From Cymbomonas tetramitiformis (Eukaryota > Chlorophyta > Pyramimonadophyceae > Pyramimonadales > Pyramimonadaceae): a stretch of 64,000 nt of DNA. Shown here one piece after another: positions 1 through 64,000 of this stretch. The notes under the pieces were generated by a model. The model saw only the letters and a program-made list of their open reading frames with translations. It was not told the origin of the DNA and did not search any database. Positions within the stretch are counted from its first letter, which is position 1. Each line of letters begins with the position of its first letter. The translations under genes were made by a program, and so were the position numbers. The DNA lies in the NCBI GenBank assembly GCA_001247695.2, contig LGRX02026028.1, forward strand, positions 1 through 64,000, given 5' to 3'.

Positions 1-481
1 TGTCTTTGAATTATTTTCGTTTGCGTGCTTGTTATTTTTTCTCCAGATTTACTAACGATTGGTTCCTTGTCCTTTGATATAGGATGGCTGAAAATTTATG
101 AGGAGCAAGGCACGTGCTCATCAACGACGCCAACACTCGCGTTGTAGATTGTAGATAGGCTTATTGTTTGTATTTTACGAAATAGTTTTCAATTAGGATT
201 TGAAATAGTAATGTAGTGAATATTTAGGGAGTAGATTAGAAAATATAGTACTTACGCGATATTGGTTTGTATTAACTGTATTGCATAATGTATTCATTTG
301 TGCGTTAGAACCCATGCTTGTTTGCATTCGTGTGTCCTATCGTATTGAGCATGTAGTTACGTAGCGAGTAAAAAATAGTTTCGAATAGCAATTGCTATTG
401 CCTTGTCGCATATTCACATATCACATGCATACTTTTCAAAGCACGAAAGCATCAACTAGGAAGTATAGTGCATCCCAACTT
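1..481. other. AT-rich non-coding sequence, nothing recognised
   Basis: No open reading frame of useful length and no RNA gene was seen. The stretch is AT-rich and leads into the hairpin at 489-540. Confidence 0.4.
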
Positions 482-488
482 GCGGTAT

Positions 489-540
489 GCATACTAAGTT
501 TCAATATGTTGTGCATGCAACATATTGAAACTTAGTATGC
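489..540. repeat. perfect 23-bp inverted repeat (hairpin)
   Basis: The arm 489-511 is the exact reverse complement of 518-540, with a 6-base loop (TGCATG). No gene touches it. It could be a compact palindromic element or the end of a transposon; nothing in the sequence decides which. Confidence 0.85.
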
Positions 541-639
541 AACGCATACATAGCATATCCAATATGTGTGTGTTAAAGCATATCATTAATATGTGTTTGA
601 TATTCGTTGAAAGACTGAATATCTAGGTAGATATGGCCA

Positions 640-1215
640 TGTTTACATCGTATTCGATATGCGGTAGATATATACATGGCCATGTTTGATCAGTACTTGA
701 GAATAAACACATGATAGGTAAGGCCATACTTACCCTTGTTTATGTATAAACATGGCAATGTTTGATCATTACTTGAGAATAAACACATGATAGGTAAGGC
801 CAAACTTACCCTTGTTTATGTATAAACATGGCCATACTTAGCTTGTACTTGGATATAGATACATGATAGGTAGGGCCCTACTTACCCTACTTACCCTTGT
901 TTATGTATAAACATGGCCATACTTACCTTGTACTTGAGTACATATACATGATAGGTAGGGTCCTACTTACCTTGTTTATGTATAAACATGGCCATACTTA
1001 CCTTGTATCTACCCAATGTCTAAGTGATTCATGCATTCACGTGCGTACGTATGGTGCGTTAGACATTGGGTAGGTACAAGGTAAGTAAGGGGTAAGTAAG
1101 GCCAAAAACCACGACCAAACATGGCCCTACTTGGGTAGTGTTGCGCCGCGGAAAAACCGACTAAACATGGCCCTACCTACCTTGTGTCTGAAGCCATCCA
1201 GACACAAGGTAGATA
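640..1215. repeat. cluster of direct and inverted 'TACCTTGTA / CATGGCCATACTTACC' repeats
   Basis: A roughly 70-80 bp motif containing TTTATGTATAAACATGGCC and ACTTACCTTGT recurs several times between about 640 and 1010. Two inverted pairs follow: about 996-1022 against about 1059-1086, and 1177-1189 against 1200-1212 (CTACCTTGTGTCT and its complement). The cluster runs straight into the transposase-like ORF, so it may be the subterminal repeat region of that transposon. This link is an inference. Confidence 0.6.
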
Positions 1216-1225
1216 CAAGGCAAAC

Positions 1226-2542
1226 ATGGCCCTACCTACGATTCCTAAATTTGTAGGGTATCATGTTTATGAATATCGGTATGGTGCGCGTTGTGTGTAC
1301 AGGGATGGACGTTTCCGTTTCCAAAACCGGTTCAATGTCGACCAAGTTCCTTTACCTTTTGTCGTTGGAGATTTCGAGCACACCATCGACGACAAAGGGG
1401 CTAAGGATGTTTGGATCCGCCAGCCTGGATCGGGCTTGGAGAAGCGGCAAGCGACGCTGCAGATCTGCATTCGTGCTGGCAAGACCCTTGAAGGAAAGAA
1501 CTTACCCCAGCCGCGCATAGCTATTCTGTTCCGTGGAACTGGAAAGCGCATTAGTGAGGCTGAAAAAACCGCTTATCATCCTGATGTTGACGTGTATTGG
1601 CAGAAGTGTGCCTGGGTTGATCGCCCCGTCGCCATTGAATGGCAAAACGGCACCCTCATACCCTTTTTGAACGAGCACTTGGCAAACGAGGAGTCCGTAG
1701 TTTTCGCGGATAACCTCGACGCTCAGATTCAGCCAGAATATCTGGAGAATCAAAAGCGGAATGGGCGTGCACTAGGTTGGAGCTTGCTCAAAGATGGTAC
1801 GTTCTGGTCACAACTCATAGACCTGGGTCCTGGGCGGGAGATAAAGCGTGACGTCGACTACGTGCAAGACGAGTGGCTGGAGGAGCCCGAAAACCTGGAG
1901 AAGTGGGAGGGAACCATGTCAGCTTCTGACCGCCGTATCCTGATGACGCATTGGGCAGGGTGTGGGTACAAGCGCACGTGTGAGCGTATTTCTTTCGACC
2001 AGTATTTTGCCAAGTCTGGGTGTGAGCTCACTGTAACTGGGGAGGGTGATAACGAGATCAATCCAGAAGGGTTGAGCGTGTTCACATTCGACCGCCTTTC
2101 TTGCGGTGTGCTCGTGGAAAATCCGGTGCAGGGAAACATTCAGCCTGCGACGCATGCTGAGATGGAGGCTGCAACCCAAGTGGAGGAGCTCGAGGAAGAG
2201 CGTGAAGAGTTATCAGAAGAGGGCTCATATGATAACGGTGACGACGAGGCGGAAAGGTTTTACGTTCCCGACGGTTACACGTTGCTGAAGGATCCCCCTG
2301 CCGAGGAGCAGTTGAACTTCTGCACGATAGGGTGGCACGTGATGTACAAGTGGAACGGAGTCGGTTGGTGCCACGGCTGGATAAAAAAGTTCTACCCCAA
2401 GCATAGGCGCGGGTACAATTTTGAGGTGTTGTATGAGGACGGGGACCGCAGAGACCACACCCTTGTTCTCAAAAACTATGGGCACGGTGATGCTGTGCCC
2501 TCTGGCACGTGGTGCCTTCTCAAGGCTAAGAATGCACGTTAA
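1226..2542 (+). CDS. DDE_1/pogo-like transposase, 5'-truncated
   Basis: The ORF gives 438 residues from the ATG at 1226; the frame is open back to a GTG at 1184, inside repeats. The central region resembles the DDE_1 superfamily endonuclease found in many algal transposons: a QPGSGLEKRQ block, ILFRGTGKRIS, YHPDVDVYWQ, then FADNLDAQ (probable second catalytic Asp) and LIDLGPGREIK in place of the usual QPxDxGxGR. An acidic linker (EELEEEREELSEE) and a Trp/Tyr-rich C-terminal module (about residues 345-435) follow. The N-terminal helix-turn-helix DNA-binding part expected for the family is missing and the upstream DNA is repetitive. The copy is therefore truncated or has an unseen upstream exon. 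Family assignment is from motif recognition only. Confidence 0.55.
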   Translation: MALPTIPKFVGYHVYEYRYGARCVYRDGRFRFQNRFNVDQVPLPFVVGDFEHTIDDKGAKDVWIRQPGSGLEKRQATLQICIRAGKTLEGKNLPQPRIAILFRGTGKRISEAEKTAYHPDVDVYWQKCAWVDRPVAIEWQNGTLIPFLNEHLANEESVVFADNLDAQIQPEYLENQKRNGRALGWSLLKDGTFWSQLIDLGPGREIKRDVDYVQDEWLEEPENLEKWEGTMSASDRRILMTHWAGCGYKRTCERISFDQYFAKSGCELTVTGEGDNEINPEGLSVFTFDRLSCGVLVENPVQGNIQPATHAEMEAATQVEELEEEREELSEEGSYDNGDDEAERFYVPDGYTLLKDPPAEEQLNFCTIGWHVMYKWNGVGWCHGWIKKFYPKHRRGYNFEVLYEDGDRRDHTLVLKNYGHGDAVPSGTWCLLKAKNAR

Positions 2543-3009
2543 TAACTTTGTCGCAGCAACGGCTTTACTCATTTTATCTTGATATGTAACAATTGGCACC
2601 TCGATGCATGCGTGGTGCCTGCTTATGGTACATATTATGCGTATGTAGTCTATTGCAATATACAAAAAAAATATGGTTGTAGTATTGGTATGAATTGTAG
2701 TGACATAGTGAAAAATATGGTTATTTTCACCCTGCATTCTGTAATATTCTAGTTACAAATACCATCGATTTCCTGAAAATCAGCTTCCGATATTATTCCA
2801 GCCAGCGTCGTTTCCTTATCCGTATTATCAACAAAAAACTACGTTCCCATCCAGCCAGCTCCCGTTCTCTTATTTGGACCCATTCTCTTAACGATTTGAA
2901 AAGGCTCAGGGTCATCGTAAAAAACGCGACCCCCCCCAAAAAAAAAGAAAAAAACCGCTGGCTGGTCTCTTATCGTCGATTCTCTTAAAGGTGAGGTATT
3001 ACTGTAGTC
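2543..3009. other. intergenic, nothing recognised
   Basis: Mixed sequence with a C8/A-rich run near 2931-2950. No supported gene. Confidence 0.4.
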
Positions 3010-3171
3010 GACCGTACTGACGACTGTCTGACGAATGTCTGATGACTGTCAGTCATTATAATATGTGACATGACTCGACATGACATGACATGACATGGTA
3101 TGACATGTCTGACATGTATGACACGTATGACATGTATGACACATGTGTCGTCGGTCATAACCCTGACACCA
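3010..3171 (-). repeat. fragment of the gypsy-type LTR (U3 part)
   Basis: The minus strand begins TGTCAGGGTTATGACCGACGAC at 3171 and continues into TGACATG/TGTCATAC short repeats and a TACTGACGACTGTC segment. The same order of motifs occurs at 25568 onward (plus) and 60342 downward (minus). Only the first 160 or so bases of the LTR are recognisable here. Confidence 0.6.
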
Positions 3172-3179
3172 TGAGCCAT

Positions 3180-3455
3180 GGGAGGCTGTCGCAGGCCCGT
3201 GAGATGCCGTCGCATACCCGTGGGAGATTGTCGGAGGCCCGTGGGAGGCCGTCGCAGGCCCCGCCGTTAGTTAGAGACTGTCGCAGACCCGCGGGAGGCT
3301 GTCGTAGGCGTGTGGCGCCGTGGGAGGCCGTCGCAGACCCGTGGGGGGCCGTCGCAGGCCTGTGGAAGGCCATTGCAGGCCCGTGGGAGGCTCGTGGGAG
3401 GCTGTTGCAAGCCCGTGGGAGGCTGTCGCAAGCCCGTGGGAGGCTACAGCAAGTC
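3180..3455. repeat. GC-rich minisatellite, about 21-bp unit
   Basis: Tandem, imperfect copies of GTGGGAGGCTGTCGCAGGCCC. The ORFs that cross it on both strands follow the repeat period and are not credible genes. Confidence 0.85.
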
Positions 3456-4164
3456 GCGGTCTATAAGAAATGGCACCTACAAGAAACCAGTCGCTAGTTT
3501 TCTGTCGAAAAGTTAAGAAACACCGTAAGAAACCACCCGCTAGATTTTCCATGGGAGAGGTCTTGAAAATCCTCCGATTAAGAAAAAACTTACGCTAGAT
3601 TCATCAACCTAATGGGTATATATAGTCCAAACATATAGGGTTTATCAAACATATAGGCTGATTTTGAGCCTATTCTCCAGCATGCAGCATCCCACGGTAT
3701 CCAGGGTGTGAGGGGTCCTCCAAAGCATCATCGCAAACTTGGAAACGAATGGCCGGTTGTATCGTAGAACGTTGCCCAATCCCAAATTGTTTAAACTTAC
3801 AGAACTCAACTGCTTCAGCTCGAAACTCCTTTCTCTTCTCACTTTGAGGAGCATTCTCAAACCACTGCCCAGGGACGTTTATCACTACTTTTAAAGCTAC
3901 CTGCTCATCTCCAGGGTACTACTCCTTTATGAACAGGTTTGTGTCGATTGACGGTTGAGTGAATACTTTCTGATTCCATTTACTCATACTATTATTCGGC
4001 AAAGCGCTGAATCGTGAACTGAATTCGCAGCGAACTCACGGGCTTTTCACGTTTAGTGAGCGAAAACCTGAGGGGCGGCGCCTGCAACGCTCATACCAGA
4101 AGGGTTACGCAAAATAATCAGATAATTGCCATTGAACCGTCAGATTCGGCGCATCTTGATTTTT
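3456..4164. other. intergenic, nothing recognised
   Basis: Contains short phrases repeated nearby (AAGAAACC...GCTAG at 3480-3600) but no supported gene. Confidence 0.3.
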
Positions 4165-4447
4165 AAACGGTGTAGAACCCGCCGGTGTCAGTGCAGGCTC
4201 TTCGCTAAAACCGATAATCGGTTCGGGATCGGATCAGGTGATCTGGCTGGATCCGACTATACGGATCGCTGCAGTGCAGGGCTCTTGGCGCAAACCGACG
4301 ACGGGGTCGGGTTCGGCGCAGCTCGTTTTTCAAACGGTGTAGAACCCGCCGGTGTCAATGCAGGCTCTTCGCTAAAACCGATATTCGGTTCGGGATCGGA
4401 TCAGGTGCTCTGGCTGGATCCGACTATACGGATCGCTGCAGTGCAGC
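4165..4447. repeat. tandem duplication with about 167-bp period
   Basis: The segment beginning AAACGGTGTAGAACCCGCCG at 4165 recurs at 4332. Both copies run through GGTTCGGGATCGGATCAGGTG and end at CGGATCGCTGCAGTGCAG, differing at a few bases. Confidence 0.8.
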
Positions 4448-4853
4448 TTGAAAATTGACGGTGTCGGATCATCTACGGAAATGATCCGACACCGGTTTCG
4501 ACACTGCTACTTGTGGTTGCGTCCCCGGGGTTTAAAATCAATCCCTACTATACGGTATACGCAACGTCGCACGTTACACAACTCATGGACGACGAGGCGT
4601 TTGCGGTGGAAGCAGAGAAAATTCCTTCTTTTCGGTTCGGACAACCGGTGGTATTTGAGTGTTTGGTGACATTTTCGTCAAAGAAATAGTTTCGCATATG
4701 TGTATACTCACAGGCAGGGGATACCATATACACCTCGGTGGGGTGCCTAATGCATCCACAATGTGCCGAAACGTAACTACATGTACAATAGCTGATATTC
4801 ATATTGCATTTCCCATATCGCCTTTTAAGTGTTAATGGCTTAACGGTCGTTTC

Positions 4854-5080
4854 TCACGCGGGACCTGACTTTGTGTCAAGTATGACAGTTAGTGTCCCCG
4901 TAGTGTCACGCCTAGCCCTGAGTGTCACGTGCAGCTTGCCACCCTGTGATCGCCCGATAATAAAACCCTCTTCGGTATTTTATTATTCATCTTAGTTCTC
5001 TATCCGAAAGCCCGAACGTAGTCCGGTTTCCGTTTCTGCACTGATATATATACTCATTATATATATCTCCTCTTCCATGA
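4854..5080 (+). repeat. 5' LTR of element 1 (227 bp)
   Basis: Starts TCACGCGGGACCTGACTTTG and ends CTCCTCTTCCATGA. It is near-identical to 6180-6411, 6533-6761 and 8197-8425. It holds TGTCA-type short repeats and an AATAAAA signal near 4970 that could serve polyadenylation. Confidence 0.9.
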
Positions 5081-5092
5081 GGTTATGGGCCT
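5081..5092 (+). other. primer-binding site, half-tRNA initiator-Met type
   Basis: Directly after the 5' LTR lies GGTTATGGGCC. This is complementary to GGCCCATAACC, the anticodon stem-loop of eukaryotic initiator tRNA-Met. Drosophila copia and yeast Ty5 are known to prime from this internal site rather than from the tRNA 3' end. The same site follows the 5' LTR of element 2 at 6762. Confidence 0.75.
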
Positions 5093-6179
5093 CTTCCACT
5101 CGGGTTACGTTTTTGACATTTGGTAGGTGGCTTTGATCACCCCGTCGCGTCTCCAACGACGTCGCGTCTCCAGCGACCGCATCTCCAGCGAACCCCTGTT
5201 TGCATCTCCAGCAACGCCCCGCTGTTACCGTAAGATTACGGCTACGGGAATCATCAGTGCGTGCCGTATCACGCCACTGTCGGCTTCATTAGCATCTCCA
5301 GCTGCGAGACCAAGTACAATCTATTCGCGGTTGTGCCTCTCTGAACAGCAGCACCCCTTCTGCACGAAAATTGGCTTACCGCACGGTAATTTTGACGTCA
5401 CCAGCGTGTTCCCCGTCAAAATTCACCTTAATTCGACTTTTCCATCACTGGAAATTGTCGATTTTACGAAAAATTGGGTTTTCGCTTGCGAACCCTGTCT
5501 AATATTTCACAGAATTCTGCAGTCTGCTGTCGGCCATGTCCAACGCGCACCAACGTGCGCGCATGACCGCTATTCGGGCTGCCCTAGAGTCTCTCCGAGT
5601 ACATCGACGGGATTCTGCCACTGGCTATGGTCTGGTGATGTCTGGTGGTGCTTATGCACCGAACACCAGACTCGAGTCCATCGCTTTCGCCATCGACCAG
5701 AGCTTTGAGCCTTTGACTCCTTCGAGCTCGCCCCGCGGCATCCTCAGCTTTACCCTCCACCTTGCGCGCCTCTTGGTCGTTGTCTGGTGGTGGCGTGTGG
5801 TGGTGCTAATGCACCCATCGCATCCACTCTTCTTTTTACTTTCGCCACCATGTGCGGAGAGGATCCACGCCGCGTCGTTTTTTACCTCACGTCCATTGCC
5901 ACGCCCGCTCTGGTGGTGCCAGCCCGCGTTGGGTCGTGGCACCGCACAGGTATCGGTTGAAAAAAAAATGAAGTTCCTCGAGAGTTCGAAGACAACACGG
6001 AGCTCGTCATGTACTTTAGCTTTGCAATGCTTGGAGTCTAGGTCGTCGCCCATGCGGAGAGCCGCCTCTAGATGGATTGGAAAAGGTACCTTTGGGCCTA
6101 GGTCAACTTGTGGATTTGCCTAGCTAGGGTTTAGAGGGAGCATGTTGCATCTTACAGTGACCTCACACCTGAGGTGGTG

Positions 6180-6411
6180 TCACGCAGAACCTGACTTTGT
6201 GTCACGTATGACAGTCAGTGTCCCCGTAGTGTCACCCCTAGCCCCGAGTGTCACTTGCAGCTTGCCACCCTGTGATCGCCCGATAATAAAACCCTCTTCG
6301 GTATCTTATTATTCATCTTAGTTCTCTATCCGAAAGCCCGAACGTAGTCCGGTTTCCGTCTCTGCAGTGATATATATACTCATTATATAAATTATATCTC
6401 CTCTTCCATGA
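6180..6411 (+). repeat. 3' LTR of element 1 (232 bp)
   Basis: Near-identical to the 5' LTR at 4854-5080, with a short insertion (AATTATAT-like) in the AT-rich stretch near 6389. Confidence 0.9.
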
Positions 6412-6532
6412 GTTTCACGCAACGGAATTGCACGCAGCGAATTTCCGAAGACACTAGGGCTCTAGACAGCGACCGCACGTGAGACACGACAGTCGAGTGT
6501 CATCCGTGTCCGAGACGAGCAGACGAGAGCAC

Positions 6533-6761
6533 TCACGCGGAACATGACTTTGTGTCACGTATGACAGTCAGTGTCCCCGTAGTGTCACCCCTTGCCCTGA
6601 GTGTCACTTGCAACCTGCCACCCCGCGTGATCGCCCGACAATAAACCACCTCGGTATTTTATTATCTTCATCTTAGTCCTCTATCCGAAAGCCCGAACGT
6701 AGTCCAGTTTCCGTCTCTGCACTGATATATATACCCATTATATATATCTCCTCTTTCATGA
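6533..6761 (+). repeat. 5' LTR of element 2 (229 bp)
   Basis: Near-identical to 8197-8425; same TCACGCGG start and CTTTCATGA end. Confidence 0.9.
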
Positions 6762-8196
6762 GGTTATGGGCCTCTTCCACTCGGGTTACGTTTTTGGCTT
6801 TTGGTAGGTGGCTTTGATCACCCCGTCGCATCTCCAGCGACGTCGCGTCTCCAACGACTGCATCTCCAGCGACCCCCTGTTTGCATCTCCAGCAACGCCC
6901 CGCTGTTACCGTAAGATTACGGCTACGGGAATCATCTGTGCGTGCCGTATCACGCCACTGTCGGCTTCAATTAGCATCTCCAGCTACGAGACCGCCTACA
7001 CTCTATTCGCGGTTGTGCCTCTCTGAACAGCAGCACCCCTCTTCCCGAATATTGGCTTACCGCACGGTATTTTTGACGTCACCAGCGTATTCCTTGTCAA
7101 AAATCACCTCAATTTGACTTCCCCATCACTGGAAGTTATCAATTTTACGGAAAGTTACGGTTTCGCCTTCGCACCCTATCTTTTCTTCACATAATTTTGC
7201 AGTCTGCAGCTTGCATCTCCAGCGAGCGCCCTTCTGCTACCGTCGGTGTGCGCCAGCGGGTCGACATCTCGGCGTGACGTATCTCGCCACTGTTGGCCTC
7301 ACGACACCTCCATCTACGACTACGACGACATCATCTTCTAAGCCTTCGCCTTCCTGGACAACAGCACCGCTTCTGCCGGAATATCGGCTTACCGCACGAC
7401 TTTTTTGACGTCACCGGCGTCTTCCTCGTGAAAATTCACCCTATTTTGACTTTTCCATCGCTGGAAATTGTCAATTTTCCGAGAAGTTGTTGTTTTTCAC
7501 TTGGAACCCTATCTTGCCTTCGCAGAATTCTGCAATCTGCAGTGGGACTATGTCCACTGAGCGACAACGTGCGCGCATGGCCGCTGTTCAGGCTGCCCTA
7601 GGGACTGTTCGGGTACATCGACGAGATTCTACAACTGGATATACTGTAGTGGGGTGGTGTCTGGTGGTGCTCATGCACCAAACGCCAAACTCAAGTCCAT
7701 CGCTTTCGCCATCGTCAACCAGAGCTTTGACTTCTACGAGCTCGCCCCGCGGCATACTCAGCTTTGCCCTCCACCTTGCGCGCCTCTTGGCCGCTGTCTG
7801 GTGGTGGCGTGTGGTGGTGCTGCTGCACCCATCGCGTCCATTCTCCTTTCTGCTTTCGCCATCATGTGCGGGGAGGATCCACACCGCGTTTTTTGCCTCA
7901 CGTCCATTGCCACGCCCGCTCTGGTGGTGCCAGGCCGCATTAGGTCATGGCACCGCGCAGGCATCGAATGAAAAACAAACGAGAATTCCTCGAGAGTTCG
8001 TACACAACGCGGAGCTCGTCACGTTCTTTCGCTTTGCAATCCTTGTAGTCTAGGTCATCGCCCATGCGGAGAGCCGCCTCTAGATGGATTGGAAAAGGTC
8101 CCTTTGGGCCTAGGACAACTTGTGGATTTGCCTAGCTGGGGTTTGGGGAGCATGTTGCATCTTGAAGTGAACTCACACCTTCGGGGTGAGGTGGTG

Positions 8197-8425
8197 TCAC
8201 GCGGAACATGACTTTGTGTCACGTATGACAGTCAGTGTCCCCGTAGTGTCACCCCTTGCCCCGAGTGTCACTTGCAACCTGCCACCCCGCGTGATCGCCC
8301 GACAATAAACCACCTCGGTATTTTATTATCTTCATCTTAGTCCTCTATCCGAAAGCCCGAACGTAGTCCAGTTTCCGTCTCTGCACTGATAGATATACCC
8401 ATTATATATATCTCCTCTTTCATGA
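8197..8425 (+). repeat. 3' LTR of element 2 (229 bp)
   Basis: Near-identical to 6533-6761. Followed directly by the AGCAC duplication. Confidence 0.9.
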
Positions 8426-8529
8426 AGCACTCCGCTCGGTTGGACAGACGGTTCCCACGATTCCCAACGATGCGACCGGCGAGATGGAAATCGAAATGCC
8501 TTACACACGCGAGGCGAGTCGATGATTAT

Positions 8530-8665
8530 GAAGTGAGGGACTAGTAAAATCGGGGGTGTGGGGGATACAGGGTAATCCGCGTGTCAGGACTAGTAAAACC
8601 GGGGTAAGGAAGAAACAGGGTAATCGGGTCAGGACTAGTAAAATCAGGGAGAGAGAAATTGAGGG
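8530..8665. repeat. short tandem repeat, GGACTAGTAAAATCGGG unit
   Basis: Three imperfect copies of a roughly 50-bp unit containing GGACTAGTAAAA(T/C)C(G/A)GGG. Confidence 0.6.
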
Positions 8666-11600
8666 GGGAGATGCGCGGGGGGAAGTAGGATCGGAGACGG
8701 GAGGGTCCAAAGCACCGCGCCTTCATATTTAAAGCATGAGCCCTAAACAAAGCAATTTTAAAGCGTATAAACAAAGCAAGAAGCTGATCTGATAGTTCAG
8801 CTGCAGGCCTCTCGTCTGACTCATTTACTTGTTGTGTAGAAGACTGTCACAGCAATCCAACAACGGCTGTTTATGCAAATTAGTTGATTCCCGAACCTTC
8901 GTACGTAATTTCAGACATTCACGGAAAAGCTGGGCAATTTCCATGCTCTGGAATCTTGAGCGTTGCTATTGTTCTCCAAGTTCCTAGCACATCCGCCCTG
9001 AAGGTTCTTAAAGCCGACTCTGCTTTCCACACGACTATTATTTCTGATGGGAAACTCGGAATCACAGCCCTTAGAGCCGGCTGTATCCCAGGAGGAACTA
9101 GATAAAATTTTAGACTTTGACGCGTACATCCAGAAGCCCTTCAGCTCACTGGTGTTAGGTTCGTGCTGCGGGTCTCCCAACATTTGAAATCCCCTATGCT
9201 GTCTTGACATCGAGACGATTTACCTCTTATCGGTGATGGTGTTATGCAGGAGAGAAAAAGTTGCCCGACGTTGAGGGAACTCTAGAGGAAGGCTTACTTC
9301 CCACGTCGGTCCCGGCGACTCCTCTGCCAGAACAAATGGAAAACCCTACAGAAGATGAGGAAGACAAGTATACCAGTCCCCCACAGTGAACTAGTTTGGT
9401 ATCAAAAATACAAGATGATGAACAGTATACACAGAAGAATACCTCGCTTATGAATCGAGTGATAGCAGGAAGTACTTGGTATATATCGTGTCTTGAAGTA
9501 TAGAGTTTCTTGTGATCAGTTTCAGCTTTTGTGTCGATGACTCGTGTAGCTTGTAAAGTTCTGACAGACTATCTCAGTCTATCCCAGTCTAGCTAGTAGA
9601 GGAAAAAAACTTCCGTGCGCATCTCGCCTCCTTGATGCACGTGTCTTGAGCCTCGTCGCAGTCACTTCAAACGCAATGGACTTTCGGGGAAGTAAGTTGG
9701 TGGTGGACGGTGCTAGGCGACAGTACAAAATCAGTGCCCGAATAGGTCTTTGCTAAGCTGTTGTACTTTATGGGACTCTGAGCAGCGTTGCTTAGCAATG
9801 CCGCCTGGTATTTGGCTTCTCAAAGCCCTTGGATCTTTTACCTGAACCCCTTTCCTTTGTGGGGTTTTATGATCCTCTGCATTCTGTGAAGGCGGCCCAT
9901 CAATGTTCTTGAAGGGAGGACTGCCCAAGAAATTCTGCATGAGAAATACTGCAGACGAATCAAAGAATCATAGGAAAGACACTGTTTCTTTAGCACCTAT
10001 AGCAAGGCCTTCAAGGGTAGATGCGTCTTGCAGTTCGAACAAGACATCCTATACCGGCTTTGGCGAAATAGTGCACGGATGCTGAGCTCGCTGCAACTGT
10101 AATGCAAGGTTGTTTCACCCGGAGTTGGCAACCGAGCTAGGAAAGCTAGTGAATTGCGTTTCTCTTGTGTTGCTGAAATTGGTAACACACGTGTTGCCTT
10201 ATCCTTCTTCTGGTGTCGCAAGGAGATCCCTCGCTGAAGCCAATGGACTCTTTGCCCATGCGACATTTTCTCAGCGACTTTCCTCGAAGTCTTATGAGGA
10301 ACATCGCATGTCCTTACCAGCGAGTCAAAAATACAAAGCAGAACTTTTCCCACCGATTTGTGTAAGGTACAGAAGGTCAGGACAGGTTTCACCACCTTTC
10401 AGTTCTGAATTTCGTTGTGTCGGAGATTCTGATACCCTATATTGATCTTGGCAATCAGTTAGTACACCGAGGAATGTTTGAGTGTGGAATGGCAGGAAGT
10501 TGCGAGGAATGGAAGGTGTTCACGGTATTTATCCGTTTTGTTCATCTTGTGTTTTCGTATACTTCCTATTCAAAGTCTACTGCATATATATGGAGGCAAG
10601 CAACTATTGCGACTAATATTGAATGGGTACAAATCCTGAACACGGGATTGTGTCAGCTCCCTAGCCCAGCAGCTCCCGATACAATAATGAACGTCAGGAA
10701 TAAGCAAGTTATGTGTTCCCCGTCTGCCGTAGAGTTTGACCCACCGATCACCTTATAACAAAATCGTGCGCAGGGTTGTTCATCACAAGGCAACCTCATG
10801 TATAAAAACAATGACTTGAGGGCCTTAACAAACGTCTCATTGACCTCGTGCGGCAACGTCTATTCGTTTATTTACTCCCTCGTGTTGAAATCACATATAT
10901 AGCTATATGTTAAGATGTGGACGAATCGGGTTGAAGCCGATATGCCAGCGTTTCCGTCGATCAGGGGTCGGCGATGATGACAACGACCTACGGTCAATAT
11001 GTCATACATATACATGTAATCGGGGGATGACCGTACATTCATGGCGGCCTATCGATAGATAATTACGGAATATTGTCTCGAGAATATATGGTTTCGTCAT
11101 GATCAAATCTGCCGACAGCTCGTCCTGATATAAGCTACAGTAATACATGTTGTCCCGATATCAACATCGTTAGCTTACAGATTATGTACCTGGGACCAGG
11201 TAAACCGAGGATCAATGATCGCATTCCTGATGTGCATGATGCTATTTCCGAAGCAAAGAATGGTTGCAACATTCATTCATACGACGATGGTTTCGTTTCC
11301 AAGCCGCCCATATAGTTAGTATCGTGAATTTGTACCTATAAGCATATTGCGCACACGCTTTCAAGTCGCGTAGAGCACTTCCAATGGCACGTGCCAGCTT
11401 CGTATTCAACAATAGGTCAACGTTGGTTGGGGTAAAGAATAATAACCCTCGGGGTCATGTTAAGGCCAGCTTTGCCAGATGTGTTGCCATGCTGCAAGTA
11501 TATCCATACCTGCCGGCCACCTCTGGGCTGCTCCAAGCAGCCGGTAAGTGTGTGCCTTACTGCATCCGGTTTTAACTATGGCGTCAGTGCGGATATCGGT

Positions 11601-12049
11601 TGCCTAGCTATCGGAACCACCGCAGCTCCTAACCGGTGCCACTGGCGGCCAGGTGACGTTTGGGGCTGTGCTAGTATTGTAACAACTGTATAGGGAGACC
11701 CCGCCATCCCCGAAGGCGCGAAGGGCAATGCGCCCGTACGCCACTTACTGGTCGTCGCCCAGCAGACGCATGTACGACAAATATGTCGCTATCTGGAGCA
11801 GTTCGAAACGCTTTCAACACTCACACTTTCCCCCGCCGTCGCAATAAAATGAAGTTATATGATAACTTGGGGGGAGCTCATGTACGAAAAATGGCTCGAT
11901 ATTGATCGGTGTTTTAGGCATCGGATTTACTTCAGGCAGTGGAAATAATCAGCACCGAAACTCTCCTAGTACTTTAATACGGTCATACGATACACTATCG
12001 TCGATGAGCCTTGCTTGACGCCCTGATACTTTGAAACCCTTTACCGTCG
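8666..12049. other. no supported gene; unassigned host sequence
   Basis: Open frames here are short (maximum about 130 codons), lie on both strands, and match no family I recognise. Spliced exons could be hidden, but none could be joined with confidence. Confidence 0.35.
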
Positions 12050-14299
12050 ACTATTGCTGCCATGTGCCACGACTTCGACCATGCGGGTCAAACATGCTAC
12101 AAGATAAACCATCGGCACCTGGAACGTAAGACGCCACCTGGCGCATTGAATAATTTGGAGCGTCCCCAGGCCTTTCCACCTTGTTTGCTTGATGCGCTGG
12201 GCGATGTTCCTTCCGCACCCACAGCGTGCAATCATCATGAAAGGTCGGAAAATTGGTGATAAGCACTCGTCCCACTCGGTTGAAATCCACCTGTAGCAAT
12301 GTGGAGTGCAGCCATATCAGAAAACTCGATACCTACAGCGCAGTGGCAAGCTGTTGCTTCCCCATGCTGGGGCCGCGCCTCTTTCAGAAGCGCTGGAGAC
12401 TCGCTTACTGGAGTCTTGAAGCAACGCGGCAATGCGCCAGAGTTGGGGGACCAGAGAAGACATCTAGTGAATGCAACTGAGGGCGAGGCAGCGTGCTTGT
12501 GCATCCTCACTATCATTTTCAACTTACCATCAGCTTCTCACGAAATGCTGCGTCGGCAGTAGCAGGGGTTCCGTGCTCCAGTGGTGGATACTCCCCCGGC
12601 TCCCCGGCTCCCTGAACGGCCCTCCCTAGCTCCTCTCCCTCACCCATCCATGACCTTTTCTCATCTCGGATGCTCGATTTCCCCTCTACTTGCAGCATAT
12701 CTGTCTGGTCACGGCAGGACTCGGCTGCCGTGTAGAGCGATATACCGCATTGAACAATGTGGTGGCAAAGGTTTAAAACAGGATGTGCTCCCCAGGCGCT
12801 TCTTTGAACCCGCAACCCTGTACACAATATCCTCCTTGATATTGAGGATGAACCCCTCTGATACCCAATCTGTCTCATGACCATCTGAACTGCACCACAG
12901 CTGTCATTCTAAGCCTTGAATGTGCCTGGATATGGCTGAGCACAATGCGTGGTGCGTATCACCTGCAGCAGCATGTGCAAGATGATGCACACCGCATCGG
13001 CCCAAGCTGCAATTCACATAAAGAGAAAGCTTTCCGAGCCATTGGATCAGCGCTTTGCAGGCCCGGTGTGCGCACCTCTTCCCATTCGCCAATGTAAACC
13101 ACTTGATCACCCATGTAGTTCATCAGAGCGTCATAGGCCATCGGATTGTCGCTAGGGGGCCAACACAAGAACAGTGTGCGCTCCTTGTGCATCCTGTGGC
13201 CGAAAAATCCCAGGTGCCGCATAAAGTATAATGTATATCGACGGTCCGATTGCAAACCTTTCAAAAGTGTTGAAGTCGATGCAGCAGCTGGTGCAGTGCA
13301 GGGATAGCCCACGGGGTTAGCACCTCATCGGAGATGCAGCAGCTGGTGCTGTGCAGGGATAGCCTACGGGGTTAGCACCTCGTCATCGGAGAGGCACATG
13401 CACAACTGAAGCAAGCAACGCCTGGCGTTCAATAGCCGATCCACAATTCATGCTAAGCTATGTGATGTAAAGGATGTAAAGTGGGAAAATCTTCCCACAC
13501 GTGGGCATGGACTCAGACGGTGGTGAATGGTCCGCCCCCATGGTTGCGACTGCATCTTAAGGGTAGATGATAAGCCGGGATCTTTCTGTGATTCAGGGGG
13601 GTGACTGCCGTGCACCTTGTACAATCTGCTCCTCCTCTCAAAATCGGAGCATGCCGGATATGATGCAACTTTGTGCCTGCCACATGTACGCGTTGACGAC
13701 GCTCAGCCAATAAAAAAAGAGCACGCACTTGTGAGCGAACGTGGACATCGCGAGAAATGCCTGGGAGACCCTGGATGGCGCGCCACCACACCTGAGGCGG
13801 TACACGATTCTGTGGCATCGGTGGCGTCTAGATCGTACAGCACACAGTCAACTGCGTGCCGCGCCTGGAGCAACAAGGATGCCAGCCCCACCTCCCCCCA
13901 TCGGCCACTCCCATTCCAGCTCACCTCCAATTCACACCCATCCGGCGACCCTCGCCAGCCTTTCCACCGCGATAAATGGGTCTTCCCATATCGCCGTCAC
14001 TGGGAAACCACTGCACGGTCGGTCAGGACCAACATACTCAATATATCGAGGAGCTGAGTGAGTGCAGGGCCTCCAGGTGGCCAGCGCGACATTTGGTGCT
14101 GCCGAATTTCCGCCCTGGCCCATTTCTTGTTTCTCCAGGTTTGCAGCAGGAACCACCCCGGACAGTCCCCTTTGTAAGGCGCAGGCTGTGAGAGGTCAGA
14201 TGATGCAAACACTGCCCTGTCGGGGGCGTGCTCTGAGAGGGGTGAGAGCACCTTCAACAGCTTGGCCCAGTAGCCACTCCCTGCTCCAATCTCCACAAT
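12050..14299 (-). CDS. AdoMet methyltransferase-like domain, several exons (minus strand)
   Basis: Three exon-like blocks in order on the minus strand carry consecutive pieces of one conserved domain. Exon 14299-14252 (48 nt, after TTCAG, before GTGCTC) encodes IVEIGAGSGYWAKLLK, the glycine-rich AdoMet-binding motif I. Exon 13193-13076 (after GGCCACAG, ends GAG|GTGCGC) encodes TLFLCWPPSDNPMAYDAL then VVYIGEWEE, a block common in uncharacterised eukaryotic and bacterial 'LLCWPP' proteins. The block from 12290 (after GCTACAG) encodes FNRVGRVLITNFPTFHDDCTLWVRK, the usual C-terminal signature, and stays open to about 12050. Phases do not close between all three, so at least one exon is missing. 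It may be the 3' part of the TPR gene upstream on the same strand. The substrate is unknown. Confidence 0.5.
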
Positions 14300-15799
14300 C
14301 TGAACGCCCCAAACGTAGCCGCCACACCACTCACCGTCACCACACATCCTGGTGCCTTACAGCTCTCCAATGAGGAGCGTGCATCATTCTTAATCTCAGT
14401 CCGCCGCCGCAAGCGATGGCAGATCGCATACTGAGCTGGCGGCGCCGGAATCGAAAAAGAAAGCAGACGAGCCGGCAGGCACGCGAGGGCGGGGAGCGTG
14501 GGCGCCGAGCGCCACCTGGCCGCGACTGAACTCCGCAACCACTCGGAGCACGTCCTGGTTGGGTACCCCGAACGAGAAATGGCAGCACAATGGCATCCGC
14601 ACCTGCCACCATCCCCGCCCGCCTCCACCCTGCCGGTTGCCCTCCCGGTCCCACAAACAGAGAAGAGAGCGCACTCTGGCATCCACATCGACCACATCCC
14701 TCGCCGCCACTGACTCTGCACGCCGTACGTATCTGCGCAAATGGGACGGTGTAAAATGGCGTCCGCGCCCTTGGCCTCCAACAACCCCCCTTGCCCTCCC
14801 CGCCCCTGCTCAAACGTAGTCCCTTGCTATGCTCTTTGCATTTGCCTTCGCTCTCCCGCCCTCATCGTCCCCCTGGCGACGAAGCAACACAAAATTGCAC
14901 AATAATATCGGCGCATGCCCCAAGCCCCTCTTCAGGAGGGGATCCCGCATCTCCCCTCGAACCACTGTCACAGCTCTCGATCTGCAGAGTACCACTTGCT
15001 GTTTAAAGCAATCTATAACCACATCTTGACCTGCAATGAGCCTTCAAAACTGCCTGGGAATCTTTGTGGAAAGGAGAACTGTCTAGACCTGCTGTGGGAT
15101 CTTCAGCGGTCGCTGCCCAAACTCCGGTAGCACCCTTCCTAGCTGAAAGTCAGACGCATCGCGGTGCATATTTGTTACATCAAAGGGCTGAGCAGTGGCG
15201 ATAGGTAGAGAGGGCTCCGCTCCCTTGTAAACAATGGCCCCACACCCTGGAGAGGGATGTCTTATTTATTTATCGGTGTATGCCCCCCTTCCACTCCCCC
15301 TGTGCCCTTCTCGCCCTGTTCTGTGAAGCAAGCCTGACCCATGGCTTCCCTGCTCCCCGTCTCGAGGTACCAAACGCGGGGAACTCAGTGAGTCTTCGGG
15401 CGTTGGAAAGGAAGGGGGGGCCATGGCCTCCCATTGAGAACCTTATTTCCCCATTCCACGAAGTCTTGGGTGACATAGCCACCTCCGCCATCAGCGACTG
15501 GGACCACCTGCCCACCCTGCGCAAGTGCCTTCGCCTCTTTCTCTGTGTACACACTGCGCCACACCGGGGAACACCCACCGCTGGCAGCAATTAAAAATGT
15601 ATAATGGTCTTTCCGCGCATCCCTGAGCCGCCCTGTGTCAAAGTAGATGGATGCGGCGCAAAGATATGAACATGCGCATCGCTATACGGGCCACCGTGAG
15701 CACTGCCGCGGCCTGCACTTGTAGCCGGGGATTGCAAGGGGGCGCTCAGTAATGCTGAAGAACGCTTCCGCCTGCTTCAGGCAGAGATGGGGTGCACCA

Positions 15800-16032
15800 C
15801 ATGATAGTCACCAGCCACACCGGACACGCGGTGGCACGGATGAGTCACCAGCCATACACCGGACACGCGGTGGCACTGATAGGCACCAGCCATACACCGG
15901 ACACGCGGTGGCACTGATAGTCACCAGCCATACACCGGACACGCGGTGGCACTGATAGGCACCAGCCACACACCGGACACGCGGTGGCACGGATAGTCAC
16001 CAGCCATGCACCGGACACGCGGTGGCACTGAT
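15800..16032. repeat. minisatellite, about 36-37 bp unit, about 6 copies
   Basis: Tandem copies of a unit containing CACCAGCCATACACCGGACA and CGCGGTGGCACTGAT. Long ORFs crossing it on both strands are periodic and not genes. Confidence 0.9.
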
Positions 16033-16175
16033 GATGCTCGTGTGCTGCTACGTTTAAAAGCAGCTTCCCCGAACACCACAGCCCCGCGTGCGCTAATGAG
16101 GCGCGTGTACAGGCGGTGCCTGAGCTCGCGGGGGTGGCCACTGAGCCAACCTGGTGGTAGAGAAGGGTCGCTCAC

Positions 16176-16324
16176 CATGTTCCGAAGTCGTGCGGGGTCT
16201 CCTTAATGACCGCCCGGACCAGCCAGTCATACTCCACCTCGCCGCGCTCGTGGGGAGGGGAGCAGACGACATTTGCCGGGCGCTGCAGGTCGTCGATGAG
16301 ATACTTCGGGATTGCCTGGAAGGC
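16176..16324 (-). CDS. putative exon, unknown protein
   Basis: A 149-nt open block lies between an acceptor (GTGCGCAG) at 16325 and a donor (ACATG|GTGAGCG) at 16176. It encodes FQAIPKYLIDDLQRP...VEYDWLVRAVIKETPHDFG. It is on the strand of the TPR and methyltransferase exons and between them, so it may belong to the same gene. No family was recognised. Confidence 0.35.
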
Positions 16325-18031
16325 CTGCGCACTCCCCGCCACTCCCGCGAGCCCGCATGACCCTTCATCCTGGAAGCAAATTGTATACAGTAGAGGGGGG
16401 ACCCGCAAGCGTCGATCATGTGGCCCCCACACTTCGGGACACCTAACCGGACTCTACGGAGCTCATTAGTGGAGAACGGGACGCCCTAAGCCTCCCTGAG
16501 CCACTCGAGCGCCTTTCCAACTGCACTGCCGGTGCACTGCTGCTGTGCCTCTGAAGTCGGTTCACCTCTACCCCCCAAACTGCCCGAGCCATCTCCCAAA
16601 TTACCATACCTGTTCTCAGCACCACCGCCATCCTCCCTGCCTGCCCCAAAGCCTGGTCTCAAGAGAGCTTGTCCACCCACCACACATCCGGTGTTCCAAA
16701 GGGCTGTCCCAAGAGGCTGCGGACGATACACCTAATTCCTTCCTTCTGACCGTGAGCGCCCGCCACCGACCTGTGCTTGCAACCCCCTACGCCCAACACC
16801 AGCTCTCTGGGACTGAAGCGCTTGCGCTGGGCATCATAGTAAGCGGCGGTCCTGAGTGATGTGCTCTGCAACTGCACTGCAACTGTTGTTCTGCACTGAT
16901 TCTACTTGGGGTCCTATCCCCATATGCGCCTGTGTGTCCCAAGCCCTCCCGGTGGCCGACAGTTCACCAACCGCTCGCCGCCTTCCCGACAGCTGCTGAT
17001 CACTGTTAGTTCCTGCACGGCCAAAAACCTCGCCACGTGGGCAGGGACGCTGACGAGACGCCGTATGCTAATGTGCAACCTGTTGTAATTGGTTATCGCT
17101 GCCGGGATGGGCTCCCAGGCTTTGAGGGGCCCGGCATGTGTCAACTCCATCCACCACCCCTCCACTCACACCTCGCTCAGCACCCTCCCCACAAGTTTCC
17201 CCCATGCCAACAGCCCCCTCAAGAAGCTGAGCAACCCGCTTGCCCCCATCAGATTGGCCACCCCTTCCTTGGCCAAGGCCATCGCCTGCTCTGGTGAGGC
17301 CCCGCTCTGCTCCTGAGTCTAGACCCCGCGCTCTGGGCGCGGCGATAAAAGGTCATCCCCCTTTGCCAAGATACCCCGGCCGCTCGGGTGCTGAGGCCGC
17401 TTGGCTGGGCCCGCTTGCGCCCACAGACACCTCTGCAAACCGAGCCTCCGCGGTAACCAGTCCCTGACCCTCCGCCACAAGAAGATTCTCTGCTTCTTAC
17501 TGCACATCCTCCATACTCTCGAAGAGCCGTGATGTCATCCTTCCTGCCTCGCCTGCCCCACCGGAAGCCTGCCCGGACTGTCCATGTTGCGTTCCGCTAG
17601 ACCCTTGCGTCCCACCGCCATGACCATCCCTAAAAACCCTAAATCATGGGTACCTCTTCACTGCCCACGTCAAGCTATGCGGCACACACCTGCAGCAGTC
17701 GTTCCTTGTCCTCCGCGTACTGCATCCCGCCGATAGCATCCAGCTGCACACACCACCGGCAGCCCCCTGCCCGGTTGTGGGCACGAGGAAAGCAAGAAGC
17801 AGACACTGTACAGCAGCGCCGAGCCGGAAGGTATTGGGCGCGCAGGCGTTGCCCATGAGCACCGAGCAGGCGAGGCGACATCTCAGGCGCAATGCATAAT
17901 GTTCTGGTGGATGCCCATTGGAATAGGATAGGGGGGGAGGGAATAGGGAATGTAAGCACAGCACACACGCCGGCTACCTCAGGAATGCGATTCTTAGCCC
18001 TTAGGGAGATGCAACGCCGCTCCCGACACAC

Positions 18032-21000
18032 CTGAAACTGAGCGACGCGCTCGACTCTCTGTGCGGTGCACCTCCGCAAGGTCTTCTCAATCTCCGTCAG
18101 CATGGTGGCCAGCTTCGGGTTCCTGCAACGAAACGTAAACGCAGACGGCGGCTCGCATCAGCCGCGTAGGGCATGATGCTTGCATCGGCGACGGCAGATG
18201 GCATTAGCGTGAAGCGGCTGACAGCAACCTGCGGCCGCGGTGTGGGGGGCTCCATTTAGCGTGCACTTCCACCTAGGAGATAACAGCGGAGGCCACAGCA
18301 AGCCTGTGTGCAAGAACGGGGGTAGGGGCACACTCTGCACAGCCCCGGCGCTGCAGCGCGAAGGCGTTGAAGTTCCGGCACACTTGTGCGGCCTCCTGGA
18401 GCTCCCCGAGCCCCTTGAGAGCGCACGCCAGCCGCATCGCCCCCTTTGTGTTGCCGTAGTCCCACTGCGCTCCCAGCCAACCCTCCGCCCCTTCATGCAG
18501 CCGCTCCTGCAGGGCTTCGTGCTGACGAGGCCGCAGCTCCACTGTCACAAGCCGACATCAAGGCGCCGCCCTCCAGAGCGCCTCACAGCAGCGCGCGTGC
18601 CACCCCCTTCCGCAGCGCCAATACGGCCTCCGACTGATCCAAACCCCAAACCCCCAAATAAACCCTTCCACGGCGCCAATACGGCCGCCGACTGATCCAA
18701 ACCGCCAAGGGCTACTCCTCCCCATGCGCCCACACCCGCAAGCCCCGTGCATGCCACCTCAGCCTGGCGTGTGGCAAACAGTGCACTTGGCACCCCCTCC
18801 CCATGCTCCCACACCTGCAAGCCCCGTGCATGCCACCTCAGCCTGGCGTGTGGCAAACAGTGCACTTGGCACCCCCTCCCCATGCTCCCACACCTGCAAG
18901 CCCCGTGCATGCCACCTCAGCCTGGCGTGTGGCTAACAGTGCACGTGGCACCCCCTCCCACACCCGCAAGCCCCGTGCATGCCACCTCAGCCTGGCGTGT
19001 GGCTAACAGTGCACTTGGCACCCCCTCCCACGAGCAGATGCAGAGTGCCGCAACGGGAAAAGACTTCGATCGCAGCGGGCAGGAGTAAGGGACCAATCCG
19101 CGCGAAGGAGTATGGCGGTTGCGACTTGCAAGGACAAGACAACTCTTTTGCACTGTGGAAAGGCCGCGGGCACCTTCAGCGCAGTGTCCGCATCGCGTCG
19201 GCACTCCGCATACATTTGCAACTCGAGATATGCGGCCGCCTGCAAGAACCCCCACTCACCTTAGCACGGCCAGCCACCGCCTGCCGTGTAACGCCACTCA
19301 CCTTAGCACGGCCTGCCACCGCCTGCCGTGTAACGTCACTTACCACAGCACGACCAGCCACCGCCTGCCGTGTAACGCCACTTACCACAGCAAGGCCAGC
19401 CACCGCCTGCCGTAACGCCACTTACCACAGCACGGCCAGCCACCGCCACCGTGTAACGCCACTTACCACAGCAAGGCCAGCCACCGCCTGCCGTGTAACG
19501 CCACTTACCACAGCACGGCACAAAACCTGTAGCACTTGTTGCTGCGCGATGCGATGGTGGTGGAAGACCAGCCGCCTGTGCACCGCAGGCTGTTCAAGCG
19601 GCAAAGGTGGGCTGAGGAGACAGGTGAGGTCACACACCCGATTGCTATACAGGGTTGTGAGGTGCGTGAAGCGCTGAGCATGAATACGTTCCGGCCGCGC
19701 CACGAGGGCCCTCGCCCGAGCTGCTGCCTCGTTGGCTCGTGCAGCTCTCACCAGAGGGCTCTTCTCAGGATCTGCACGACCTCCGCCAGGTGTCAACCGC
19801 CGATGGGTGCCTCTGCGCCCCTTCGCTCCATCGCTCGTGACACGTGCCACTTTGTGCCTCTGTCGCTTCTCTCCAAGCAGCCCTCGAACAGGTGGACCAT
19901 TGCACACCAAGAACGGAGCGGCGGGAGGCCAGTGCCTGCCTCACGGGCGTCGCAACGTGCTCCCTCGATACCCCCCGCGCGCGGTGCCTTGGACGGTGTG
20001 CAGGACCTTTTGCTTTGAGCAGCTGCGTGGCACGCGCCTCCGGATCCTGCAGCTCGGCTTTCTTCTCCTCGTACTTGCCTTCTCTGCGCGCCTGCTCCAG
20101 CTGCTCCCGGGCTTGTGCTAGTTGCTGCCCCAGGAGCACCCCCTCGTACCCCCAGCTGGACCTTCCTCCCCCAGCATGCCCTTATAGCCTTGCCCCCTCC
20201 TTCAGCTTACGTGCATATGGGAAACTATTGATTTATATCCCTTGAAGTACGATCCGCACCTGATTGATCTTTAAGTGAAACTCCAGCTCGTCGGTTCGAA
20301 CCCGCTGGAGAGCCGCACTGGTCCGGAGGCCGGCACTCTGCTCAACCTCGGTTCCTTGTAAGCACAGTCCAATCGCCTCCTGTGACGTGGCAGTCGCTGC
20401 CTCAGGGAGGCAGAAACGCCAAGCATGCTCGAAAGGACGGCTGAAGCTCACTTGGATGCGTTTATTGCATCATCACAACAGGTTACACCACACACACGAC
20501 AGCAAGAGACAAACAGTGTGATGCACGTCTTGCTACGGATTAATATAGGTTTTAGAGGGTTCACTTGATCAGTTCAGAACTAGGGTCTCGCTGCGCAGCT
20601 AATAATACTTAAAGCAATCACATAGAAAATGACCATCTTTCCCGGTCGGTACGAAGGGTCAAATCCTTGTTGCATACCTCCATCTGCTCAATTGCAGCAG
20701 AATAGGCTGTTATGGCATCTTTGAATCTGACCTCCCAAAAAGACTGGGCCTTCGTGAGTACAGAGTACAGAAAAAGACGACTACCACAACTCGCTTTACT
20801 CGCAAGTCCGCACGCTTTAGTTTCAGGCATCACCGATACTGCAAGGTACCCGATCCCGGGACACACTCACAGGATCGGGCGTCGAGTTGGACGGTTGCTC
20901 AACTATGTGTGCTGGTTTTGGAGATTGGTACGCAGGAAATCGTTATGGGGCAGTGCCAGGTTGGTGCTGGGGCGCAGCAGCTGATTGATTCACACCTCCG

Positions 21001-22486
21001 CTCGCCAAAGAGTTTGTTGCCCTCCAGCCGCAGATTCACGGGGTCGGTGTCTGCCACCAGCCGGTGCAACTCGGGGTCAGCAGGCTTGGAAAGGTCGCCT
21101 CTCAAAAACTTTCCTCTTGATGTATCGCTTTATCGCGGAGAGATTACCGTGAGAAAAGACGATCACCGTACCGCGCAGGCTTCACACCACGATGCAACTC
21201 GCACCTTCATCCCAGTTATGCCATCATAAAGAACTTGTGGCCACAGGATTGTGTATGCCTGAATGAGTGATATTCGGCTGAACGACTTATCTAAACTGTC
21301 CATGACTACAACCCGAGACAAAGTAGCTTGGGTCTGATTGCCATGAACAGCTTGGATGCCCTTGAGGGAAACATGTGCCTCAAACAGTCGATTTAAACAG
21401 TCAATGATGGTGCTTCGCAGTGACAGCTTGGAAACTCGAATCAAACTTGCGAGGACAGTCAGGCTAGAGCCTCGAAAGGGCGCACTCAAGGCGTGGACTC
21501 ACCTTCTGGCGGCACATAGGTGGCGTCCTGTTCTACGTCTGGCTTTCTCGCTGATTTGAATATCCCTTTGCAGGCTTCCTCCGCTCGCCCAGAGGGTTGA
21601 GCTGCGGGCTTCGCTTCCTCTGTGAGGTCAACGGCCAGACACGATCGCAGGAAAACGCTTCAGTGTACGACTCGTATTTGCAGCGCTACAGAGTCACCAA
21701 AACTTTGCGTCGACGGGTGAAGTGGCGTTCATATGCACGGATACGCTTGGCAGTCGTCCTTCAAGCAGAAACATCACAGAGGAATAGCCAGCTGCAGATC
21801 GCGCTCAACGCGATATGCGCTATTCTGTCCTGGGCGCGAAGGCTTGACTTTACAGTGAACGAATTACCTATTCTCTCGTGAGGCTTCTTGTCGAAGGACA
21901 CGCCCAGATGAAGGTCCTCGGTCAAATCAAATAATTTGGAGAGAGATATTGCGCACTTTACGTGATCGTAGGTTTCAGAGGGGTCATGATAGTTGTAAAT
22001 TCCAACGACTTTCGCAAGAAAAGTAGATTCAAGGTAAACCACGAGAGATTGAAACGTAGAATCTTTCGAAACTTGGCTTATCACGTGATACCCCACCGTA
22101 AAGTCTCCATGCAGTATGAGCTGCCCTTCGAGAAAGTCTTGAGGGCCTGAAATTCACGAGAACTCGAGTGGCTCAAACATCAAAAATCAAGTGGCTTGTT
22201 TCTGCCTGCTGCGTCACAGGTACGCGTGCATGCGTGCACACATCATGATGTGTTTAACACCTGGGGAGGTCGTACTGCTCGCGGGTGCGTGCTCAGCCTC
22301 TTGATCGCGTTCAATTCGTCCAGGCGTCTCTTGCGCTGGTGAGCCACTTCCTGATGCTGAAGGATTTGAGTGCGACGTGCATTTTGAAGGCGAATCGTTC
22401 AAAACTTGCTGAAGATTGCTGAGGTCAATGGAGCGTGTCTTGGGAAGACCAAACAAGTCTTCGGCACTCTTTTCAAAAACAGGCAT
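18032..22486 (-). CDS. TPR-repeat protein gene, at least nine small exons (minus strand)
   Basis: Phase-consistent GT-AG exons are 22486-22261 (ATG start, MPVFEKSAEDLFGLPK), 22146-21868, 21601-21503, 21470-21205, 21108-20996, 20726-20678, 19673-19638, 19239-19174 and 18464 to about 18345. A tentative further one is 18122-18032. From 20996 on, the joined product reads as classical tetratricopeptide repeats: NLRLEGNKLFGERR, FKDAITAYSAAIEQME, LTTLYSNR, AAAYLELQMYAECRRDADT, GNTKGAMRLACALKGLGELQEAA. TPRs build protein-binding scaffolds, often for Hsp70/Hsp90. The upstream half (22486-21205) matches no family I know. Oddities are exons of only 36-66 nt, one apparent 32-nt intron (21471-21502), and a 42-bp minisatellite filling the intron at 19240-19637. 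Linking the upstream half to the TPR part relies on a weak acceptor (GGAAAG) at 21109. Confidence 0.6.
18722..19030. repeat. minisatellite, 79-bp unit, about 4 copies
   Basis: Units start at about 18791, 18870 and 18949, exactly 79 bases apart, with a shortened fourth unit of about 70. Each contains CAAGCCCCGTGCATGCCACC and GCCTGGCGTGTGGC. It lies inside an intron of the TPR gene. Confidence 0.9.
19252..19515. repeat. 42-bp minisatellite in an intron, each unit carrying a splice-donor-like GTAAGT/GTGAGT
   Basis: About six units of CCACCGCCTGCCGTGTAACG plus CCACTTACCACAGCACGGCCAG. Read on the gene strand, each unit contains TGTGGTAAGTGG or CTAAGGTGAGTGG, matching a donor consensus. Confidence 0.85.
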
Positions 22487-22499
22487 GATTGCTTGTAAG

Positions 22500-22871
22500 G
22501 TGTCGGTGGCAGAGTCTCAGGAATTCATGAGTCGATCATGCCTTGATACCAAATGCCCTGAAAGGGGAGCATGTAAGAAGCGTTAATACTGTGGACTCCG
22601 CACTCTCTTACGCGACAGGTCGCATCAGAGCCGAAAACATTAAGGATAGGTAGACGCTCTCCACCTACATGCTACAGTGCGGAGGGGTCCTGACGATTAT
22701 GATGATTAGAGCCCTACACCAATCCTGACGATTATGATGATTTATACACCAATCCTGACGATTATCATTATGATGATTACTCATTGACTGACACCAGATA
22801 AAGATACAGATAATCATAATGGATATAGTTATAGGGGGTTACCGTGTCTACATTATTGATTTTAATTGCTG
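22500..22871. other. intergenic, short CCTGACGATTATGATGATT repeats
   Basis: Near 22690-22790 the phrase CCTGACGATTATGATGATTA occurs three times. Otherwise nothing was recognised. Confidence 0.4.
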
Positions 22872-22881
22872 AAATGACCAT

Positions 22882-23061
22882 TACTCTGGCTGAGACCAGA
22901 GTTTACGAGCTGCGGCCGCTGCGCGGCCGATCGCGATTTTCGACACGACAAGAATCTCGAATGGAAAGCAGCTCGTAAACTCCGGTCTAGTACAGAAAAA
23001 TAAAAAATCCTTAAAAAAGTTTAAAAAAATCCGTCTGGAGGCTCTGGTCTCAGCCAGAGTA
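22882..23061. mobile_element. 180-bp MITE with perfect 20-bp TIRs and 9-bp target duplication (Mutator-type)
   Basis: The ends are TACTCTGGCTGAGACCAGAG (22882-22901) and its exact complement (23042-23061). AATGACCAT flanks both sides (22873-22881 and 23062-23070). A 9-bp target duplication is the hallmark of Mutator-like elements. The interior adds a longer imperfect pairing (TTTACGAGCTG against CAGCTCGTAAA) and a GC-rich core CGGCCGCTGCGCGGCCGATCG. There is no coding capacity, so it must be moved by a transposase encoded elsewhere. Confidence 0.9.
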
Positions 23062-23324
23062 AATGACCATAAATCACTAATTAATTAGAAATGTTTGTTT
23101 TTAGCTTACAGCCAAATATATATTTAGAATTTTTTTAGCTAGTGGAATTTTTCAGGCCGATATTTATTCATTTGTCAGACTTTTTTTTTTTTGCAGCTTG
23201 AATTGACTTCGGAAATTAAGTATTCAACATTTTGAACACAAACTCACAACCTAGAACCTTTTGGTTGTGCTTCTAAAGTGCGGTACCATGTAGCATGGTG
23301 TTTCTCATTCGATTACAATTACTC

Positions 23325-23492
23325 TCGCCAGGCAGAGGTTACGTACGAGACTCGGCCGCTGCGCGGCCGATCGCATTCTCGACATACACGCACCATGAAA
23401 AGCACTCCGGCTTCCACGGAATAAAAAAAATCATTAAACCGGGGGAACCCCCTACTGACGAAGGCTCTGACTTGTGAGACGAGTAAGGTACA
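23325..23492. mobile_element. degraded second copy of the same MITE
   Basis: The identical core CGGCCGCTGCGCGGCCGATCGC lies at about 23343-23365, with a left end TACTCTCGCCAGGCAGAG and a right end GGCTCTGACTTGTGAGACGAGTA that are decayed versions of the 20-bp TIR. The flanking duplication is no longer exact (GATTACAAT against AGGTACAAT). Confidence 0.65.
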
Positions 23493-23499
23493 ATGTAGT

Positions 23500-25560
23500 C
23501 CGAAGTCTATCTCTTCTTGCTTGCAGCGTTGGCGATTGCGCTCGCGATTGATTTTTCACATTCTAATTATTATTGCGAGATGGGGGGAGAGTCTTTAGAT
23601 TTGGGATTCCCCCAACATAAAATGCAACTAGAGCATGTTGAGAAAGATTCTCCTAGAACCGATATGATTCGAAATTGTAAGTCGTGAAGATTATTGGAAA
23701 CCTGACTCGGTGAGAAGTAAGGTTAAGCGAAGCGAAAGCTTACTACCAGCAATTGATTTTCGTGGTATCTAGATTTTCGCAGAAACGGAAGGGGGATGAT
23801 AATAAACATTAAAACTAGCAGCATTACTGCGGTGAATTTCAAGGCACCTAATCGGTTGTGTCGATATTCCGATATATCGATATATCGGGAATATCGGTAT
23901 CGATCGATATGGTTTTGCACACATGTCGGAAACATCAGTATCGATCGATACGGTCGTGAGGAATATCGATATCGATCGATCATAAGTGGCTACTACCCAA
24001 ATTCATGGTCCTACCACAAGGACCAATGGGCAATTGCGGTTTCGATCACTAAATCGACTATTTGAGGCACAGGTAACATTTGCACATGATATTTATGAGT
24101 TAAATGAATTTTATTTCTTATAGCGGCGGCCCCCATGAGACTTTAGGTGTGTGGTTGAACGACACGCTTTAGGGGTGTAATTTCACCAAAAGCTTGAAGA
24201 AAATGGTGGTCCTACGACAAGGACCACCGTATTTTAAGTATTTGGAGTCACATGCGGGGCTCACGGTGATGCTCATGGTTATACATCTTGAGTTTATGAC
24301 CAAATATGATAACTGAATCGGTTACTTCGCACCCTCATCATCATTTCCGCTCTATTTCAGCATGGCGCATGTTCAACACAATGCAAATTCCGAATTTAGT
24401 GAATTTCGGACTTTAGAAATTGGCATTCATCCATTCTAAAATGTACACGCCAGTCGAAAAATAAGATATTTGGATGATGTTAGACTTTCAGAAATTCGCA
24501 ATACATATATACTTAAAGATTTAATGTGCCGCACACACCAACCTTGCGATATATGCCCTCTAGCAAGCAATTATGATGGCTGGCTGGTCAGCTCGCGTGA
24601 CCACTGTTTTAGGGGGGAAACCAACGAGCCAATATATTAGAGGGGAAGCCAACGAGCCAACGAGCCAATATATGCATTCCAACCGGGCCTACCGCCCAAA
24701 TATGATTGGGACATATGTATAGGTTCAATTTGATGGTATCCGCGCAGGTGTAGTGTTGATATATGATTGGTAAAAAATTATTGAAGATGAGTCACTAATT
24801 TGCCACATTTTGAATGTTCCAAAAAATCCGTTTTGAAAATTTTGAGTGTAGAGGTTTGAAATGCGTTCGTCATGGATATATGGGATGGATATAGGCCAAA
24901 CCAGCGTTCAAATAAATTAATATAGGACCTATATATACCACCTTTCATTGGTTAGACACCACAAATCACGGGAGATGGCCAATTAAATTATCGGAACAAT
25001 GGTCCTCGTGGTAGGACCAAATCGTCGATTTGGTCTTACCACAAGGACTGCGGGGCAGTAGCCATAAGGTGGCATATATCAGTATCGATCAATCACCAGT
25101 TTGCTACATATCGGAATCGATCGATACCGATCGTGGGATTAACATATCAGAATGCATCGATATATCGATATATTGCTGGACTTCGGGTTTAGGCTTAGTT
25201 ATTATGGGCTCTGACTAGCCCCTAGCCTGACCCTGCTTCCGTATCGTGTCCGTGACATCCAAGCACTGTACTGTACAGTAGTACAGTACAGTAGTACAGT
25301 CTTGTTTCACTGTCTGGGTTTCCGAGAGCATAAAGCCTCGGCCAGACACTGTTTATGTGATTATCAGTTTGATTCTCAACGAGCTTAGCCGGACAGCGGA
25401 TCTGTCTTTCTCGCATATATCGAAAATCGATCCTGCAACGTAATGTTCTAGGGTGATTATTGGAGACTGTTTTGGATCCAAATTACCTTTCATCGAGCGA
25501 TCGTTCAAGCTCCGATCCGAGGAGTTTCATTGGTTGGCGATGTGCCCAAAAATTGGATGG
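23500..25560. repeat. non-coding; ATCGATCGATA and GGTCCTACCACAAGGACCA palindromic repeats
   Basis: No credible gene. Palindromic TATCGATCGATA/ATATCGATATA clusters occur at 23865-23980 and 25070-25170. Copies of TGGTCCTACCACAAGGACCA, itself nearly palindromic, occur near 24005, 24208 and 25003-25050 in both orientations. A GTACTGTACAGTAGTACAGT palindrome lies at 25268-25300. The pattern suggests decayed inverted-repeat transposons. Confidence 0.5.
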
Positions 25561-25567
25561 GGGTGAG

Positions 25568-26060
25568 TGTCAGGGATATGACCGATGACATATGTGTCAT
25601 ACGTGCCATACATGTCATACATGTCATACCATGTCATGTCATGTCATGGCATGGCATGTCATATGTCATAATGACATACAGTCGTCGAGTATTGTCAGTA
25701 CGGTCGACTATGACATGTACAGTCATAATGGTTGTCATCCACTTAAGGTGAGTGACATCTGTCATCGAGAGGCTAGGTATTGGCTTCGAGATGGCGAAGT
25801 GTTGTGTTCTTGAAGAACCGAAGTGTTCTGAGAAGACGCGTCTTCGCTTCAAGCATGAAATGAACAGAATGCGAGCAGCAAAGGCTATATCGACCAGCCG
25901 ATGCGGATAGTTCACCCAGTGCCCTCGGGTTCACAACCCGATGGTGGTAACGCATGAGATGCGTGAGGGTACTGGAAGTATATGAGGAGCATTGGGCTCA
26001 TGCAAGCACTTCTGGACACCCGACTGTTGCACTCATACCCCACCATAATATTACTTTCGG
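25568..26060 (+). repeat. gypsy-type LTR copy (plus orientation, 3' limit uncertain)
   Basis: Starts TGTCAGGGATATGACCGATG, directly after a purine-rich GATGGGGGTGAG. It carries a TGTCATACATGTCATACCATG direct-repeat array, then AAGGTGAGTGACAxxTGTCATCGAGAGGC and GGGTTCACAACCC. The same order of segments is present in reverse complement at 59880-60342, next to a chromovirus pol gene, which identifies the family. No TSD or 3' end was fixed. Confidence 0.6.
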
Positions 26061-26721
26061 TTGCTACTGTTGAATAGCAGCCGCGTCAACATAGCGAGCC
26101 CTGACAGTGGTATTCTTCCGCTCAGGCGAAGAACGAGAACAAGTGTGTGCAGCAGACTTGATATATATCGTATATAGATTTGTATACGGCGCGACAGAGT
26201 TCGCATATACATATAACGTCGAATATCTACACATACGGCAGCTTTCGTTGTAATTGTATCGTCAGCGATCAGCGGAGTTGTGAAATGATATCATCAGCGC
26301 GACCATATTCGCATTCAACAGCATTTTAGCAGTGAATAAATTGCGACAAGGTGTGCGCACGAGTGTACGAATCGTACATGTATGCTGTCAAATATCGCAG
26401 GGTTTGGTACGATATGCGAGAATCAAGCGCGCAAACGAAAAATAAGCGTCAGTGTATATGATTCGCATCAAGCGCGACAGGGACGCACGAAATTTCGTTA
26501 TCAGCGACATTCGCATTCATACTGTGCGACAAAGATCAACGACAGCAACATTCGTAAATGTTCCGCGCGAACCGTACAGTGCGACACATACGTGCGATGA
26601 TTATAGCTTGTAGAGGACAGAGTGCGACGCATGATGTGTGATGCATCAATATGCAGCGCGACATACATATGAATCACGCGCAGACATAGTGTGCGATCTC
26701 GATGTTCATAAAATTTTGTAC

Positions 26722-26850
26722 CAGATGGACGCACAATACTGCGCAGATGGACGCACAATACTGCGCAGATGGACGCACAATACTGCGCAGATAGACGCAT
26801 GATGCTGCGCAGATGGACGCATGATGTTGTGCAGATGGACGCATGACAAA
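26722..26850. repeat. minisatellite, 22-bp unit, about 6 copies
   Basis: Tandem CAGATGGACGCACAATACTGCG units starting at 26722 and 26744, 22 bp apart, slowly diverging to CAGATGGACGCATGATGTTGTG. Looser GTGCGAC/GCGACA phrases surround it from 26200 to 27000. Confidence 0.85.
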
Positions 26851-29096
26851 ATAATGCCCAACAATACACATACATGCTGCGCAGAAATAATATGTGCGAT
26901 ACCAATCATCAGTATACCACACACATGCTGCGCGGAAATAGTGTGTGCGACGCCATCATCATTACACACACATGCTGCGCATAGTGTATACCATATTGTC
27001 ATTATTATAACAACATGTTGTGATTGACAGTGAGTGACAAAAGTTATCACACTTATCTTAGTTATCACAGATAAGTGACAAAGTTATCACACTTATTCCA
27101 CTTATCACAATCATTATCACATGACATACTGTAATTGTGTGCACAAGTTACACTGTGATAATAATCAGTCTGATCACATAAACTTAGCATACATGCACAC
27201 ATGCATACCAGCCTGATCACGATAACGGCTTGGCATACAATATGCATACAATATGTATACCAACAGTGCAACATAGATGTATGTGCAGAGGATTAAAAAG
27301 TAAGGGCTTATCAGTAAACCATCGTGTAGTTATGTTGATCGATTCGATGGCGATCTGTCCGCGCCTAACCGACCATGGGCTTGTACCCCATGGCACCGGG
27401 GGTTTATCCAACAATACACCTATATCACACTGCAACACGCATATCTCATATACATGCTAGATCTTGCAAGTATAGGCTATATTGAGTCGTCGCATACCCC
27501 CGCGTCGGAAAATGCATAATGGGTGATAATGACCATTTTTTAAGGTTTATAAAGTCACTAGACCTTGTAAGAGGCAAAATTAGTAAAAGAAAATAAAAAT
27601 AAAAAAATTATATTTTGAGATTTTTTGAGATTTTTTTCATCTGAACGGGCTGGAAATCGCTGTTTTTGGGTTGTGTTCGCTTAGCGGGTGGTTGTGGGGT
27701 ATGTAATACCCATGTTTTGAAGGTCTCCCGACCGCACCACGACTTTATTAATGAACGTCGCAATTTTGGATTTTAGAAAAAATATCATAAGAGCTAGTAT
27801 TTACGAAAAAATCTTGGTTTTGAGCACATATGAGGTGCGGAAGGCTTTGGGGTATGGAGTGGACTGAAAAGTACACATGATGAAGTTTCATAGACCACAT
27901 TGAAACAAAATAATGGTTGAATGCTATTTGTGAAGAACTTTTTCCTACCATGTACAAACAAACAATCACTTGTAGCTGTGTTGTTTTGAGTATTTTTCCA
28001 GGCACGCTTGGGGGTATGATATATGTGTGATAGATCATGTTGTGCAAATACTCCCAACCTAGTGCTTTTTTCGAAACTTATTATGAATGATTTCTTGCAA
28101 ATTATGCAAGTGTGCAAATTCAGAGTGCATGTGTTACACTAAAAATTGGCAAGGCAATTTAAATATGAAGACAAGGCAAACAAACAAAAGAGAAAATGAT
28201 ATTTACGCCTAAGACCTAGGAATGCTAAAATTCTGTAACTCCTCTATGGAGACGCCCGAGGCCCTACCCAATTCAGAGGTATTCAATGGTTGGGTCTGCT
28301 GGAGTTGCTGGAGTTGCTGGAGTTGCTACAGTTGCTGGAGTTCTTTGTTTGATGTTCTTGGGAACTGCTTGGAGAGCTATTTGGGCTAGCTGGAGCTAGC
28401 TAATTTCTTGGAGGCTGATAGAGGCTAGCTGGGTCTTTGGAGGCTTTCTTGGAGGCTGAGTTTGGAGAACATGGGCTGGATCGGCGGGCGAAGGAGCATG
28501 GGTGGGGCCCACTCAATTTGCAAATGCGGGAGCTTGCGGAAGGGGGTTGCGTGTGAGTGCTGCTTCAGATTACATTGGGCTATTTGGAGAGCACATTGGG
28601 CTATTGGAGAGTTTGGGGCTTGAGAAACTTCTGTTCTTGGAGTGAGGTTTGGGGAGCTGCGGCGAGAAGGGGTTGCAGCTGCTGGGTCTGCTGGAGCTGC
28701 TGGAGCTGCTGGAGCTGCTGGAGCATCGGCACCGCCTGAGGTTGCGGCAAGGGTTGCTGCTCAGGTGTTTGTGCCTGACTGCCTGTTGCTGTTGCTGCTG
28801 CGTCTGCGGCTCCTGCTGCACGAGCTCACTGGGAATAGGAACTGCTGCCATGCTCCCTCCCATTGGAGCTCCACTGCTGTCACCGCCCGCTGTCACCTCG
28901 CGCTGTTGTAGCCGCTCCTCGAGTTTTTTTATCTCCAGCTGCAGCTTGAGGTCTGCCAGACGCTTGTGCAGCGTCGCATCCCCTGCAGGGGTTGCAACTG
29001 GAAACTGAGTGTCACCAGCTAGTGATGCTGCTGGCATGCCGAGCTGCTGACTCCCTGTTGACTGGCTCCCTGAGCCGTCCGTCACGGAAAACGACC
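26851..29096. other. no supported gene; short repeats and biased-composition frames
   Basis: Segments include AGTTATCACACTTAT repeats at 27040-27120, GCTGGAGTTGCTGGAG triplet-type repeats at 28290-28340 and GCTGGAGCT repeats at 28680-28725. A minus-strand frame at 28570-29085 (171 codons, Gln- and Ser-rich, with ADLKLQLEIKKLEERLQQRE near its start) could be part of a retroelement gag or simply repeat translation. I cannot support it as a gene. Confidence 0.35.
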
Positions 29097-29296
29097 ATAT
29101 CGCAAAAATGAGACACGCGGGTGTCTCATTATATTCTCATTTTTTGAAAAGTTATGATAACGAGGTTTTTTTATATGACTAAATAGCATTTGGAGAGTAG
29201 ATAATGACACGTTATTTCAAAATTTGAAATTTTAGGGTATAGCCCGAAATTTTGGGTTTCCAGGCGATTTTTCGCCCCGTTTAACAACTTTGAATA
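29097..29296. repeat. single copy of the 163-bp satellite with its head sequence
   Basis: ATATCGCAAAAATGAGACAC, the TCTCATT hairpin and then one unit beginning GTTATGATAACGAGG match the start of the array at 62822 almost base for base. The copy stops at CGATTTTTCGCCCCGTTT, directly before an exon at 29302. Confidence 0.85.
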
Positions 29297-29301
29297 TGCA
29301 G

Positions 29302-31996
29302 CTTTAAAAGCCCAGGCGCAAAGCCGCCAAGTGCTTACCTTGAAGAACGTCCCTCCAGCCATCTGGTGGTTACTTTTCGAGAGAATTGGAGAACGGCAAG
29401 GTAAGTTTGTGTGACCACTCAAGCTCGAGCACCTTGACTTTATGATGTTATTCAGATTTAAATTTGTTGTCCATAAGCTTCCGGTGGCGCCCTCTATTAT
29501 CCCCCGGTGGCGCACGTGCTCGTATGAGCCCCCCGTGGTGCGCGTGCTCAGATGTGCCCATGGTGGTGCGCGTGCTCGTATAACCCCCCCGTGGCGCGCC
29601 TGCAAATTTGAGTGGCCCTTGACCCTACAAGCATAAGTTTTGCGCGTTCAATGGGAATTTCATGCAGAGCCTAGCAATCACACGGCGAAGCTAACGGTGA
29701 AAGAGCCCAAGCAGGGCTGGGCCCATCACGAGCACATCAGCGCCATGATGCACGCAGGTGGATTCGAAGGTAAGCGCACTGGTTCACTGGCGCCGGAGGC
29801 AACGAACGTTCATCTGATAGTGTAGGAGATGCGCAAATTTACCTGCTGGGACTGAGGTACAACATTGGTCCGCTGGCACCCAAGGCAGATGGCATTGTCC
29901 TGTGGGCGTTAGAGGCACATAGATATTGCCTCCTGACGCCCAAGGCCCACAACGTTGGCTTGTTGGGGCCGGACGCACCCGGCATTGGCCGACTGGCGCC
30001 CATCGTACCCAAACTGTAATTATGTGCATCGTACCAGAATGGGATACTCACTCTCCGTGCAACCCGCCTCGGAGCTCGCTCCCCGAGCAACACGCCTCGC
30101 TGTGCCACTCCAATTGGATTGAGGACAAGGGCCTCAAGGGCAATGTAATCGCTTTATTGTGTGGGTGATGGTGCCTAGCTTTGCCAAAACTTGCAAAGCA
30201 TCCCGTTAGCACCCAGTTTTGTTGTCACTCACCTCTTATTTTATTGTTGGTTTCACGTCAGGATTCCCGTACTGCTACGATCGGCCCAAAGATGAGCACA
30301 ATCCGATCGACATGCCAGATCGTACACTCATCCAAGGAAATATTGGGTTCATCTTTGACAATAAGCAGGATTATGCCACATTGGAGGTGCGCCTTCCCTT
30401 GTGACCCCTAAAGCTCGAGCATTGTGACTTCATAATTGCAGGTGTTGTCCATTGGTTTGAGCAGGCGCACGCACCATCGAGGGTGCGTGTGAGCATGCGC
30501 ACCAATGAGGGCGCGTTTGTGCAGGCTCACCACCGAGGGTGTGTCTGAACAGGCGCACCACCGAGGGTGTGTCTGAGCATGCGCGCCACCGAGGGCACAT
30601 TTGAGCAAGCGTACCACCGACTCAAATACGCCCTCAAATACTCAATTACGGACGTTGTTCAGATTTGATTTGTTCTCCAAAGCATTCACGGCATTGTGAA
30701 GGTGAATGTGCTTTGAACCCGCTTGCGGGTGCTGCTAAGTTTTGTGTGAAGGTCTAACCGCCTAAGCTTTATTGCTTATACGGTGGGACCGCATACATTT
30801 CAAATGTGGGCCGTACTCGCATCAATATTCCAAGCAACGATATCTTGCAATTGCTTGTGTCGCTTGATGTTCGTTGCGATGCGTAGCACAATCCTCGGGC
30901 ATTGTGCATCCACTATCTCGCAGTGAGCCTCGTAGCTTGAGCACCTCCGGCCTAAACGTTGGGCCCCTGGTGGCATGCCTGCTCATATGTGTCCCTAGTG
31001 ACGCACCTGGCGACACGTGCCCCCGGTGACGCACTTGCTCATATATGCCCCCGGTGAAGTACCTGATGAGACGTGCCCCCGGTGGTGCGCCCGCTCATGA
31101 TCCGCTAGTGGCGCGCGTGCTCGTATGCGCCCTCGGTGGCGCGCGTGCTCAGATGAGCCCCCGGTGGCGCGCGTGCTTATATGAGTTGCCGGTGGTGCGC
31201 GTGCTCAGATGTGTCCCCGGTGGCGCGCGTGCTTATATGAGTTGCGATTGAGTGCGCGTGCTCGTAACTATGCGCCCCCGGTGGCGCGAGTGCTCAGACG
31301 AGCCCCCGGTGACGCGAGTGCTCATATGAGTTGCCGGTGGTGCGCGTGCTCAGATGTGTCCCCGGTGGCGCGCGTGCTTATATGAGTTGCCGGTGGTGCG
31401 CGTGCTCGTATGCGCCCCCGGTGGCGCGCGTGCTCAGATGTGTCCCCGGTGGCGCGCTTGCTTATATGAGTTGCCGGTGGTGCGCGTGCTCAGATGAGCC
31501 CCCGTTGGCGCGCGTGCTCATATGAGTTGCCGATGGTGCGCGTGCTCAGATGTGCTTAGATGTGCCCCCGGTGGCGCGCGTGCTCAGATGAGCCCCCGTT
31601 GGTGCGCGTGCTTATACGAGTTGCCGGTGGTGCGCGTGCTCAGATGAGCCCCCACGGTGGCGCCCGTGTTCATAAAGGCTCCGGGTGACGCGCCTGCCGT
31701 TATTTTGATCAGAAATACTTGGGGCAAATTAAAAGCTTCACTTCACATCAAAATCGGTGTACTAATCATGGTTGCTTGACTTTTGTCAGGTTTCATGGCA
31801 TAAAGTGCGGTATCATCATCAAGCTCAAAGCAAGCCCCTGTCCGAAGCGGGGCGTCTTGAGGCTAATCCTTCGCATTTGCCTCAAGTGTCCCCACTGATG
31901 CAAAAAGCCAAGCGCATCGCCTCTAGATTGGCGGCGCAACGCAGAGTCTCTGATCGCGAAACAAAACGACGTAGGATGATTGCTGATGATGAATGA
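29302..31996 (+). CDS. multi-exon gene, unknown protein (plus strand)
   Basis: Exons with matching phases are 29302-29400 (GCAAG|GTAAGT), about 29638-29769 (GAAG|GTAAGC), 30262-30386 (CGTCAG|GATTCC, ends GAG|GTGCGC) and 31790-31996 (TTTGTCAG|GTTTCATGG, TGA stop at 31994). The joins at 29769/30262 (phase 1) and 30386/31790 (phase 0) are clean; the acceptor at 29637 is weak. The product contains VQWEFHAEP, GWAHHEHISAMMHAGGFEG, FPYCYDRPKDEHNPIDMPD and a basic, nuclear-signal-like tail (RRVSDRETKRRRM). No family was recognised, and it could be host or transposon-derived. Upstream exons are not identified because the satellite copy abuts the first one. Confidence 0.5.
29490..29600. repeat. short stretch of the GTGCTC...CCCCCGGTGGCGCGC minisatellite
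   Basis: Four degenerate units in the intron before the second exon of the plus-strand gene. Confidence 0.7.
30430..30630. repeat. minisatellite GCGCACCACCGAGGGTGTGTCTGAGCA
   Basis: About seven 27-bp units, the reverse complement of the type at 30960-31690. Located in the last intron of the plus-strand gene. Confidence 0.8.
30960..31690. repeat. long minisatellite, about 27-28 bp unit, more than 20 copies
   Basis: Alternating units of type GTGCTCAGATGAGCCCCCGGTGGCGCGC and GTGCTTATATGAGTTGCCGGTGGTGCGC. The array forms most of the last intron (30387-31789). Frames running through it are repeat artefacts. Confidence 0.9.
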
Positions 31997-32251
31997 TGTG
32001 TAGCATTAGGCCAATTGCTAGAATACTAGTAGTAATTCTCTATTACATAGTGAAAAGAACATTTCAAACGATTGAGTGATATGAATTTGATTTTAAACTT
32101 GCACACCTGCTTATAAACACACGGTGATGCATGGTCATTGATCCCGCATCGCTTACTTGAAGTGAGCTCCACTTCATTACTCCCTATGTATATACAAATG
32201 TACATTGAAACAAATTTGTTATTTTGCACAAAGCGTGCATCTGTCTGCATC

Positions 32252-32944
32252 TTAAAGCCTGCCTAGCGCTTGTTTTCTAGCCCTCTTGGGCTGAAGCCCA
32301 CTCGGCTCTGCGGTTACTGAGGGATCCCCACGCTTCTTGGCAGGGCCGCGTTTCTTTGCAGGTGCCTTCCCAATGACCTTCTCTTTGATACCAATCCGCT
32401 TGACTGCACTTTCAAGTTTTGGTTGCAACTGACGGGGACCCTCAAGGGAATTCTGTCTTTCGCCATACCGACGTGTTTTCATCCATTTCAACACCTGGAG
32501 CTCACTTAGATTCACTGCCCGTGCTGCTTGTGCTATCAGGTCCAACTCCTCTCGGAGATATCCATTTTCTGCCATCGTCTTCCACCTCAACCCATGTTCC
32601 TCAAACTTCAACAACACGCACAACTGAGTGGGTTCCTTGGTAATGCGATCCCGAACACAAAATCCATCGTCCTTATTGTCATTCAGATATTGAATCAACC
32701 ATGATGGCAATCCTTCAATCTGTAGAACATCATCAACTTCAAGATGATTGGCAGAGTAAGCAGTTGCCCGCAATCGCTCTAATGCTGGGCACTGTGGATT
32801 GATTATCTCGTCCATTCTCAATATTTGCCAGATCAGTATTTGCTCTAGCTCTGCGCTGTCCTTGACAACTTCGTTTGCCCACAGATTTTCAGGTGCTCGC
32901 TCACTCGGCCTTTGCCACCGCCCGCCGCCGTTTGAGGTAAACAT
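32252..32944 (-). CDS. intact 230-aa ORF, unknown, possible helix-turn-helix DNA-binding protein
   Basis: ATG start at 32944, TAA stop at 32252. The middle (about residues 125-165) has YLREELDLIAQAARAV then LSELQVLKWMKTRRYG, whose spacing and WxxxRR ending recall the third helix of a homeodomain. This is a resemblance, not an assignment. The C-terminal 45 residues are Lys/Arg/Pro-rich (KAPAKKRGPAKKRGDP), a likely nuclear signal. It lies downstream of, and on the same strand as, the gene interrupted by the provirus, and may be part of the same transposon or transcription unit. Confidence 0.45.
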   Translation of the reverse strand: MFTSNGGGRWQRPSERAPENLWANEVVKDSAELEQILIWQILRMDEIINPQCPALERLRATAYSANHLEVDDVLQIEGLPSWLIQYLNDNKDDGFCVRDRITKEPTQLCVLLKFEEHGLRWKTMAENGYLREELDLIAQAARAVNLSELQVLKWMKTRRYGERQNSLEGPRQLQPKLESAVKRIGIKEKVIGKAPAKKRGPAKKRGDPSVTAEPSGLQPKRARKQALGRL

Positions 32945-32984
32945 CTCATTCTGATCCCTCTGTGATCGCTCCAGCTCCCTACAA

Positions 32985-33600
32985 ATTTAGGACACCTGTA
33001 CCCGACATGTACCCGGCATGTACCCGGCATGTACTTGGACAACGTACATAATTTATGTACCTGTCCACTCCCCACTTGGGGCCCAAAACTCAGTGAAAAT
33101 CCGAGTTGTAAAAAAGTGCAATATTTTCACATATATGTCAAGGCCATAAGTGACTAAGACATCCTTGACAAGTTTCGATGTAAACAAATGAGTTATTCCT
33201 TCAGAAATGGACATCCGGAAAACAGGACTGGCGTGTACCTACGTGTACCTACATGTACCCCGTCGACGGGCACACACTTCCAGAACGGTGCATGCGGGGT
33301 GCATGTGTACGCAATCGAGTGCGTACACGTGCACCCGGCATGCACCGGGCGGGTACATGTAGATACATGCCGGGTACATGGTCCCGCGTACGCATGCACT
33401 CAACGTGTACCATGCAGTACATGCTGAGTACATGCTGGGTACATGGTGTCTCGTACACATGTACCGGTCATGTACCAAATGGCAGACTAGTGCATGTTGG
33501 GTACATGTGAACGCACCCCCTTAGTACGACGTGGGTACATAGTAACCCCACGCGCGTTATATATGGCGTGCACGTGTACCGACAATGTACCATGTGTGAA
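32985..33600. repeat. GTACATGCCGGGTACATG-type interspersed repeats
   Basis: Dozens of short GTACxxG(T/G)xxACATG words, partly palindromic, mostly 10-20 bases apart. The same vocabulary fills 57365-57975 and 58960-59720 on the far side of the provirus. Confidence 0.75.
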
Positions 33601-33663
33601 TTTAACAATTCGCCATAACAAAAACGATCATTATATACAATTACATTTACCTATGTTTATCTA

Positions 33664-34012
33664 TCATGCCTCATCGTCACTGGGATTCTCATCTCGGACA
33701 ATCTGCTCAAAGAAGTCGGCTAGCGGATCCAAGACCACCGAGGTTTCCATGCAAGGATGCTTTCGAATCACCACTTGAGAAGCAATCTCCTCGGCAAGCA
33801 CAAACGGTTCTTTTCGATCGAATTCAGTGGCCGGATTCTCTGGGTCCAAGACGTAGAAACACTTTGAAACACTTTCCGCTCCTATGATGGAATGCCTCGC
33901 ACGCAAAGCGGCCGTTAAAGCTTTAGTTGGCTTCTTGAGCCACGAAACCTTGACAAACACGTACGGTCTTCCTCCAAGCTCCACTCGATAGATGTCATCC
34001 ACCCGGCCAAAC
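33664..34012 (-). CDS. 3' exon of the host gene interrupted by the provirus
   Basis: The exon opens after TTGTATTCCAG (acceptor ending at 34013) and runs to a stop at 33664. It encodes FGRVDDIYRVELGGRPYVFVKVSWLKK and then about 90 more residues ending in an acidic tail (NPSDDEA). The first base completes an Arg codon begun by the exon that ends at 57506 (CG|G), so the two exons join in phase across the provirus. The 'GRVxxIYxVxxGG..YVFxKVxW' pattern is familiar from proteins carried by large CACTA-like and other transposons of algae and plants (DUF4216/DUF4218-like). The family call is tentative. Confidence 0.6.
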
Positions 34013-34114
34013 CTGGAATACAAGCATCACCCCCTCCCGACATCAAGCACGTATGCACCATCACATCGATATCAAATCAGTCTCGCACCGCTTGGCTCGT
34101 GCATGTTCGGCCCG
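34013..34114. other. left remnant of the interrupted host intron
   Basis: Intron sequence from the acceptor at 34013 to the target duplication. With 57367-57505 it makes a pre-insertion intron of about 250 bp. Confidence 0.7.
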
Positions 34115-34120
34115 CACACT
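34115..34120. repeat. 6-bp target-site duplication CACACT (left)
   Basis: Identical to 57361-57366 on the other side of the provirus. Six bases is the known target duplication length for Polinton/Maverick integrases. Confidence 0.9.
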
Positions 34121-34387
34121 AGTAGTTAAGTACCGATTATAGCCCCCCCACCAAATAACTAAATAATAAATACAAGAAATAATTACGTAATAAATTGAGA
34201 ATAAATTACGTGATTAAATGTGTATACAATAAAAAATAAATAAAAAAATCTACAATAAAAATAATAATAATAAATGTAAAATAAAAACAAAATATAAAAG
34301 ATAAAGATAAAAAATTGTAAGTAAATGAAAAGTAAATTAATTAAGTTCTCAATATATATACATGTTAATTGTTCTTAAATCATTTAT
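34121..34387. repeat. left terminal inverted repeat
   Basis: About 267 bp, near-identical in reverse complement to 57095-57360, with a handful of substitutions and one indel. It begins with a C7 tract after AGTAGTTAAGTACCGATTATAG and ends inside the stop codon region of the SAP gene, so both outermost genes run up to the repeat. Confidence 0.95.
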
Positions 34388-34749
34388 GGAAGTTTAATAA
34401 GTCTTTGAATTAATTCTCGTTTTCTACCACTCACTTTTAATTTATTCTTCCTACATTCTTCTTTTAATTGTGAGAGTGTATATGTTTTAATGTTGACAAT
34501 ATAATTTCTTTCACGTATTGTATTTAAAAATCGTTTTTTATTCGATGAGTCATCTTGTATATTTTGCATTAATGAATGAATTATGTACAAATGTAAATTT
34601 TTACGACTCTTGAATTCTTTAAAAGGTAGCGGTCTTGATTTCCCCCACTCTTTCATTTCGTCTAATACATCTTTCATTTCAAGTTCATGTTTCATAAAGT
34701 AAATCTTTTCTTGAAGTTCAAGAGGAAGATGATTGAATGTAGTATTCAT
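34384..34749 (-). CDS. SAP-domain DNA-binding protein
   Basis: 121 residues from ATG at 34749. The C-terminal about 35 residues (TLSQLKEECRKNKLKVSGRKRELIQRLIKL) form a SAP motif, a helix-extended loop-helix that binds AT-rich DNA and is common in viral and nuclear proteins. The N-terminal part (LPLELQEKIYFMK) resembles an F-box-like start. It is the outermost left gene, its stop lies at the TIR edge, and its leader carries the shared promoter box. Role inferred: early DNA- or host-interaction factor. Confidence 0.7.
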   Translation of the reverse strand: MNTTFNHLPLELQEKIYFMKHELEMKDVLDEMKEWGKSRPLPFKEFKSRKNLHLYIIHSLMQNIQDDSSNKKRFLNTIRERNYIVNIKTYTLSQLKEECRKNKLKVSGRKRELIQRLIKLP

Positions 34750-34802
34750 GGTTGATTGTTTACACTACTGAGTTACACTCTTTAAGTGGATTTTATTTTT
34801 TT
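34750..34802 (-). promoter_or_regulatory. shared upstream box, copy 1 (SAP gene)
   Basis: Read toward the gene: AATAAAATCCACTTAAAG, then AGTGTAACTCAGTAGTGTAA, then the ATG. The same order and spacing occur before the RING gene (35560-35646) and the right-end gene (56626-56717). Confidence 0.7.
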
Positions 34803-34806
34803 GTTC

Positions 34807-35559
34807 TTAAAGCATTTGATATCTTATAATTGAATACCTACGTTCCATTAACTCTAAAATTTCTTTACAATATTCATTGTTCATTTCTTGACTAAACATT
34901 GTCATTTGAATATAATTATCTACATTACAAATTGTTATATTACCATCATCACATATTTTGACCGTTAAATAATTGTAACAATCTTCACCAATTCTATTTT
35001 TTCTTGCTATATTTAAAGCAGGAATATGAACACAATTTTCGTCCATATTTTCAAAAAATTCTTTTTGCATACATTTAATTCTATTTTTTAAGAGCTTTTC
35101 TTCTTTTATTTGTTTCAATTTTGTATCTTCAAATGACAACTTAATTTCTGAATAGAAAGAGTCATCAAAGTTTCTAAGTTCAATTACAAATTTGCATTCA
35201 TCTTTATAACTCCTTCTTATATCAACATGAATATGATTGTATTTTTCTTCACCATGATATGCTTTTCTCATAAAATTCAAAGCCGAGTTTCTCTCACATT
35301 CAGAACCACCATCCAAATTTACTTGGTCACACAAGTAAAACTCCATCACATCTGAGCTAAATTGAAATTTCCAATTTTCTGAACGACAAATTGGACATTC
35401 TACAACTCCACAACACGTCTCATTTTTCATTTCATTCGAACACTCATCACATATTGTACCTTCGTTGCAAACTTGACAAATAAAGTTGAATGTATCATAA
35501 GATTTGTGTTCAAAAGACTCAAGGCAAATACAACAATGTTTGTTATCATTAGTATTCAT
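34807..35559 (-). CDS. RING-finger protein, probable ubiquitin ligase
   Basis: 250 residues. The N-terminal 60 residues have a C3HC4-like RING array: CCICLESF, FICQVC, CDEC, CC and CPICRSENW. RING proteins recruit E2 ubiquitin-conjugating enzymes; in viruses they often target host factors. The rest (about 190 residues, many Glu/Asn/Lys) is unrecognised. It sits between two copies of the shared upstream box and its first residues (MNT) match those of the other two box-driven end genes. Confidence 0.75.
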   Translation of the reverse strand: MNTNDNKHCCICLESFEHKSYDTFNFICQVCNEGTICDECSNEMKNETCCGVVECPICRSENWKFQFSSDVMEFYLCDQVNLDGGSECERNSALNFMRKAYHGEEKYNHIHVDIRRSYKDECKFVIELRNFDDSFYSEIKLSFEDTKLKQIKEEKLLKNRIKCMQKEFFENMDENCVHIPALNIARKNRIGEDCYNYLTVKICDDGNITICNVDNYIQMTMFSQEMNNEYCKEILELMERRYSIIRYQML

Positions 35560-35646
35560 CTTGCTTTGTTTACACTACCGAGTTACACCCTTTAAGTGGA
35601 TTTTATTTTTTGAGGTTTTTTGTCCCCCTGAAAAACCGAAGAAATT
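35560..35646 (-). promoter_or_regulatory. shared upstream box, copy 2 (RING gene), part of a subterminal inverted repeat
   Basis: About 87 bases, matching 56626-56717 in reverse complement nearly throughout, including TTCTTCGGTTTTTCAGGGGG, AACCTC, AAAATCCACTTAAAG, GTGTAACT and GTGTAAACAAAGCAAG up to the ATG. Confidence 0.8.
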
Positions 35647-35864
35647 TACACAATTAAATTAAAAGGAAATCTTGCAGGTCCTCGATTGTTATTATTTGTT
35701 GGTAAATTTGCAATAGGTCGTGATGTCACTTGTGGTGATTGTATATTTGCAGATTTAATTAACTTTTTCTTTTTGGAATATTTTTTACGAGGTTTCGTGC
35801 CTTTTTTGGAATGATATTCTTTGGCACATTTTTTTAATGTTTCGTTCCATTCAGCACGAGTCAT
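35646..35864 (-). CDS. small basic protein, unknown
   Basis: 72 residues from the ATG at 35864; an ATG at 35918 would extend into the neighbouring gene and is less likely. It starts TRAEWNETLKKCAKEYHSKKG, a pattern often seen in short basic proteins of large algal DNA viruses and PLVs, followed by a Lys-rich stretch and a Pro/Asn-rich tail. Confidence 0.55.
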   Translation of the reverse strand: MTRAEWNETLKKCAKEYHSKKGTKPRKKYSKKKKLIKSANIQSPQVTSRPIANLPTNNNNRGPARFPFNLIV

Positions 35865-35892
35865 AAATGTGTATATATTAATATATATATTT

Positions 35893-36576
35893 TTATGGTT
35901 GATTAGCTCTACTTGCACGTTGTCCTCTTGTATACATTTGTGGACTTGCTTCTTCTTCTATAATTTCCACACCACTAATATCATCATCGTCATCATCAAT
36001 ATCTAAACGTGCAGGGCTAAGGGAATCTTTTTTAGCTGAATTGAATAATGCTTGTCTTACTAAAGGGGTTCTTCGTCCGGAAGGTCCAGATTCACCTTGA
36101 CTTTGGGGTGTGTCAAACGGAGATGAAGCTTGTTTTAACATAGGATTTGGAATAATTATTCCGGAAGGTCCAGATTCTCCTTGATTTATTGGAGTTGGTG
36201 ACAAACTTTCTAAATATTTAACATCGTCATCATGTTCTGAAGTAGGTGATACATAACTTCTTGGAGTTTCTACATCAGATTCACTTAAATCAGCAAACCT
36301 TTGTAAATTGTCCGCTCTTGTATATTTTCCCGGAACAAAAACATTGACATCACTTCTTTTTAAATTTTGAATCAAATCAACTGAATTTATCAAAGGACTT
36401 TGAGAAATAGAAGTATAGAACTCAACACTATTTTGAGAAGGAGCGGTCATAGCATAATTGTTAGAAGCTAATTTAGAATATCCTTGAAATATTGATTTAT
36501 TAGATGCAGCATTTCTAAAGCCTAATTCATTTAGACAATATTGTTTAACAATATCATCAGTCAATATCTTTCTCAT
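35893..36576 (-). CDS. low-complexity protein, unknown
   Basis: 227 residues, Ser/Pro/Asp-rich. It has two copies of QGESGPSG, a run of Asp residues (about residue 190) and a basic C-terminus (TRGQRASRANQP). No domain was recognised. It lies in the left-arm minus-strand series with a TATATA leader. Confidence 0.6.
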   Translation of the reverse strand: MRKILTDDIVKQYCLNELGFRNAASNKSIFQGYSKLASNNYAMTAPSQNSVEFYTSISQSPLINSVDLIQNLKRSDVNVFVPGKYTRADNLQRFADLSESDVETPRSYVSPTSEHDDDVKYLESLSPTPINQGESGPSGIIIPNPMLKQASSPFDTPQSQGESGPSGRRTPLVRQALFNSAKKDSLSPARLDIDDDDDDISGVEIIEEEASPQMYTRGQRASRANQP

Positions 36577-36600
36577 ATATTTTATAATATTACATATATA

Positions 36601-36798
36601 TTAATTGTTTCGTCTATTTTGTTGTCTATCCGCTGGATGAGGTGGTCTTAAAATTCTTCCATACCGCCTTAATTGATGACGAGCTTTACATTGAATTTTA
36701 TTTCCAAGCGGACGACCTAAAGGTGCAGGGTCTTTATATCCACAATAAACATTATTATTCAGCCTTCGTTGAGCATGTGTTTGATTAGCTCTTACCAT
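36601..36798 (-). CDS. small Arg-rich protein, unknown
   Basis: 65 residues from the ATG at 36798 (MVRANQTHAQRR). An upstream ATG at 36831 would overlap the integrase stop. It contains YCGYKDPAPLGRPLG and many Arg/His residues. It may bind nucleic acid; this is inferred from composition only. Confidence 0.5.
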   Translation of the reverse strand: MVRANQTHAQRRLNNNVYCGYKDPAPLGRPLGNKIQCKARHQLRRYGRILRPPHPADRQQNRRNN

Positions 36799-36827
36799 AA
36801 CAATATATATAATACAATCGATAAAAA

Positions 36828-37977
36828 TCATCGTAAATCAATTTCCGTTTCATTATCTTTATTATTTTTATTTTGACTTCTTGTCCTTTTAGATATTTGA
36901 TTAGAAGATGAGACACCTTCTTTCCTAAGAGTTCTTTCTTTTTTATTTTGTTTAGAAACTAATTCAGAAACTGTGGGTTCGTCAGATTTTTTATTAGACG
37001 TGCTACCTTTAATTTCCAATAATTCGCGTGGTTTATATCGACGTGCCAAAGTTTCTTTACCGTCTTCGATGATATAACTCAATCCTTTCATAGATTTTAC
37101 TTTATATATTTTTGTCGACCATCGTTGAGATTCTTTATCAAACGTTTTAGTTTTAATTTTAATCCTAACTTTATCACCCGGTTTTATATCTATTTTTTCA
37201 AGAAGCTTAGTCAATTTATTCCTTTTCAATAAAATATTTCTGATGGTCTTTGTTAGGTTCATATTATCAGGAGTTGATTTATCAATATTTGCAGAATTTT
37301 GTGTACTATTATAATTTTTGACAACAGAATCCAAATAATCAATCCAGTTTACGGTGTCTTTACTTTCTTCTATCTTTTTGAATTTCAATTTTAATGTTCT
37401 ATTAAATCTTTCTACCATACCCATAGTAGTATGGTCTTCGGTTTCATTTAAATAATGCTCAATATTGTTGTCCTTTAATAATTTTTTTATAGATTTATTT
37501 GTAAATTCTACACCATTGTCCGTAGTCAATACATTCATTTTTGAATCTTTTATTAACTTTTTAAAAGCAGGAATTATTCCTTCAGCAGAATCAATGTTTT
37601 TGTTATTTTTATCTTTAACAGTTTTTGATTTTAATGGATATGCATAGGCCTTTCGTGTATTGATATTAATAGCCGTCAATATAACGGAGTAACCTCTATT
37701 TTGTTTTTTGAATTCAGGAATAAATGCTAAATCAGATTGAACATAATTCTTGTTAGGGTCTTTGCCGTAAATAGGAAATAACTCTTTTCTATTGATTTTC
37801 TTTTTTTGAGAAAAGGTTTGATTGACTTCAGTTTTTTCTATGGCTTCCTTGACTTGTTTTTGTGTGACTTTATAGCCAAGAGATTTTAATTTGGCCGTGA
37901 ATGGTGATACAGCACTTAATCCAAATTCGGGGTCTAAATAAAAGTCTTGTATTTTTTTCAGTGATTGACTTACTCAT
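36828..37977 (-). CDS. RVE-family DDE integrase, frameshifted near its start
   Basis: The frame is open from just after the T7 tract (37952-37958) to the TGA at 36828. The DDE triad is visible: first Asp in VQSDLAFIPEF, second in TTDNGVEF, Glu in MVERFNRTLK. A C-terminal small-barrel segment (GDKVRIKIKTKTFD...YKVKSMKGLSYIIEDG) ends in a basic tail. The only ATG in place (37977, 3 bases after the polymerase stop) is in a different frame. A run of seven A (gene strand) where six would keep the frame explains this. The copy is thus disrupted by one base, uses frameshifting, or contains a sequencing error. Known role: insertion of the viral genome with a 6-bp target duplication. Confidence 0.85.
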
Positions 37978-37979
37978 TA

Positions 37980-40900
37980 TTATAATGAAATATCTTTATG
38001 TCCCCAGGGTAGGATATTAAATGTTTCCCACTGAATATATCCTTTATCATAATTTAATGAAAATGATTTCGTTTCGCTTCTTGTTTCTATACCAAGAGCT
38101 GCATATTGTTTGTTAAATTGAGTTTTTTTCGGTTTTCTAAGAATATCGTATTTTAATTCTACAACTTTCTTTTGATTATTCAAAATTATTTCTTTGATTT
38201 CTTCATGATTGATACATTGAGAATTTTCATAATTTAATGGAAATCCTTTTACCTTAGTCATTGTTGTTCCATTATCGAATTTCAATGAATATGATTTAGG
38301 TGCTGTTGATACAAATTCAATGCATGTCTTATTTTCTAACTCGTCGGTCAGTTCTCCAAGATAATCACCAAGTTGTTCTTTGAAGATATAATTATTACTT
38401 GTATTTTCAATGTATACCACTGAGTCGGTATCGTGATATAGTACATTGTCAAATCCTACATCGTCCATTAAATTGTATAATTTCATTCTTGCATATGCCG
38501 TTGTAAACACTCCAATAACTTCGTTTACGGTGCAGTTTGTTTCAGAATATTCACTTAATAAATTAAAACCAACTTGGTATTTAACATCACCATTTTTGTT
38601 TTTTATTGGCTGAATTAGAACATTGTCATTTCTTGAATCTGATAAAATATCATATACTTCAGCACTATTCATGAATTTGTTTTGTCTTTTATTTGGTTTC
38701 AAACAATATCTACCCCACAAGTTGTTGAGAAATAATTTAGCAATAGTTCTCAATCCTTCATTTTTATATATTTTATCCTTTTCTAATAATATACCTTCCT
38801 TTTCAAAATATTTTTTAATATACAAATCTTTATCTTTTTCGCTTTGTACCCACTCAGGATATCCACTTGCTTCTTGTTTGATTTTTAAAAATGTATTAAT
38901 AAAGCTTTCAAAAATAGTATATGATGTATTTTCCCAGTGGACAACTTGATGAATTTTTTCTATGACATAACCTTTCTTTAAAGCTAATTTTACTTCTTCG
39001 GAGCACCAACATCCAGTCATTTTTGTCAAAGGAAATGTCAACTTCTCCATTTTAGAATGTCCCAAGTTCCTTAATGGTAAAACTGCCATTCCCAAATCAT
39101 TTGGTGGAATTATTGTGCATTTTATTACTCCAAAGAATTGTTCAATATCAGTAACTCCCTTTAATTCAATTTCTTGATAGATTTTTGTAGGATGTTTTGA
39201 AGGAAATTTACAATATTTTAAAACCCAAGGATACAAACTTGTAAAATCTACATATCGAATGGTTTCTCCTTTTTTGCATTTATAATACAATCTTTTAGGG
39301 TCTGTTCTTCCACCAAATAATGCATCTCTGAACACGATAGGTGTGTTATAACTATTTACGAAATCGATAACATTTTGGTCATTTTTTTGTAATTCCTTAA
39401 AATCACTTTCCCACATAATTTCTATGTTGTATCCAAGACTTCGAATTTTTTTCAATCTTTTTTTAGTCTCTTCATACAGTTGATAAAATGTTTTATTTGT
39501 GGCATAATTCTTTCTAAACATATTTTTACCATTTGTTTTTGGATTTCCATGCCAATAATCTCCAAGAAATTCATATATAGTATTTGTTGCAGGGTCAAAA
39601 CCATCTACATATTTATGTCTTTCATTGTTAACAAAATGGAAATGAGGAATTTTGTATTCTTTGATTAAATTATCAATTTTATTTGTATATTTTACATATT
39701 CCAACCAAATGTCTCCTATTGTTGATTGTTGTTTTCCTTTGATGACACTATTTAAAATAGCTATAGAATTTTCAGGCATATGCAAATACCTATGAATTGT
39801 TTGTGTTAAGGATGCAATAGTTAAATAGGAGGTTGGGTCAATTTCATTATTTGTTAAATCCAAAATTAATTCTCTATATTTCATCCATCCTAATCGTAAA
39901 ATTCTTACATCACTTTGACAATAATCTAATATTTCTTTTTCCATCACAAAATGATATTTATTGTTTTTCATTTGCGAATACCAATCCAAAAATTTCGCTC
40001 GTGCATCACCTTTCATTTGATTATATCCATAATACTTTTTGTCCGGTATTAAACCCTCATATCTTTTATTTTCAGGGGTATTAAACTTGTGTGGAAAAAA
40101 GCCTTTCTTTTCACCTTTTAAATCGAATATTTTTGAGAATTTACTCAATGGATTTGTTAAATGTAGGTAGCTGTCCATTAATGTCACGTTTTGATATTTT
40201 AGATACATTATTTTACCACCATTTTGTACCGTTTCAGGAATTTCATCCATTGTTGTCATTATGTATTCTATGATAAGTACATAATCATACTTACTACCAT
40301 TATGTGCTATAAAAGTAAACCCTTTATGTTTGTTTGAAAATAAAAATTTGCAAGCTTCTCCAATATTGTTGTGAATAAATTCCTCTCCATTAGAATATTG
40401 TGTCACACTCAGATTCACTTCGTGCTTTGTTTCATTGTATGCTTCGAAATCAAAAAATCCTATTTTACTTTCATCCACAACATCTTTTGGTTTCTTTGGT
40501 GTAATGTAACATTGATGCTCTCTCATGTCACAATATAGTTTACAATTTGGACAAAATTCATGTCCACAAATGTGTTCTTGTTCTTTTCTTATATCGTAAA
40601 CCTTTTTACACTCACCTTTGCACCTATGGAAATGTTGACAAGCTGTCCCTTTTTTGTGTAAATCATAACATTTCTGATTTGGAAATTTTATATTACAATC
40701 TTCACAATGTATGGCTTTCTTCCAATCAATAAATGGTTTTATTCCTTTTTTAGAAAAATCACACAATTTACTTTTACATTTAAAACATCTTGGCCGGTCA
40801 GCTATTCCATAAAAAGCTTCAATTTTCGTTATTGGTTCGTAGTGTCCAATACTTGAATTTAAATGATAATAAACAAAATTCCATTCCGGTCTGTCGGGCA

Positions 40901-41900
40901 AACCTTCTTTACTTGGCGGATACATTATTGTACAACCCAAATCAGTCATTCCATGAATTGTAATATTTTTGTTGAATTTTTCTTCAAAGACATGAATGTC
41001 ATCAAAACCTATACCGTCTTCAGCATTAAATTCTAATTCTTTCATTAAAATTATTGCTTCTCTTGTTAAACGATTTCTATGATTGTTGCAAATATGATTG
41101 TAAATTTTGTAAGTTATTTCTTCATTGTCTTTTTTATCTTTGTAATTCATAATAATGCAAGATTTTGCAAAACATTGTTCATCCTTAATTGTAATGCAAC
41201 TTTTCTTTTGCTTCAATTCTTCCACAGATTTTGGCACCGACAATGGTTGGCCTTTTCCATTAATTTTTTTGAAATTTAATAAAGAAATCGTAATAAAATT
41301 CACAGCCCCTCTATCATCTCCAGACTGAATCATTCCTTCTAATTTTTTATAAAATTCCATTTCGTTTTTTGCACTTAAAAATTCTGAAGAACCATCTTGG
41401 AAATTTACACCAAATTGAAAGTGTTTTACATCTTCCGAAGCTTGGTCTATTTTTTTATTAATTAAATTCATCCAATATTTCAAAGGTTTACTAATAAATC
41501 TATTAAATTTGATTTTCATGCTTACTCCGGAATTTCCACCTTTATCAACAAAATCTTTTGTAACATCTTTATCCGTAAATTGTTCTTCATATTCTTGTCG
41601 AGTAAACAAATCAAGGTCTTGTATTTTTTCATTTTTTGTTTCAAAATCTTTAATTTCAGATTGTATTTTTTGTGTTTTATTTTGTTTGGTAAATTCCTTA
41701 TTTACTTTTTTATTTTCAATTTGATTTAATTTAATCCATTGTTCCTTTGTCAATTGTCTTGAACTTGATGCCCCTAAAATTCCAACCCTATGGTTTTTAA
41801 CTTTTTTAAGATTGGTTCTCTTTGATTTAGTCAATGGAGCTTTGCCTTTATCATCTTTATCATTTTTACCATCTTTGTCATTTGACTTTTTAGGTGGCAT
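37980..41900 (-). CDS. polB: protein-primed family B DNA polymerase
   Basis: 1306 residues. Exonuclease motifs are FFDFEAY (about 482-488), FIAHNGSKYDY (about 530-540) and YCQSD (about 660-664). Polymerase motif A is DFTSLYP (885-891), motif B includes FLNNLWGR (1057-1064) and motif C is YHDTDS (1155-1160). A Cys/His cluster (about 372-464) suggests zinc binding ahead of the exonuclease. Between exonuclease and polymerase (about 755-835), YVDGFDPATNTIYEFLGDYW and GYNIEIMWESDF form a Vsr/PD-(D/E)XK-like nuclease signature seen in Maverick and PLV polymerases. The N-terminal about 120 residues are Lys-rich and may include the terminal-protein part. It replicates the linear genome from the TIRs. 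A degenerate shared promoter box lies upstream near 41940-41965. Confidence 0.93.
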   Translation of the reverse strand: MPPKKSNDKDGKNDKDDKGKAPLTKSKRTNLKKVKNHRVGILGASSSRQLTKEQWIKLNQIENKKVNKEFTKQNKTQKIQSEIKDFETKNEKIQDLDLFTRQEYEEQFTDKDVTKDFVDKGGNSGVSMKIKFNRFISKPLKYWMNLINKKIDQASEDVKHFQFGVNFQDGSSEFLSAKNEMEFYKKLEGMIQSGDDRGAVNFITISLLNFKKINGKGQPLSVPKSVEELKQKKSCITIKDEQCFAKSCIIMNYKDKKDNEEITYKIYNHICNNHRNRLTREAIILMKELEFNAEDGIGFDDIHVFEEKFNKNITIHGMTDLGCTIMYPPSKEGLPDRPEWNFVYYHLNSSIGHYEPITKIEAFYGIADRPRCFKCKSKLCDFSKKGIKPFIDWKKAIHCEDCNIKFPNQKCYDLHKKGTACQHFHRCKGECKKVYDIRKEQEHICGHEFCPNCKLYCDMREHQCYITPKKPKDVVDESKIGFFDFEAYNETKHEVNLSVTQYSNGEEFIHNNIGEACKFLFSNKHKGFTFIAHNGSKYDYVLIIEYIMTTMDEIPETVQNGGKIMYLKYQNVTLMDSYLHLTNPLSKFSKIFDLKGEKKGFFPHKFNTPENKRYEGLIPDKKYYGYNQMKGDARAKFLDWYSQMKNNKYHFVMEKEILDYCQSDVRILRLGWMKYRELILDLTNNEIDPTSYLTIASLTQTIHRYLHMPENSIAILNSVIKGKQQSTIGDIWLEYVKYTNKIDNLIKEYKIPHFHFVNNERHKYVDGFDPATNTIYEFLGDYWHGNPKTNGKNMFRKNYATNKTFYQLYEETKKRLKKIRSLGYNIEIMWESDFKELQKNDQNVIDFVNSYNTPIVFRDALFGGRTDPKRLYYKCKKGETIRYVDFTSLYPWVLKYCKFPSKHPTKIYQEIELKGVTDIEQFFGVIKCTIIPPNDLGMAVLPLRNLGHSKMEKLTFPLTKMTGCWCSEEVKLALKKGYVIEKIHQVVHWENTSYTIFESFINTFLKIKQEASGYPEWVQSEKDKDLYIKKYFEKEGILLEKDKIYKNEGLRTIAKLFLNNLWGRYCLKPNKRQNKFMNSAEVYDILSDSRNDNVLIQPIKNKNGDVKYQVGFNLLSEYSETNCTVNEVIGVFTTAYARMKLYNLMDDVGFDNVLYHDTDSVVYIENTSNNYIFKEQLGDYLGELTDELENKTCIEFVSTAPKSYSLKFDNGTTMTKVKGFPLNYENSQCINHEEIKEIILNNQKKVVELKYDILRKPKKTQFNKQYAALGIETRSETKSFSLNYDKGYIQWETFNILPWGHKDISL

Positions 41901-41934
41901 TATTATTATACAATATATTTCTTATTACGGAATA

Positions 41935-41970
41935 GTAACGAATTCTTTAGGTGGATTTTGTTACATTTAA
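41935..41970 (-). promoter_or_regulatory. degenerate copy of the shared upstream box (polymerase)
   Basis: Plus strand reads TAACGAATTCTTTAGGTGGATTTTGTT. It aligns with GTTACACTCTTTAAGTGGATTTTATT of the SAP and RING leaders, at the same orientation relative to the gene and about 40 bp from the ATG. Confidence 0.5.
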
Positions 41971-42033
41971 CCTTTCCAAAAATTTGTTTTGAATTTCCAT
42001 GTATTTTTCAAAGTCTTCAGGATTTTCTTTAAT

Positions 42034-42279
42034 TTAATTGGAGAATATTTCAACAATTTTTACTTTATCAATACCATGCTTTTCCATCGTAGAAATACCG
42101 ACATTTTTATTTATTAAAATTCGGTCTAAGGTTAGATTCTTTTGTAACAATGGTTTGTTGGCTTGATAGTATTTTCCTTTATCCCTTCTATTCATGTCTA
42201 AGGGTTTTTTATAGTATACTTTACCATTCTTGGAAGTAACCTTCGTATACTTAGGAGAATGTGTATTAATTTCACTCAT
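42034..42279 (-). CDS. small protein, unknown
   Basis: 81 residues, Lys-rich (KVTSKNGKVYYKKPLDMNRRDKGKYY near the start). No domain was recognised. Start at the ATG 42279 behind an AT-rich leader. Confidence 0.55.
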   Translation of the reverse strand: MSEINTHSPKYTKVTSKNGKVYYKKPLDMNRRDKGKYYQANKPLLQKNLTLDRILINKNVGISTMEKHGIDKVKIVEIFSN

Positions 42280-42304
42280 TGTTATAATATAGAACTTATA
42301 ATCT

Positions 42305-42493
42305 TTAAGCAGATTCTAACACATTTTTATCAATACTCAGTTCTTTTGAATTCATTATATCTCTTTCACATTTGATACAAAGACAATCTAATTGTTTACA
42401 CCTTGACCGTCTCATATTATATCCTATAGCGTGAATTAAAGCTACAATGATTGTACCAAATTGAAAAACATCACAAGTATTAATTTCAAACAT
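42305..42493 (-). CDS. small protein with one hydrophobic segment and a Cys pair cluster
   Basis: 62 residues. FGTIIVALIHAIGYNM (about 12-27) could cross a membrane; RRSRCKQLDCLCIKC follows. Short proteins of this layout occur in PLVs and giant viruses, but no function is known. Confidence 0.5.
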   Translation of the reverse strand: MFEINTCDVFQFGTIIVALIHAIGYNMRRSRCKQLDCLCIKCERDIMNSKELSIDKNVLESA

Positions 42494-42587
42494 TGTATAT
42501 ATATCTTTAACATATATATTTTATCTAATATACATCAATAGAAAACATTAGTAATGATTAGAAAATTATTTTCTTGTGTATTCTAAT

Positions 42588-43067
42588 ATGGGTTTTAAAA
42601 AGGGTGAAAAAATCACTGATGAGACAACCTTAGAACGATTAAAAGTTGCTAGACTGAAAGCTATGGAAACAAGAAAAAGAAATTCTGAAGCGAAAAAGGA
42701 TATCAAACTTGCAAAGGAAATAGAAAATAAGAAAGAATTAGAGGCTGCACAAAATAAAATTAAATCATCGATAAAAGAACCTGAAAATACTGAAAAAATA
42801 GAAAATAAATCAGAATCGAAAATCATTGACCAGAAATATGTTAGAAAATCAAAAAAGAAGCCTATAATTGTTGTGGAATCTGATACCGAAAGTAGTTCTA
42901 GTGACGATGAACATCAACCTCAAGTAATTATTAAAAAAACAAAAAAGAAAGACAAAGTTTTAAAAACCGAAGAAAAGCCAAACGCGGTCCCTCCGACTTA
43001 TCATGACGTTTTGAATTTAGACCCTCATTTTCATAAAACATTCAAATCATTATTTCCAGAATTTTAA
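42588..43067 (+). CDS. highly charged coiled-coil protein with a PPxY motif
   Basis: 159 residues from the ATG at 42588; an in-frame GTG at 42576 is a poorer start. The first 60 residues are strongly charged (LKVARLKAMETRKRNSEAKK) and likely helical, then a Ser/Asp acidic patch (ESDTESSSSDDE) and a Lys-rich stretch. The C-terminus has VPPTYHDVL, which fits the PPxY late-domain pattern that binds Nedd4-type WW domains. That reading is speculative. It is the lone plus-strand gene inside the left arm. Confidence 0.55.
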   Translation: MGFKKGEKITDETTLERLKVARLKAMETRKRNSEAKKDIKLAKEIENKKELEAAQNKIKSSIKEPENTEKIENKSESKIIDQKYVRKSKKKPIIVVESDTESSSSDDEHQPQVIIKKTKKKDKVLKTEEKPNAVPPTYHDVLNLDPHFHKTFKSLFPEF

Positions 43068-43080
43068 AAGAATATTTGTA

Positions 43081-43554
43081 TCATTTATCTTTCCAATAGT
43101 CTTTCCCATAAGAAACAAATATCTCTTGATTCTTTTTTACATTTGATGTTAATCGAACATTTCCTACGGAATTTATTTTAGCATAATTTTTGCATTTGAT
43201 TCTTTTGGCACTTTGAGGGGTACAATCATTGAACTTACCGGCAACTGAATTTGTTTTCGATGCATCATAAAACAGATTATTATTCTTTTTCCAAATATGT
43301 GTTCTTCGATTCAATGGAGGTAATTCATTCATTGTCAATCGTTGCGTGCCGACGGTGTATCGACCAACTAACTTATCTTTTTTCAAGTCTTCTTTGGCAT
43401 ATACTCCAAGACCTGAATTTGGAATACTACTTTCCTTTATATCTACTACTCTATGAACATAACAATAAGGACTATATTTACAAGTCATGTTTCTACATTG
43501 ATTTCCACTACTTTTTGAAATAGCTATACACCGTTCACAAGATGTTTTCTTCAT
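43081..43554 (-). CDS. SET-domain protein (putative lysine methyltransferase)
   Basis: 157 residues. An N-terminal Cys cluster (CERC, CRNMTCKYSPYCYVH) is followed by a compact SET fold: SGLGVYAKEDLKKDKLVG, then VAGKFNDC in place of the usual RFINHSC, and EIFVSYGKDYW. Small viral SET proteins can methylate host histones. The altered Asn-His motif leaves activity uncertain. Its ATG overlaps the stop of the packaging ATPase (43551-43554). Confidence 0.75.
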   Translation of the reverse strand: MKKTSCERCIAISKSSGNQCRNMTCKYSPYCYVHRVVDIKESSIPNSGLGVYAKEDLKKDKLVGRYTVGTQRLTMNELPPLNRRTHIWKKNNNLFYDASKTNSVAGKFNDCTPQSAKRIKCKNYAKINSVGNVRLTSNVKKNQEIFVSYGKDYWKDK

Positions 43555-44471
43555 AAGTTATGATTTATTTTTTCAGGAATTATGAATTCATCAAATCGTT
43601 TTCGAAACATCGATGGATGATTGTCTTTCTTATGTAAATCGATTAATAGAAATGAATGTGGTTCATTGATAGCATGTGCATATACTTCATAGAAAGTCTT
43701 TTCATCGATTTCTCCGGAACATGATTCAAATATTTCTTGTAATTCTTTCTTGTCTTTCATTTTAAATACTCCTAAAGAAGTTGCATTATTCTTCACCGCT
43801 CTTGGACAGCCTCCAAACTGAGATTTGAAATTCTGAATGCAAATAAAGCATGATACGCCTAACGCCCCACCGGTTTCAAAATCAGCTATATGTCGATGTC
43901 TTGTGATAAAATTCAGAAATTTAGGAGTTCGAAACAAATTCGTTGATTGACAATCATCCACAAAAACAGCCAATATAGGTCGTTCACCATTATATTTATG
44001 GACGGGTTTTTCGAAACCGTCTGATGTCAAAAATTCTAACAATAATTCGGGGTCGATATCATCGATAAAGATATTTCTATTATTTAATTTTTCCATCAAC
44101 AAATTCCATTTTTTCAAGTCTTCATGATATTTCAAATATGTATCTCTTTCTTCTTCGGCTTTTTGAATAATATCATTGATAACATTTGCACCATCGTCGG
44201 GTTCGTACACATCTTCGGAGTCGATATCTAATGATTTCATTAATTTTTTGTTTGAATTAAATGTAGGACTTATTACAAATATTCGATGTAATGACCCTTC
44301 TTTTTTCAACATTTTAAGATAGTTAGTCACCGCAACTGATTTCCCGCTTCCTCTTTTGCCTATGAAAATTGAATTTTGATGAGCTTTTAACATGTTCGGT
44401 CCGGTTTTGATATTGAAAGCACTTCCATTTGGCACATCAATGTTCATATCTTTCACTTTTACAATCTTCAT
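43551..44471 (-). CDS. FtsK/HerA-type genome-packaging ATPase
   Basis: 306 residues. Walker A is GKRGSGKS (38-45); Walker B is ILAVFVDD (about 166-173); a downstream Gln (IQNF) fits the sensor position. This family pumps DNA into the capsid of PLVs, virophages, Mavericks and giant viruses, and is one of their hallmark genes. It overlaps the SET gene by the ATGA arrangement, suggesting co-expression. Confidence 0.9.
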   Translation of the reverse strand: MKIVKVKDMNIDVPNGSAFNIKTGPNMLKAHQNSIFIGKRGSGKSVAVTNYLKMLKKEGSLHRIFVISPTFNSNKKLMKSLDIDSEDVYEPDDGANVINDIIQKAEEERDTYLKYHEDLKKWNLLMEKLNNRNIFIDDIDPELLLEFLTSDGFEKPVHKYNGERPILAVFVDDCQSTNLFRTPKFLNFITRHRHIADFETGGALGVSCFICIQNFKSQFGGCPRAVKNNATSLGVFKMKDKKELQEIFESCSGEIDEKTFYEVYAHAINEPHSFLLIDLHKKDNHPSMFRKRFDEFIIPEKINHNL

Positions 44472-44513
44472 TAAAGATATATGTATAGTTTGTTTATTAT
44501 TTTTTTAAAGAAA

Positions 44514-45140
44514 CTAATTCAAATCTTTGATTAAATCTATTATTAACAACTGTGGAATAACATATGCATTACTTATTCCTATATTGTCTTTGGAATTTGA
44601 TGATTGTGTGCGTTGAGCGGTATACATGTGTTTGCCATATTGTTGTTTGATATCACATGGAGTATATTTGTTACATACTTCTAGATTTAGATGTTCTTTG
44701 TTTGTCCATATGTTTGTCATTTTTCTATATTGAAATCCATATTTACAATAACAACATGTGTGTTTGTATATTTCTAAAGGTTTCATAAATTCTCTATGTT
44801 GCAACAATCCACCGTCAGCCGGGTTTTCAATATACCAATATGTCGGTTGAAAAAAATCAACAATTTCAAGTGTGCGTTTCACAATAGTGTCCGCTAACAC
44901 CAAATCTCTTGGTTTGCGTCGGTGTGCTTTGGAATACTCCGTGCACGGTGGACTTGCCCATATTATATCGAATGTTTTTGGGACATATATGTTTTTATAG
45001 TTCCATTGAAGAATATCACATTGTATTGTTGGATTATATTTTTCAAGAATGTCTAATGTTATAATCTCACAACTTGGGTAGACTCTAATTAATGCTTTTG
45101 AAAATGATTTTGTACCGCAAAAAAGTTCTAATATTTTCAT
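44514..45140 (-). CDS. C5-cytosine DNA methyltransferase (short form)
   Basis: 208 residues. Motif I is LELFCGTKSFSKAL at the N-terminus; motif IV is ASPPCTEYSKAHR with the catalytic Cys; YWYIENP fits motif VI. The size is small, with a reduced target-recognition region, as in other PLV and phycodnavirus enzymes. It may protect viral DNA or mark it relative to host DNA. It is divergent from, and nearly abuts, the adenine methyltransferase. Confidence 0.85.
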   Translation of the reverse strand: MKILELFCGTKSFSKALIRVYPSCEIITLDILEKYNPTIQCDILQWNYKNIYVPKTFDIIWASPPCTEYSKAHRRKPRDLVLADTIVKRTLEIVDFFQPTYWYIENPADGGLLQHREFMKPLEIYKHTCCYCKYGFQYRKMTNIWTNKEHLNLEVCNKYTPCDIKQQYGKHMYTAQRTQSSNSKDNIGISNAYVIPQLLIIDLIKDLN

Positions 45141-45184
45141 ATATGTTTATTTTAATCATTTTTTATTTTTTAGAAACTAATACT

Positions 45185-45907
45185 ATGTTGAATTTGCACA
45201 ACAATGATTGTTTTAACATTTTGCCAAATATTCCAAGAAATTCAATAGACCTTTTCATTTGTGATTTACCATACAATCAAACAAATTGTTCTTGGGATAA
45301 GATTCCTTTCGATTTAGATAAATTGTGGATTGAATTGAAGAGAATAGGTAAAAGACATTCAGCCTATATCTTTACTACTACCACTAAATTTGGACATACC
45401 ATTATTGAAAGTAATAAGAAGATGTTTCGATATGATATCGTATATGAGAAAACAATGTCATTAGGCTTTTATCATGCAAATCAAATGCCTTTGAGAAGTC
45501 ATGAAATGATATATGTCTTTTACAAACATTTACCAACATATAATCCAATAATGATTGAAGGTCACAAACCTTATATAAGACAAGGTCAAGGTCCTCGGAC
45601 TGAATTATACACTCATTACACCGATAGAACACCAACCATTTGTAAAGATGGAAAAAGGTATCCAAGAAGTGTAATCAAATTTTCGAATGGAAACTACAAA
45701 AGTAAACATCCTTGTAGTAAACCGTACGATTTGTTCGAATGGATAATCAAATCTTACTCGAATCCTTACGATAATGTATTAGATTGTTGTATGGGTGTTG
45801 GAAATTCAGGTTTGGCATGTAAAAATCTCAAAAGAAACTATATAGGTATTGAAATTGATAAGAAGTACTTCGAAATAGCTAAAGAAAACATCGAAAATTC
45901 AGAATAG
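45185..45907 (+). CDS. N6-adenine DNA methyltransferase (beta-type order)
   Basis: 240 residues from the ATG at 45185. The frame is open upstream to 45092 but that would overlap the C5 methyltransferase start, so the internal Met before LNLHNNDCFNILPN is preferred. Catalytic motif IV is DLPYNQTNCSWD near the N-terminus. The AdoMet motif comes late (LDCCMGVGNSGLACKNL, then YIGIEID), the order of the beta class. The DLPY form replaces DPPY. Possible role: viral DNA modification, perhaps paired with the neighbouring C5 enzyme. Confidence 0.85.
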   Translation: MLNLHNNDCFNILPNIPRNSIDLFICDLPYNQTNCSWDKIPFDLDKLWIELKRIGKRHSAYIFTTTTKFGHTIIESNKKMFRYDIVYEKTMSLGFYHANQMPLRSHEMIYVFYKHLPTYNPIMIEGHKPYIRQGQGPRTELYTHYTDRTPTICKDGKRYPRSVIKFSNGNYKSKHPCSKPYDLFEWIIKSYSNPYDNVLDCCMGVGNSGLACKNLKRNYIGIEIDKKYFEIAKENIENSE

Positions 45908-46411
45908 ATTCCTAAATTTGACTTCAGAATCGAATTCCTTGCGAAATTTTTGTTTATAGTATGTTTGCGAACATAAAAAGCTCATTTTTTCTAAGTGCGT
46001 TTTGAGTTACTTTTTCGCGCGAAATGTGTAACTCAAATTTTGGTAATTCTGTTTTGATTTTTACAAATCTGACTTCAGAAATGGATTCCTTGCGAAATTC
46101 TACGTATATAAAGTATTTTTTTGAATTTTATTTGATAAATTTCCTTTTAGTTTTCTAATATTCATTATTAATTCACATTTTTATTTATTGTTTTTTAATA
46201 CCATAATTACGTGCTGGCTACGTGCTGGCTACGTGCTGGAAACTGAGCCTGAAATTCTGGTTTGACTGTAAGATGTCTCAATTTAAATTTCCAGCACGTA
46301 GCCAGCACGTTTCTAGCACGTAAACACCTTGAAAACACGTCAAAGTCTTTCATCTCACCCGAAGCACCCACTGTTTGTATCTCGCTACTATCTTATTATT
46401 TTCAGGTAAAC
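45908..46411. repeat. spacer with direct and inverted repeats at the start of the cargo block
   Basis: GACTTCAGAAxxGxATTCCTTGCGAAATT occurs at about 45921 and 46071. Three tandem copies of ACGTGCTGGCT lie at 46209-46241 and their complement (TTTCCAGCACGTAGCCAGCA) at 46288-46321, giving a stem of over 20 bp. A TTATTTTCAG acceptor-like run precedes the ATG at 46412. No gene. Confidence 0.7.
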
Positions 46412-47542
46412 ATGCTTCCTCCACTAATATTGTTGCTTGCCGTATGTATGAACTGTGGTTCACCAACGCCTGAACAAAGTAAACGACCCATTGGCATATT
46501 TGTTCTCGGCAAAGGTTCCGTGTATGACATCCGTTCGTCGTGTAATCCCCCGGTTGAGACGTTTCGCGAAAGAGGAAACGGTAGTCGCTGTTGCGGAATT
46601 AAACCAAAGAACATGATCAAATATGGTTCAGACGACTTTGAAGCCATTAGGTGTGAAAACAACAGTTGTAACATAACGTGTGTACACCACTGGTACCAAC
46701 TAGTAGAGGCTTTTGGAAACAACTTCTGTGAGGCCATGACACCAGTCATCGCTGGCTACATACAAGTTAGCAGAGAATCCGTTGAAAGTTTTGCTACTCT
46801 TTTTGGTAAACAGTTATTTCTTACATTGAAAGCCAAGCAGAAAGGTCAAGACTTTGACGTAGCTTCCTTTTTAAGTTCGCAGTTTGTTTCTGTCGCGGAA
46901 GAGTATGCTCGTAGCGAGGCAATTCGTTTGAGGAATAGTCCTTCCGCACTAACTCTTGAACTTCCGCATTTCTCTCCTGTAAACGCTTTTGGAGAACATT
47001 CCGCGAAAAAGCCTCGTGGCAAGATTCCTGTTGCTGCACGTATAGTTCGGGATGAAACAGTTATCGAGCAACTGGAGTCCAGCGTTTCCGATTTATGTTT
47101 GGAACCACCTTTGGAACGTTCTGGCTCAGCTGAAACTACAAAGTCGGAAGCGATCAGGGACTCAGTTGAGATTTTTACCCAATTGGAAAGCGAGTTTCAA
47201 GACCTGCACTCAAAATATGATAAACTGTTACAGCAGTTCAAACAAGTTACGTGTACCAACGATATGCTTAACTCACAACTTTCTGACGTAAAATGCGAAC
47301 TCACTGAAGTCACTGCAGAACGGGATGCTTTAGGAGTAGCCAACGAAAAGTTAATGTTTGAGATTGCTGAAAAAGAGACCGAAAACACCACTCTTTTTGA
47401 GGACCTCACGCGATGGAAGAAAAACGCCCGTTTTGTCACTGAAGAGCACCGGATCTTGCTTGCAAAAGTTGATCCCTGCGAGTTGGGCAGTGATTGCGAG
47501 GGATTCAGTGATTGCGAGGAAGTGGTGGAGGAACTTGGTTAA
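46412..47542 (+). CDS. cargo protein 1: signal peptide, Cys-rich region and coiled coil; unknown
   Basis: 376 residues from the ATG at 46412; the frame is open to 46262 but the internal start gives a clear signal sequence (MLPPLILLLAVCMNC). About residues 15-110 are Cys-rich (CGSPTP, CNPP, RCCGIKP, CENNSCNITCVHHW), consistent with a secreted or membrane ectodomain. From about residue 265 the chain is a long heptad-like coiled coil (FTQLESEFQDLHSKYDKLLQ) ending in an acidic tail. Codon and base use are GC-richer than the viral core. Function not recognised. Confidence 0.6.
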   Translation: MLPPLILLLAVCMNCGSPTPEQSKRPIGIFVLGKGSVYDIRSSCNPPVETFRERGNGSRCCGIKPKNMIKYGSDDFEAIRCENNSCNITCVHHWYQLVEAFGNNFCEAMTPVIAGYIQVSRESVESFATLFGKQLFLTLKAKQKGQDFDVASFLSSQFVSVAEEYARSEAIRLRNSPSALTLELPHFSPVNAFGEHSAKKPRGKIPVAARIVRDETVIEQLESSVSDLCLEPPLERSGSAETTKSEAIRDSVEIFTQLESEFQDLHSKYDKLLQQFKQVTCTNDMLNSQLSDVKCELTEVTAERDALGVANEKLMFEIAEKETENTTLFEDLTRWKKNARFVTEEHRILLAKVDPCELGSDCEGFSDCEEVVEELG

Positions 47543-47587
47543 GTCCGATGCGGTGGTGTGGTGTGGTGTGGCAGTCATATTTGCAAA

Positions 47588-48226
47588 ATGGCTGACAACG
47601 TCCCCGCTGCTGCTGCACCTCCTCCCACTGAAGGTGATATTTTGCTTTCACCTCGGGGTACACCAATTACAAGAGACCCTTTTGGTAAACCCTTTGAACA
47701 AAGATATCTAAATAAGGTTACCGATGTGTGGGCCATGAGAGGGCTGTTTCGAGGAAAGCCTGTTTCAGGCGTTTATTTTTTGTATTCTATTGCAAGTTCG
47801 AAAGGTTTTATGAAAAAGCACCATTGGGGCAACGCACACAAGTATGGGGTTGGGGATTTTGAACTGGCTACAACGTTTGCTAACAGCAATGCCAACCCTG
47901 AATCGGACGCAGGGTGGTTGGCCCATTGGCTGCACACTCAGGGAATTTTCGCCAAGATATTTCTATTCGGAGTCTTTGCAATGATATATTTTGGAATAAT
48001 CATAACTCTCACTCAGCAGGCACACATATTCTTGCAATGCTCAAAGACCTTTAACTCGGTGAACCCGTTTTGTGTGGGAACCACCAAAGTGCTTTGGTTC
48101 GTAACCAACTATTCAGCCGAGCTTGTTGCAATTTTCTTCACGCAAGTCATTTTCGGCCTCACCTTGGCCTTTGTATTTTTTGCAAATATGCTCAACGGAC
48201 AAAATAGGTTCCAACGTAGGCCATAA
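47588..48226 (+). CDS. cargo protein 2: two-helix membrane protein, unknown
   Basis: 212 residues from ATG 47588. A Pro/Ala-rich start (MADNVPAAAAPPPTEGDILL) is followed by a soluble region. Two hydrophobic segments follow: IFAKIFLFGVFAMIYFGIII (about 124-143) and LVAIFFTQVIFGLTLAFVFF (about 179-198). It sits directly downstream of cargo protein 1 on the same strand. No family was recognised. Confidence 0.6.
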   Translation: MADNVPAAAAPPPTEGDILLSPRGTPITRDPFGKPFEQRYLNKVTDVWAMRGLFRGKPVSGVYFLYSIASSKGFMKKHHWGNAHKYGVGDFELATTFANSNANPESDAGWLAHWLHTQGIFAKIFLFGVFAMIYFGIIITLTQQAHIFLQCSKTFNSVNPFCVGTTKVLWFVTNYSAELVAIFFTQVIFGLTLAFVFFANMLNGQNRFQRRP

Positions 48227-48410
48227 CTTATTGACTGTTTTAGTTTTGAACTTACCAGCCTTGAAATAATTGGGCTGTGCAATATATAATAAGTGTTTTC
48301 TTATATTTGTATTCTATTGTGTGACTTGTTTTCTTGCAAATAATATTACAATATACTTAATAATGATTATTGTGTTTACAGGCTCACAAATAGCTATCGA
48401 CTTGAGGCAC

Positions 48411-48629
48411 ATGGAACCGACAGAACAGCAACCGGTTTGCACTAGGTGCATTGAGTGCGGCAGAATTTGTTGCATTAATTGTTTAGCCTTTGAAGAAGGG
48501 AGGCAAGCATTAACCCCTGAGTTTGTAAAGCATCAAAAGAACTTTCCTTTCACATGCATTAGTTGTAGAAAAGGAATTAATGACTTGTACACCACTCCTA
48601 CAAAAGTTGAAATAGAATTTGCCGACTAA
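48411..48629 (+). CDS. cargo protein 3: small zinc-binding-type protein, unknown
   Basis: 72 residues from the ATG at 48411; the frame is open to 48270. It contains CTRCIECGRICCINC and later CISC, a set of Cys pairs that could hold zinc. The sequence TGTGTTTACAG just upstream looks like a splice acceptor, so an upstream exon is possible. Start uncertain. Confidence 0.5.
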   Translation: MEPTEQQPVCTRCIECGRICCINCLAFEEGRQALTPEFVKHQKNFPFTCISCRKGINDLYTTPTKVEIEFAD

Positions 48630-48633
48630 AACT

Positions 48634-48924
48634 TTACCACAACAACTTATCAGCGAAATAACTATTTGTCCCTATCTTATTTCGGTATTTATTGTGTCTT
48701 AACTTAAATAATTTCCTCCTTTGGTTAGCATATTTAATACCTTTTAACTTAATATAAGATGGATAATCCATCATACCGCACGCACCGACAGTCGCTAATT
48801 TTCTATCAGTTTTCTTATCAAACACATCAATCTTCTTATCTTTATTTGTTGATATCTTGACATATACATTCAATTTGTTTGCTTTATCTTTAGTGTATTG
48901 AGATATTGAATACTTACAAGTCAT
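48634..48924 (-). CDS. DUF5754-like small viral protein
   Basis: 96 residues. KKIDVFDKKTDRKLATVGA, MMDYPSYIKLKG and RRKLFKLRHNKYR ... YFADKLLW match a short family I recall from giant viruses and PLVs (DUF5754). No function is known. It faces the cargo block tail to tail, with only 4 bases between stops. Confidence 0.65.
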   Translation of the reverse strand: MTCKYSISQYTKDKANKLNVYVKISTNKDKKIDVFDKKTDRKLATVGACGMMDYPSYIKLKGIKYANQRRKLFKLRHNKYRNKIGTNSYFADKLLW

Positions 48925-48951
48925 TTATATAGTCTATGTTATTATATTAGT

Positions 48952-50268
48952 ATGCAAGGGTCTTTGTGCTCACCATTGAATAATTTTTGCAATAACAAAG
49001 TGCTGAATTCATCAAGTAAGATATTCAGTTTTCCTAATAACATGGATACTCCTAATTCAGTTTCAGATTTGAATAAAAGATATGAGTCAAATGAAAGTGA
49101 AAAGAAACGATATAGAGTTCAAATGAATAGCTTGTTCAAACAATTAGGTGACTTACAACCGTCACAAATTCAACAATCATTTTCAAATAGTCTTAGGGAA
49201 AAAGCATATCATGTCGGAATATCTTCTTATCTCGGTTCAAGAAATTATCAATCTGATTTGTTATTTCCGGGCGGTTATGAGCATAACACCTATGTAACCG
49301 CTCAAAGACAATTGAATAAAGATATTCTCAACAATCGATTCAATATCGACCCGGAGCTTTCAAATTATGACGCCGTAGTACTCAATAATGGAAATAATCA
49401 AATACATATTGCATATCACGGTGCGTCGTCAAATCCATCCTACCTAAATGAAGATAAAGCGGACATATTTTCGGTGATTAACGGTAAACATGAAACACGA
49501 GATTCATTTTTAAGAGCTGAAAAGGTATATTTAGACACATTGAAAAAGTATCCTAATCATGACATTGAATTGTTAGGGACATCTTTGGGCGGTGCGAAAT
49601 CCATTCATGTCGGTGAGAAATTCAATGTTAAATCGACGACGTTCAATCCATTTCTCTCACATGTATTCACCCCAAAGGTCAATGGTAATTCACCACAAAA
49701 TATTCATCGAGTTGTAACTGATTGGGCAACTGCGGGAGCTTTGAAAATACCATCAAATTCAAATAGAAAGTTGTTTCATTACTTCGAAAACAAGAACCCT
49801 TATGATTTATTCAAAGCACCGTATCAATATATCACTTCGCCGCATAATCTCAAACAATTCTTTCAAATGCCAAAGAATAGCAAAGTTAATAAGGTCAATT
49901 TATTGAAATCTACATTTAATACTATAGGGACCGGACTCGATGTGTTGATGTTCGGAAATGCTTTGAATGACGCAAGAAATCTTTCATCAAAAAATGTTGG
50001 AAGTGATGAATTTAACAATCGAATTTCAGAAGATTTGAATCCATTAGGACTTTTAGGAGTGAATTTCGATATCGACAAAAATTACTTGCATGATGACGCA
50101 CCCTTAGAAGCAAGATTATTGGCTGATTATATATCAAACAAAGGTCCTCAAAGAATGACATCATTTGATAGAAGTATAGATAAATCACAATCAAATAAGT
50201 ATACATCCATCAATGAAAATATGATTAAAGATGAAAATAATAATCTTTTGGTAAATTATGGAACGTGA
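48952..50268 (+). CDS. class-3-lipase-like alpha/beta hydrolase
   Basis: 438 residues. IHIAYHGASS (about 154-163) supplies the oxyanion His-Gly element; LLGTSLGGAKS (about 203-213) is the GxSxG nucleophile elbow. The long C-terminal half is unrecognised. Lipase-like proteins are carried by several PLVs, where they may help membrane exit or entry; that role is inference. The stop overlaps the next gene's ATG (50258-50268). Confidence 0.75.
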   Translation: MQGSLCSPLNNFCNNKVLNSSSKIFSFPNNMDTPNSVSDLNKRYESNESEKKRYRVQMNSLFKQLGDLQPSQIQQSFSNSLREKAYHVGISSYLGSRNYQSDLLFPGGYEHNTYVTAQRQLNKDILNNRFNIDPELSNYDAVVLNNGNNQIHIAYHGASSNPSYLNEDKADIFSVINGKHETRDSFLRAEKVYLDTLKKYPNHDIELLGTSLGGAKSIHVGEKFNVKSTTFNPFLSHVFTPKVNGNSPQNIHRVVTDWATAGALKIPSNSNRKLFHYFENKNPYDLFKAPYQYITSPHNLKQFFQMPKNSKVNKVNLLKSTFNTIGTGLDVLMFGNALNDARNLSSKNVGSDEFNNRISEDLNPLGLLGVNFDIDKNYLHDDAPLEARLLADYISNKGPQRMTSFDRSIDKSQSNKYTSINENMIKDENNNLLVNYGT

Positions 50269-50491
50269 ACACTTAATAAAAAATGCTCAGATTTTGTACC
50301 CTGATTTATCCACATTTCATATTGAATTGATTGTTGATGATTATATCAAAAGACCAAAACTATATGACGATATGTATAATGGAAACATTGAATTACCTTT
50401 ACCATTGAATAGAGATTCAAAGGAAGATATTGAAATGAATAAAAACTATATTGATATTATAAATAGAGATAGTCATGAGTGTAATATCTGA
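50258..50491 (+). CDS. small protein between lipase and penton genes, unknown
   Basis: 77 residues (MEREHLIKNAQILYPDLS). It overlaps the lipase gene at its start and the penton gene at its end, indicating a compact transcription unit. No domain was recognised. Confidence 0.6.
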   Translation: MEREHLIKNAQILYPDLSTFHIELIVDDYIKRPKLYDDMYNGNIELPLPLNRDSKEDIEMNKNYIDIINRDSHECNI

Positions 50492-51458
50492 ACGTACACT
50501 TTATTTATCAAGTGAAGACCTTTCATCGTTTGGTGATTCCAGAATTATCAATATCAATATACCAACACAATTAACAAACTATAAAAATACAAACAAATTG
50601 AAGATAATTGTAAACAGTTTTTCGGCTGCAAAGACTTGGTATACCATTAATGAATATAATGGAATTTTCTATATTGCTAAAATAAATTCTGATGATTTGT
50701 ATGAATGTAGAATACCTGATGGAAATTATACAGATTTAAATGATTTAAAATCGATTTTAGAAACAATTATCTTAGATGTCCTTGTCGCCAACTTTGGGTT
50801 TGCAAGGCCTGCTGATAGCGTTGATGTTACTTACAATGCAATTTCAGGACGTTTTACGATTACACTTAGCAAACCTGCTCCCGATATTAAATTTGTTGCA
50901 TTTTCAATAACCGGTGATTTTCAAGCAGTGCCAGGGAGTAATTTAGGTAATGCATTAAATAATATTTTTAATTCTCCCGGTAAATACAATGATGTAGACC
51001 AAGTCTTAGGCGGACAAACAAATAAATCAGTTGCCGGTTTAGCAGATTTTTCACAGATTAAAGATTTGTTTGACATCGAAACCGTAAATGAAGTATTTAT
51101 TTCCAAATTTCCCGGTAATTTGCAAACAAATGACGCTATTTATCTTAGAATTTCATCGTTGCCAACAAACAATTTAGAAAGCACTAACCTTTCCAATAAT
51201 TCAAAAGAAAATGTTATTATTTCCGGTGATATTTTAGGGAAAATTTTGCTACCTTCAGATTTAACTAAACAATTTATTACTTATTTAGATTACGATGAAA
51301 ACTTTGCAATAGACATTCAAGCATCACAATTTACATTTCTTCGTATCACACTTACGGACAAAAAAGCAAGATTACTTCCTACCGCCGTTTCCCAAAATGG
51401 AATTGAACAGTCCATAAATTATGCATTATCTTTGAAATTAAAAGAATATGTGAATTAA
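50475..51458 (+). CDS. minor capsid (penton) protein, single jelly roll
   Basis: 327 residues. It starts with SERTLYLSSEDLSSFGDSRIININIP, the N-terminal pattern of PLV penton proteins, and is rich in beta strands throughout. It sits directly before the major capsid gene, as in other PLVs. It is expected to form the fivefold vertices. Confidence 0.8.
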   Translation: MSVISERTLYLSSEDLSSFGDSRIININIPTQLTNYKNTNKLKIIVNSFSAAKTWYTINEYNGIFYIAKINSDDLYECRIPDGNYTDLNDLKSILETIILDVLVANFGFARPADSVDVTYNAISGRFTITLSKPAPDIKFVAFSITGDFQAVPGSNLGNALNNIFNSPGKYNDVDQVLGGQTNKSVAGLADFSQIKDLFDIETVNEVFISKFPGNLQTNDAIYLRISSLPTNNLESTNLSNNSKENVIISGDILGKILLPSDLTKQFITYLDYDENFAIDIQASQFTFLRITLTDKKARLLPTAVSQNGIEQSINYALSLKLKEYVN

Positions 51459-51485
51459 AATTATATTATATATATTATAGAAAAA

Positions 51486-52832
51486 ATGTCTTTACCGTAT
51501 AGTCTTGCATTTGGACTTCAAAAACTAAGTGGATATAGTACTCAATATTTTCGTCTTGAAACGACAAACTTGACCGAAGTAAATCCTTACGGTGTTATAA
51601 CTTTGAATCTTCCAGTTAATGTTTTGTGTAATCTGAAAAGTTTAAGTATGCATTGTAAAGGTCGTGCTAACAATCCTGCCATAGCTTGTACGGACGCCGC
51701 AACCCAACCTGATTTAGTTATCACAACTTTGCCAAATGGAATCGAAAAATTGATTTCTCGTGTAGAAATTTACAGCGGTGGAATAGCTATTTCGAGTGGC
51801 ATGAGTCAATATTCAACGGTATCAGCGGTTTTGGACAATCTTAAAACAACGTTGAATAAAGAAGTATCTTATCAAAGAGTTTTGAAAAATCAAGAAATAA
51901 ATGTTAATACCGATAGTTATTATCAAGAAGAAAGACCATATATTTTGAATAATTTCCTACAATTTATAGGGGAATCTTCACCTGACTACCTAGATACTGC
52001 GTTACTACCAAGTATTCAAATTCGTTTTTTCATGCATGGACCGGAGGTGTTGGGTGCATATCAAAAATCATTAGGGGCCGGAAATGGATTTAATGGAACC
52101 GCGGCTGCCGAACTTGCTGCAAAAGCGACATGGAAATTGACTGATTTGCATTTTACAATTGAAACAATTACATTTTCAAATGGTGTTTACGATAGTGCTG
52201 TCGAAAGAAAACTAAAAGAAGATTCATATATTGAGATGCCTTTCACTAATTATTTTACCTTTCAAGATACTCAAACGGAAATGACTAAATCGAATCGATT
52301 CTCTTTGTCGGCACAATCTTTGGATATGTTATACGCTGTTCAAAGGCCTTCAAATTACAGTTCTGTTAATGAAGGGTTGCATAAAATTGATAACAAAATA
52401 GGTGCTACTTTCGTTCCAAGTTATTTTAGATTTTATTCCGGAGACATTCAATCTTGGCAATATAATGTCAACTCAATTTATTATCCAAATTATCGCGCCA
52501 CCGCTCTCGATGCTTTTAACTTGGTCACTATTGGTAAAGCTGATAATTATTCTGACGATTCAGGTTGTAAAGTTAATTCTTTAGAAAATTGGTACAATTC
52601 TTATTGGACTGCTATGCTTCGATTAAATATGCCTATGCCAGGTATGGGACCTCGTAATTGTAGTGGAATAGATACCCGGGGTTTGAATTCTTCATTCTTT
52701 CTTCAAACTCAAAAATCATCGACCGCAGACCCACTTCAAACACCTTTGACGAATAACGAAACATTTATTATTGCACAATGTACAAGTATCATTCGTATAG
52801 GTATGGGAAGAATGATTGAAGTGGTTGTATAA
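51486..52832 (+). CDS. major capsid protein, double jelly roll
   Basis: 448 residues. The recognisable PLV pattern includes NPYGVITLNLPVNVLCNLKS, LPNGIEKLISRVEIYSGG, then YIEMPFTNYFTFQDTQ, SSFFLQTQK and IRIGMGRMIEV at the C-terminus. Size and position (after the penton gene, before small structural genes) fit. It builds the icosahedral shell. Confidence 0.9.
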   Translation: MSLPYSLAFGLQKLSGYSTQYFRLETTNLTEVNPYGVITLNLPVNVLCNLKSLSMHCKGRANNPAIACTDAATQPDLVITTLPNGIEKLISRVEIYSGGIAISSGMSQYSTVSAVLDNLKTTLNKEVSYQRVLKNQEINVNTDSYYQEERPYILNNFLQFIGESSPDYLDTALLPSIQIRFFMHGPEVLGAYQKSLGAGNGFNGTAAAELAAKATWKLTDLHFTIETITFSNGVYDSAVERKLKEDSYIEMPFTNYFTFQDTQTEMTKSNRFSLSAQSLDMLYAVQRPSNYSSVNEGLHKIDNKIGATFVPSYFRFYSGDIQSWQYNVNSIYYPNYRATALDAFNLVTIGKADNYSDDSGCKVNSLENWYNSYWTAMLRLNMPMPGMGPRNCSGIDTRGLNSSFFLQTQKSSTADPLQTPLTNNETFIIAQCTSIIRIGMGRMIEVVV

Positions 52833-52862
52833 AAACTAATTTAATTGTAATTATATATAATT

Positions 52863-53180
52863 ATGGCTGAACAAGCGGGACAAATTTTTGCTTCAAACTT
52901 AGGAAATAAACCATTAGGAAAAGTCGATGTTAAATTACCAAATATGATGTTAACTTCAGGCTTTCGAAGTTCTTCGATGATGATTGTTCCATGTAAAACA
53001 ATACAAGATTTGCGACCACCGGCAAGAGTTTCTAATGTGGACCCTATGTCAGGTTTCAAATCGTATACATTAGGACACGGTAATAAAACTACAAAACAAA
53101 ATGCTATGTTTTCATTTCCCAATATTCATCCATTAAACAATAAACTGGCACCTTTGGCTCCGACATTCTTTGTGAAATAA
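52863..53180 (+). CDS. small putative structural protein, unknown
   Basis: 105 residues directly after the major capsid gene, with an AT-rich TATATAATT leader. Contains LPNMMLTSGFRSSSMMIVPC and a Pro/Asn-rich end. Position suggests a virion component; no family was recognised. Confidence 0.55.
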   Translation: MAEQAGQIFASNLGNKPLGKVDVKLPNMMLTSGFRSSSMMIVPCKTIQDLRPPARVSNVDPMSGFKSYTLGHGNKTTKQNAMFSFPNIHPLNNKLAPLAPTFFVK

Positions 53181-53206
53181 AATTAAATTATAGGATATAG
53201 TATATA

Positions 53207-53551
53207 ATGTCTTCATTCGGAAATGATTTTGTTTTAGATAAGAATATCAAAGTTAATAACGGTGTGTTTATTGGTGCTAAAGATAAAACAACGAAAACAA
53301 CCTTTCAAATAATTGGAGCTGATATAAATATGGATATTGATGGAAGTCAAAGCGGTGACCCCGGAATTGTAGATTTGAATATGGCTGCAAAAGAAAATAA
53401 AATGAAAGTTAGATTTGAAGGTTTACCTATTGTAGCAACAACCAACAACCCTCCGATTGAAGCAATTACACAAGTAAATGGATTATATGTATTCAAAGCG
53501 AATCCAACTGATAAATTTGGAACTGTATATATGAAACTTGCTCAACCGTAA
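53207..53551 (+). CDS. short MSSFGN-family protein, putative fibre or base protein
   Basis: 114 residues. The N-terminus MSSFGNDFVLDKNIKV matches those of the two following genes (MSSFGNNVV, MSSFGNDIV). The rest is beta-rich (GTVYMKLAQP end). It may be the shortest member of a set sharing one attachment N-terminus. Confidence 0.6.
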   Translation: MSSFGNDFVLDKNIKVNNGVFIGAKDKTTKTTFQIIGADINMDIDGSQSGDPGIVDLNMAAKENKMKVRFEGLPIVATTNNPPIEAITQVNGLYVFKANPTDKFGTVYMKLAQP

Positions 53552-53577
53552 ATTTAAAACTTGTGTTATGATATATA

Positions 53578-55412
53578 ATGTCTTCATTTGGAAATAATGT
53601 AGTTGCAAGTACATTTAATGGTAAACAAACTCCATCTACAAATGTTCCTGACCCTTTAACAATTAATCAAATAAATGTAAATCAAATAGGTGATAATTCA
53701 AACCCTTGTCAAACAATTCATATGGCTTCAGATTTTTTATATCAAAATGATATTGATTTTATTGATAATTCTGATGTAAATAATCAAAGAGAATTCATGA
53801 AATTACAAACTGATGGTGATTTAAATTTGGTTAATAATATCAATTTTTATGATTTCATTTTAAACAATCCTGCAAGTAAATCAAAATTCTCTATAGGTTT
53901 GGATGAACTTGATAGTTCTTTTGAAATTAAATCTTTAGACCCTGTTCCTCAAACAAGATTGAAAATAGGAGACAACGGTATCAATGAATGGTCCTTTATG
54001 CAAACCACATTGAATGTAGAACCACTTGGAGCAGGTGTACTTTTAAATGATGGACCTCTAATTTTAAACACCGGTGATATTACTTTGAATTCTGGAAAAT
54101 TTATTGGTGACGGTTCTTTGCTTCAAAACTTGCCTTCCGGGGCTAACCAAAATTTACAATCTGTTACCGACCAAGAAGTACAACTACAACGAATGATATT
54201 TCTTTTACCGGAACTGGAAAATTTACGATAAATCAAGATGAAATTGATGGTGCTTTAATTAGGATTAGAGGCGGTACTCAAGATGCTAAAATTCGTATTG
54301 GTGAAACAACAAGTGATGACGGATATATAAATGCACAACGTGCAATATTAATAGGCAGAAATGCTGGTTCATTCGGTTGTGGAATTGATGTTTTGGCTTT
54401 AGGTTCAGGTAGTGGATATGACCAAGCTGGGAATTATTCGGTAAATTTAGGAGATGATTCCGGACAAAGTAACGCCGGTGTGGAATCTGTTTCTGTAGGA
54501 AGATTTGCAGGCGAAGTTTTTAGTGGTCTAAATTCAGTGTCATTAGGTTCATATGCTAATAAGAATACCGGAGGAACTTCGTCTGTCAACAATACTATTT
54601 GTATAAATGCAACCGGTGTTGAATTAAATTCTGTAAATCCAAGTTCATTTACGGTAAAACCTATAAGACCAAGTCCTGATGTGACATTAGAAAATTTACA
54701 ATTGTATTATGATTCAGTTTCCGGTGAAATAAAATCTGGTGCAATAAATTCTGGAAGTATTGGTTCATTAAGTCAAGTTTTGGCTGTCGGTAATTCTGGA
54801 AATAACATTAATTTAACCGGTGATTTGGATTGTAGTGCTATACGACTTGTAAGTAGCATAGACTGGGCATATACAACGCCAACATCATCATTGACGACCG
54901 TAGGAATTCCTTTGACAGGTTTGACAAATGCATATACGGCAACATTACCCACAAGTCCGGTTCCTCATACAGGTGATGTATTTACTTTTAAAAATAATAC
55001 CGGAGCTACAATAAATGCTGGAGATATTGTTCAATTTTCTGATGATTTTTCAGATGTAAATGGTATAAAAATATATGCAGCTTCGGCAAGTCAATCTAAT
55101 CAAAATTGTATGCCTATTGGAGTTTGTGTTCAAAATGCAACAACCGGAAATTCTTGTTTCGTTTGTACAAAAGGTTTCACAACTTGCAAAGCTATTGATG
55201 GAAGTTATGTTAAAGGTCAAATGTTAGGTTGTGCTCCGGGAGGTTCAGTTAATGCTTCACAAATTACTACAAATAATGTTGGAATTATCGGTGTGTGTAT
55301 GGAAAGTAAAGTTATAACAACTCGGGTTCAGGATTATTGGTTTGGATTAAACCTGATTTTAAATTGTGATTTAATATATATATATATATCAGATGTCTTC
55401 TTTTGGAAATGA
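53578..55412 (+). CDS. fibre-like protein with YadA-type repeats, frameshifted
   Basis: The first frame (53578-54231) starts MSSFGNNVV and ends early. The reading continues without break in another frame from about 54180 to 55412 with TTNDISFTGTGKFTIN. The change lies at about 54172-54185 and is repaired by adding one base. The downstream part has LALGSGSGYDQAGNYSVNLG and VSVGRFAG...SVSLGSYAN, repeats like YadA heads of trimeric adhesins. NTICINATGVELNS...FTVKPIR and LYYDSVSGEI follow, a block common in fibres of marine viruses. Expected role: host recognition. The break could be a real mutation, phase-variable control, or an assembly error. Confidence 0.7.
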
Positions 55413-56622
55413 TATTGTTTGTAAAAATATACAATGTAATACGGTAAATGGAAATGCTCCTACTGGGGGGTCTACTAAGTGGCAAAACCTACCCGGTGGT
55501 AATGATATAGAAAGGACCGTTGGTGACGTATACGTAAACAATTTATACGGCAGAGACGTTTTGAATACTTCAATTATAAATTTTCGATATTTGAAAAATA
55601 TTTTAAATAATGGAAAGGCACAAATTGAATTGAAGGATGGAACTGATAATAGTGTTATAATCGTTACAGGCAGTGAACTGCAAGTAAATACAACTTTCGG
55701 TTTGATAGTAAACGGTGATGCAAAAATCAATGGAAAAACAGAACTGGTCGCACCAGATAATACCACAAATCTTGATTTATTTGGAAATAAAACATCAGGT
55801 AATAGTTTCATAAGTTTAAATACCTCAGGTGTAGATTTATCGAGTGTTTCAACGATATATTTTATAAATTTTCAAACGAAACCTGATTCAGCTGTACCTA
55901 AATTTTTTAGTATCAATATGAAAGGTGATATAATAGGATGTAGTGATATAGAATGCAATAACATTATAATTAATGCACAATTAGGTTCCAAGACAAATTT
56001 AGAATTACAAGGGCCAAAATCTGCTAATTCAACATTTATAGATTTGAATACATCACTGGTTGATGAAGCAGCAGTTGATTCAGTGTATGCTTTGCAGTTT
56101 CGAAAACGACCTGATATACCATCAAATGAATTTTTCAGAATTAATATGTTAGGTGATATCCGAGGTGCTAATTTAATAAAAGCTGATATTGTTCAAACTC
56201 CTTTCGCGGATATAAATATTTTGAAAGTAAATAAAGAATTGAATTATGAAGAAATTTCAAGAGTAACTACGCTTTCAGCACCCGGAAATGAAAATATACG
56301 AACCATTCAATTTCCTGATGATAGTTTCATTATTTACTTGGATTTTGCTACTATAGCTACTGATGGTACAGACGATATCAAGTTCAAGATAACACACGCC
56401 GATACTTCAATTCAACCAAAGATTGGTACGGAATATCTTTTGAGATGTTCAACGATAACGGTCAATACCACAAAAGCAAAAAGATTTACATTAAATTCAA
56501 GTGTAAATTATATTGAAGCTGATGACGAAGTTGAGTTAAGAATAACGGACATTTCCGGTGAACAATTTGCAAATAACACTTTACGTTTTGTATTGGAATT
56601 GATACGTATACCGTATATTTAG
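55393..56622 (+). CDS. fibre-like protein with internal repeats
   Basis: 409 residues, starting MSSFGNDIVCKNIQ. Two copies of a roughly 60-residue unit occur at about 117-178 and 198-258: TNLDLFGNKTSGNSFISLNT...FFSINMKGDI and TNLELQGPKSANSTFIDLNT...FFRINMLGDI. The C-terminus (FIIYLDFATI...LRFVLELIRIPYI) is beta-rich and could be the receptor-binding tip. Its start overlaps the end of the preceding gene. Confidence 0.65.
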   Translation: MSSFGNDIVCKNIQCNTVNGNAPTGGSTKWQNLPGGNDIERTVGDVYVNNLYGRDVLNTSIINFRYLKNILNNGKAQIELKDGTDNSVIIVTGSELQVNTTFGLIVNGDAKINGKTELVAPDNTTNLDLFGNKTSGNSFISLNTSGVDLSSVSTIYFINFQTKPDSAVPKFFSINMKGDIIGCSDIECNNIIINAQLGSKTNLELQGPKSANSTFIDLNTSLVDEAAVDSVYALQFRKRPDIPSNEFFRINMLGDIRGANLIKADIVQTPFADINILKVNKELNYEEISRVTTLSAPGNENIRTIQFPDDSFIIYLDFATIATDGTDDIKFKITHADTSIQPKIGTEYLLRCSTITVNTTKAKRFTLNSSVNYIEADDEVELRITDISGEQFANNTLRFVLELIRIPYI

Positions 56623-56625
56623 TAA

Positions 56626-56717
56626 TAAATTTCTTCGGTTTTTTTCAGGGGGACAAAAAACCTCAAAAAAATAAAATCCACTTAAAGAGTGTAACTCAAT
56701 AGTGTAAACAAAGCAAG
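56626..56717 (+). promoter_or_regulatory. shared upstream box, copy 3 (right-end gene)
   Basis: Reads TTCTTCGG, T-rich, CAGGGGGACAAAAAACCTC, AAAATCCACTTAAAG, GTGTAACT, GTGTAAACAAAGCAAG, then the ATG. Near-exact reverse complement of 35560-35646. Confidence 0.8.
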
Positions 56718-57098
56718 ATGAATACATTAGACTTACATTGTTGGATTGAACGTAAGGATGGTTCTATTTATGACCCAACTCCGATAATGAATGAAGATTT
56801 TATTTTCATGTTTCGTAATATAAGTGACAAAACAAGATATTATGAAAAATATGAAGGTGATGAATTAAAAGATGCTTGCATCAATGTTTTTGATGTTATC
56901 AAAAAATTTGAAAAAGATAATGAAAAAAATGGAATTAGTACAAGAACTCAAGTAAAAAAGAACAAATATTCTTTACCAAGCTTATGTTTCTTGAATGCTT
57001 ATTATTGGGTACAAGACCATAAAGGTAAAGGTAAAATGAAAATAGGAAAAATGGGTTGGAAAACAAATAAAGGAAACATATGGTGGGAATTTGGATAA
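56718..57098 (+). CDS. right-end protein, unknown; conserved viral C-terminus
   Basis: 126 residues. CFLNAYYWVQDHKGKGKMKIGKMGW and the ending NIWWEFG recall a short family in algal large DNA viruses. Its leader and first residues (MNT) resemble those of the SAP and RING genes at the other end, and its stop lies at the TIR edge. Likely expressed with them. Confidence 0.6.
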   Translation: MNTLDLHCWIERKDGSIYDPTPIMNEDFIFMFRNISDKTRYYEKYEGDELKDACINVFDVIKKFEKDNEKNGISTRTQVKKNKYSLPSLCFLNAYYWVQDHKGKGKMKIGKMGWKTNKGNIWWEFG

Positions 57099-57360
57099 AT
57101 GATTTAAGAACAATTAACATGTATATATATTGAGAACTTAATTAATTTACTTTTCATTTACTTACAATTTTTTATCTTTATCTTTTATATTTTGTTTTTA
57201 TTTTACATTTATTTTTATCATTTTTATTGTAGATTATTTATTTATTTTTTATTGTATACACATTTAATCACGTAATTTATTCTCAATTTATTACGTAATT
57301 ATTTCTTGTATTTATTATTTAGTTATTTGGTGGGGGGGCTATAATCGGTACTTAACTACT
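57095..57360. repeat. right terminal inverted repeat
   Basis: About 266 bp, the reverse complement of 34121-34387. Contains the G7 tract near 57331 and ends CTTAACTACT. Confidence 0.95.
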
Positions 57361-57366
57361 CACACT
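57361..57366. repeat. 6-bp target-site duplication CACACT (right)
   Basis: Identical to 34115-34120. Confidence 0.9.
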
Positions 57367-57505
57367 ACTGCACACGGGTACATGTGCACCCAAGACGTAC
57401 CCAGTATGAAGACATGACGGGTACACATGCACCCACGCGTTCCCATGTTAGGTGTGTATGTACCGAGGGTGTACGGGTACTGGTGATACATGATTGTGCA
57501 CTCAC

Positions 57506-57801
57506 CGGTCTGTTTTTGCCTTTTCCTTTGTTCGCTCGCGACCTTTCGTCCTCACCCTCTCGACGTAAAAAGATCGGAAGTAACATTGCACTGTCTTGAA
57601 CTTTTTGTCCATGGATGCGGTCCGGAACTTCATCGTACCCACTTGCACTCGATTGAACTTGCGGCATCGAGGAGGGCAACCTTCGAGTAGAGCGCGCTCA
57701 TACTCTGTGTATTGTCTTCCCAACCATGGGGTGGGGTCCAGGTCGATGTGCATCTTGTACTTGGCGGTACCCGGTGCGCCTTTGACCTGAAGGTGCGCCG
57801 T
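57506..57801 (-). CDS. upstream exon of the host gene interrupted by the provirus
   Basis: 296 nt between an acceptor (GTTTGCAG at 57802) and a donor (GACCG|GTGAGTGC at 57506). It encodes AHLQVKGAPGTAKYKMHIDL, WLGRQYTEYERALLEG, TMKFRTASMDKKFKTVQ and YFRSFYVERVR with a basic end. It leaves two bases (CG) that are completed by the first base of the exon at 34012. The 'TxFRTxxxDxxxxTxxxYFxSFY...GRVxxIYxV' succession across the join is what one expects within one protein of transposon type. Earlier exons are not identified in the repeat-rich DNA beyond 57801. Confidence 0.6.
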
Positions 57802-59720
57802 CTGCAAACAACACATGGCGCCTAAGCACTACGGAAATGCCGGGGACGTATGTACCGCGCGTGCACTGCATTACGGGTGCAGGCTAAATACACGTGTACC
57901 GGGCCAGCACTGGAAACGGTTGCGACCGGGTGCACACGTACTGACCTATGGTACATGGTGGGTACACGTGCACCCGCAATTTCCGATTTTTTTAATTTTT
58001 ACGTAGAGCATTTTTAGGAATTCGCTTGTGGTCGAATGTTGGTAGTTTGCTCCAGTATTTTGTGTCTCCCTTCTCCTTGCTCTCCAGAGCCATTCCCTGA
58101 AGTTTCCTAACGTCTTTCCCGTCATGTTGTGCCGTGCGCGTGCATTTGCGTCCCTCGTTGTTAGGGTTATTTTAGGGTTCGCCTTTGTACTACAGTAGTT
58201 CCGTTTTAAGTGGGTGGGTGGTAGTGCGTCATTTGGTTGGTTGGGGTGCTTATTTTGGGCCTGTCTTGTCCATCTCGGGTGTCGCTGTAGTGTTTTCGCT
58301 GTTGTCGAGTTTATGGTTACAGCGTTACATTGCCCTAAATCCATATATGTAACGCCCCTAATATCATTTCCTTGGCGGGACTCATTTTTTGTATGTCGTC
58401 CCCTAGTTGTGCAAAACATTTGGGGTGTTTCGGTGTGTTTTCCAAAATTTTTTACTTTTACGTAGAGCATTTTTGGGAATTCGCTTGTGGTTGAGTGTCG
58501 GCAGTTCGCCCTCATACTTTGTGTAGCGTGTCTCCCTACCCTCTTGAGCCATTCCCTAAAGTTTTTTCCTCCCCTCTCTGTATATGGGGCTGTGTGAAGT
58601 CATTTGTGTCTTTAATTGGTAGGGTTTCGGTAGGGTTCGCCTGCATATCGTGGTAATGTCGTGCAAACTTGCCGAGTGGGAATGTAATCCTAATATTGCT
58701 ATCAGTGTACCATGTATTCTTTTGTTTAAGTATATACATATATGCAGCGGTTCATTGCTGCCGTCCTCTTCTGTCGTTCGTACATGCCATGGGAATTCAG
58801 TTTATGTTCATTAGTTTCGTGGTTGATTATAATCGGCTATATGGTTGATTGTAATAAAGCCGCGTCCACGTGAAGGCGGCGGCCACGTGCACGTGGTCCC
58901 CCCGCCACGACCCAGTGGTTTAGGTCGGATTGTTGAGGTACACGACGCTCGCCACGCACGTTCCTGCGAAGCACAGTCATTCGGTACATTACCGGTACAC
59001 ATGCACCCGGGAATAATCACAATGGTACGACGTGGGTACATGCGTGTACCGCGCGTGTACGGTGAATGCGGACACATTCTCCCACTAAGGCATTCCCACA
59101 CGACGCGCCCACGCAAAATAAATTTTTTGGCAGGGCCTCCGGCGCACATTGTGACCATAAGCAAGAATTTCCGGCATATTTCGTTTCACCTTCATGCGTA
59201 AGTGTCCGGTACGTATGTACCGACGTCACACCGGCCATGTACCAACTGAAGAACGGTAAGGTGCACGCGTACCCGGGGTGCACGCATTACTTTATGAAGG
59301 GAAGAACGCACCTTGCATCGACATCGTCGGTGTCGTGAACGGGTCGTTGTCGACCGTGTTGTCGCCATGCATGCGCCGGGGCCGGGCGAAGATACCGAGG
59401 GCGTCCCCGACGCTCCTGCCCATGTCGCATGGATCTGCATACGGGAAGACATTGCGGGTACATACGTACCGAACATGTATTAGGCGGCATAAGGTACATA
59501 CACGGACGCATGTACCCGGCATGTACCCGGCGGCGAGTACATGCCGGGTACGCATGCCGCGCCGCGAGCAAGTACACGTTGGGTACAAGGTAAAGGTACA
59601 CGTGTATCCGGCATGTACGCATAGACGGTTACATGTGTACCGCATATGTACTATCACCGTACGTTTTCGGTACATAGGGACCTTATCAGTACCCAAATAA
59701 TGTTCTTGCATGTACCCGAA
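57802..59720. repeat. repeat-rich host DNA without supported gene
   Basis: A roughly 110-bp segment (TTTTTACGTAGAGCATTTTT, GGAATTCGCTTGTGGT, GAGCCATTCCCT) occurs twice, at about 57990-58100 and 58445-58560. GTACATG/CCGGGTAC short repeats fill 57840-57975 and 58960-59720. Frames longer than 100 codons here follow the repeats. Confidence 0.6.
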
Positions 59721-59724
59721 TGTA

Positions 59725-60342
59725 ATTGATGGGTACTCTTAAGGATTCGCTTGGAAGCGATATGATATATGATATATAGCGAGGCTATTATGGAACGTTA
59801 ATAGCTCACGCAGCGTCTGTGTGGATATGAGTGCAGTGCTTCTTCAGAAGTGACTGCTGTAGCCCAACGCTACCTCATTTTACGCAATGCCCCGCATCTC
59901 ATAGATGCCACCACAATTGGGTTGTGAACCCAAGGCATTGGTTGAACAATCAGTATCGGCTGAACGAATAAGCCATATGATACTCGCATGCTTGTTCAGA
60001 ACATGCTAGAAGCGAAGATGAGTTTTCTCCGAACACTTTCCGGTTCTTCAAGACTTCATCTTGCTTTGTCATCTCGATGCCACAACCTGGCCTCTCGATG
60101 ACAGGTGTCACTCAAGGTGAGTGAATGACAAATGGTATGACTGTACATGTCATAGTCGACCGTACTGACGACTGTCATAAATGTATGACGCGACTCGACC
60201 TGTATCATGATCGACCATACTGTCGACTGTCATAATAATATATGACATGTCATAATAATATATGACATGACATGACATGATGATGACAGGTATGACACGT
60301 ATGACATGTATGACACATATGTCATCGGTCATAACCCTGACA
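59725..60342 (-). repeat. 3' LTR of a Ty3/gypsy chromovirus (3' limit approximate)
   Basis: On the minus strand it begins TGTCAGGGTTATGACCGATG at 60342, right after a polypurine tract. It matches the copy at 25568 through the TGACATG array, the GAGAGGC...CGAGATG segment and GGGTTCACAACCC. The far end is not fixed. Confidence 0.65.
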
Positions 60343-60360
60343 GATCTCCCCTCTCAAGAG
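60343..60360 (-). other. polypurine tract of the chromovirus
   Basis: Minus strand CTTGAGAGGGGAGATC immediately before the LTR start TGTCAGGG, the expected plus-strand primer position. Confidence 0.7.
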
Positions 60361-61390
60361 AGTTGTGTCCTCACAACGGGCATACCTTTGTATATGTCTT
60401 TGATGTCTTTGTTGTTGTTGTTTCTTGCTGGTACCAGTCTTCTTACACCGATTTGAGGCGTCCCTCATGGTGTTTTTAGGTTATTGGGGGGAACTGAGTC
60501 CACTTTAGTCCCTCACCTTAGGCATTTAGCCATACAGTCCTTAGGATGTAGCCCACCTTTCCGGAAATCGTATCGTTGAGTGACGTTCCAAGGTTCAATG
60601 AAGAGCGTTTTCGCGATACAATCCTACGCTGGATTACTGATTGATCCACACGTTATCATGTATGTGCTAGACGATTCAAAGCATCCGAAGTCTACGTTAC
60701 GGATTATTTGCGCTAGCCGTCGTCGCCTTTGCGCGATCGATGATCCCACGATTATAACGAATTATATTCGAACGATTCTCGGCCTAATATAGTGCACCCA
60801 ACTCTTCCTCCCCTCCTTAAGCTACTTTGGAGGATCCTAGGCGGTGATGGGGAGCCCGATTTCGATAATAAACGAACAAAGGGGCTTGTTTTAATGCAAA
60901 CGGAGCGGCCCTGCTTAACGGAATTGGACTTATAATCCTTTACCGGTCTGCTCAACTCCTCAATATTTTTGTCCAGTACGCACGCTTTGACGAACATCTA
61001 TCGCGATGAGTGAGAATGGATTCGCCACGTACTAATGTGAAATTTATTTAGTTATGTTTGTCAAGCACAACTTAGGATCACAACTCCGTCTACCTCAGTC
61101 GATGTCTCCGGTAGTTTCGGATGACTGGCCAAGAATCCGATGACAAACCACGGTTTTGGCAAAGGTAGCATTTAGCAGTTTTTATTTATCCACAGATATG
61201 ATATCTCGCATGTGTGCGTATCTGTGCAAGGGTATGATTTTGAACAAGGCTCACTACACCTTTAGCAAGGAAGGATCAATTCCCGCTTCAATGCAACATA
61301 ATGATAAACATTAAGAGCAAGGTTATATAGATGATCGATATGTATTAGTATATATTACAAGAAGTAAGGGCATAAGGCTTAATATAATGT
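60361..61390 (-). other. 3' untranslated internal region of the chromovirus
   Basis: Lies between the stop of the integrase/chromodomain ORF and the polypurine tract. Short frames on both strands are not supported. Confidence 0.5.
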
Positions 61391-62819
61391 TTAGCCTTCA
61401 TAGGCAGCTATAATGTCTGCTGCATTGGTCAGCTCTGTGGCTTTGACCCAGGTGTCATGCTCAGGACCGTAGCCTGCATATCGTACTAAATAGTATTTGA
61501 CACCTCTAGTGAACTTATCCGAGAGTATATGTGATATCTCAAACAGTGGTTGCCCTTCTTCGGTGATCATCTGTGGCAGAGGCAAAGGTGCTTGAATCGA
61601 GTCATTGTACAGCTCTAATCTGGAAACAGGCTGTACCGGATGAATACGGATATCAAGATTTCCGAAATCTAACTCGTATGCACGTCCATGGCTAAGCACT
61701 TTGGAAATAGTGAACGGCCCAATATATGGCTGCTTAAAGTGTCTGCCTGCCTCTGTCAAACCAGTCCATTGAATAAACTCGGTCCGTAAAAGAACTTTCT
61801 GCCCAACTGCAAATTGCTTAGGCATGTGAGTCTTATTGAATCTGGCTTGGCTAATTTCTGCTGCTCGGGAAATGTTGTCTACCGCGTTGGCATGAACAGC
61901 CGAGTACTGGTCAAAATGATCTCGAATAGCTCTTTGTATTGGAACAGGAGCTTCTGGCGGAATAGTGATAACCAGGTCATGAGGCGAAAGTGGTTGCGCC
62001 ATCGAGTCGAGATAAAATGGTGAATAACCAGTTGATGCAGAAACGGTATTGTTAATTGCAAACTCCACCAGAGGCAACTTGTCCTCCCACGAATTGGCTG
62101 AAGTATCATTGCAACAACACCTGAAAATGAAAATGCTACTAATCAGTTTGTAAACCAGAGGATGGTGAAATCATATCATGAATCAACAATCTGAAATTTA
62201 CCTGAGGATGTCCTCAATGAAGGCATGGCTCCTCTCATTGGCAGCATTCGACTGTGGATGGTGTGACGATGTCATGGACAATCTCGTACCAGTAGATTTC
62301 CACAGTGTCTGCCAGAATGTAGAGGTGAATCTGGGGTCTCGATCTGAGATGATGTTCCTCGGAAGACCATGGAGCTTGAAGATATGCTGCATATAGATGG
62401 AAGCAGTATGCTGAGCTGTCCAGGTCATGCTGAAGGGAATGAGATGACAACGATGAGAGAATTGGCACATTACCACAAATATACTGTCGTGCCCATTAGT
62501 GGTGATAGGCAGATCAGTGATCCAATCAAGAGATACATCAAGCCATTTTGTCTTAGGCACAGAATATCGTATGTGTGCCTGACCATAAGGCTTGTGTCGC
62601 CTCGTTTTCTGGCGCTGACAAACGGGGCACTCCTGAATGTACTTGATGGCTGCCGTTGTCATTCCTGGCCAATAATACCGGCTACGCAGAAGATGAAGCA
62701 TGCGATTTTTGCCTACATGACCAGAAATAGTGGCTGAGTGGCACTCATGAAGAAGAATGTGGCGAAGTTGTGTGATCTCACCGTCATCTGTGGGGACTTT
62801 AGCTGTTGGTGGAATAACG
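61391..62819 (-). CDS. Ty3/gypsy integrase with C-terminal chromodomain, intron-containing, 5'-truncated
   Basis: Exon 62819-62202 encodes the zinc-binding HHCC domain (HILLHECH...GHVGKNRM, CPVCQRQK) and the DDE core (SLDWITDLP, IISDRDPRF, SNAANERSH). After an 81-bp intron (62201-62121), exon 62120-61391 continues CCCNDTSANSWEDKLPLVEF, the usual integrase sequence. It goes on to a basic linker (KFAVGQKVLLRT) and a chromodomain (KYYLVRYAGYGPEHDTWVKATEL). Chromodomains steer insertion to marked chromatin. Reverse transcriptase and everything upstream are lost where the satellite begins near 62820; the few codons beyond are satellite-derived. Confidence 0.85.
62121..62201 (-). other. 81-bp GT-AG intron within the gypsy integrase
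   Basis: Donor CTCAG|GTAAATTT and acceptor TTTTCATTTTCAG|GTGTTG. Removing it restores the conserved LRC step (CTC AG|G TGT) in the right frame; unspliced, the frame stops within the intron. Confidence 0.75.
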
Positions 62820-62821
62820 AC

Positions 62822-63510
62822 GATATCGCAAAAATGAGACACGCGGGTGTCTCATTATATTCTCATTTTTTAAAAAGTTATGATAACGAGGTTTTTTTTA
62901 TATGACTAGATAGCATTTGGAGAGTAGATAATGACACGTTATTTCAAAATTTGAAATTTTAGGGTATAGCCCGAAATTTGGGGTTTCCAGGCGATTTTTC
63001 GCCCCGTTTCGGGCGGTGCTCAGGTGTCAATCGGCGGAAGTTATGATAACGAGGTTTTTTTATATGACCTAGATAGCATTTGGAGAGTAGATAATGATAC
63101 GTTATTTCAAAATTTGAAATTTTAGGGTATAGCCCAAAATTTGGGGTTTCCAGGCGATTTTTCGCCCCGTTTCGGGCGGTGCTCAGGTGTCAATCGGCGG
63201 AAGTTATGATAACGAGGTTTTTTTTATATGACTAGATATCATTTGGAGAGTAGATAATGATACGTTATTTCAAAATTTGAAATTTTAGGGTATAGCCCGA
63301 AATTTGGGGTTTCCAGGCGATTTTTCGCCCCGTTTCGGGCGGTGCTCGTGTGTCAATCGGCGGAAGTTATGATAACGAGGTTTTTTTTATGTGACTAGAT
63401 AGCATTTGGAGAGTAGATAATGACACGTTATTCAAAAATTTGAAATTTTAGAGTATAGCCCGAAATTTGGGGTTTCCAGGCGATTTGTCACCGTGATTCG
63501 GGTGGTGCTC
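62822..63510. repeat. 163-bp satellite array, about 4 units, with hairpin head
   Basis: A head ATATCGCAAAAATGAGACACGCGGGTGTCTCATT (palindromic) is followed by units starting GTTATGATAACGAGG at 62877, 63040, 63203 and 63366, exactly 163 bases apart. The last unit decays near 63500. One head plus one unit also occurs at 29097-29296. Confidence 0.9.
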
Positions 63511-64000
63511 AAGCGCCATTTGTTGAAAGTGGTGATATTGACGATGTTTTCATATTGGATACGTCAAAGTCATTCCAAACAAACTGAGTCTGAAGAAACT
63601 TTTGTTCATATCTTACATACACCCCGAGAATGGGAGGCTTTAATGTTAAAAGCGGTGGCACCAACCTTAAATCTAGGGGGTGTAGGTCTGCACGAGACTG
63701 TAACTGTGTGCGTAGCACAAAAAACAACAAAAACCGACAAAAGGCACGAAGAATGCTACCAGATAAGACGTTGGTGCTATGAAAATATACAGTCTTTATT
63801 TGAACAGTCAAAGCACCCAGGGTTAGGGGTTTTCTTGCGGGCGCGGTATTATTCATTGTACAGGCCGGTATATACGATGGCAGTGCAGGTGCGATCTCTC
63901 AGTTCGTTTGCTGGCTGGCTTATTAAGCATACCTACCTATTTGCTAACAGACATGTACAGGTCAAACGTTTGCACAATCACCTTGGCGCGCAGAACTTGT
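63511..64000. other. unassigned host sequence
   Basis: No supported gene; a minus-strand frame of 115 codons (63509-63856) has no recognisable features. Confidence 0.3.

What the first reader, a model, noticed from the sequence alone, without database searches (positions are those of the whole stretch)
34115..57366. Complete Polinton-like provirus with AG...CT termini, about 266-bp TIRs and perfect 6-bp target duplication
Both ends can be placed to the base and flank a full set of replication, packaging and capsid genes. The TIRs, duplication and capsid gene order are visible directly. The combination of RVE integrase, protein-primed PolB and PLV-type capsid without a protease or SF3 helicase makes it a useful member for placing PLVs relative to Mavericks.
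Basis: partly seen in the sequence, partly recalled or inferred. Interest (0 to 1): 0.9.

Follow-up and report, generated by a model that had tools for sequence, protein, structure and literature searches.

The report
Algal provirus with a swappable slot
This is a small DNA virus integrated in a green alga's genome, one of a large family already reported there, and otherwise near-identical sister copies carry quite different genes at one fixed internal spot, as if they trade recognition genes.

Summary
A 23,240-bp element (34121-57360) has AGTAGTTAAG ends, ~267-bp TIRs (outer 124 bp identical), a CACACT duplication and a PLV gene set; its capsid protein is predicted to fold as a double jelly roll. 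It is not rare. What I did not find described lies inside it. Backbones are alike (median 95-100% in five copies), yet a GC-rich slot (45911-48635) has no DNA match in 4 of 5 comparable copies; the fifth, with neighbours at 98-100%, carries a 44% identical version of one slot gene. Genome-wide, in 40 of 40 gene pairs this Cys-rich/coiled-coil gene lies upstream of a two-TM gene, and in 37 of 40 it is the less conserved; 10 of 11 with a partner at >=93% are only 35-61% identical (three exceptions). A fibre tip is swapped too. I read the slot as an exchangeable recognition or exclusion module; the exchange is shown, the function inferred.

The parts
34115..34120 (.). target site duplication CACACT, left
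34121..34387 (+). left TIR (~267 bp)
34384..34749 (-). SAP-domain protein, 121 aa; this end region is poorly matched in other copies
   Evidence: PF02037 5e-10
36828..37973 (-). rve/DDE integrase (open stretch; no ATG in frame before the catalytic part)
   Evidence: PF00665 4e-8, above cutoff, on 36831-37955
37980..41900 (-). protein-primed-type family B DNA polymerase, 1306 aa, with exonuclease and palm motifs
   Evidence: PF03175 5e-42; motifs; quick tree
43081..43554 (-). SET-domain protein, 157 aa
   Evidence: PF00856 2.5e-6
43551..44471 (-). P-loop ATPase, probable packaging ATPase
   Evidence: AAA_7 2.7e-6; phrog_2666 7e-5
44514..45140 (-). C5 cytosine methylase-like protein
   Evidence: PF00145 7e-7
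45092..45907 (+). N6/N4 DNA methylase; left border of the slot
   Evidence: PF01555 1.7e-25
45911..48635 (.). exchangeable GC-rich slot, 41% GC, different content in other copies
46412..47542 (+). hypervariable slot protein, 376 aa, Cys-rich N-terminal part and coiled coil
47588..48226 (+). conserved slot partner, 212 aa, two hydrophobic (TM) stretches
48363..48629 (+). 88-aa slot protein with CxxC pairs
   Evidence: sequence; 98% in C23647
48634..48924 (-). 96-aa protein at the right border of the slot; resembles Tlr6F/DUF5754 by recall only, no Pfam hit
48952..50268 (+). lipase-like protein (GTSLGG motif, by eye)
   Evidence: UPF0227 0.0024, below cutoff
50475..51458 (+). putative penton/minor capsid protein (by position)
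   Evidence: no informative profile hit
51486..52832 (+). major capsid protein, 448 aa, double jelly roll
53578..55412 (+). long fibre/cement-like gene in two frames (53578-54231 and 54201-55412)
   Evidence: PF09956 Phage_cement_2 3e-4, just below cutoff, in 54201-55409
55393..56622 (+). 409-aa fibre-like protein; its C-terminal part (about 55.9-56.6 kb) is exchanged between copies
57094..57360 (-). right TIR
57361..57366 (.). target site duplication CACACT, right

Best explanation
The element is an integrated Polinton-like virus, most likely of the PLVB clade, of the green alga Cymbomonas tetramitiformis. Inferred from its families: it replicates by protein priming from its ends (pPolB), is packaged by its ATPase into a double-jelly-roll capsid, and was inserted by its rve/DDE integrase; the 6-bp duplication left by the last step is shown. 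Inside it two places are exchanged as units between copies while the rest stays alike: a GC-rich gene slot between the N6-methylase gene and a 96-aa gene, and the tip of a fibre. Shown: fixed slot borders, replaced slot content in near-identical backbones, mostly open frames, and a fixed pairing of a hypervariable Cys-rich/coiled-coil protein with a better conserved two-TM protein. Inferred: recombination between co-infecting or co-resident copies makes the exchange; the variable protein is the specificity part and the two-TM protein the common anchor or effector of a module by which a resident PLV excludes, or tells apart, competing PLVs or giant viruses, with rare versions favoured. The confidence given is for the PLV identity plus the exchange; the exclusion/recognition function alone I put at about 0.3.
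For: Identity; host: two named proteins and genome size; PLVB: contig C1 is 418,321 bp, as the published 418-kb giant-virus scaffold with a 23-kb PLVB insert, and its copy matches the window at 97.5% over 2.9 kb (of the loci list: L035), plus PF09956, recalled as the former DUF2190, which PMC10675990 calls characteristic of PLVA/PLVB. Exchange: five copies cover both slot borders; 4 of 5 have no DNA match in the slot, 1 of 5 has one gene replaced. C23647: SET, ATPase, N6-methylase and the part of the C5-methylase that matched 100%, slot gene 44%, TM gene 99%; C17637: MCP 100%, lipase-like and putative penton 99%, window slot proteins absent. Backbone medians 95-100% in the five copies. Pairs: 40 of 40 in the same order, 37 of 40 with the upstream gene less conserved; with the TM partner at >=93%, 10 of 11 at 35-61%. 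Frames: 44 of 51 matches of the 376-aa protein have no stop.
Against: The window-type and the other slot proteins were not shown to be one family (hhalign probability 3.9%), so 'one module type' is unproven. Three of 40 pairs go the other way (C12262 68% against 42%; C11304 and C21908 on short matches). C711 has the same slot genes as the window (98 and 100%). The backbone is not uniform: 32 of 224 matched 250-bp bins are below 90%, the lowest 65%, the N6-methylase is 76-93% in four of five copies, and the left end 34.4-35.3 kb is poorly matched. Copies were picked through TIR matches. No expression, localisation or function data.
Confidence: 0.75

Rival explanations
1. Ordinary PLV mosaicism: the slot is a tolerant place where non-essential genes come and go, with no common function.
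For: Non-homologous gene replacement is described for endogenous virophages (PMC8547959, passages only); PMC10675990 notes diverse gene content; different slots hold different proteins.
Against: Mostly open frames (44 of 51), fixed gene pairing (40 of 40) and similar block length (2.7-3.1 kb) suggest kept function.
Confidence: 0.35
2. The slot genes are captured host genes that ride as cargo and are expressed from the host side (lysogenic-conversion-like), unrelated to virus competition.
For: GC and GC3 are shifted towards the host; PMC10675990 reports a few transcribed loci in PLV regions, some with introns, read there as host genes or domesticated viral genes.
Against: All 40 pairs found have the same two-gene arrangement; I did not find a single-copy host source, but did not search for one with introns.
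Confidence: 0.2
3. The 376-aa gene simply mutates very fast, without exchange.
For: It is the less conserved member in 37 of 40 pairs.
Against: 44% protein identity beside genes at 98-100%, with sharp borders at 46142 and 47584 and an unrelated upstream region; whole-slot replacement in four copies.
Confidence: 0.07
4. Assembly artefact: the hybrid assembler joined different proviruses at the slot.
For: Many near-identical copies, hybrid assembly (PMC10675990).
Against: The same gene order recurs on dozens of contigs; slot proteins with named NCBI Cymbomonas entries exist; C1 and C17637 agree over 5.9 kb including the slot.
Confidence: 0.07
5. The GC-rich block is a nested transposon.
For: GC-rich nested retroelements in PLVs are reported (PMC12220804); the C3220 copy has a 2.76-kb insert with inverted repeats in its methylase gene.
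Against: No Pfam reverse transcriptase or transposase hit in the three slot ORFs; different content between the same borders.
Confidence: 0.03

Closest known systems
PLVB (and PLVA) endogenous Gezel-like PLVs of Cymbomonas tetramitiformis (PMC10675990)
   Same: Same host, size range, GC drop, pPolB plus DDE-type integrase, TIRs, a long ORF with PF09956 (recalled as the former DUF2190)
   Different: The parts of the paper that I read do not describe a fixed exchangeable slot or fibre-tip swaps; supplements and parts 4-5 were not read
Cryptophyte PLVs with rve integrase (PMC12220804, clusters C2-C4)
   Same: rve integrase, 6-bp duplications, pPolB in some, no protease in most, methylases, phage-like fibres
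   Different: Other hosts; their membrane proteins are SLATT proteins, while no SLATT profile hit the 212-aa protein here
Animal Mavericks/Polintons
   Same: pPolB of the full exonuclease type, rve integrase, AG...CT ends, 6-bp duplication
   Different: No protease found; PolB falls outside the named animal rows in a quick tree
Virophage EMALEs of Cafeteria (PMC8547959, passages)
   Same: Integrated in a protist, gene-block replacement between copies
   Different: Virophage-type capsid and protease genes there; replacement of larger modules
Immunity/exclusion modules and tail-fibre tips of temperate phages (recalled)
   Same: Specificity genes exchanged in near-identical backbones
   Different: No sequence relation shown; exclusion untested here

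Membership tests
Polinton-like virus (PLV) | Double-jelly-roll major capsid protein | tested here: met
   Model pLDDT 72; PBCV-1 and iridovirus capsids at about 1e-13
Polinton-like virus (PLV) | Packaging ATPase | tested here: met
   AAA_7 2.7e-6, phrog_2666 7e-5; no A32-specific profile was available
Polinton-like virus (PLV) | Minor capsid/penton protein | tested here: inconclusive
   50475-51458 by position; best profile hit E 0.044, unknown function
Polinton-like virus (PLV) | TIRs and integration with target duplication | tested here: met
PLVB clade of Cymbomonas | MCP in the PLVB clade | not tested
   Published MCPs not at hand; inferred from 97.5% DNA identity over 2.9 kb to the copy in the 418-kb contig C1
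PLVB clade of Cymbomonas | Long ORF with DUF2190 affinity | tested here: met
   PF09956 3.2e-4, 21.5 bits against a cutoff of 24, so weak; that PF09956 is the former DUF2190 is recalled
PLVB clade of Cymbomonas | pgvv05 gene | not tested
   No reference sequence at hand
Animal Maverick/Polinton | Adenain-type protease | tested here: not met
   No hit in 26 ORFs and two open stretches
Animal Maverick/Polinton | Maverick-type capsid | tested here: inconclusive
   12 MCP relatives, none with an organism name
PLVs with pPolB-S1H fusion (Tlr1-like) | Palm fused to SF1 helicase, exonuclease lost | tested here: not met
   Exonuclease motifs present and no helicase hit in PolB
Exclusion/recognition module | Version-specific effect on a second virus | not testable with these tools
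   Needs experiments

The most novel reading that the evidence does not exclude
Eukaryotic PLV proviruses carry a phage-like specificity slot: a module in which a hypervariable Cys-rich/coiled-coil recognition protein is exchanged by recombination next to a conserved two-TM membrane effector, giving each provirus a version-specific exclusion or antiviral trait. Frequency-dependent selection on it would help explain how more than a thousand related proviruses coexist in one alga and in the genome of an integrated giant virus.
Probability: 0.25. Interest if true: 0.82.

Novelty: new variant of a known kind. Interest (0 to 1): 0.52.

Why it matters
As a provirus it is a further copy of a published family. 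The slot gives a natural experiment: proviruses in one genome with core proteins at 98-100% that differ in one gene, and a close relative inside a probable giant-virus contig. It makes testable what PLVs compete over, and whether the anti-giant-virus effect reported for a PLV (PMC12945077, abstract) depends on exchangeable modules.

Tried and rejected
IMG/VR scans with the MCP, the ATPase and the MCP alignment found no relative. PDB sequence searches with the MCP, PolB and the MCP profile found nothing. The nested-transposon reading of the GC-rich block was dropped. That all slot proteins are one family was not upheld. A first pair count (35 of 35) left out rows; the recount with them gives 37 of 40, with three exceptions, and replaces it. 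Literature searches for a PLV cargo or hypervariable slot listed nothing that describes one; they cover only the held open library, and I judged from listings. The genome-wide controls with the lipase-like and N6-methylase proteins, the MCP count and the empty-site search did not complete. One structure job and one fold search were left unused.
Full report
What is there. The element runs from 34121 to 57360 (23,240 bp). Its ends are AGTAGTTAAG...CTTAACTACT, its TIRs are about 267 bp, the outer 124 bp pair exactly, and CACACT is repeated on both sides. The arms differ by three substitutions and one 1-base gap. GC is 30% in the element outside the slot and 50% in the window's flanks. The genome holding the window has 851.7 Mb in 25,745 contigs; the TIR has 40 scored matches there, of 819 candidates, at 93-100% identity, the window's own two included. 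At seven other insertion ends the flanks differ, four with the terminus AGTAGTTAAGTACC exactly and three with changes, so these are separate insertions.

Genes. Mostly minus strand on the left: SAP-domain protein, integrase, PolB, SET protein, ATPase, C5-methylase. Mostly plus strand on the right: N6-methylase, slot genes, lipase-like protein, putative penton, MCP, and three proteins beginning MSSFGN, the last a 409-aa fibre-like one. PolB (1306 aa) shows a candidate vOTU Cys and His, three exonuclease motifs and palm motifs A-C (motif names recalled), which fits the TP-vOTU-EXO-PALM layout that PMC11071308 (section 5 part 1 and section 11 read) describes for polintons. In a quick FastTree tree of the window with its 120 listed homologs (rows with more than 400 filled columns kept; 513 passed the E-value), it falls in a group of six (support 1.0) with P0013 and P0015-P0018, none named; the named animal rows lie outside. 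The MCP model (mean pLDDT 72, 13 sequences) matches PBCV-1 and iridovirus capsids at E about 1e-13; its best BFVD match has E 4e-34, 21% identity and no name. No protease or SF3 helicase hit was found. Two genes have frame breaks in this assembly.

Host and family. A search with an alignment of slot proteins returned three proteins of 7,251 candidates; two are named Cymbomonas tetramitiformis and align to the window protein. The published assembly (PMC10675990, parts 1-3 of 5 read) is nanopore/Illumina, 914.3 Mb in 35,945 scaffolds, 51.4% GC; the held one is smaller, so it is another or filtered version. [quoted passage not shown] Contig C1 here is 418,321 bp, has a TIR match at 337359-337618 and a copy matching the window at 97.5% over 2.9 kb. 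So the window element is very probably PLVB; that C1 is the giant-virus scaffold is inferred from its length and its PLV, and I had no published MCPs for a tree.

The slot. Between 45911 and 48635 GC rises to 41% and GC3 of the genes to 0.39-0.45, against 0.14-0.32 in the other element ORFs measured. I profiled ten copies. Five cover both borders. In C17637, C3220, C717 and C1 DNA identity stops at 45910 and returns at 48626-48636, with a different GC-rich block of 2.9-3.1 kb between. In C23647 the flanks are 99% identical but the first slot gene with its upstream region, 46142-47584, is replaced by a diverged homolog. Protein identities to the window: C23647, SET, ATPase, N6-methylase and the matched part of the C5-methylase 100%, slot gene 44%, TM gene 99%, 88-aa gene 98%, 96-aa gene 99%; C17637, MCP 100%, putative penton and lipase-like 99%, N6-methylase 90%, the three window slot proteins absent. 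Outside slot and fibre tip the five copies have medians of 95-100%, and 192 of 224 matched 250-bp bins are at 90% or more; the lowest is 65%, in C3220. Dips include the N6-methylase (76-93% in four of five copies) and the left end. The other five profiled copies (C20112, C4873, C18216, C12746, C24567) do not cover the slot, except that C24567 matches the last 391 bp of the window's slot at 93%. Of the further stretches fetched, L029, L031, L033, L034 and L036 are mostly more diverged PLV fragments and others missed the slot; L034 has a GC-rich Cys-rich/coiled-coil gene near a methylase.

Alternative slots are mosaics. C17637 and C3220 share 896 bp at 92%, 455 bp at 99%, 263 bp at 88% and 180 bp at 69%, around unmatched stretches. 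C1 and C17637 are 99.6% identical over 5.9 kb, slot included. The proteins of these slots could not be tied to the window's by profile comparison (E 0.011, probability 3.9%).

Genome-wide. The 376-aa protein has 51 matches on 45 contigs, 30-100% identity, 44 of 51 without a stop. The 212-aa protein has 151 matches, with 150 of 268 candidates scored and the list cut. My first count of neighbours used too few rows; the recount pairs matches on one contig and strand within 3 kb, window left out. Of 40 pairs, 40 have the 376-aa homolog upstream and 37 have it less conserved (medians 45% against 82.5%). The three exceptions are C12262 (68% against 42%), C11304 plus strand (63% against 57%, short) and C21908 (66% on 81 residues against 45%). 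Some pairs are near-identical duplicates: 27 of 30 distinct identity pairs go the same way. With the TM protein at 93% or more there are 11 pairs; ten have the variable protein at 35-61%, one (C711) at 98%. Five contig strands with a 376-aa match have no listed partner. A fast clock alone hardly gives 44% identity beside genes at 98-100%; replacement is the simpler reading.

Fibre tip. Six profiled copies cover 55.9-56.6 kb: two match the window at 98-100% (C717, C18216), four do not (C17637, C3220, C12746, C24567). In C3220 the tip is 34% identical where the MCP is 96%; in C717 the tip is 99% while the N-terminal part is 61%.

Mechanism. Shown: insertion with a 6-bp duplication, exchange at two places, mostly kept frames, fixed gene pairing. 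Inferred: exchange during co-infection or between resident copies; attachment specificity for the fibre tip, by analogy with fibres in PMC12220804; recognition or exclusion for the slot. A two-TM partner recalls the SLATT proteins discussed for cryptophyte PLVs, but no SLATT profile hit. Inhibition of a giant virus by a PLV is reported for CpV-PLV Moe (PMC12945077, abstract only), so an antiviral role is plausible but untested here.

Limits. Copies were chosen through TIR matches; the genome tool answered three times; the per-gene control across all copies, the MCP count and the empty site remain undone. My statement that the slot is undescribed rests on the sections named above, on Results parts 1-2 of 3 of PMC10120064, on passages of PMC8547959 and on the searches; supplements were not available. 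Of PMC12721341 I saw the abstract only.

Noticed in passing
L035 (G000:C1:322618-329118) and L022 (G000:C17637:46500-52500): The copy in the 418-kb contig, probably the giant-virus scaffold, and the copy in C17637 are 99.6% identical over 5.9 kb including the slot, which suggests recent movement between giant-virus and host DNA.
   Followed up: partly
L009 1-681 (G000:C17637:38000-38680); L016, L017: PLVs nested in PLVs: the C17637 copy begins inside another copy's PolB sequence, and C18216 holds several interleaved PLV pieces and TIRs.
   Followed up: partly
L023 2626-5381 (G000:C3220): A 2.76-kb, 49% GC insert with long inverted repeats interrupts the N6-methylase gene of that copy.
   Followed up: no
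window 46207-46323: Inverted repeat with several GCACGTA units just upstream of the 376-aa slot gene, a possible regulatory region; it lies in the part that is replaced in C23647.
   Followed up: no
window 34742-34803, 35552-35635, 56642-56725: A 62-84-bp sequence ending at gene starts recurs three times near the two ends, in facing orientation, perhaps a shared promoter.
   Followed up: no
window 61391-62851: Ty3/gypsy-type integrase with zinc-binding and chromo domains in the host flank, in two frames.
   Followed up: no
window 1139-2542: 467-codon open stretch in the host flank with no Pfam hit.
   Followed up: no
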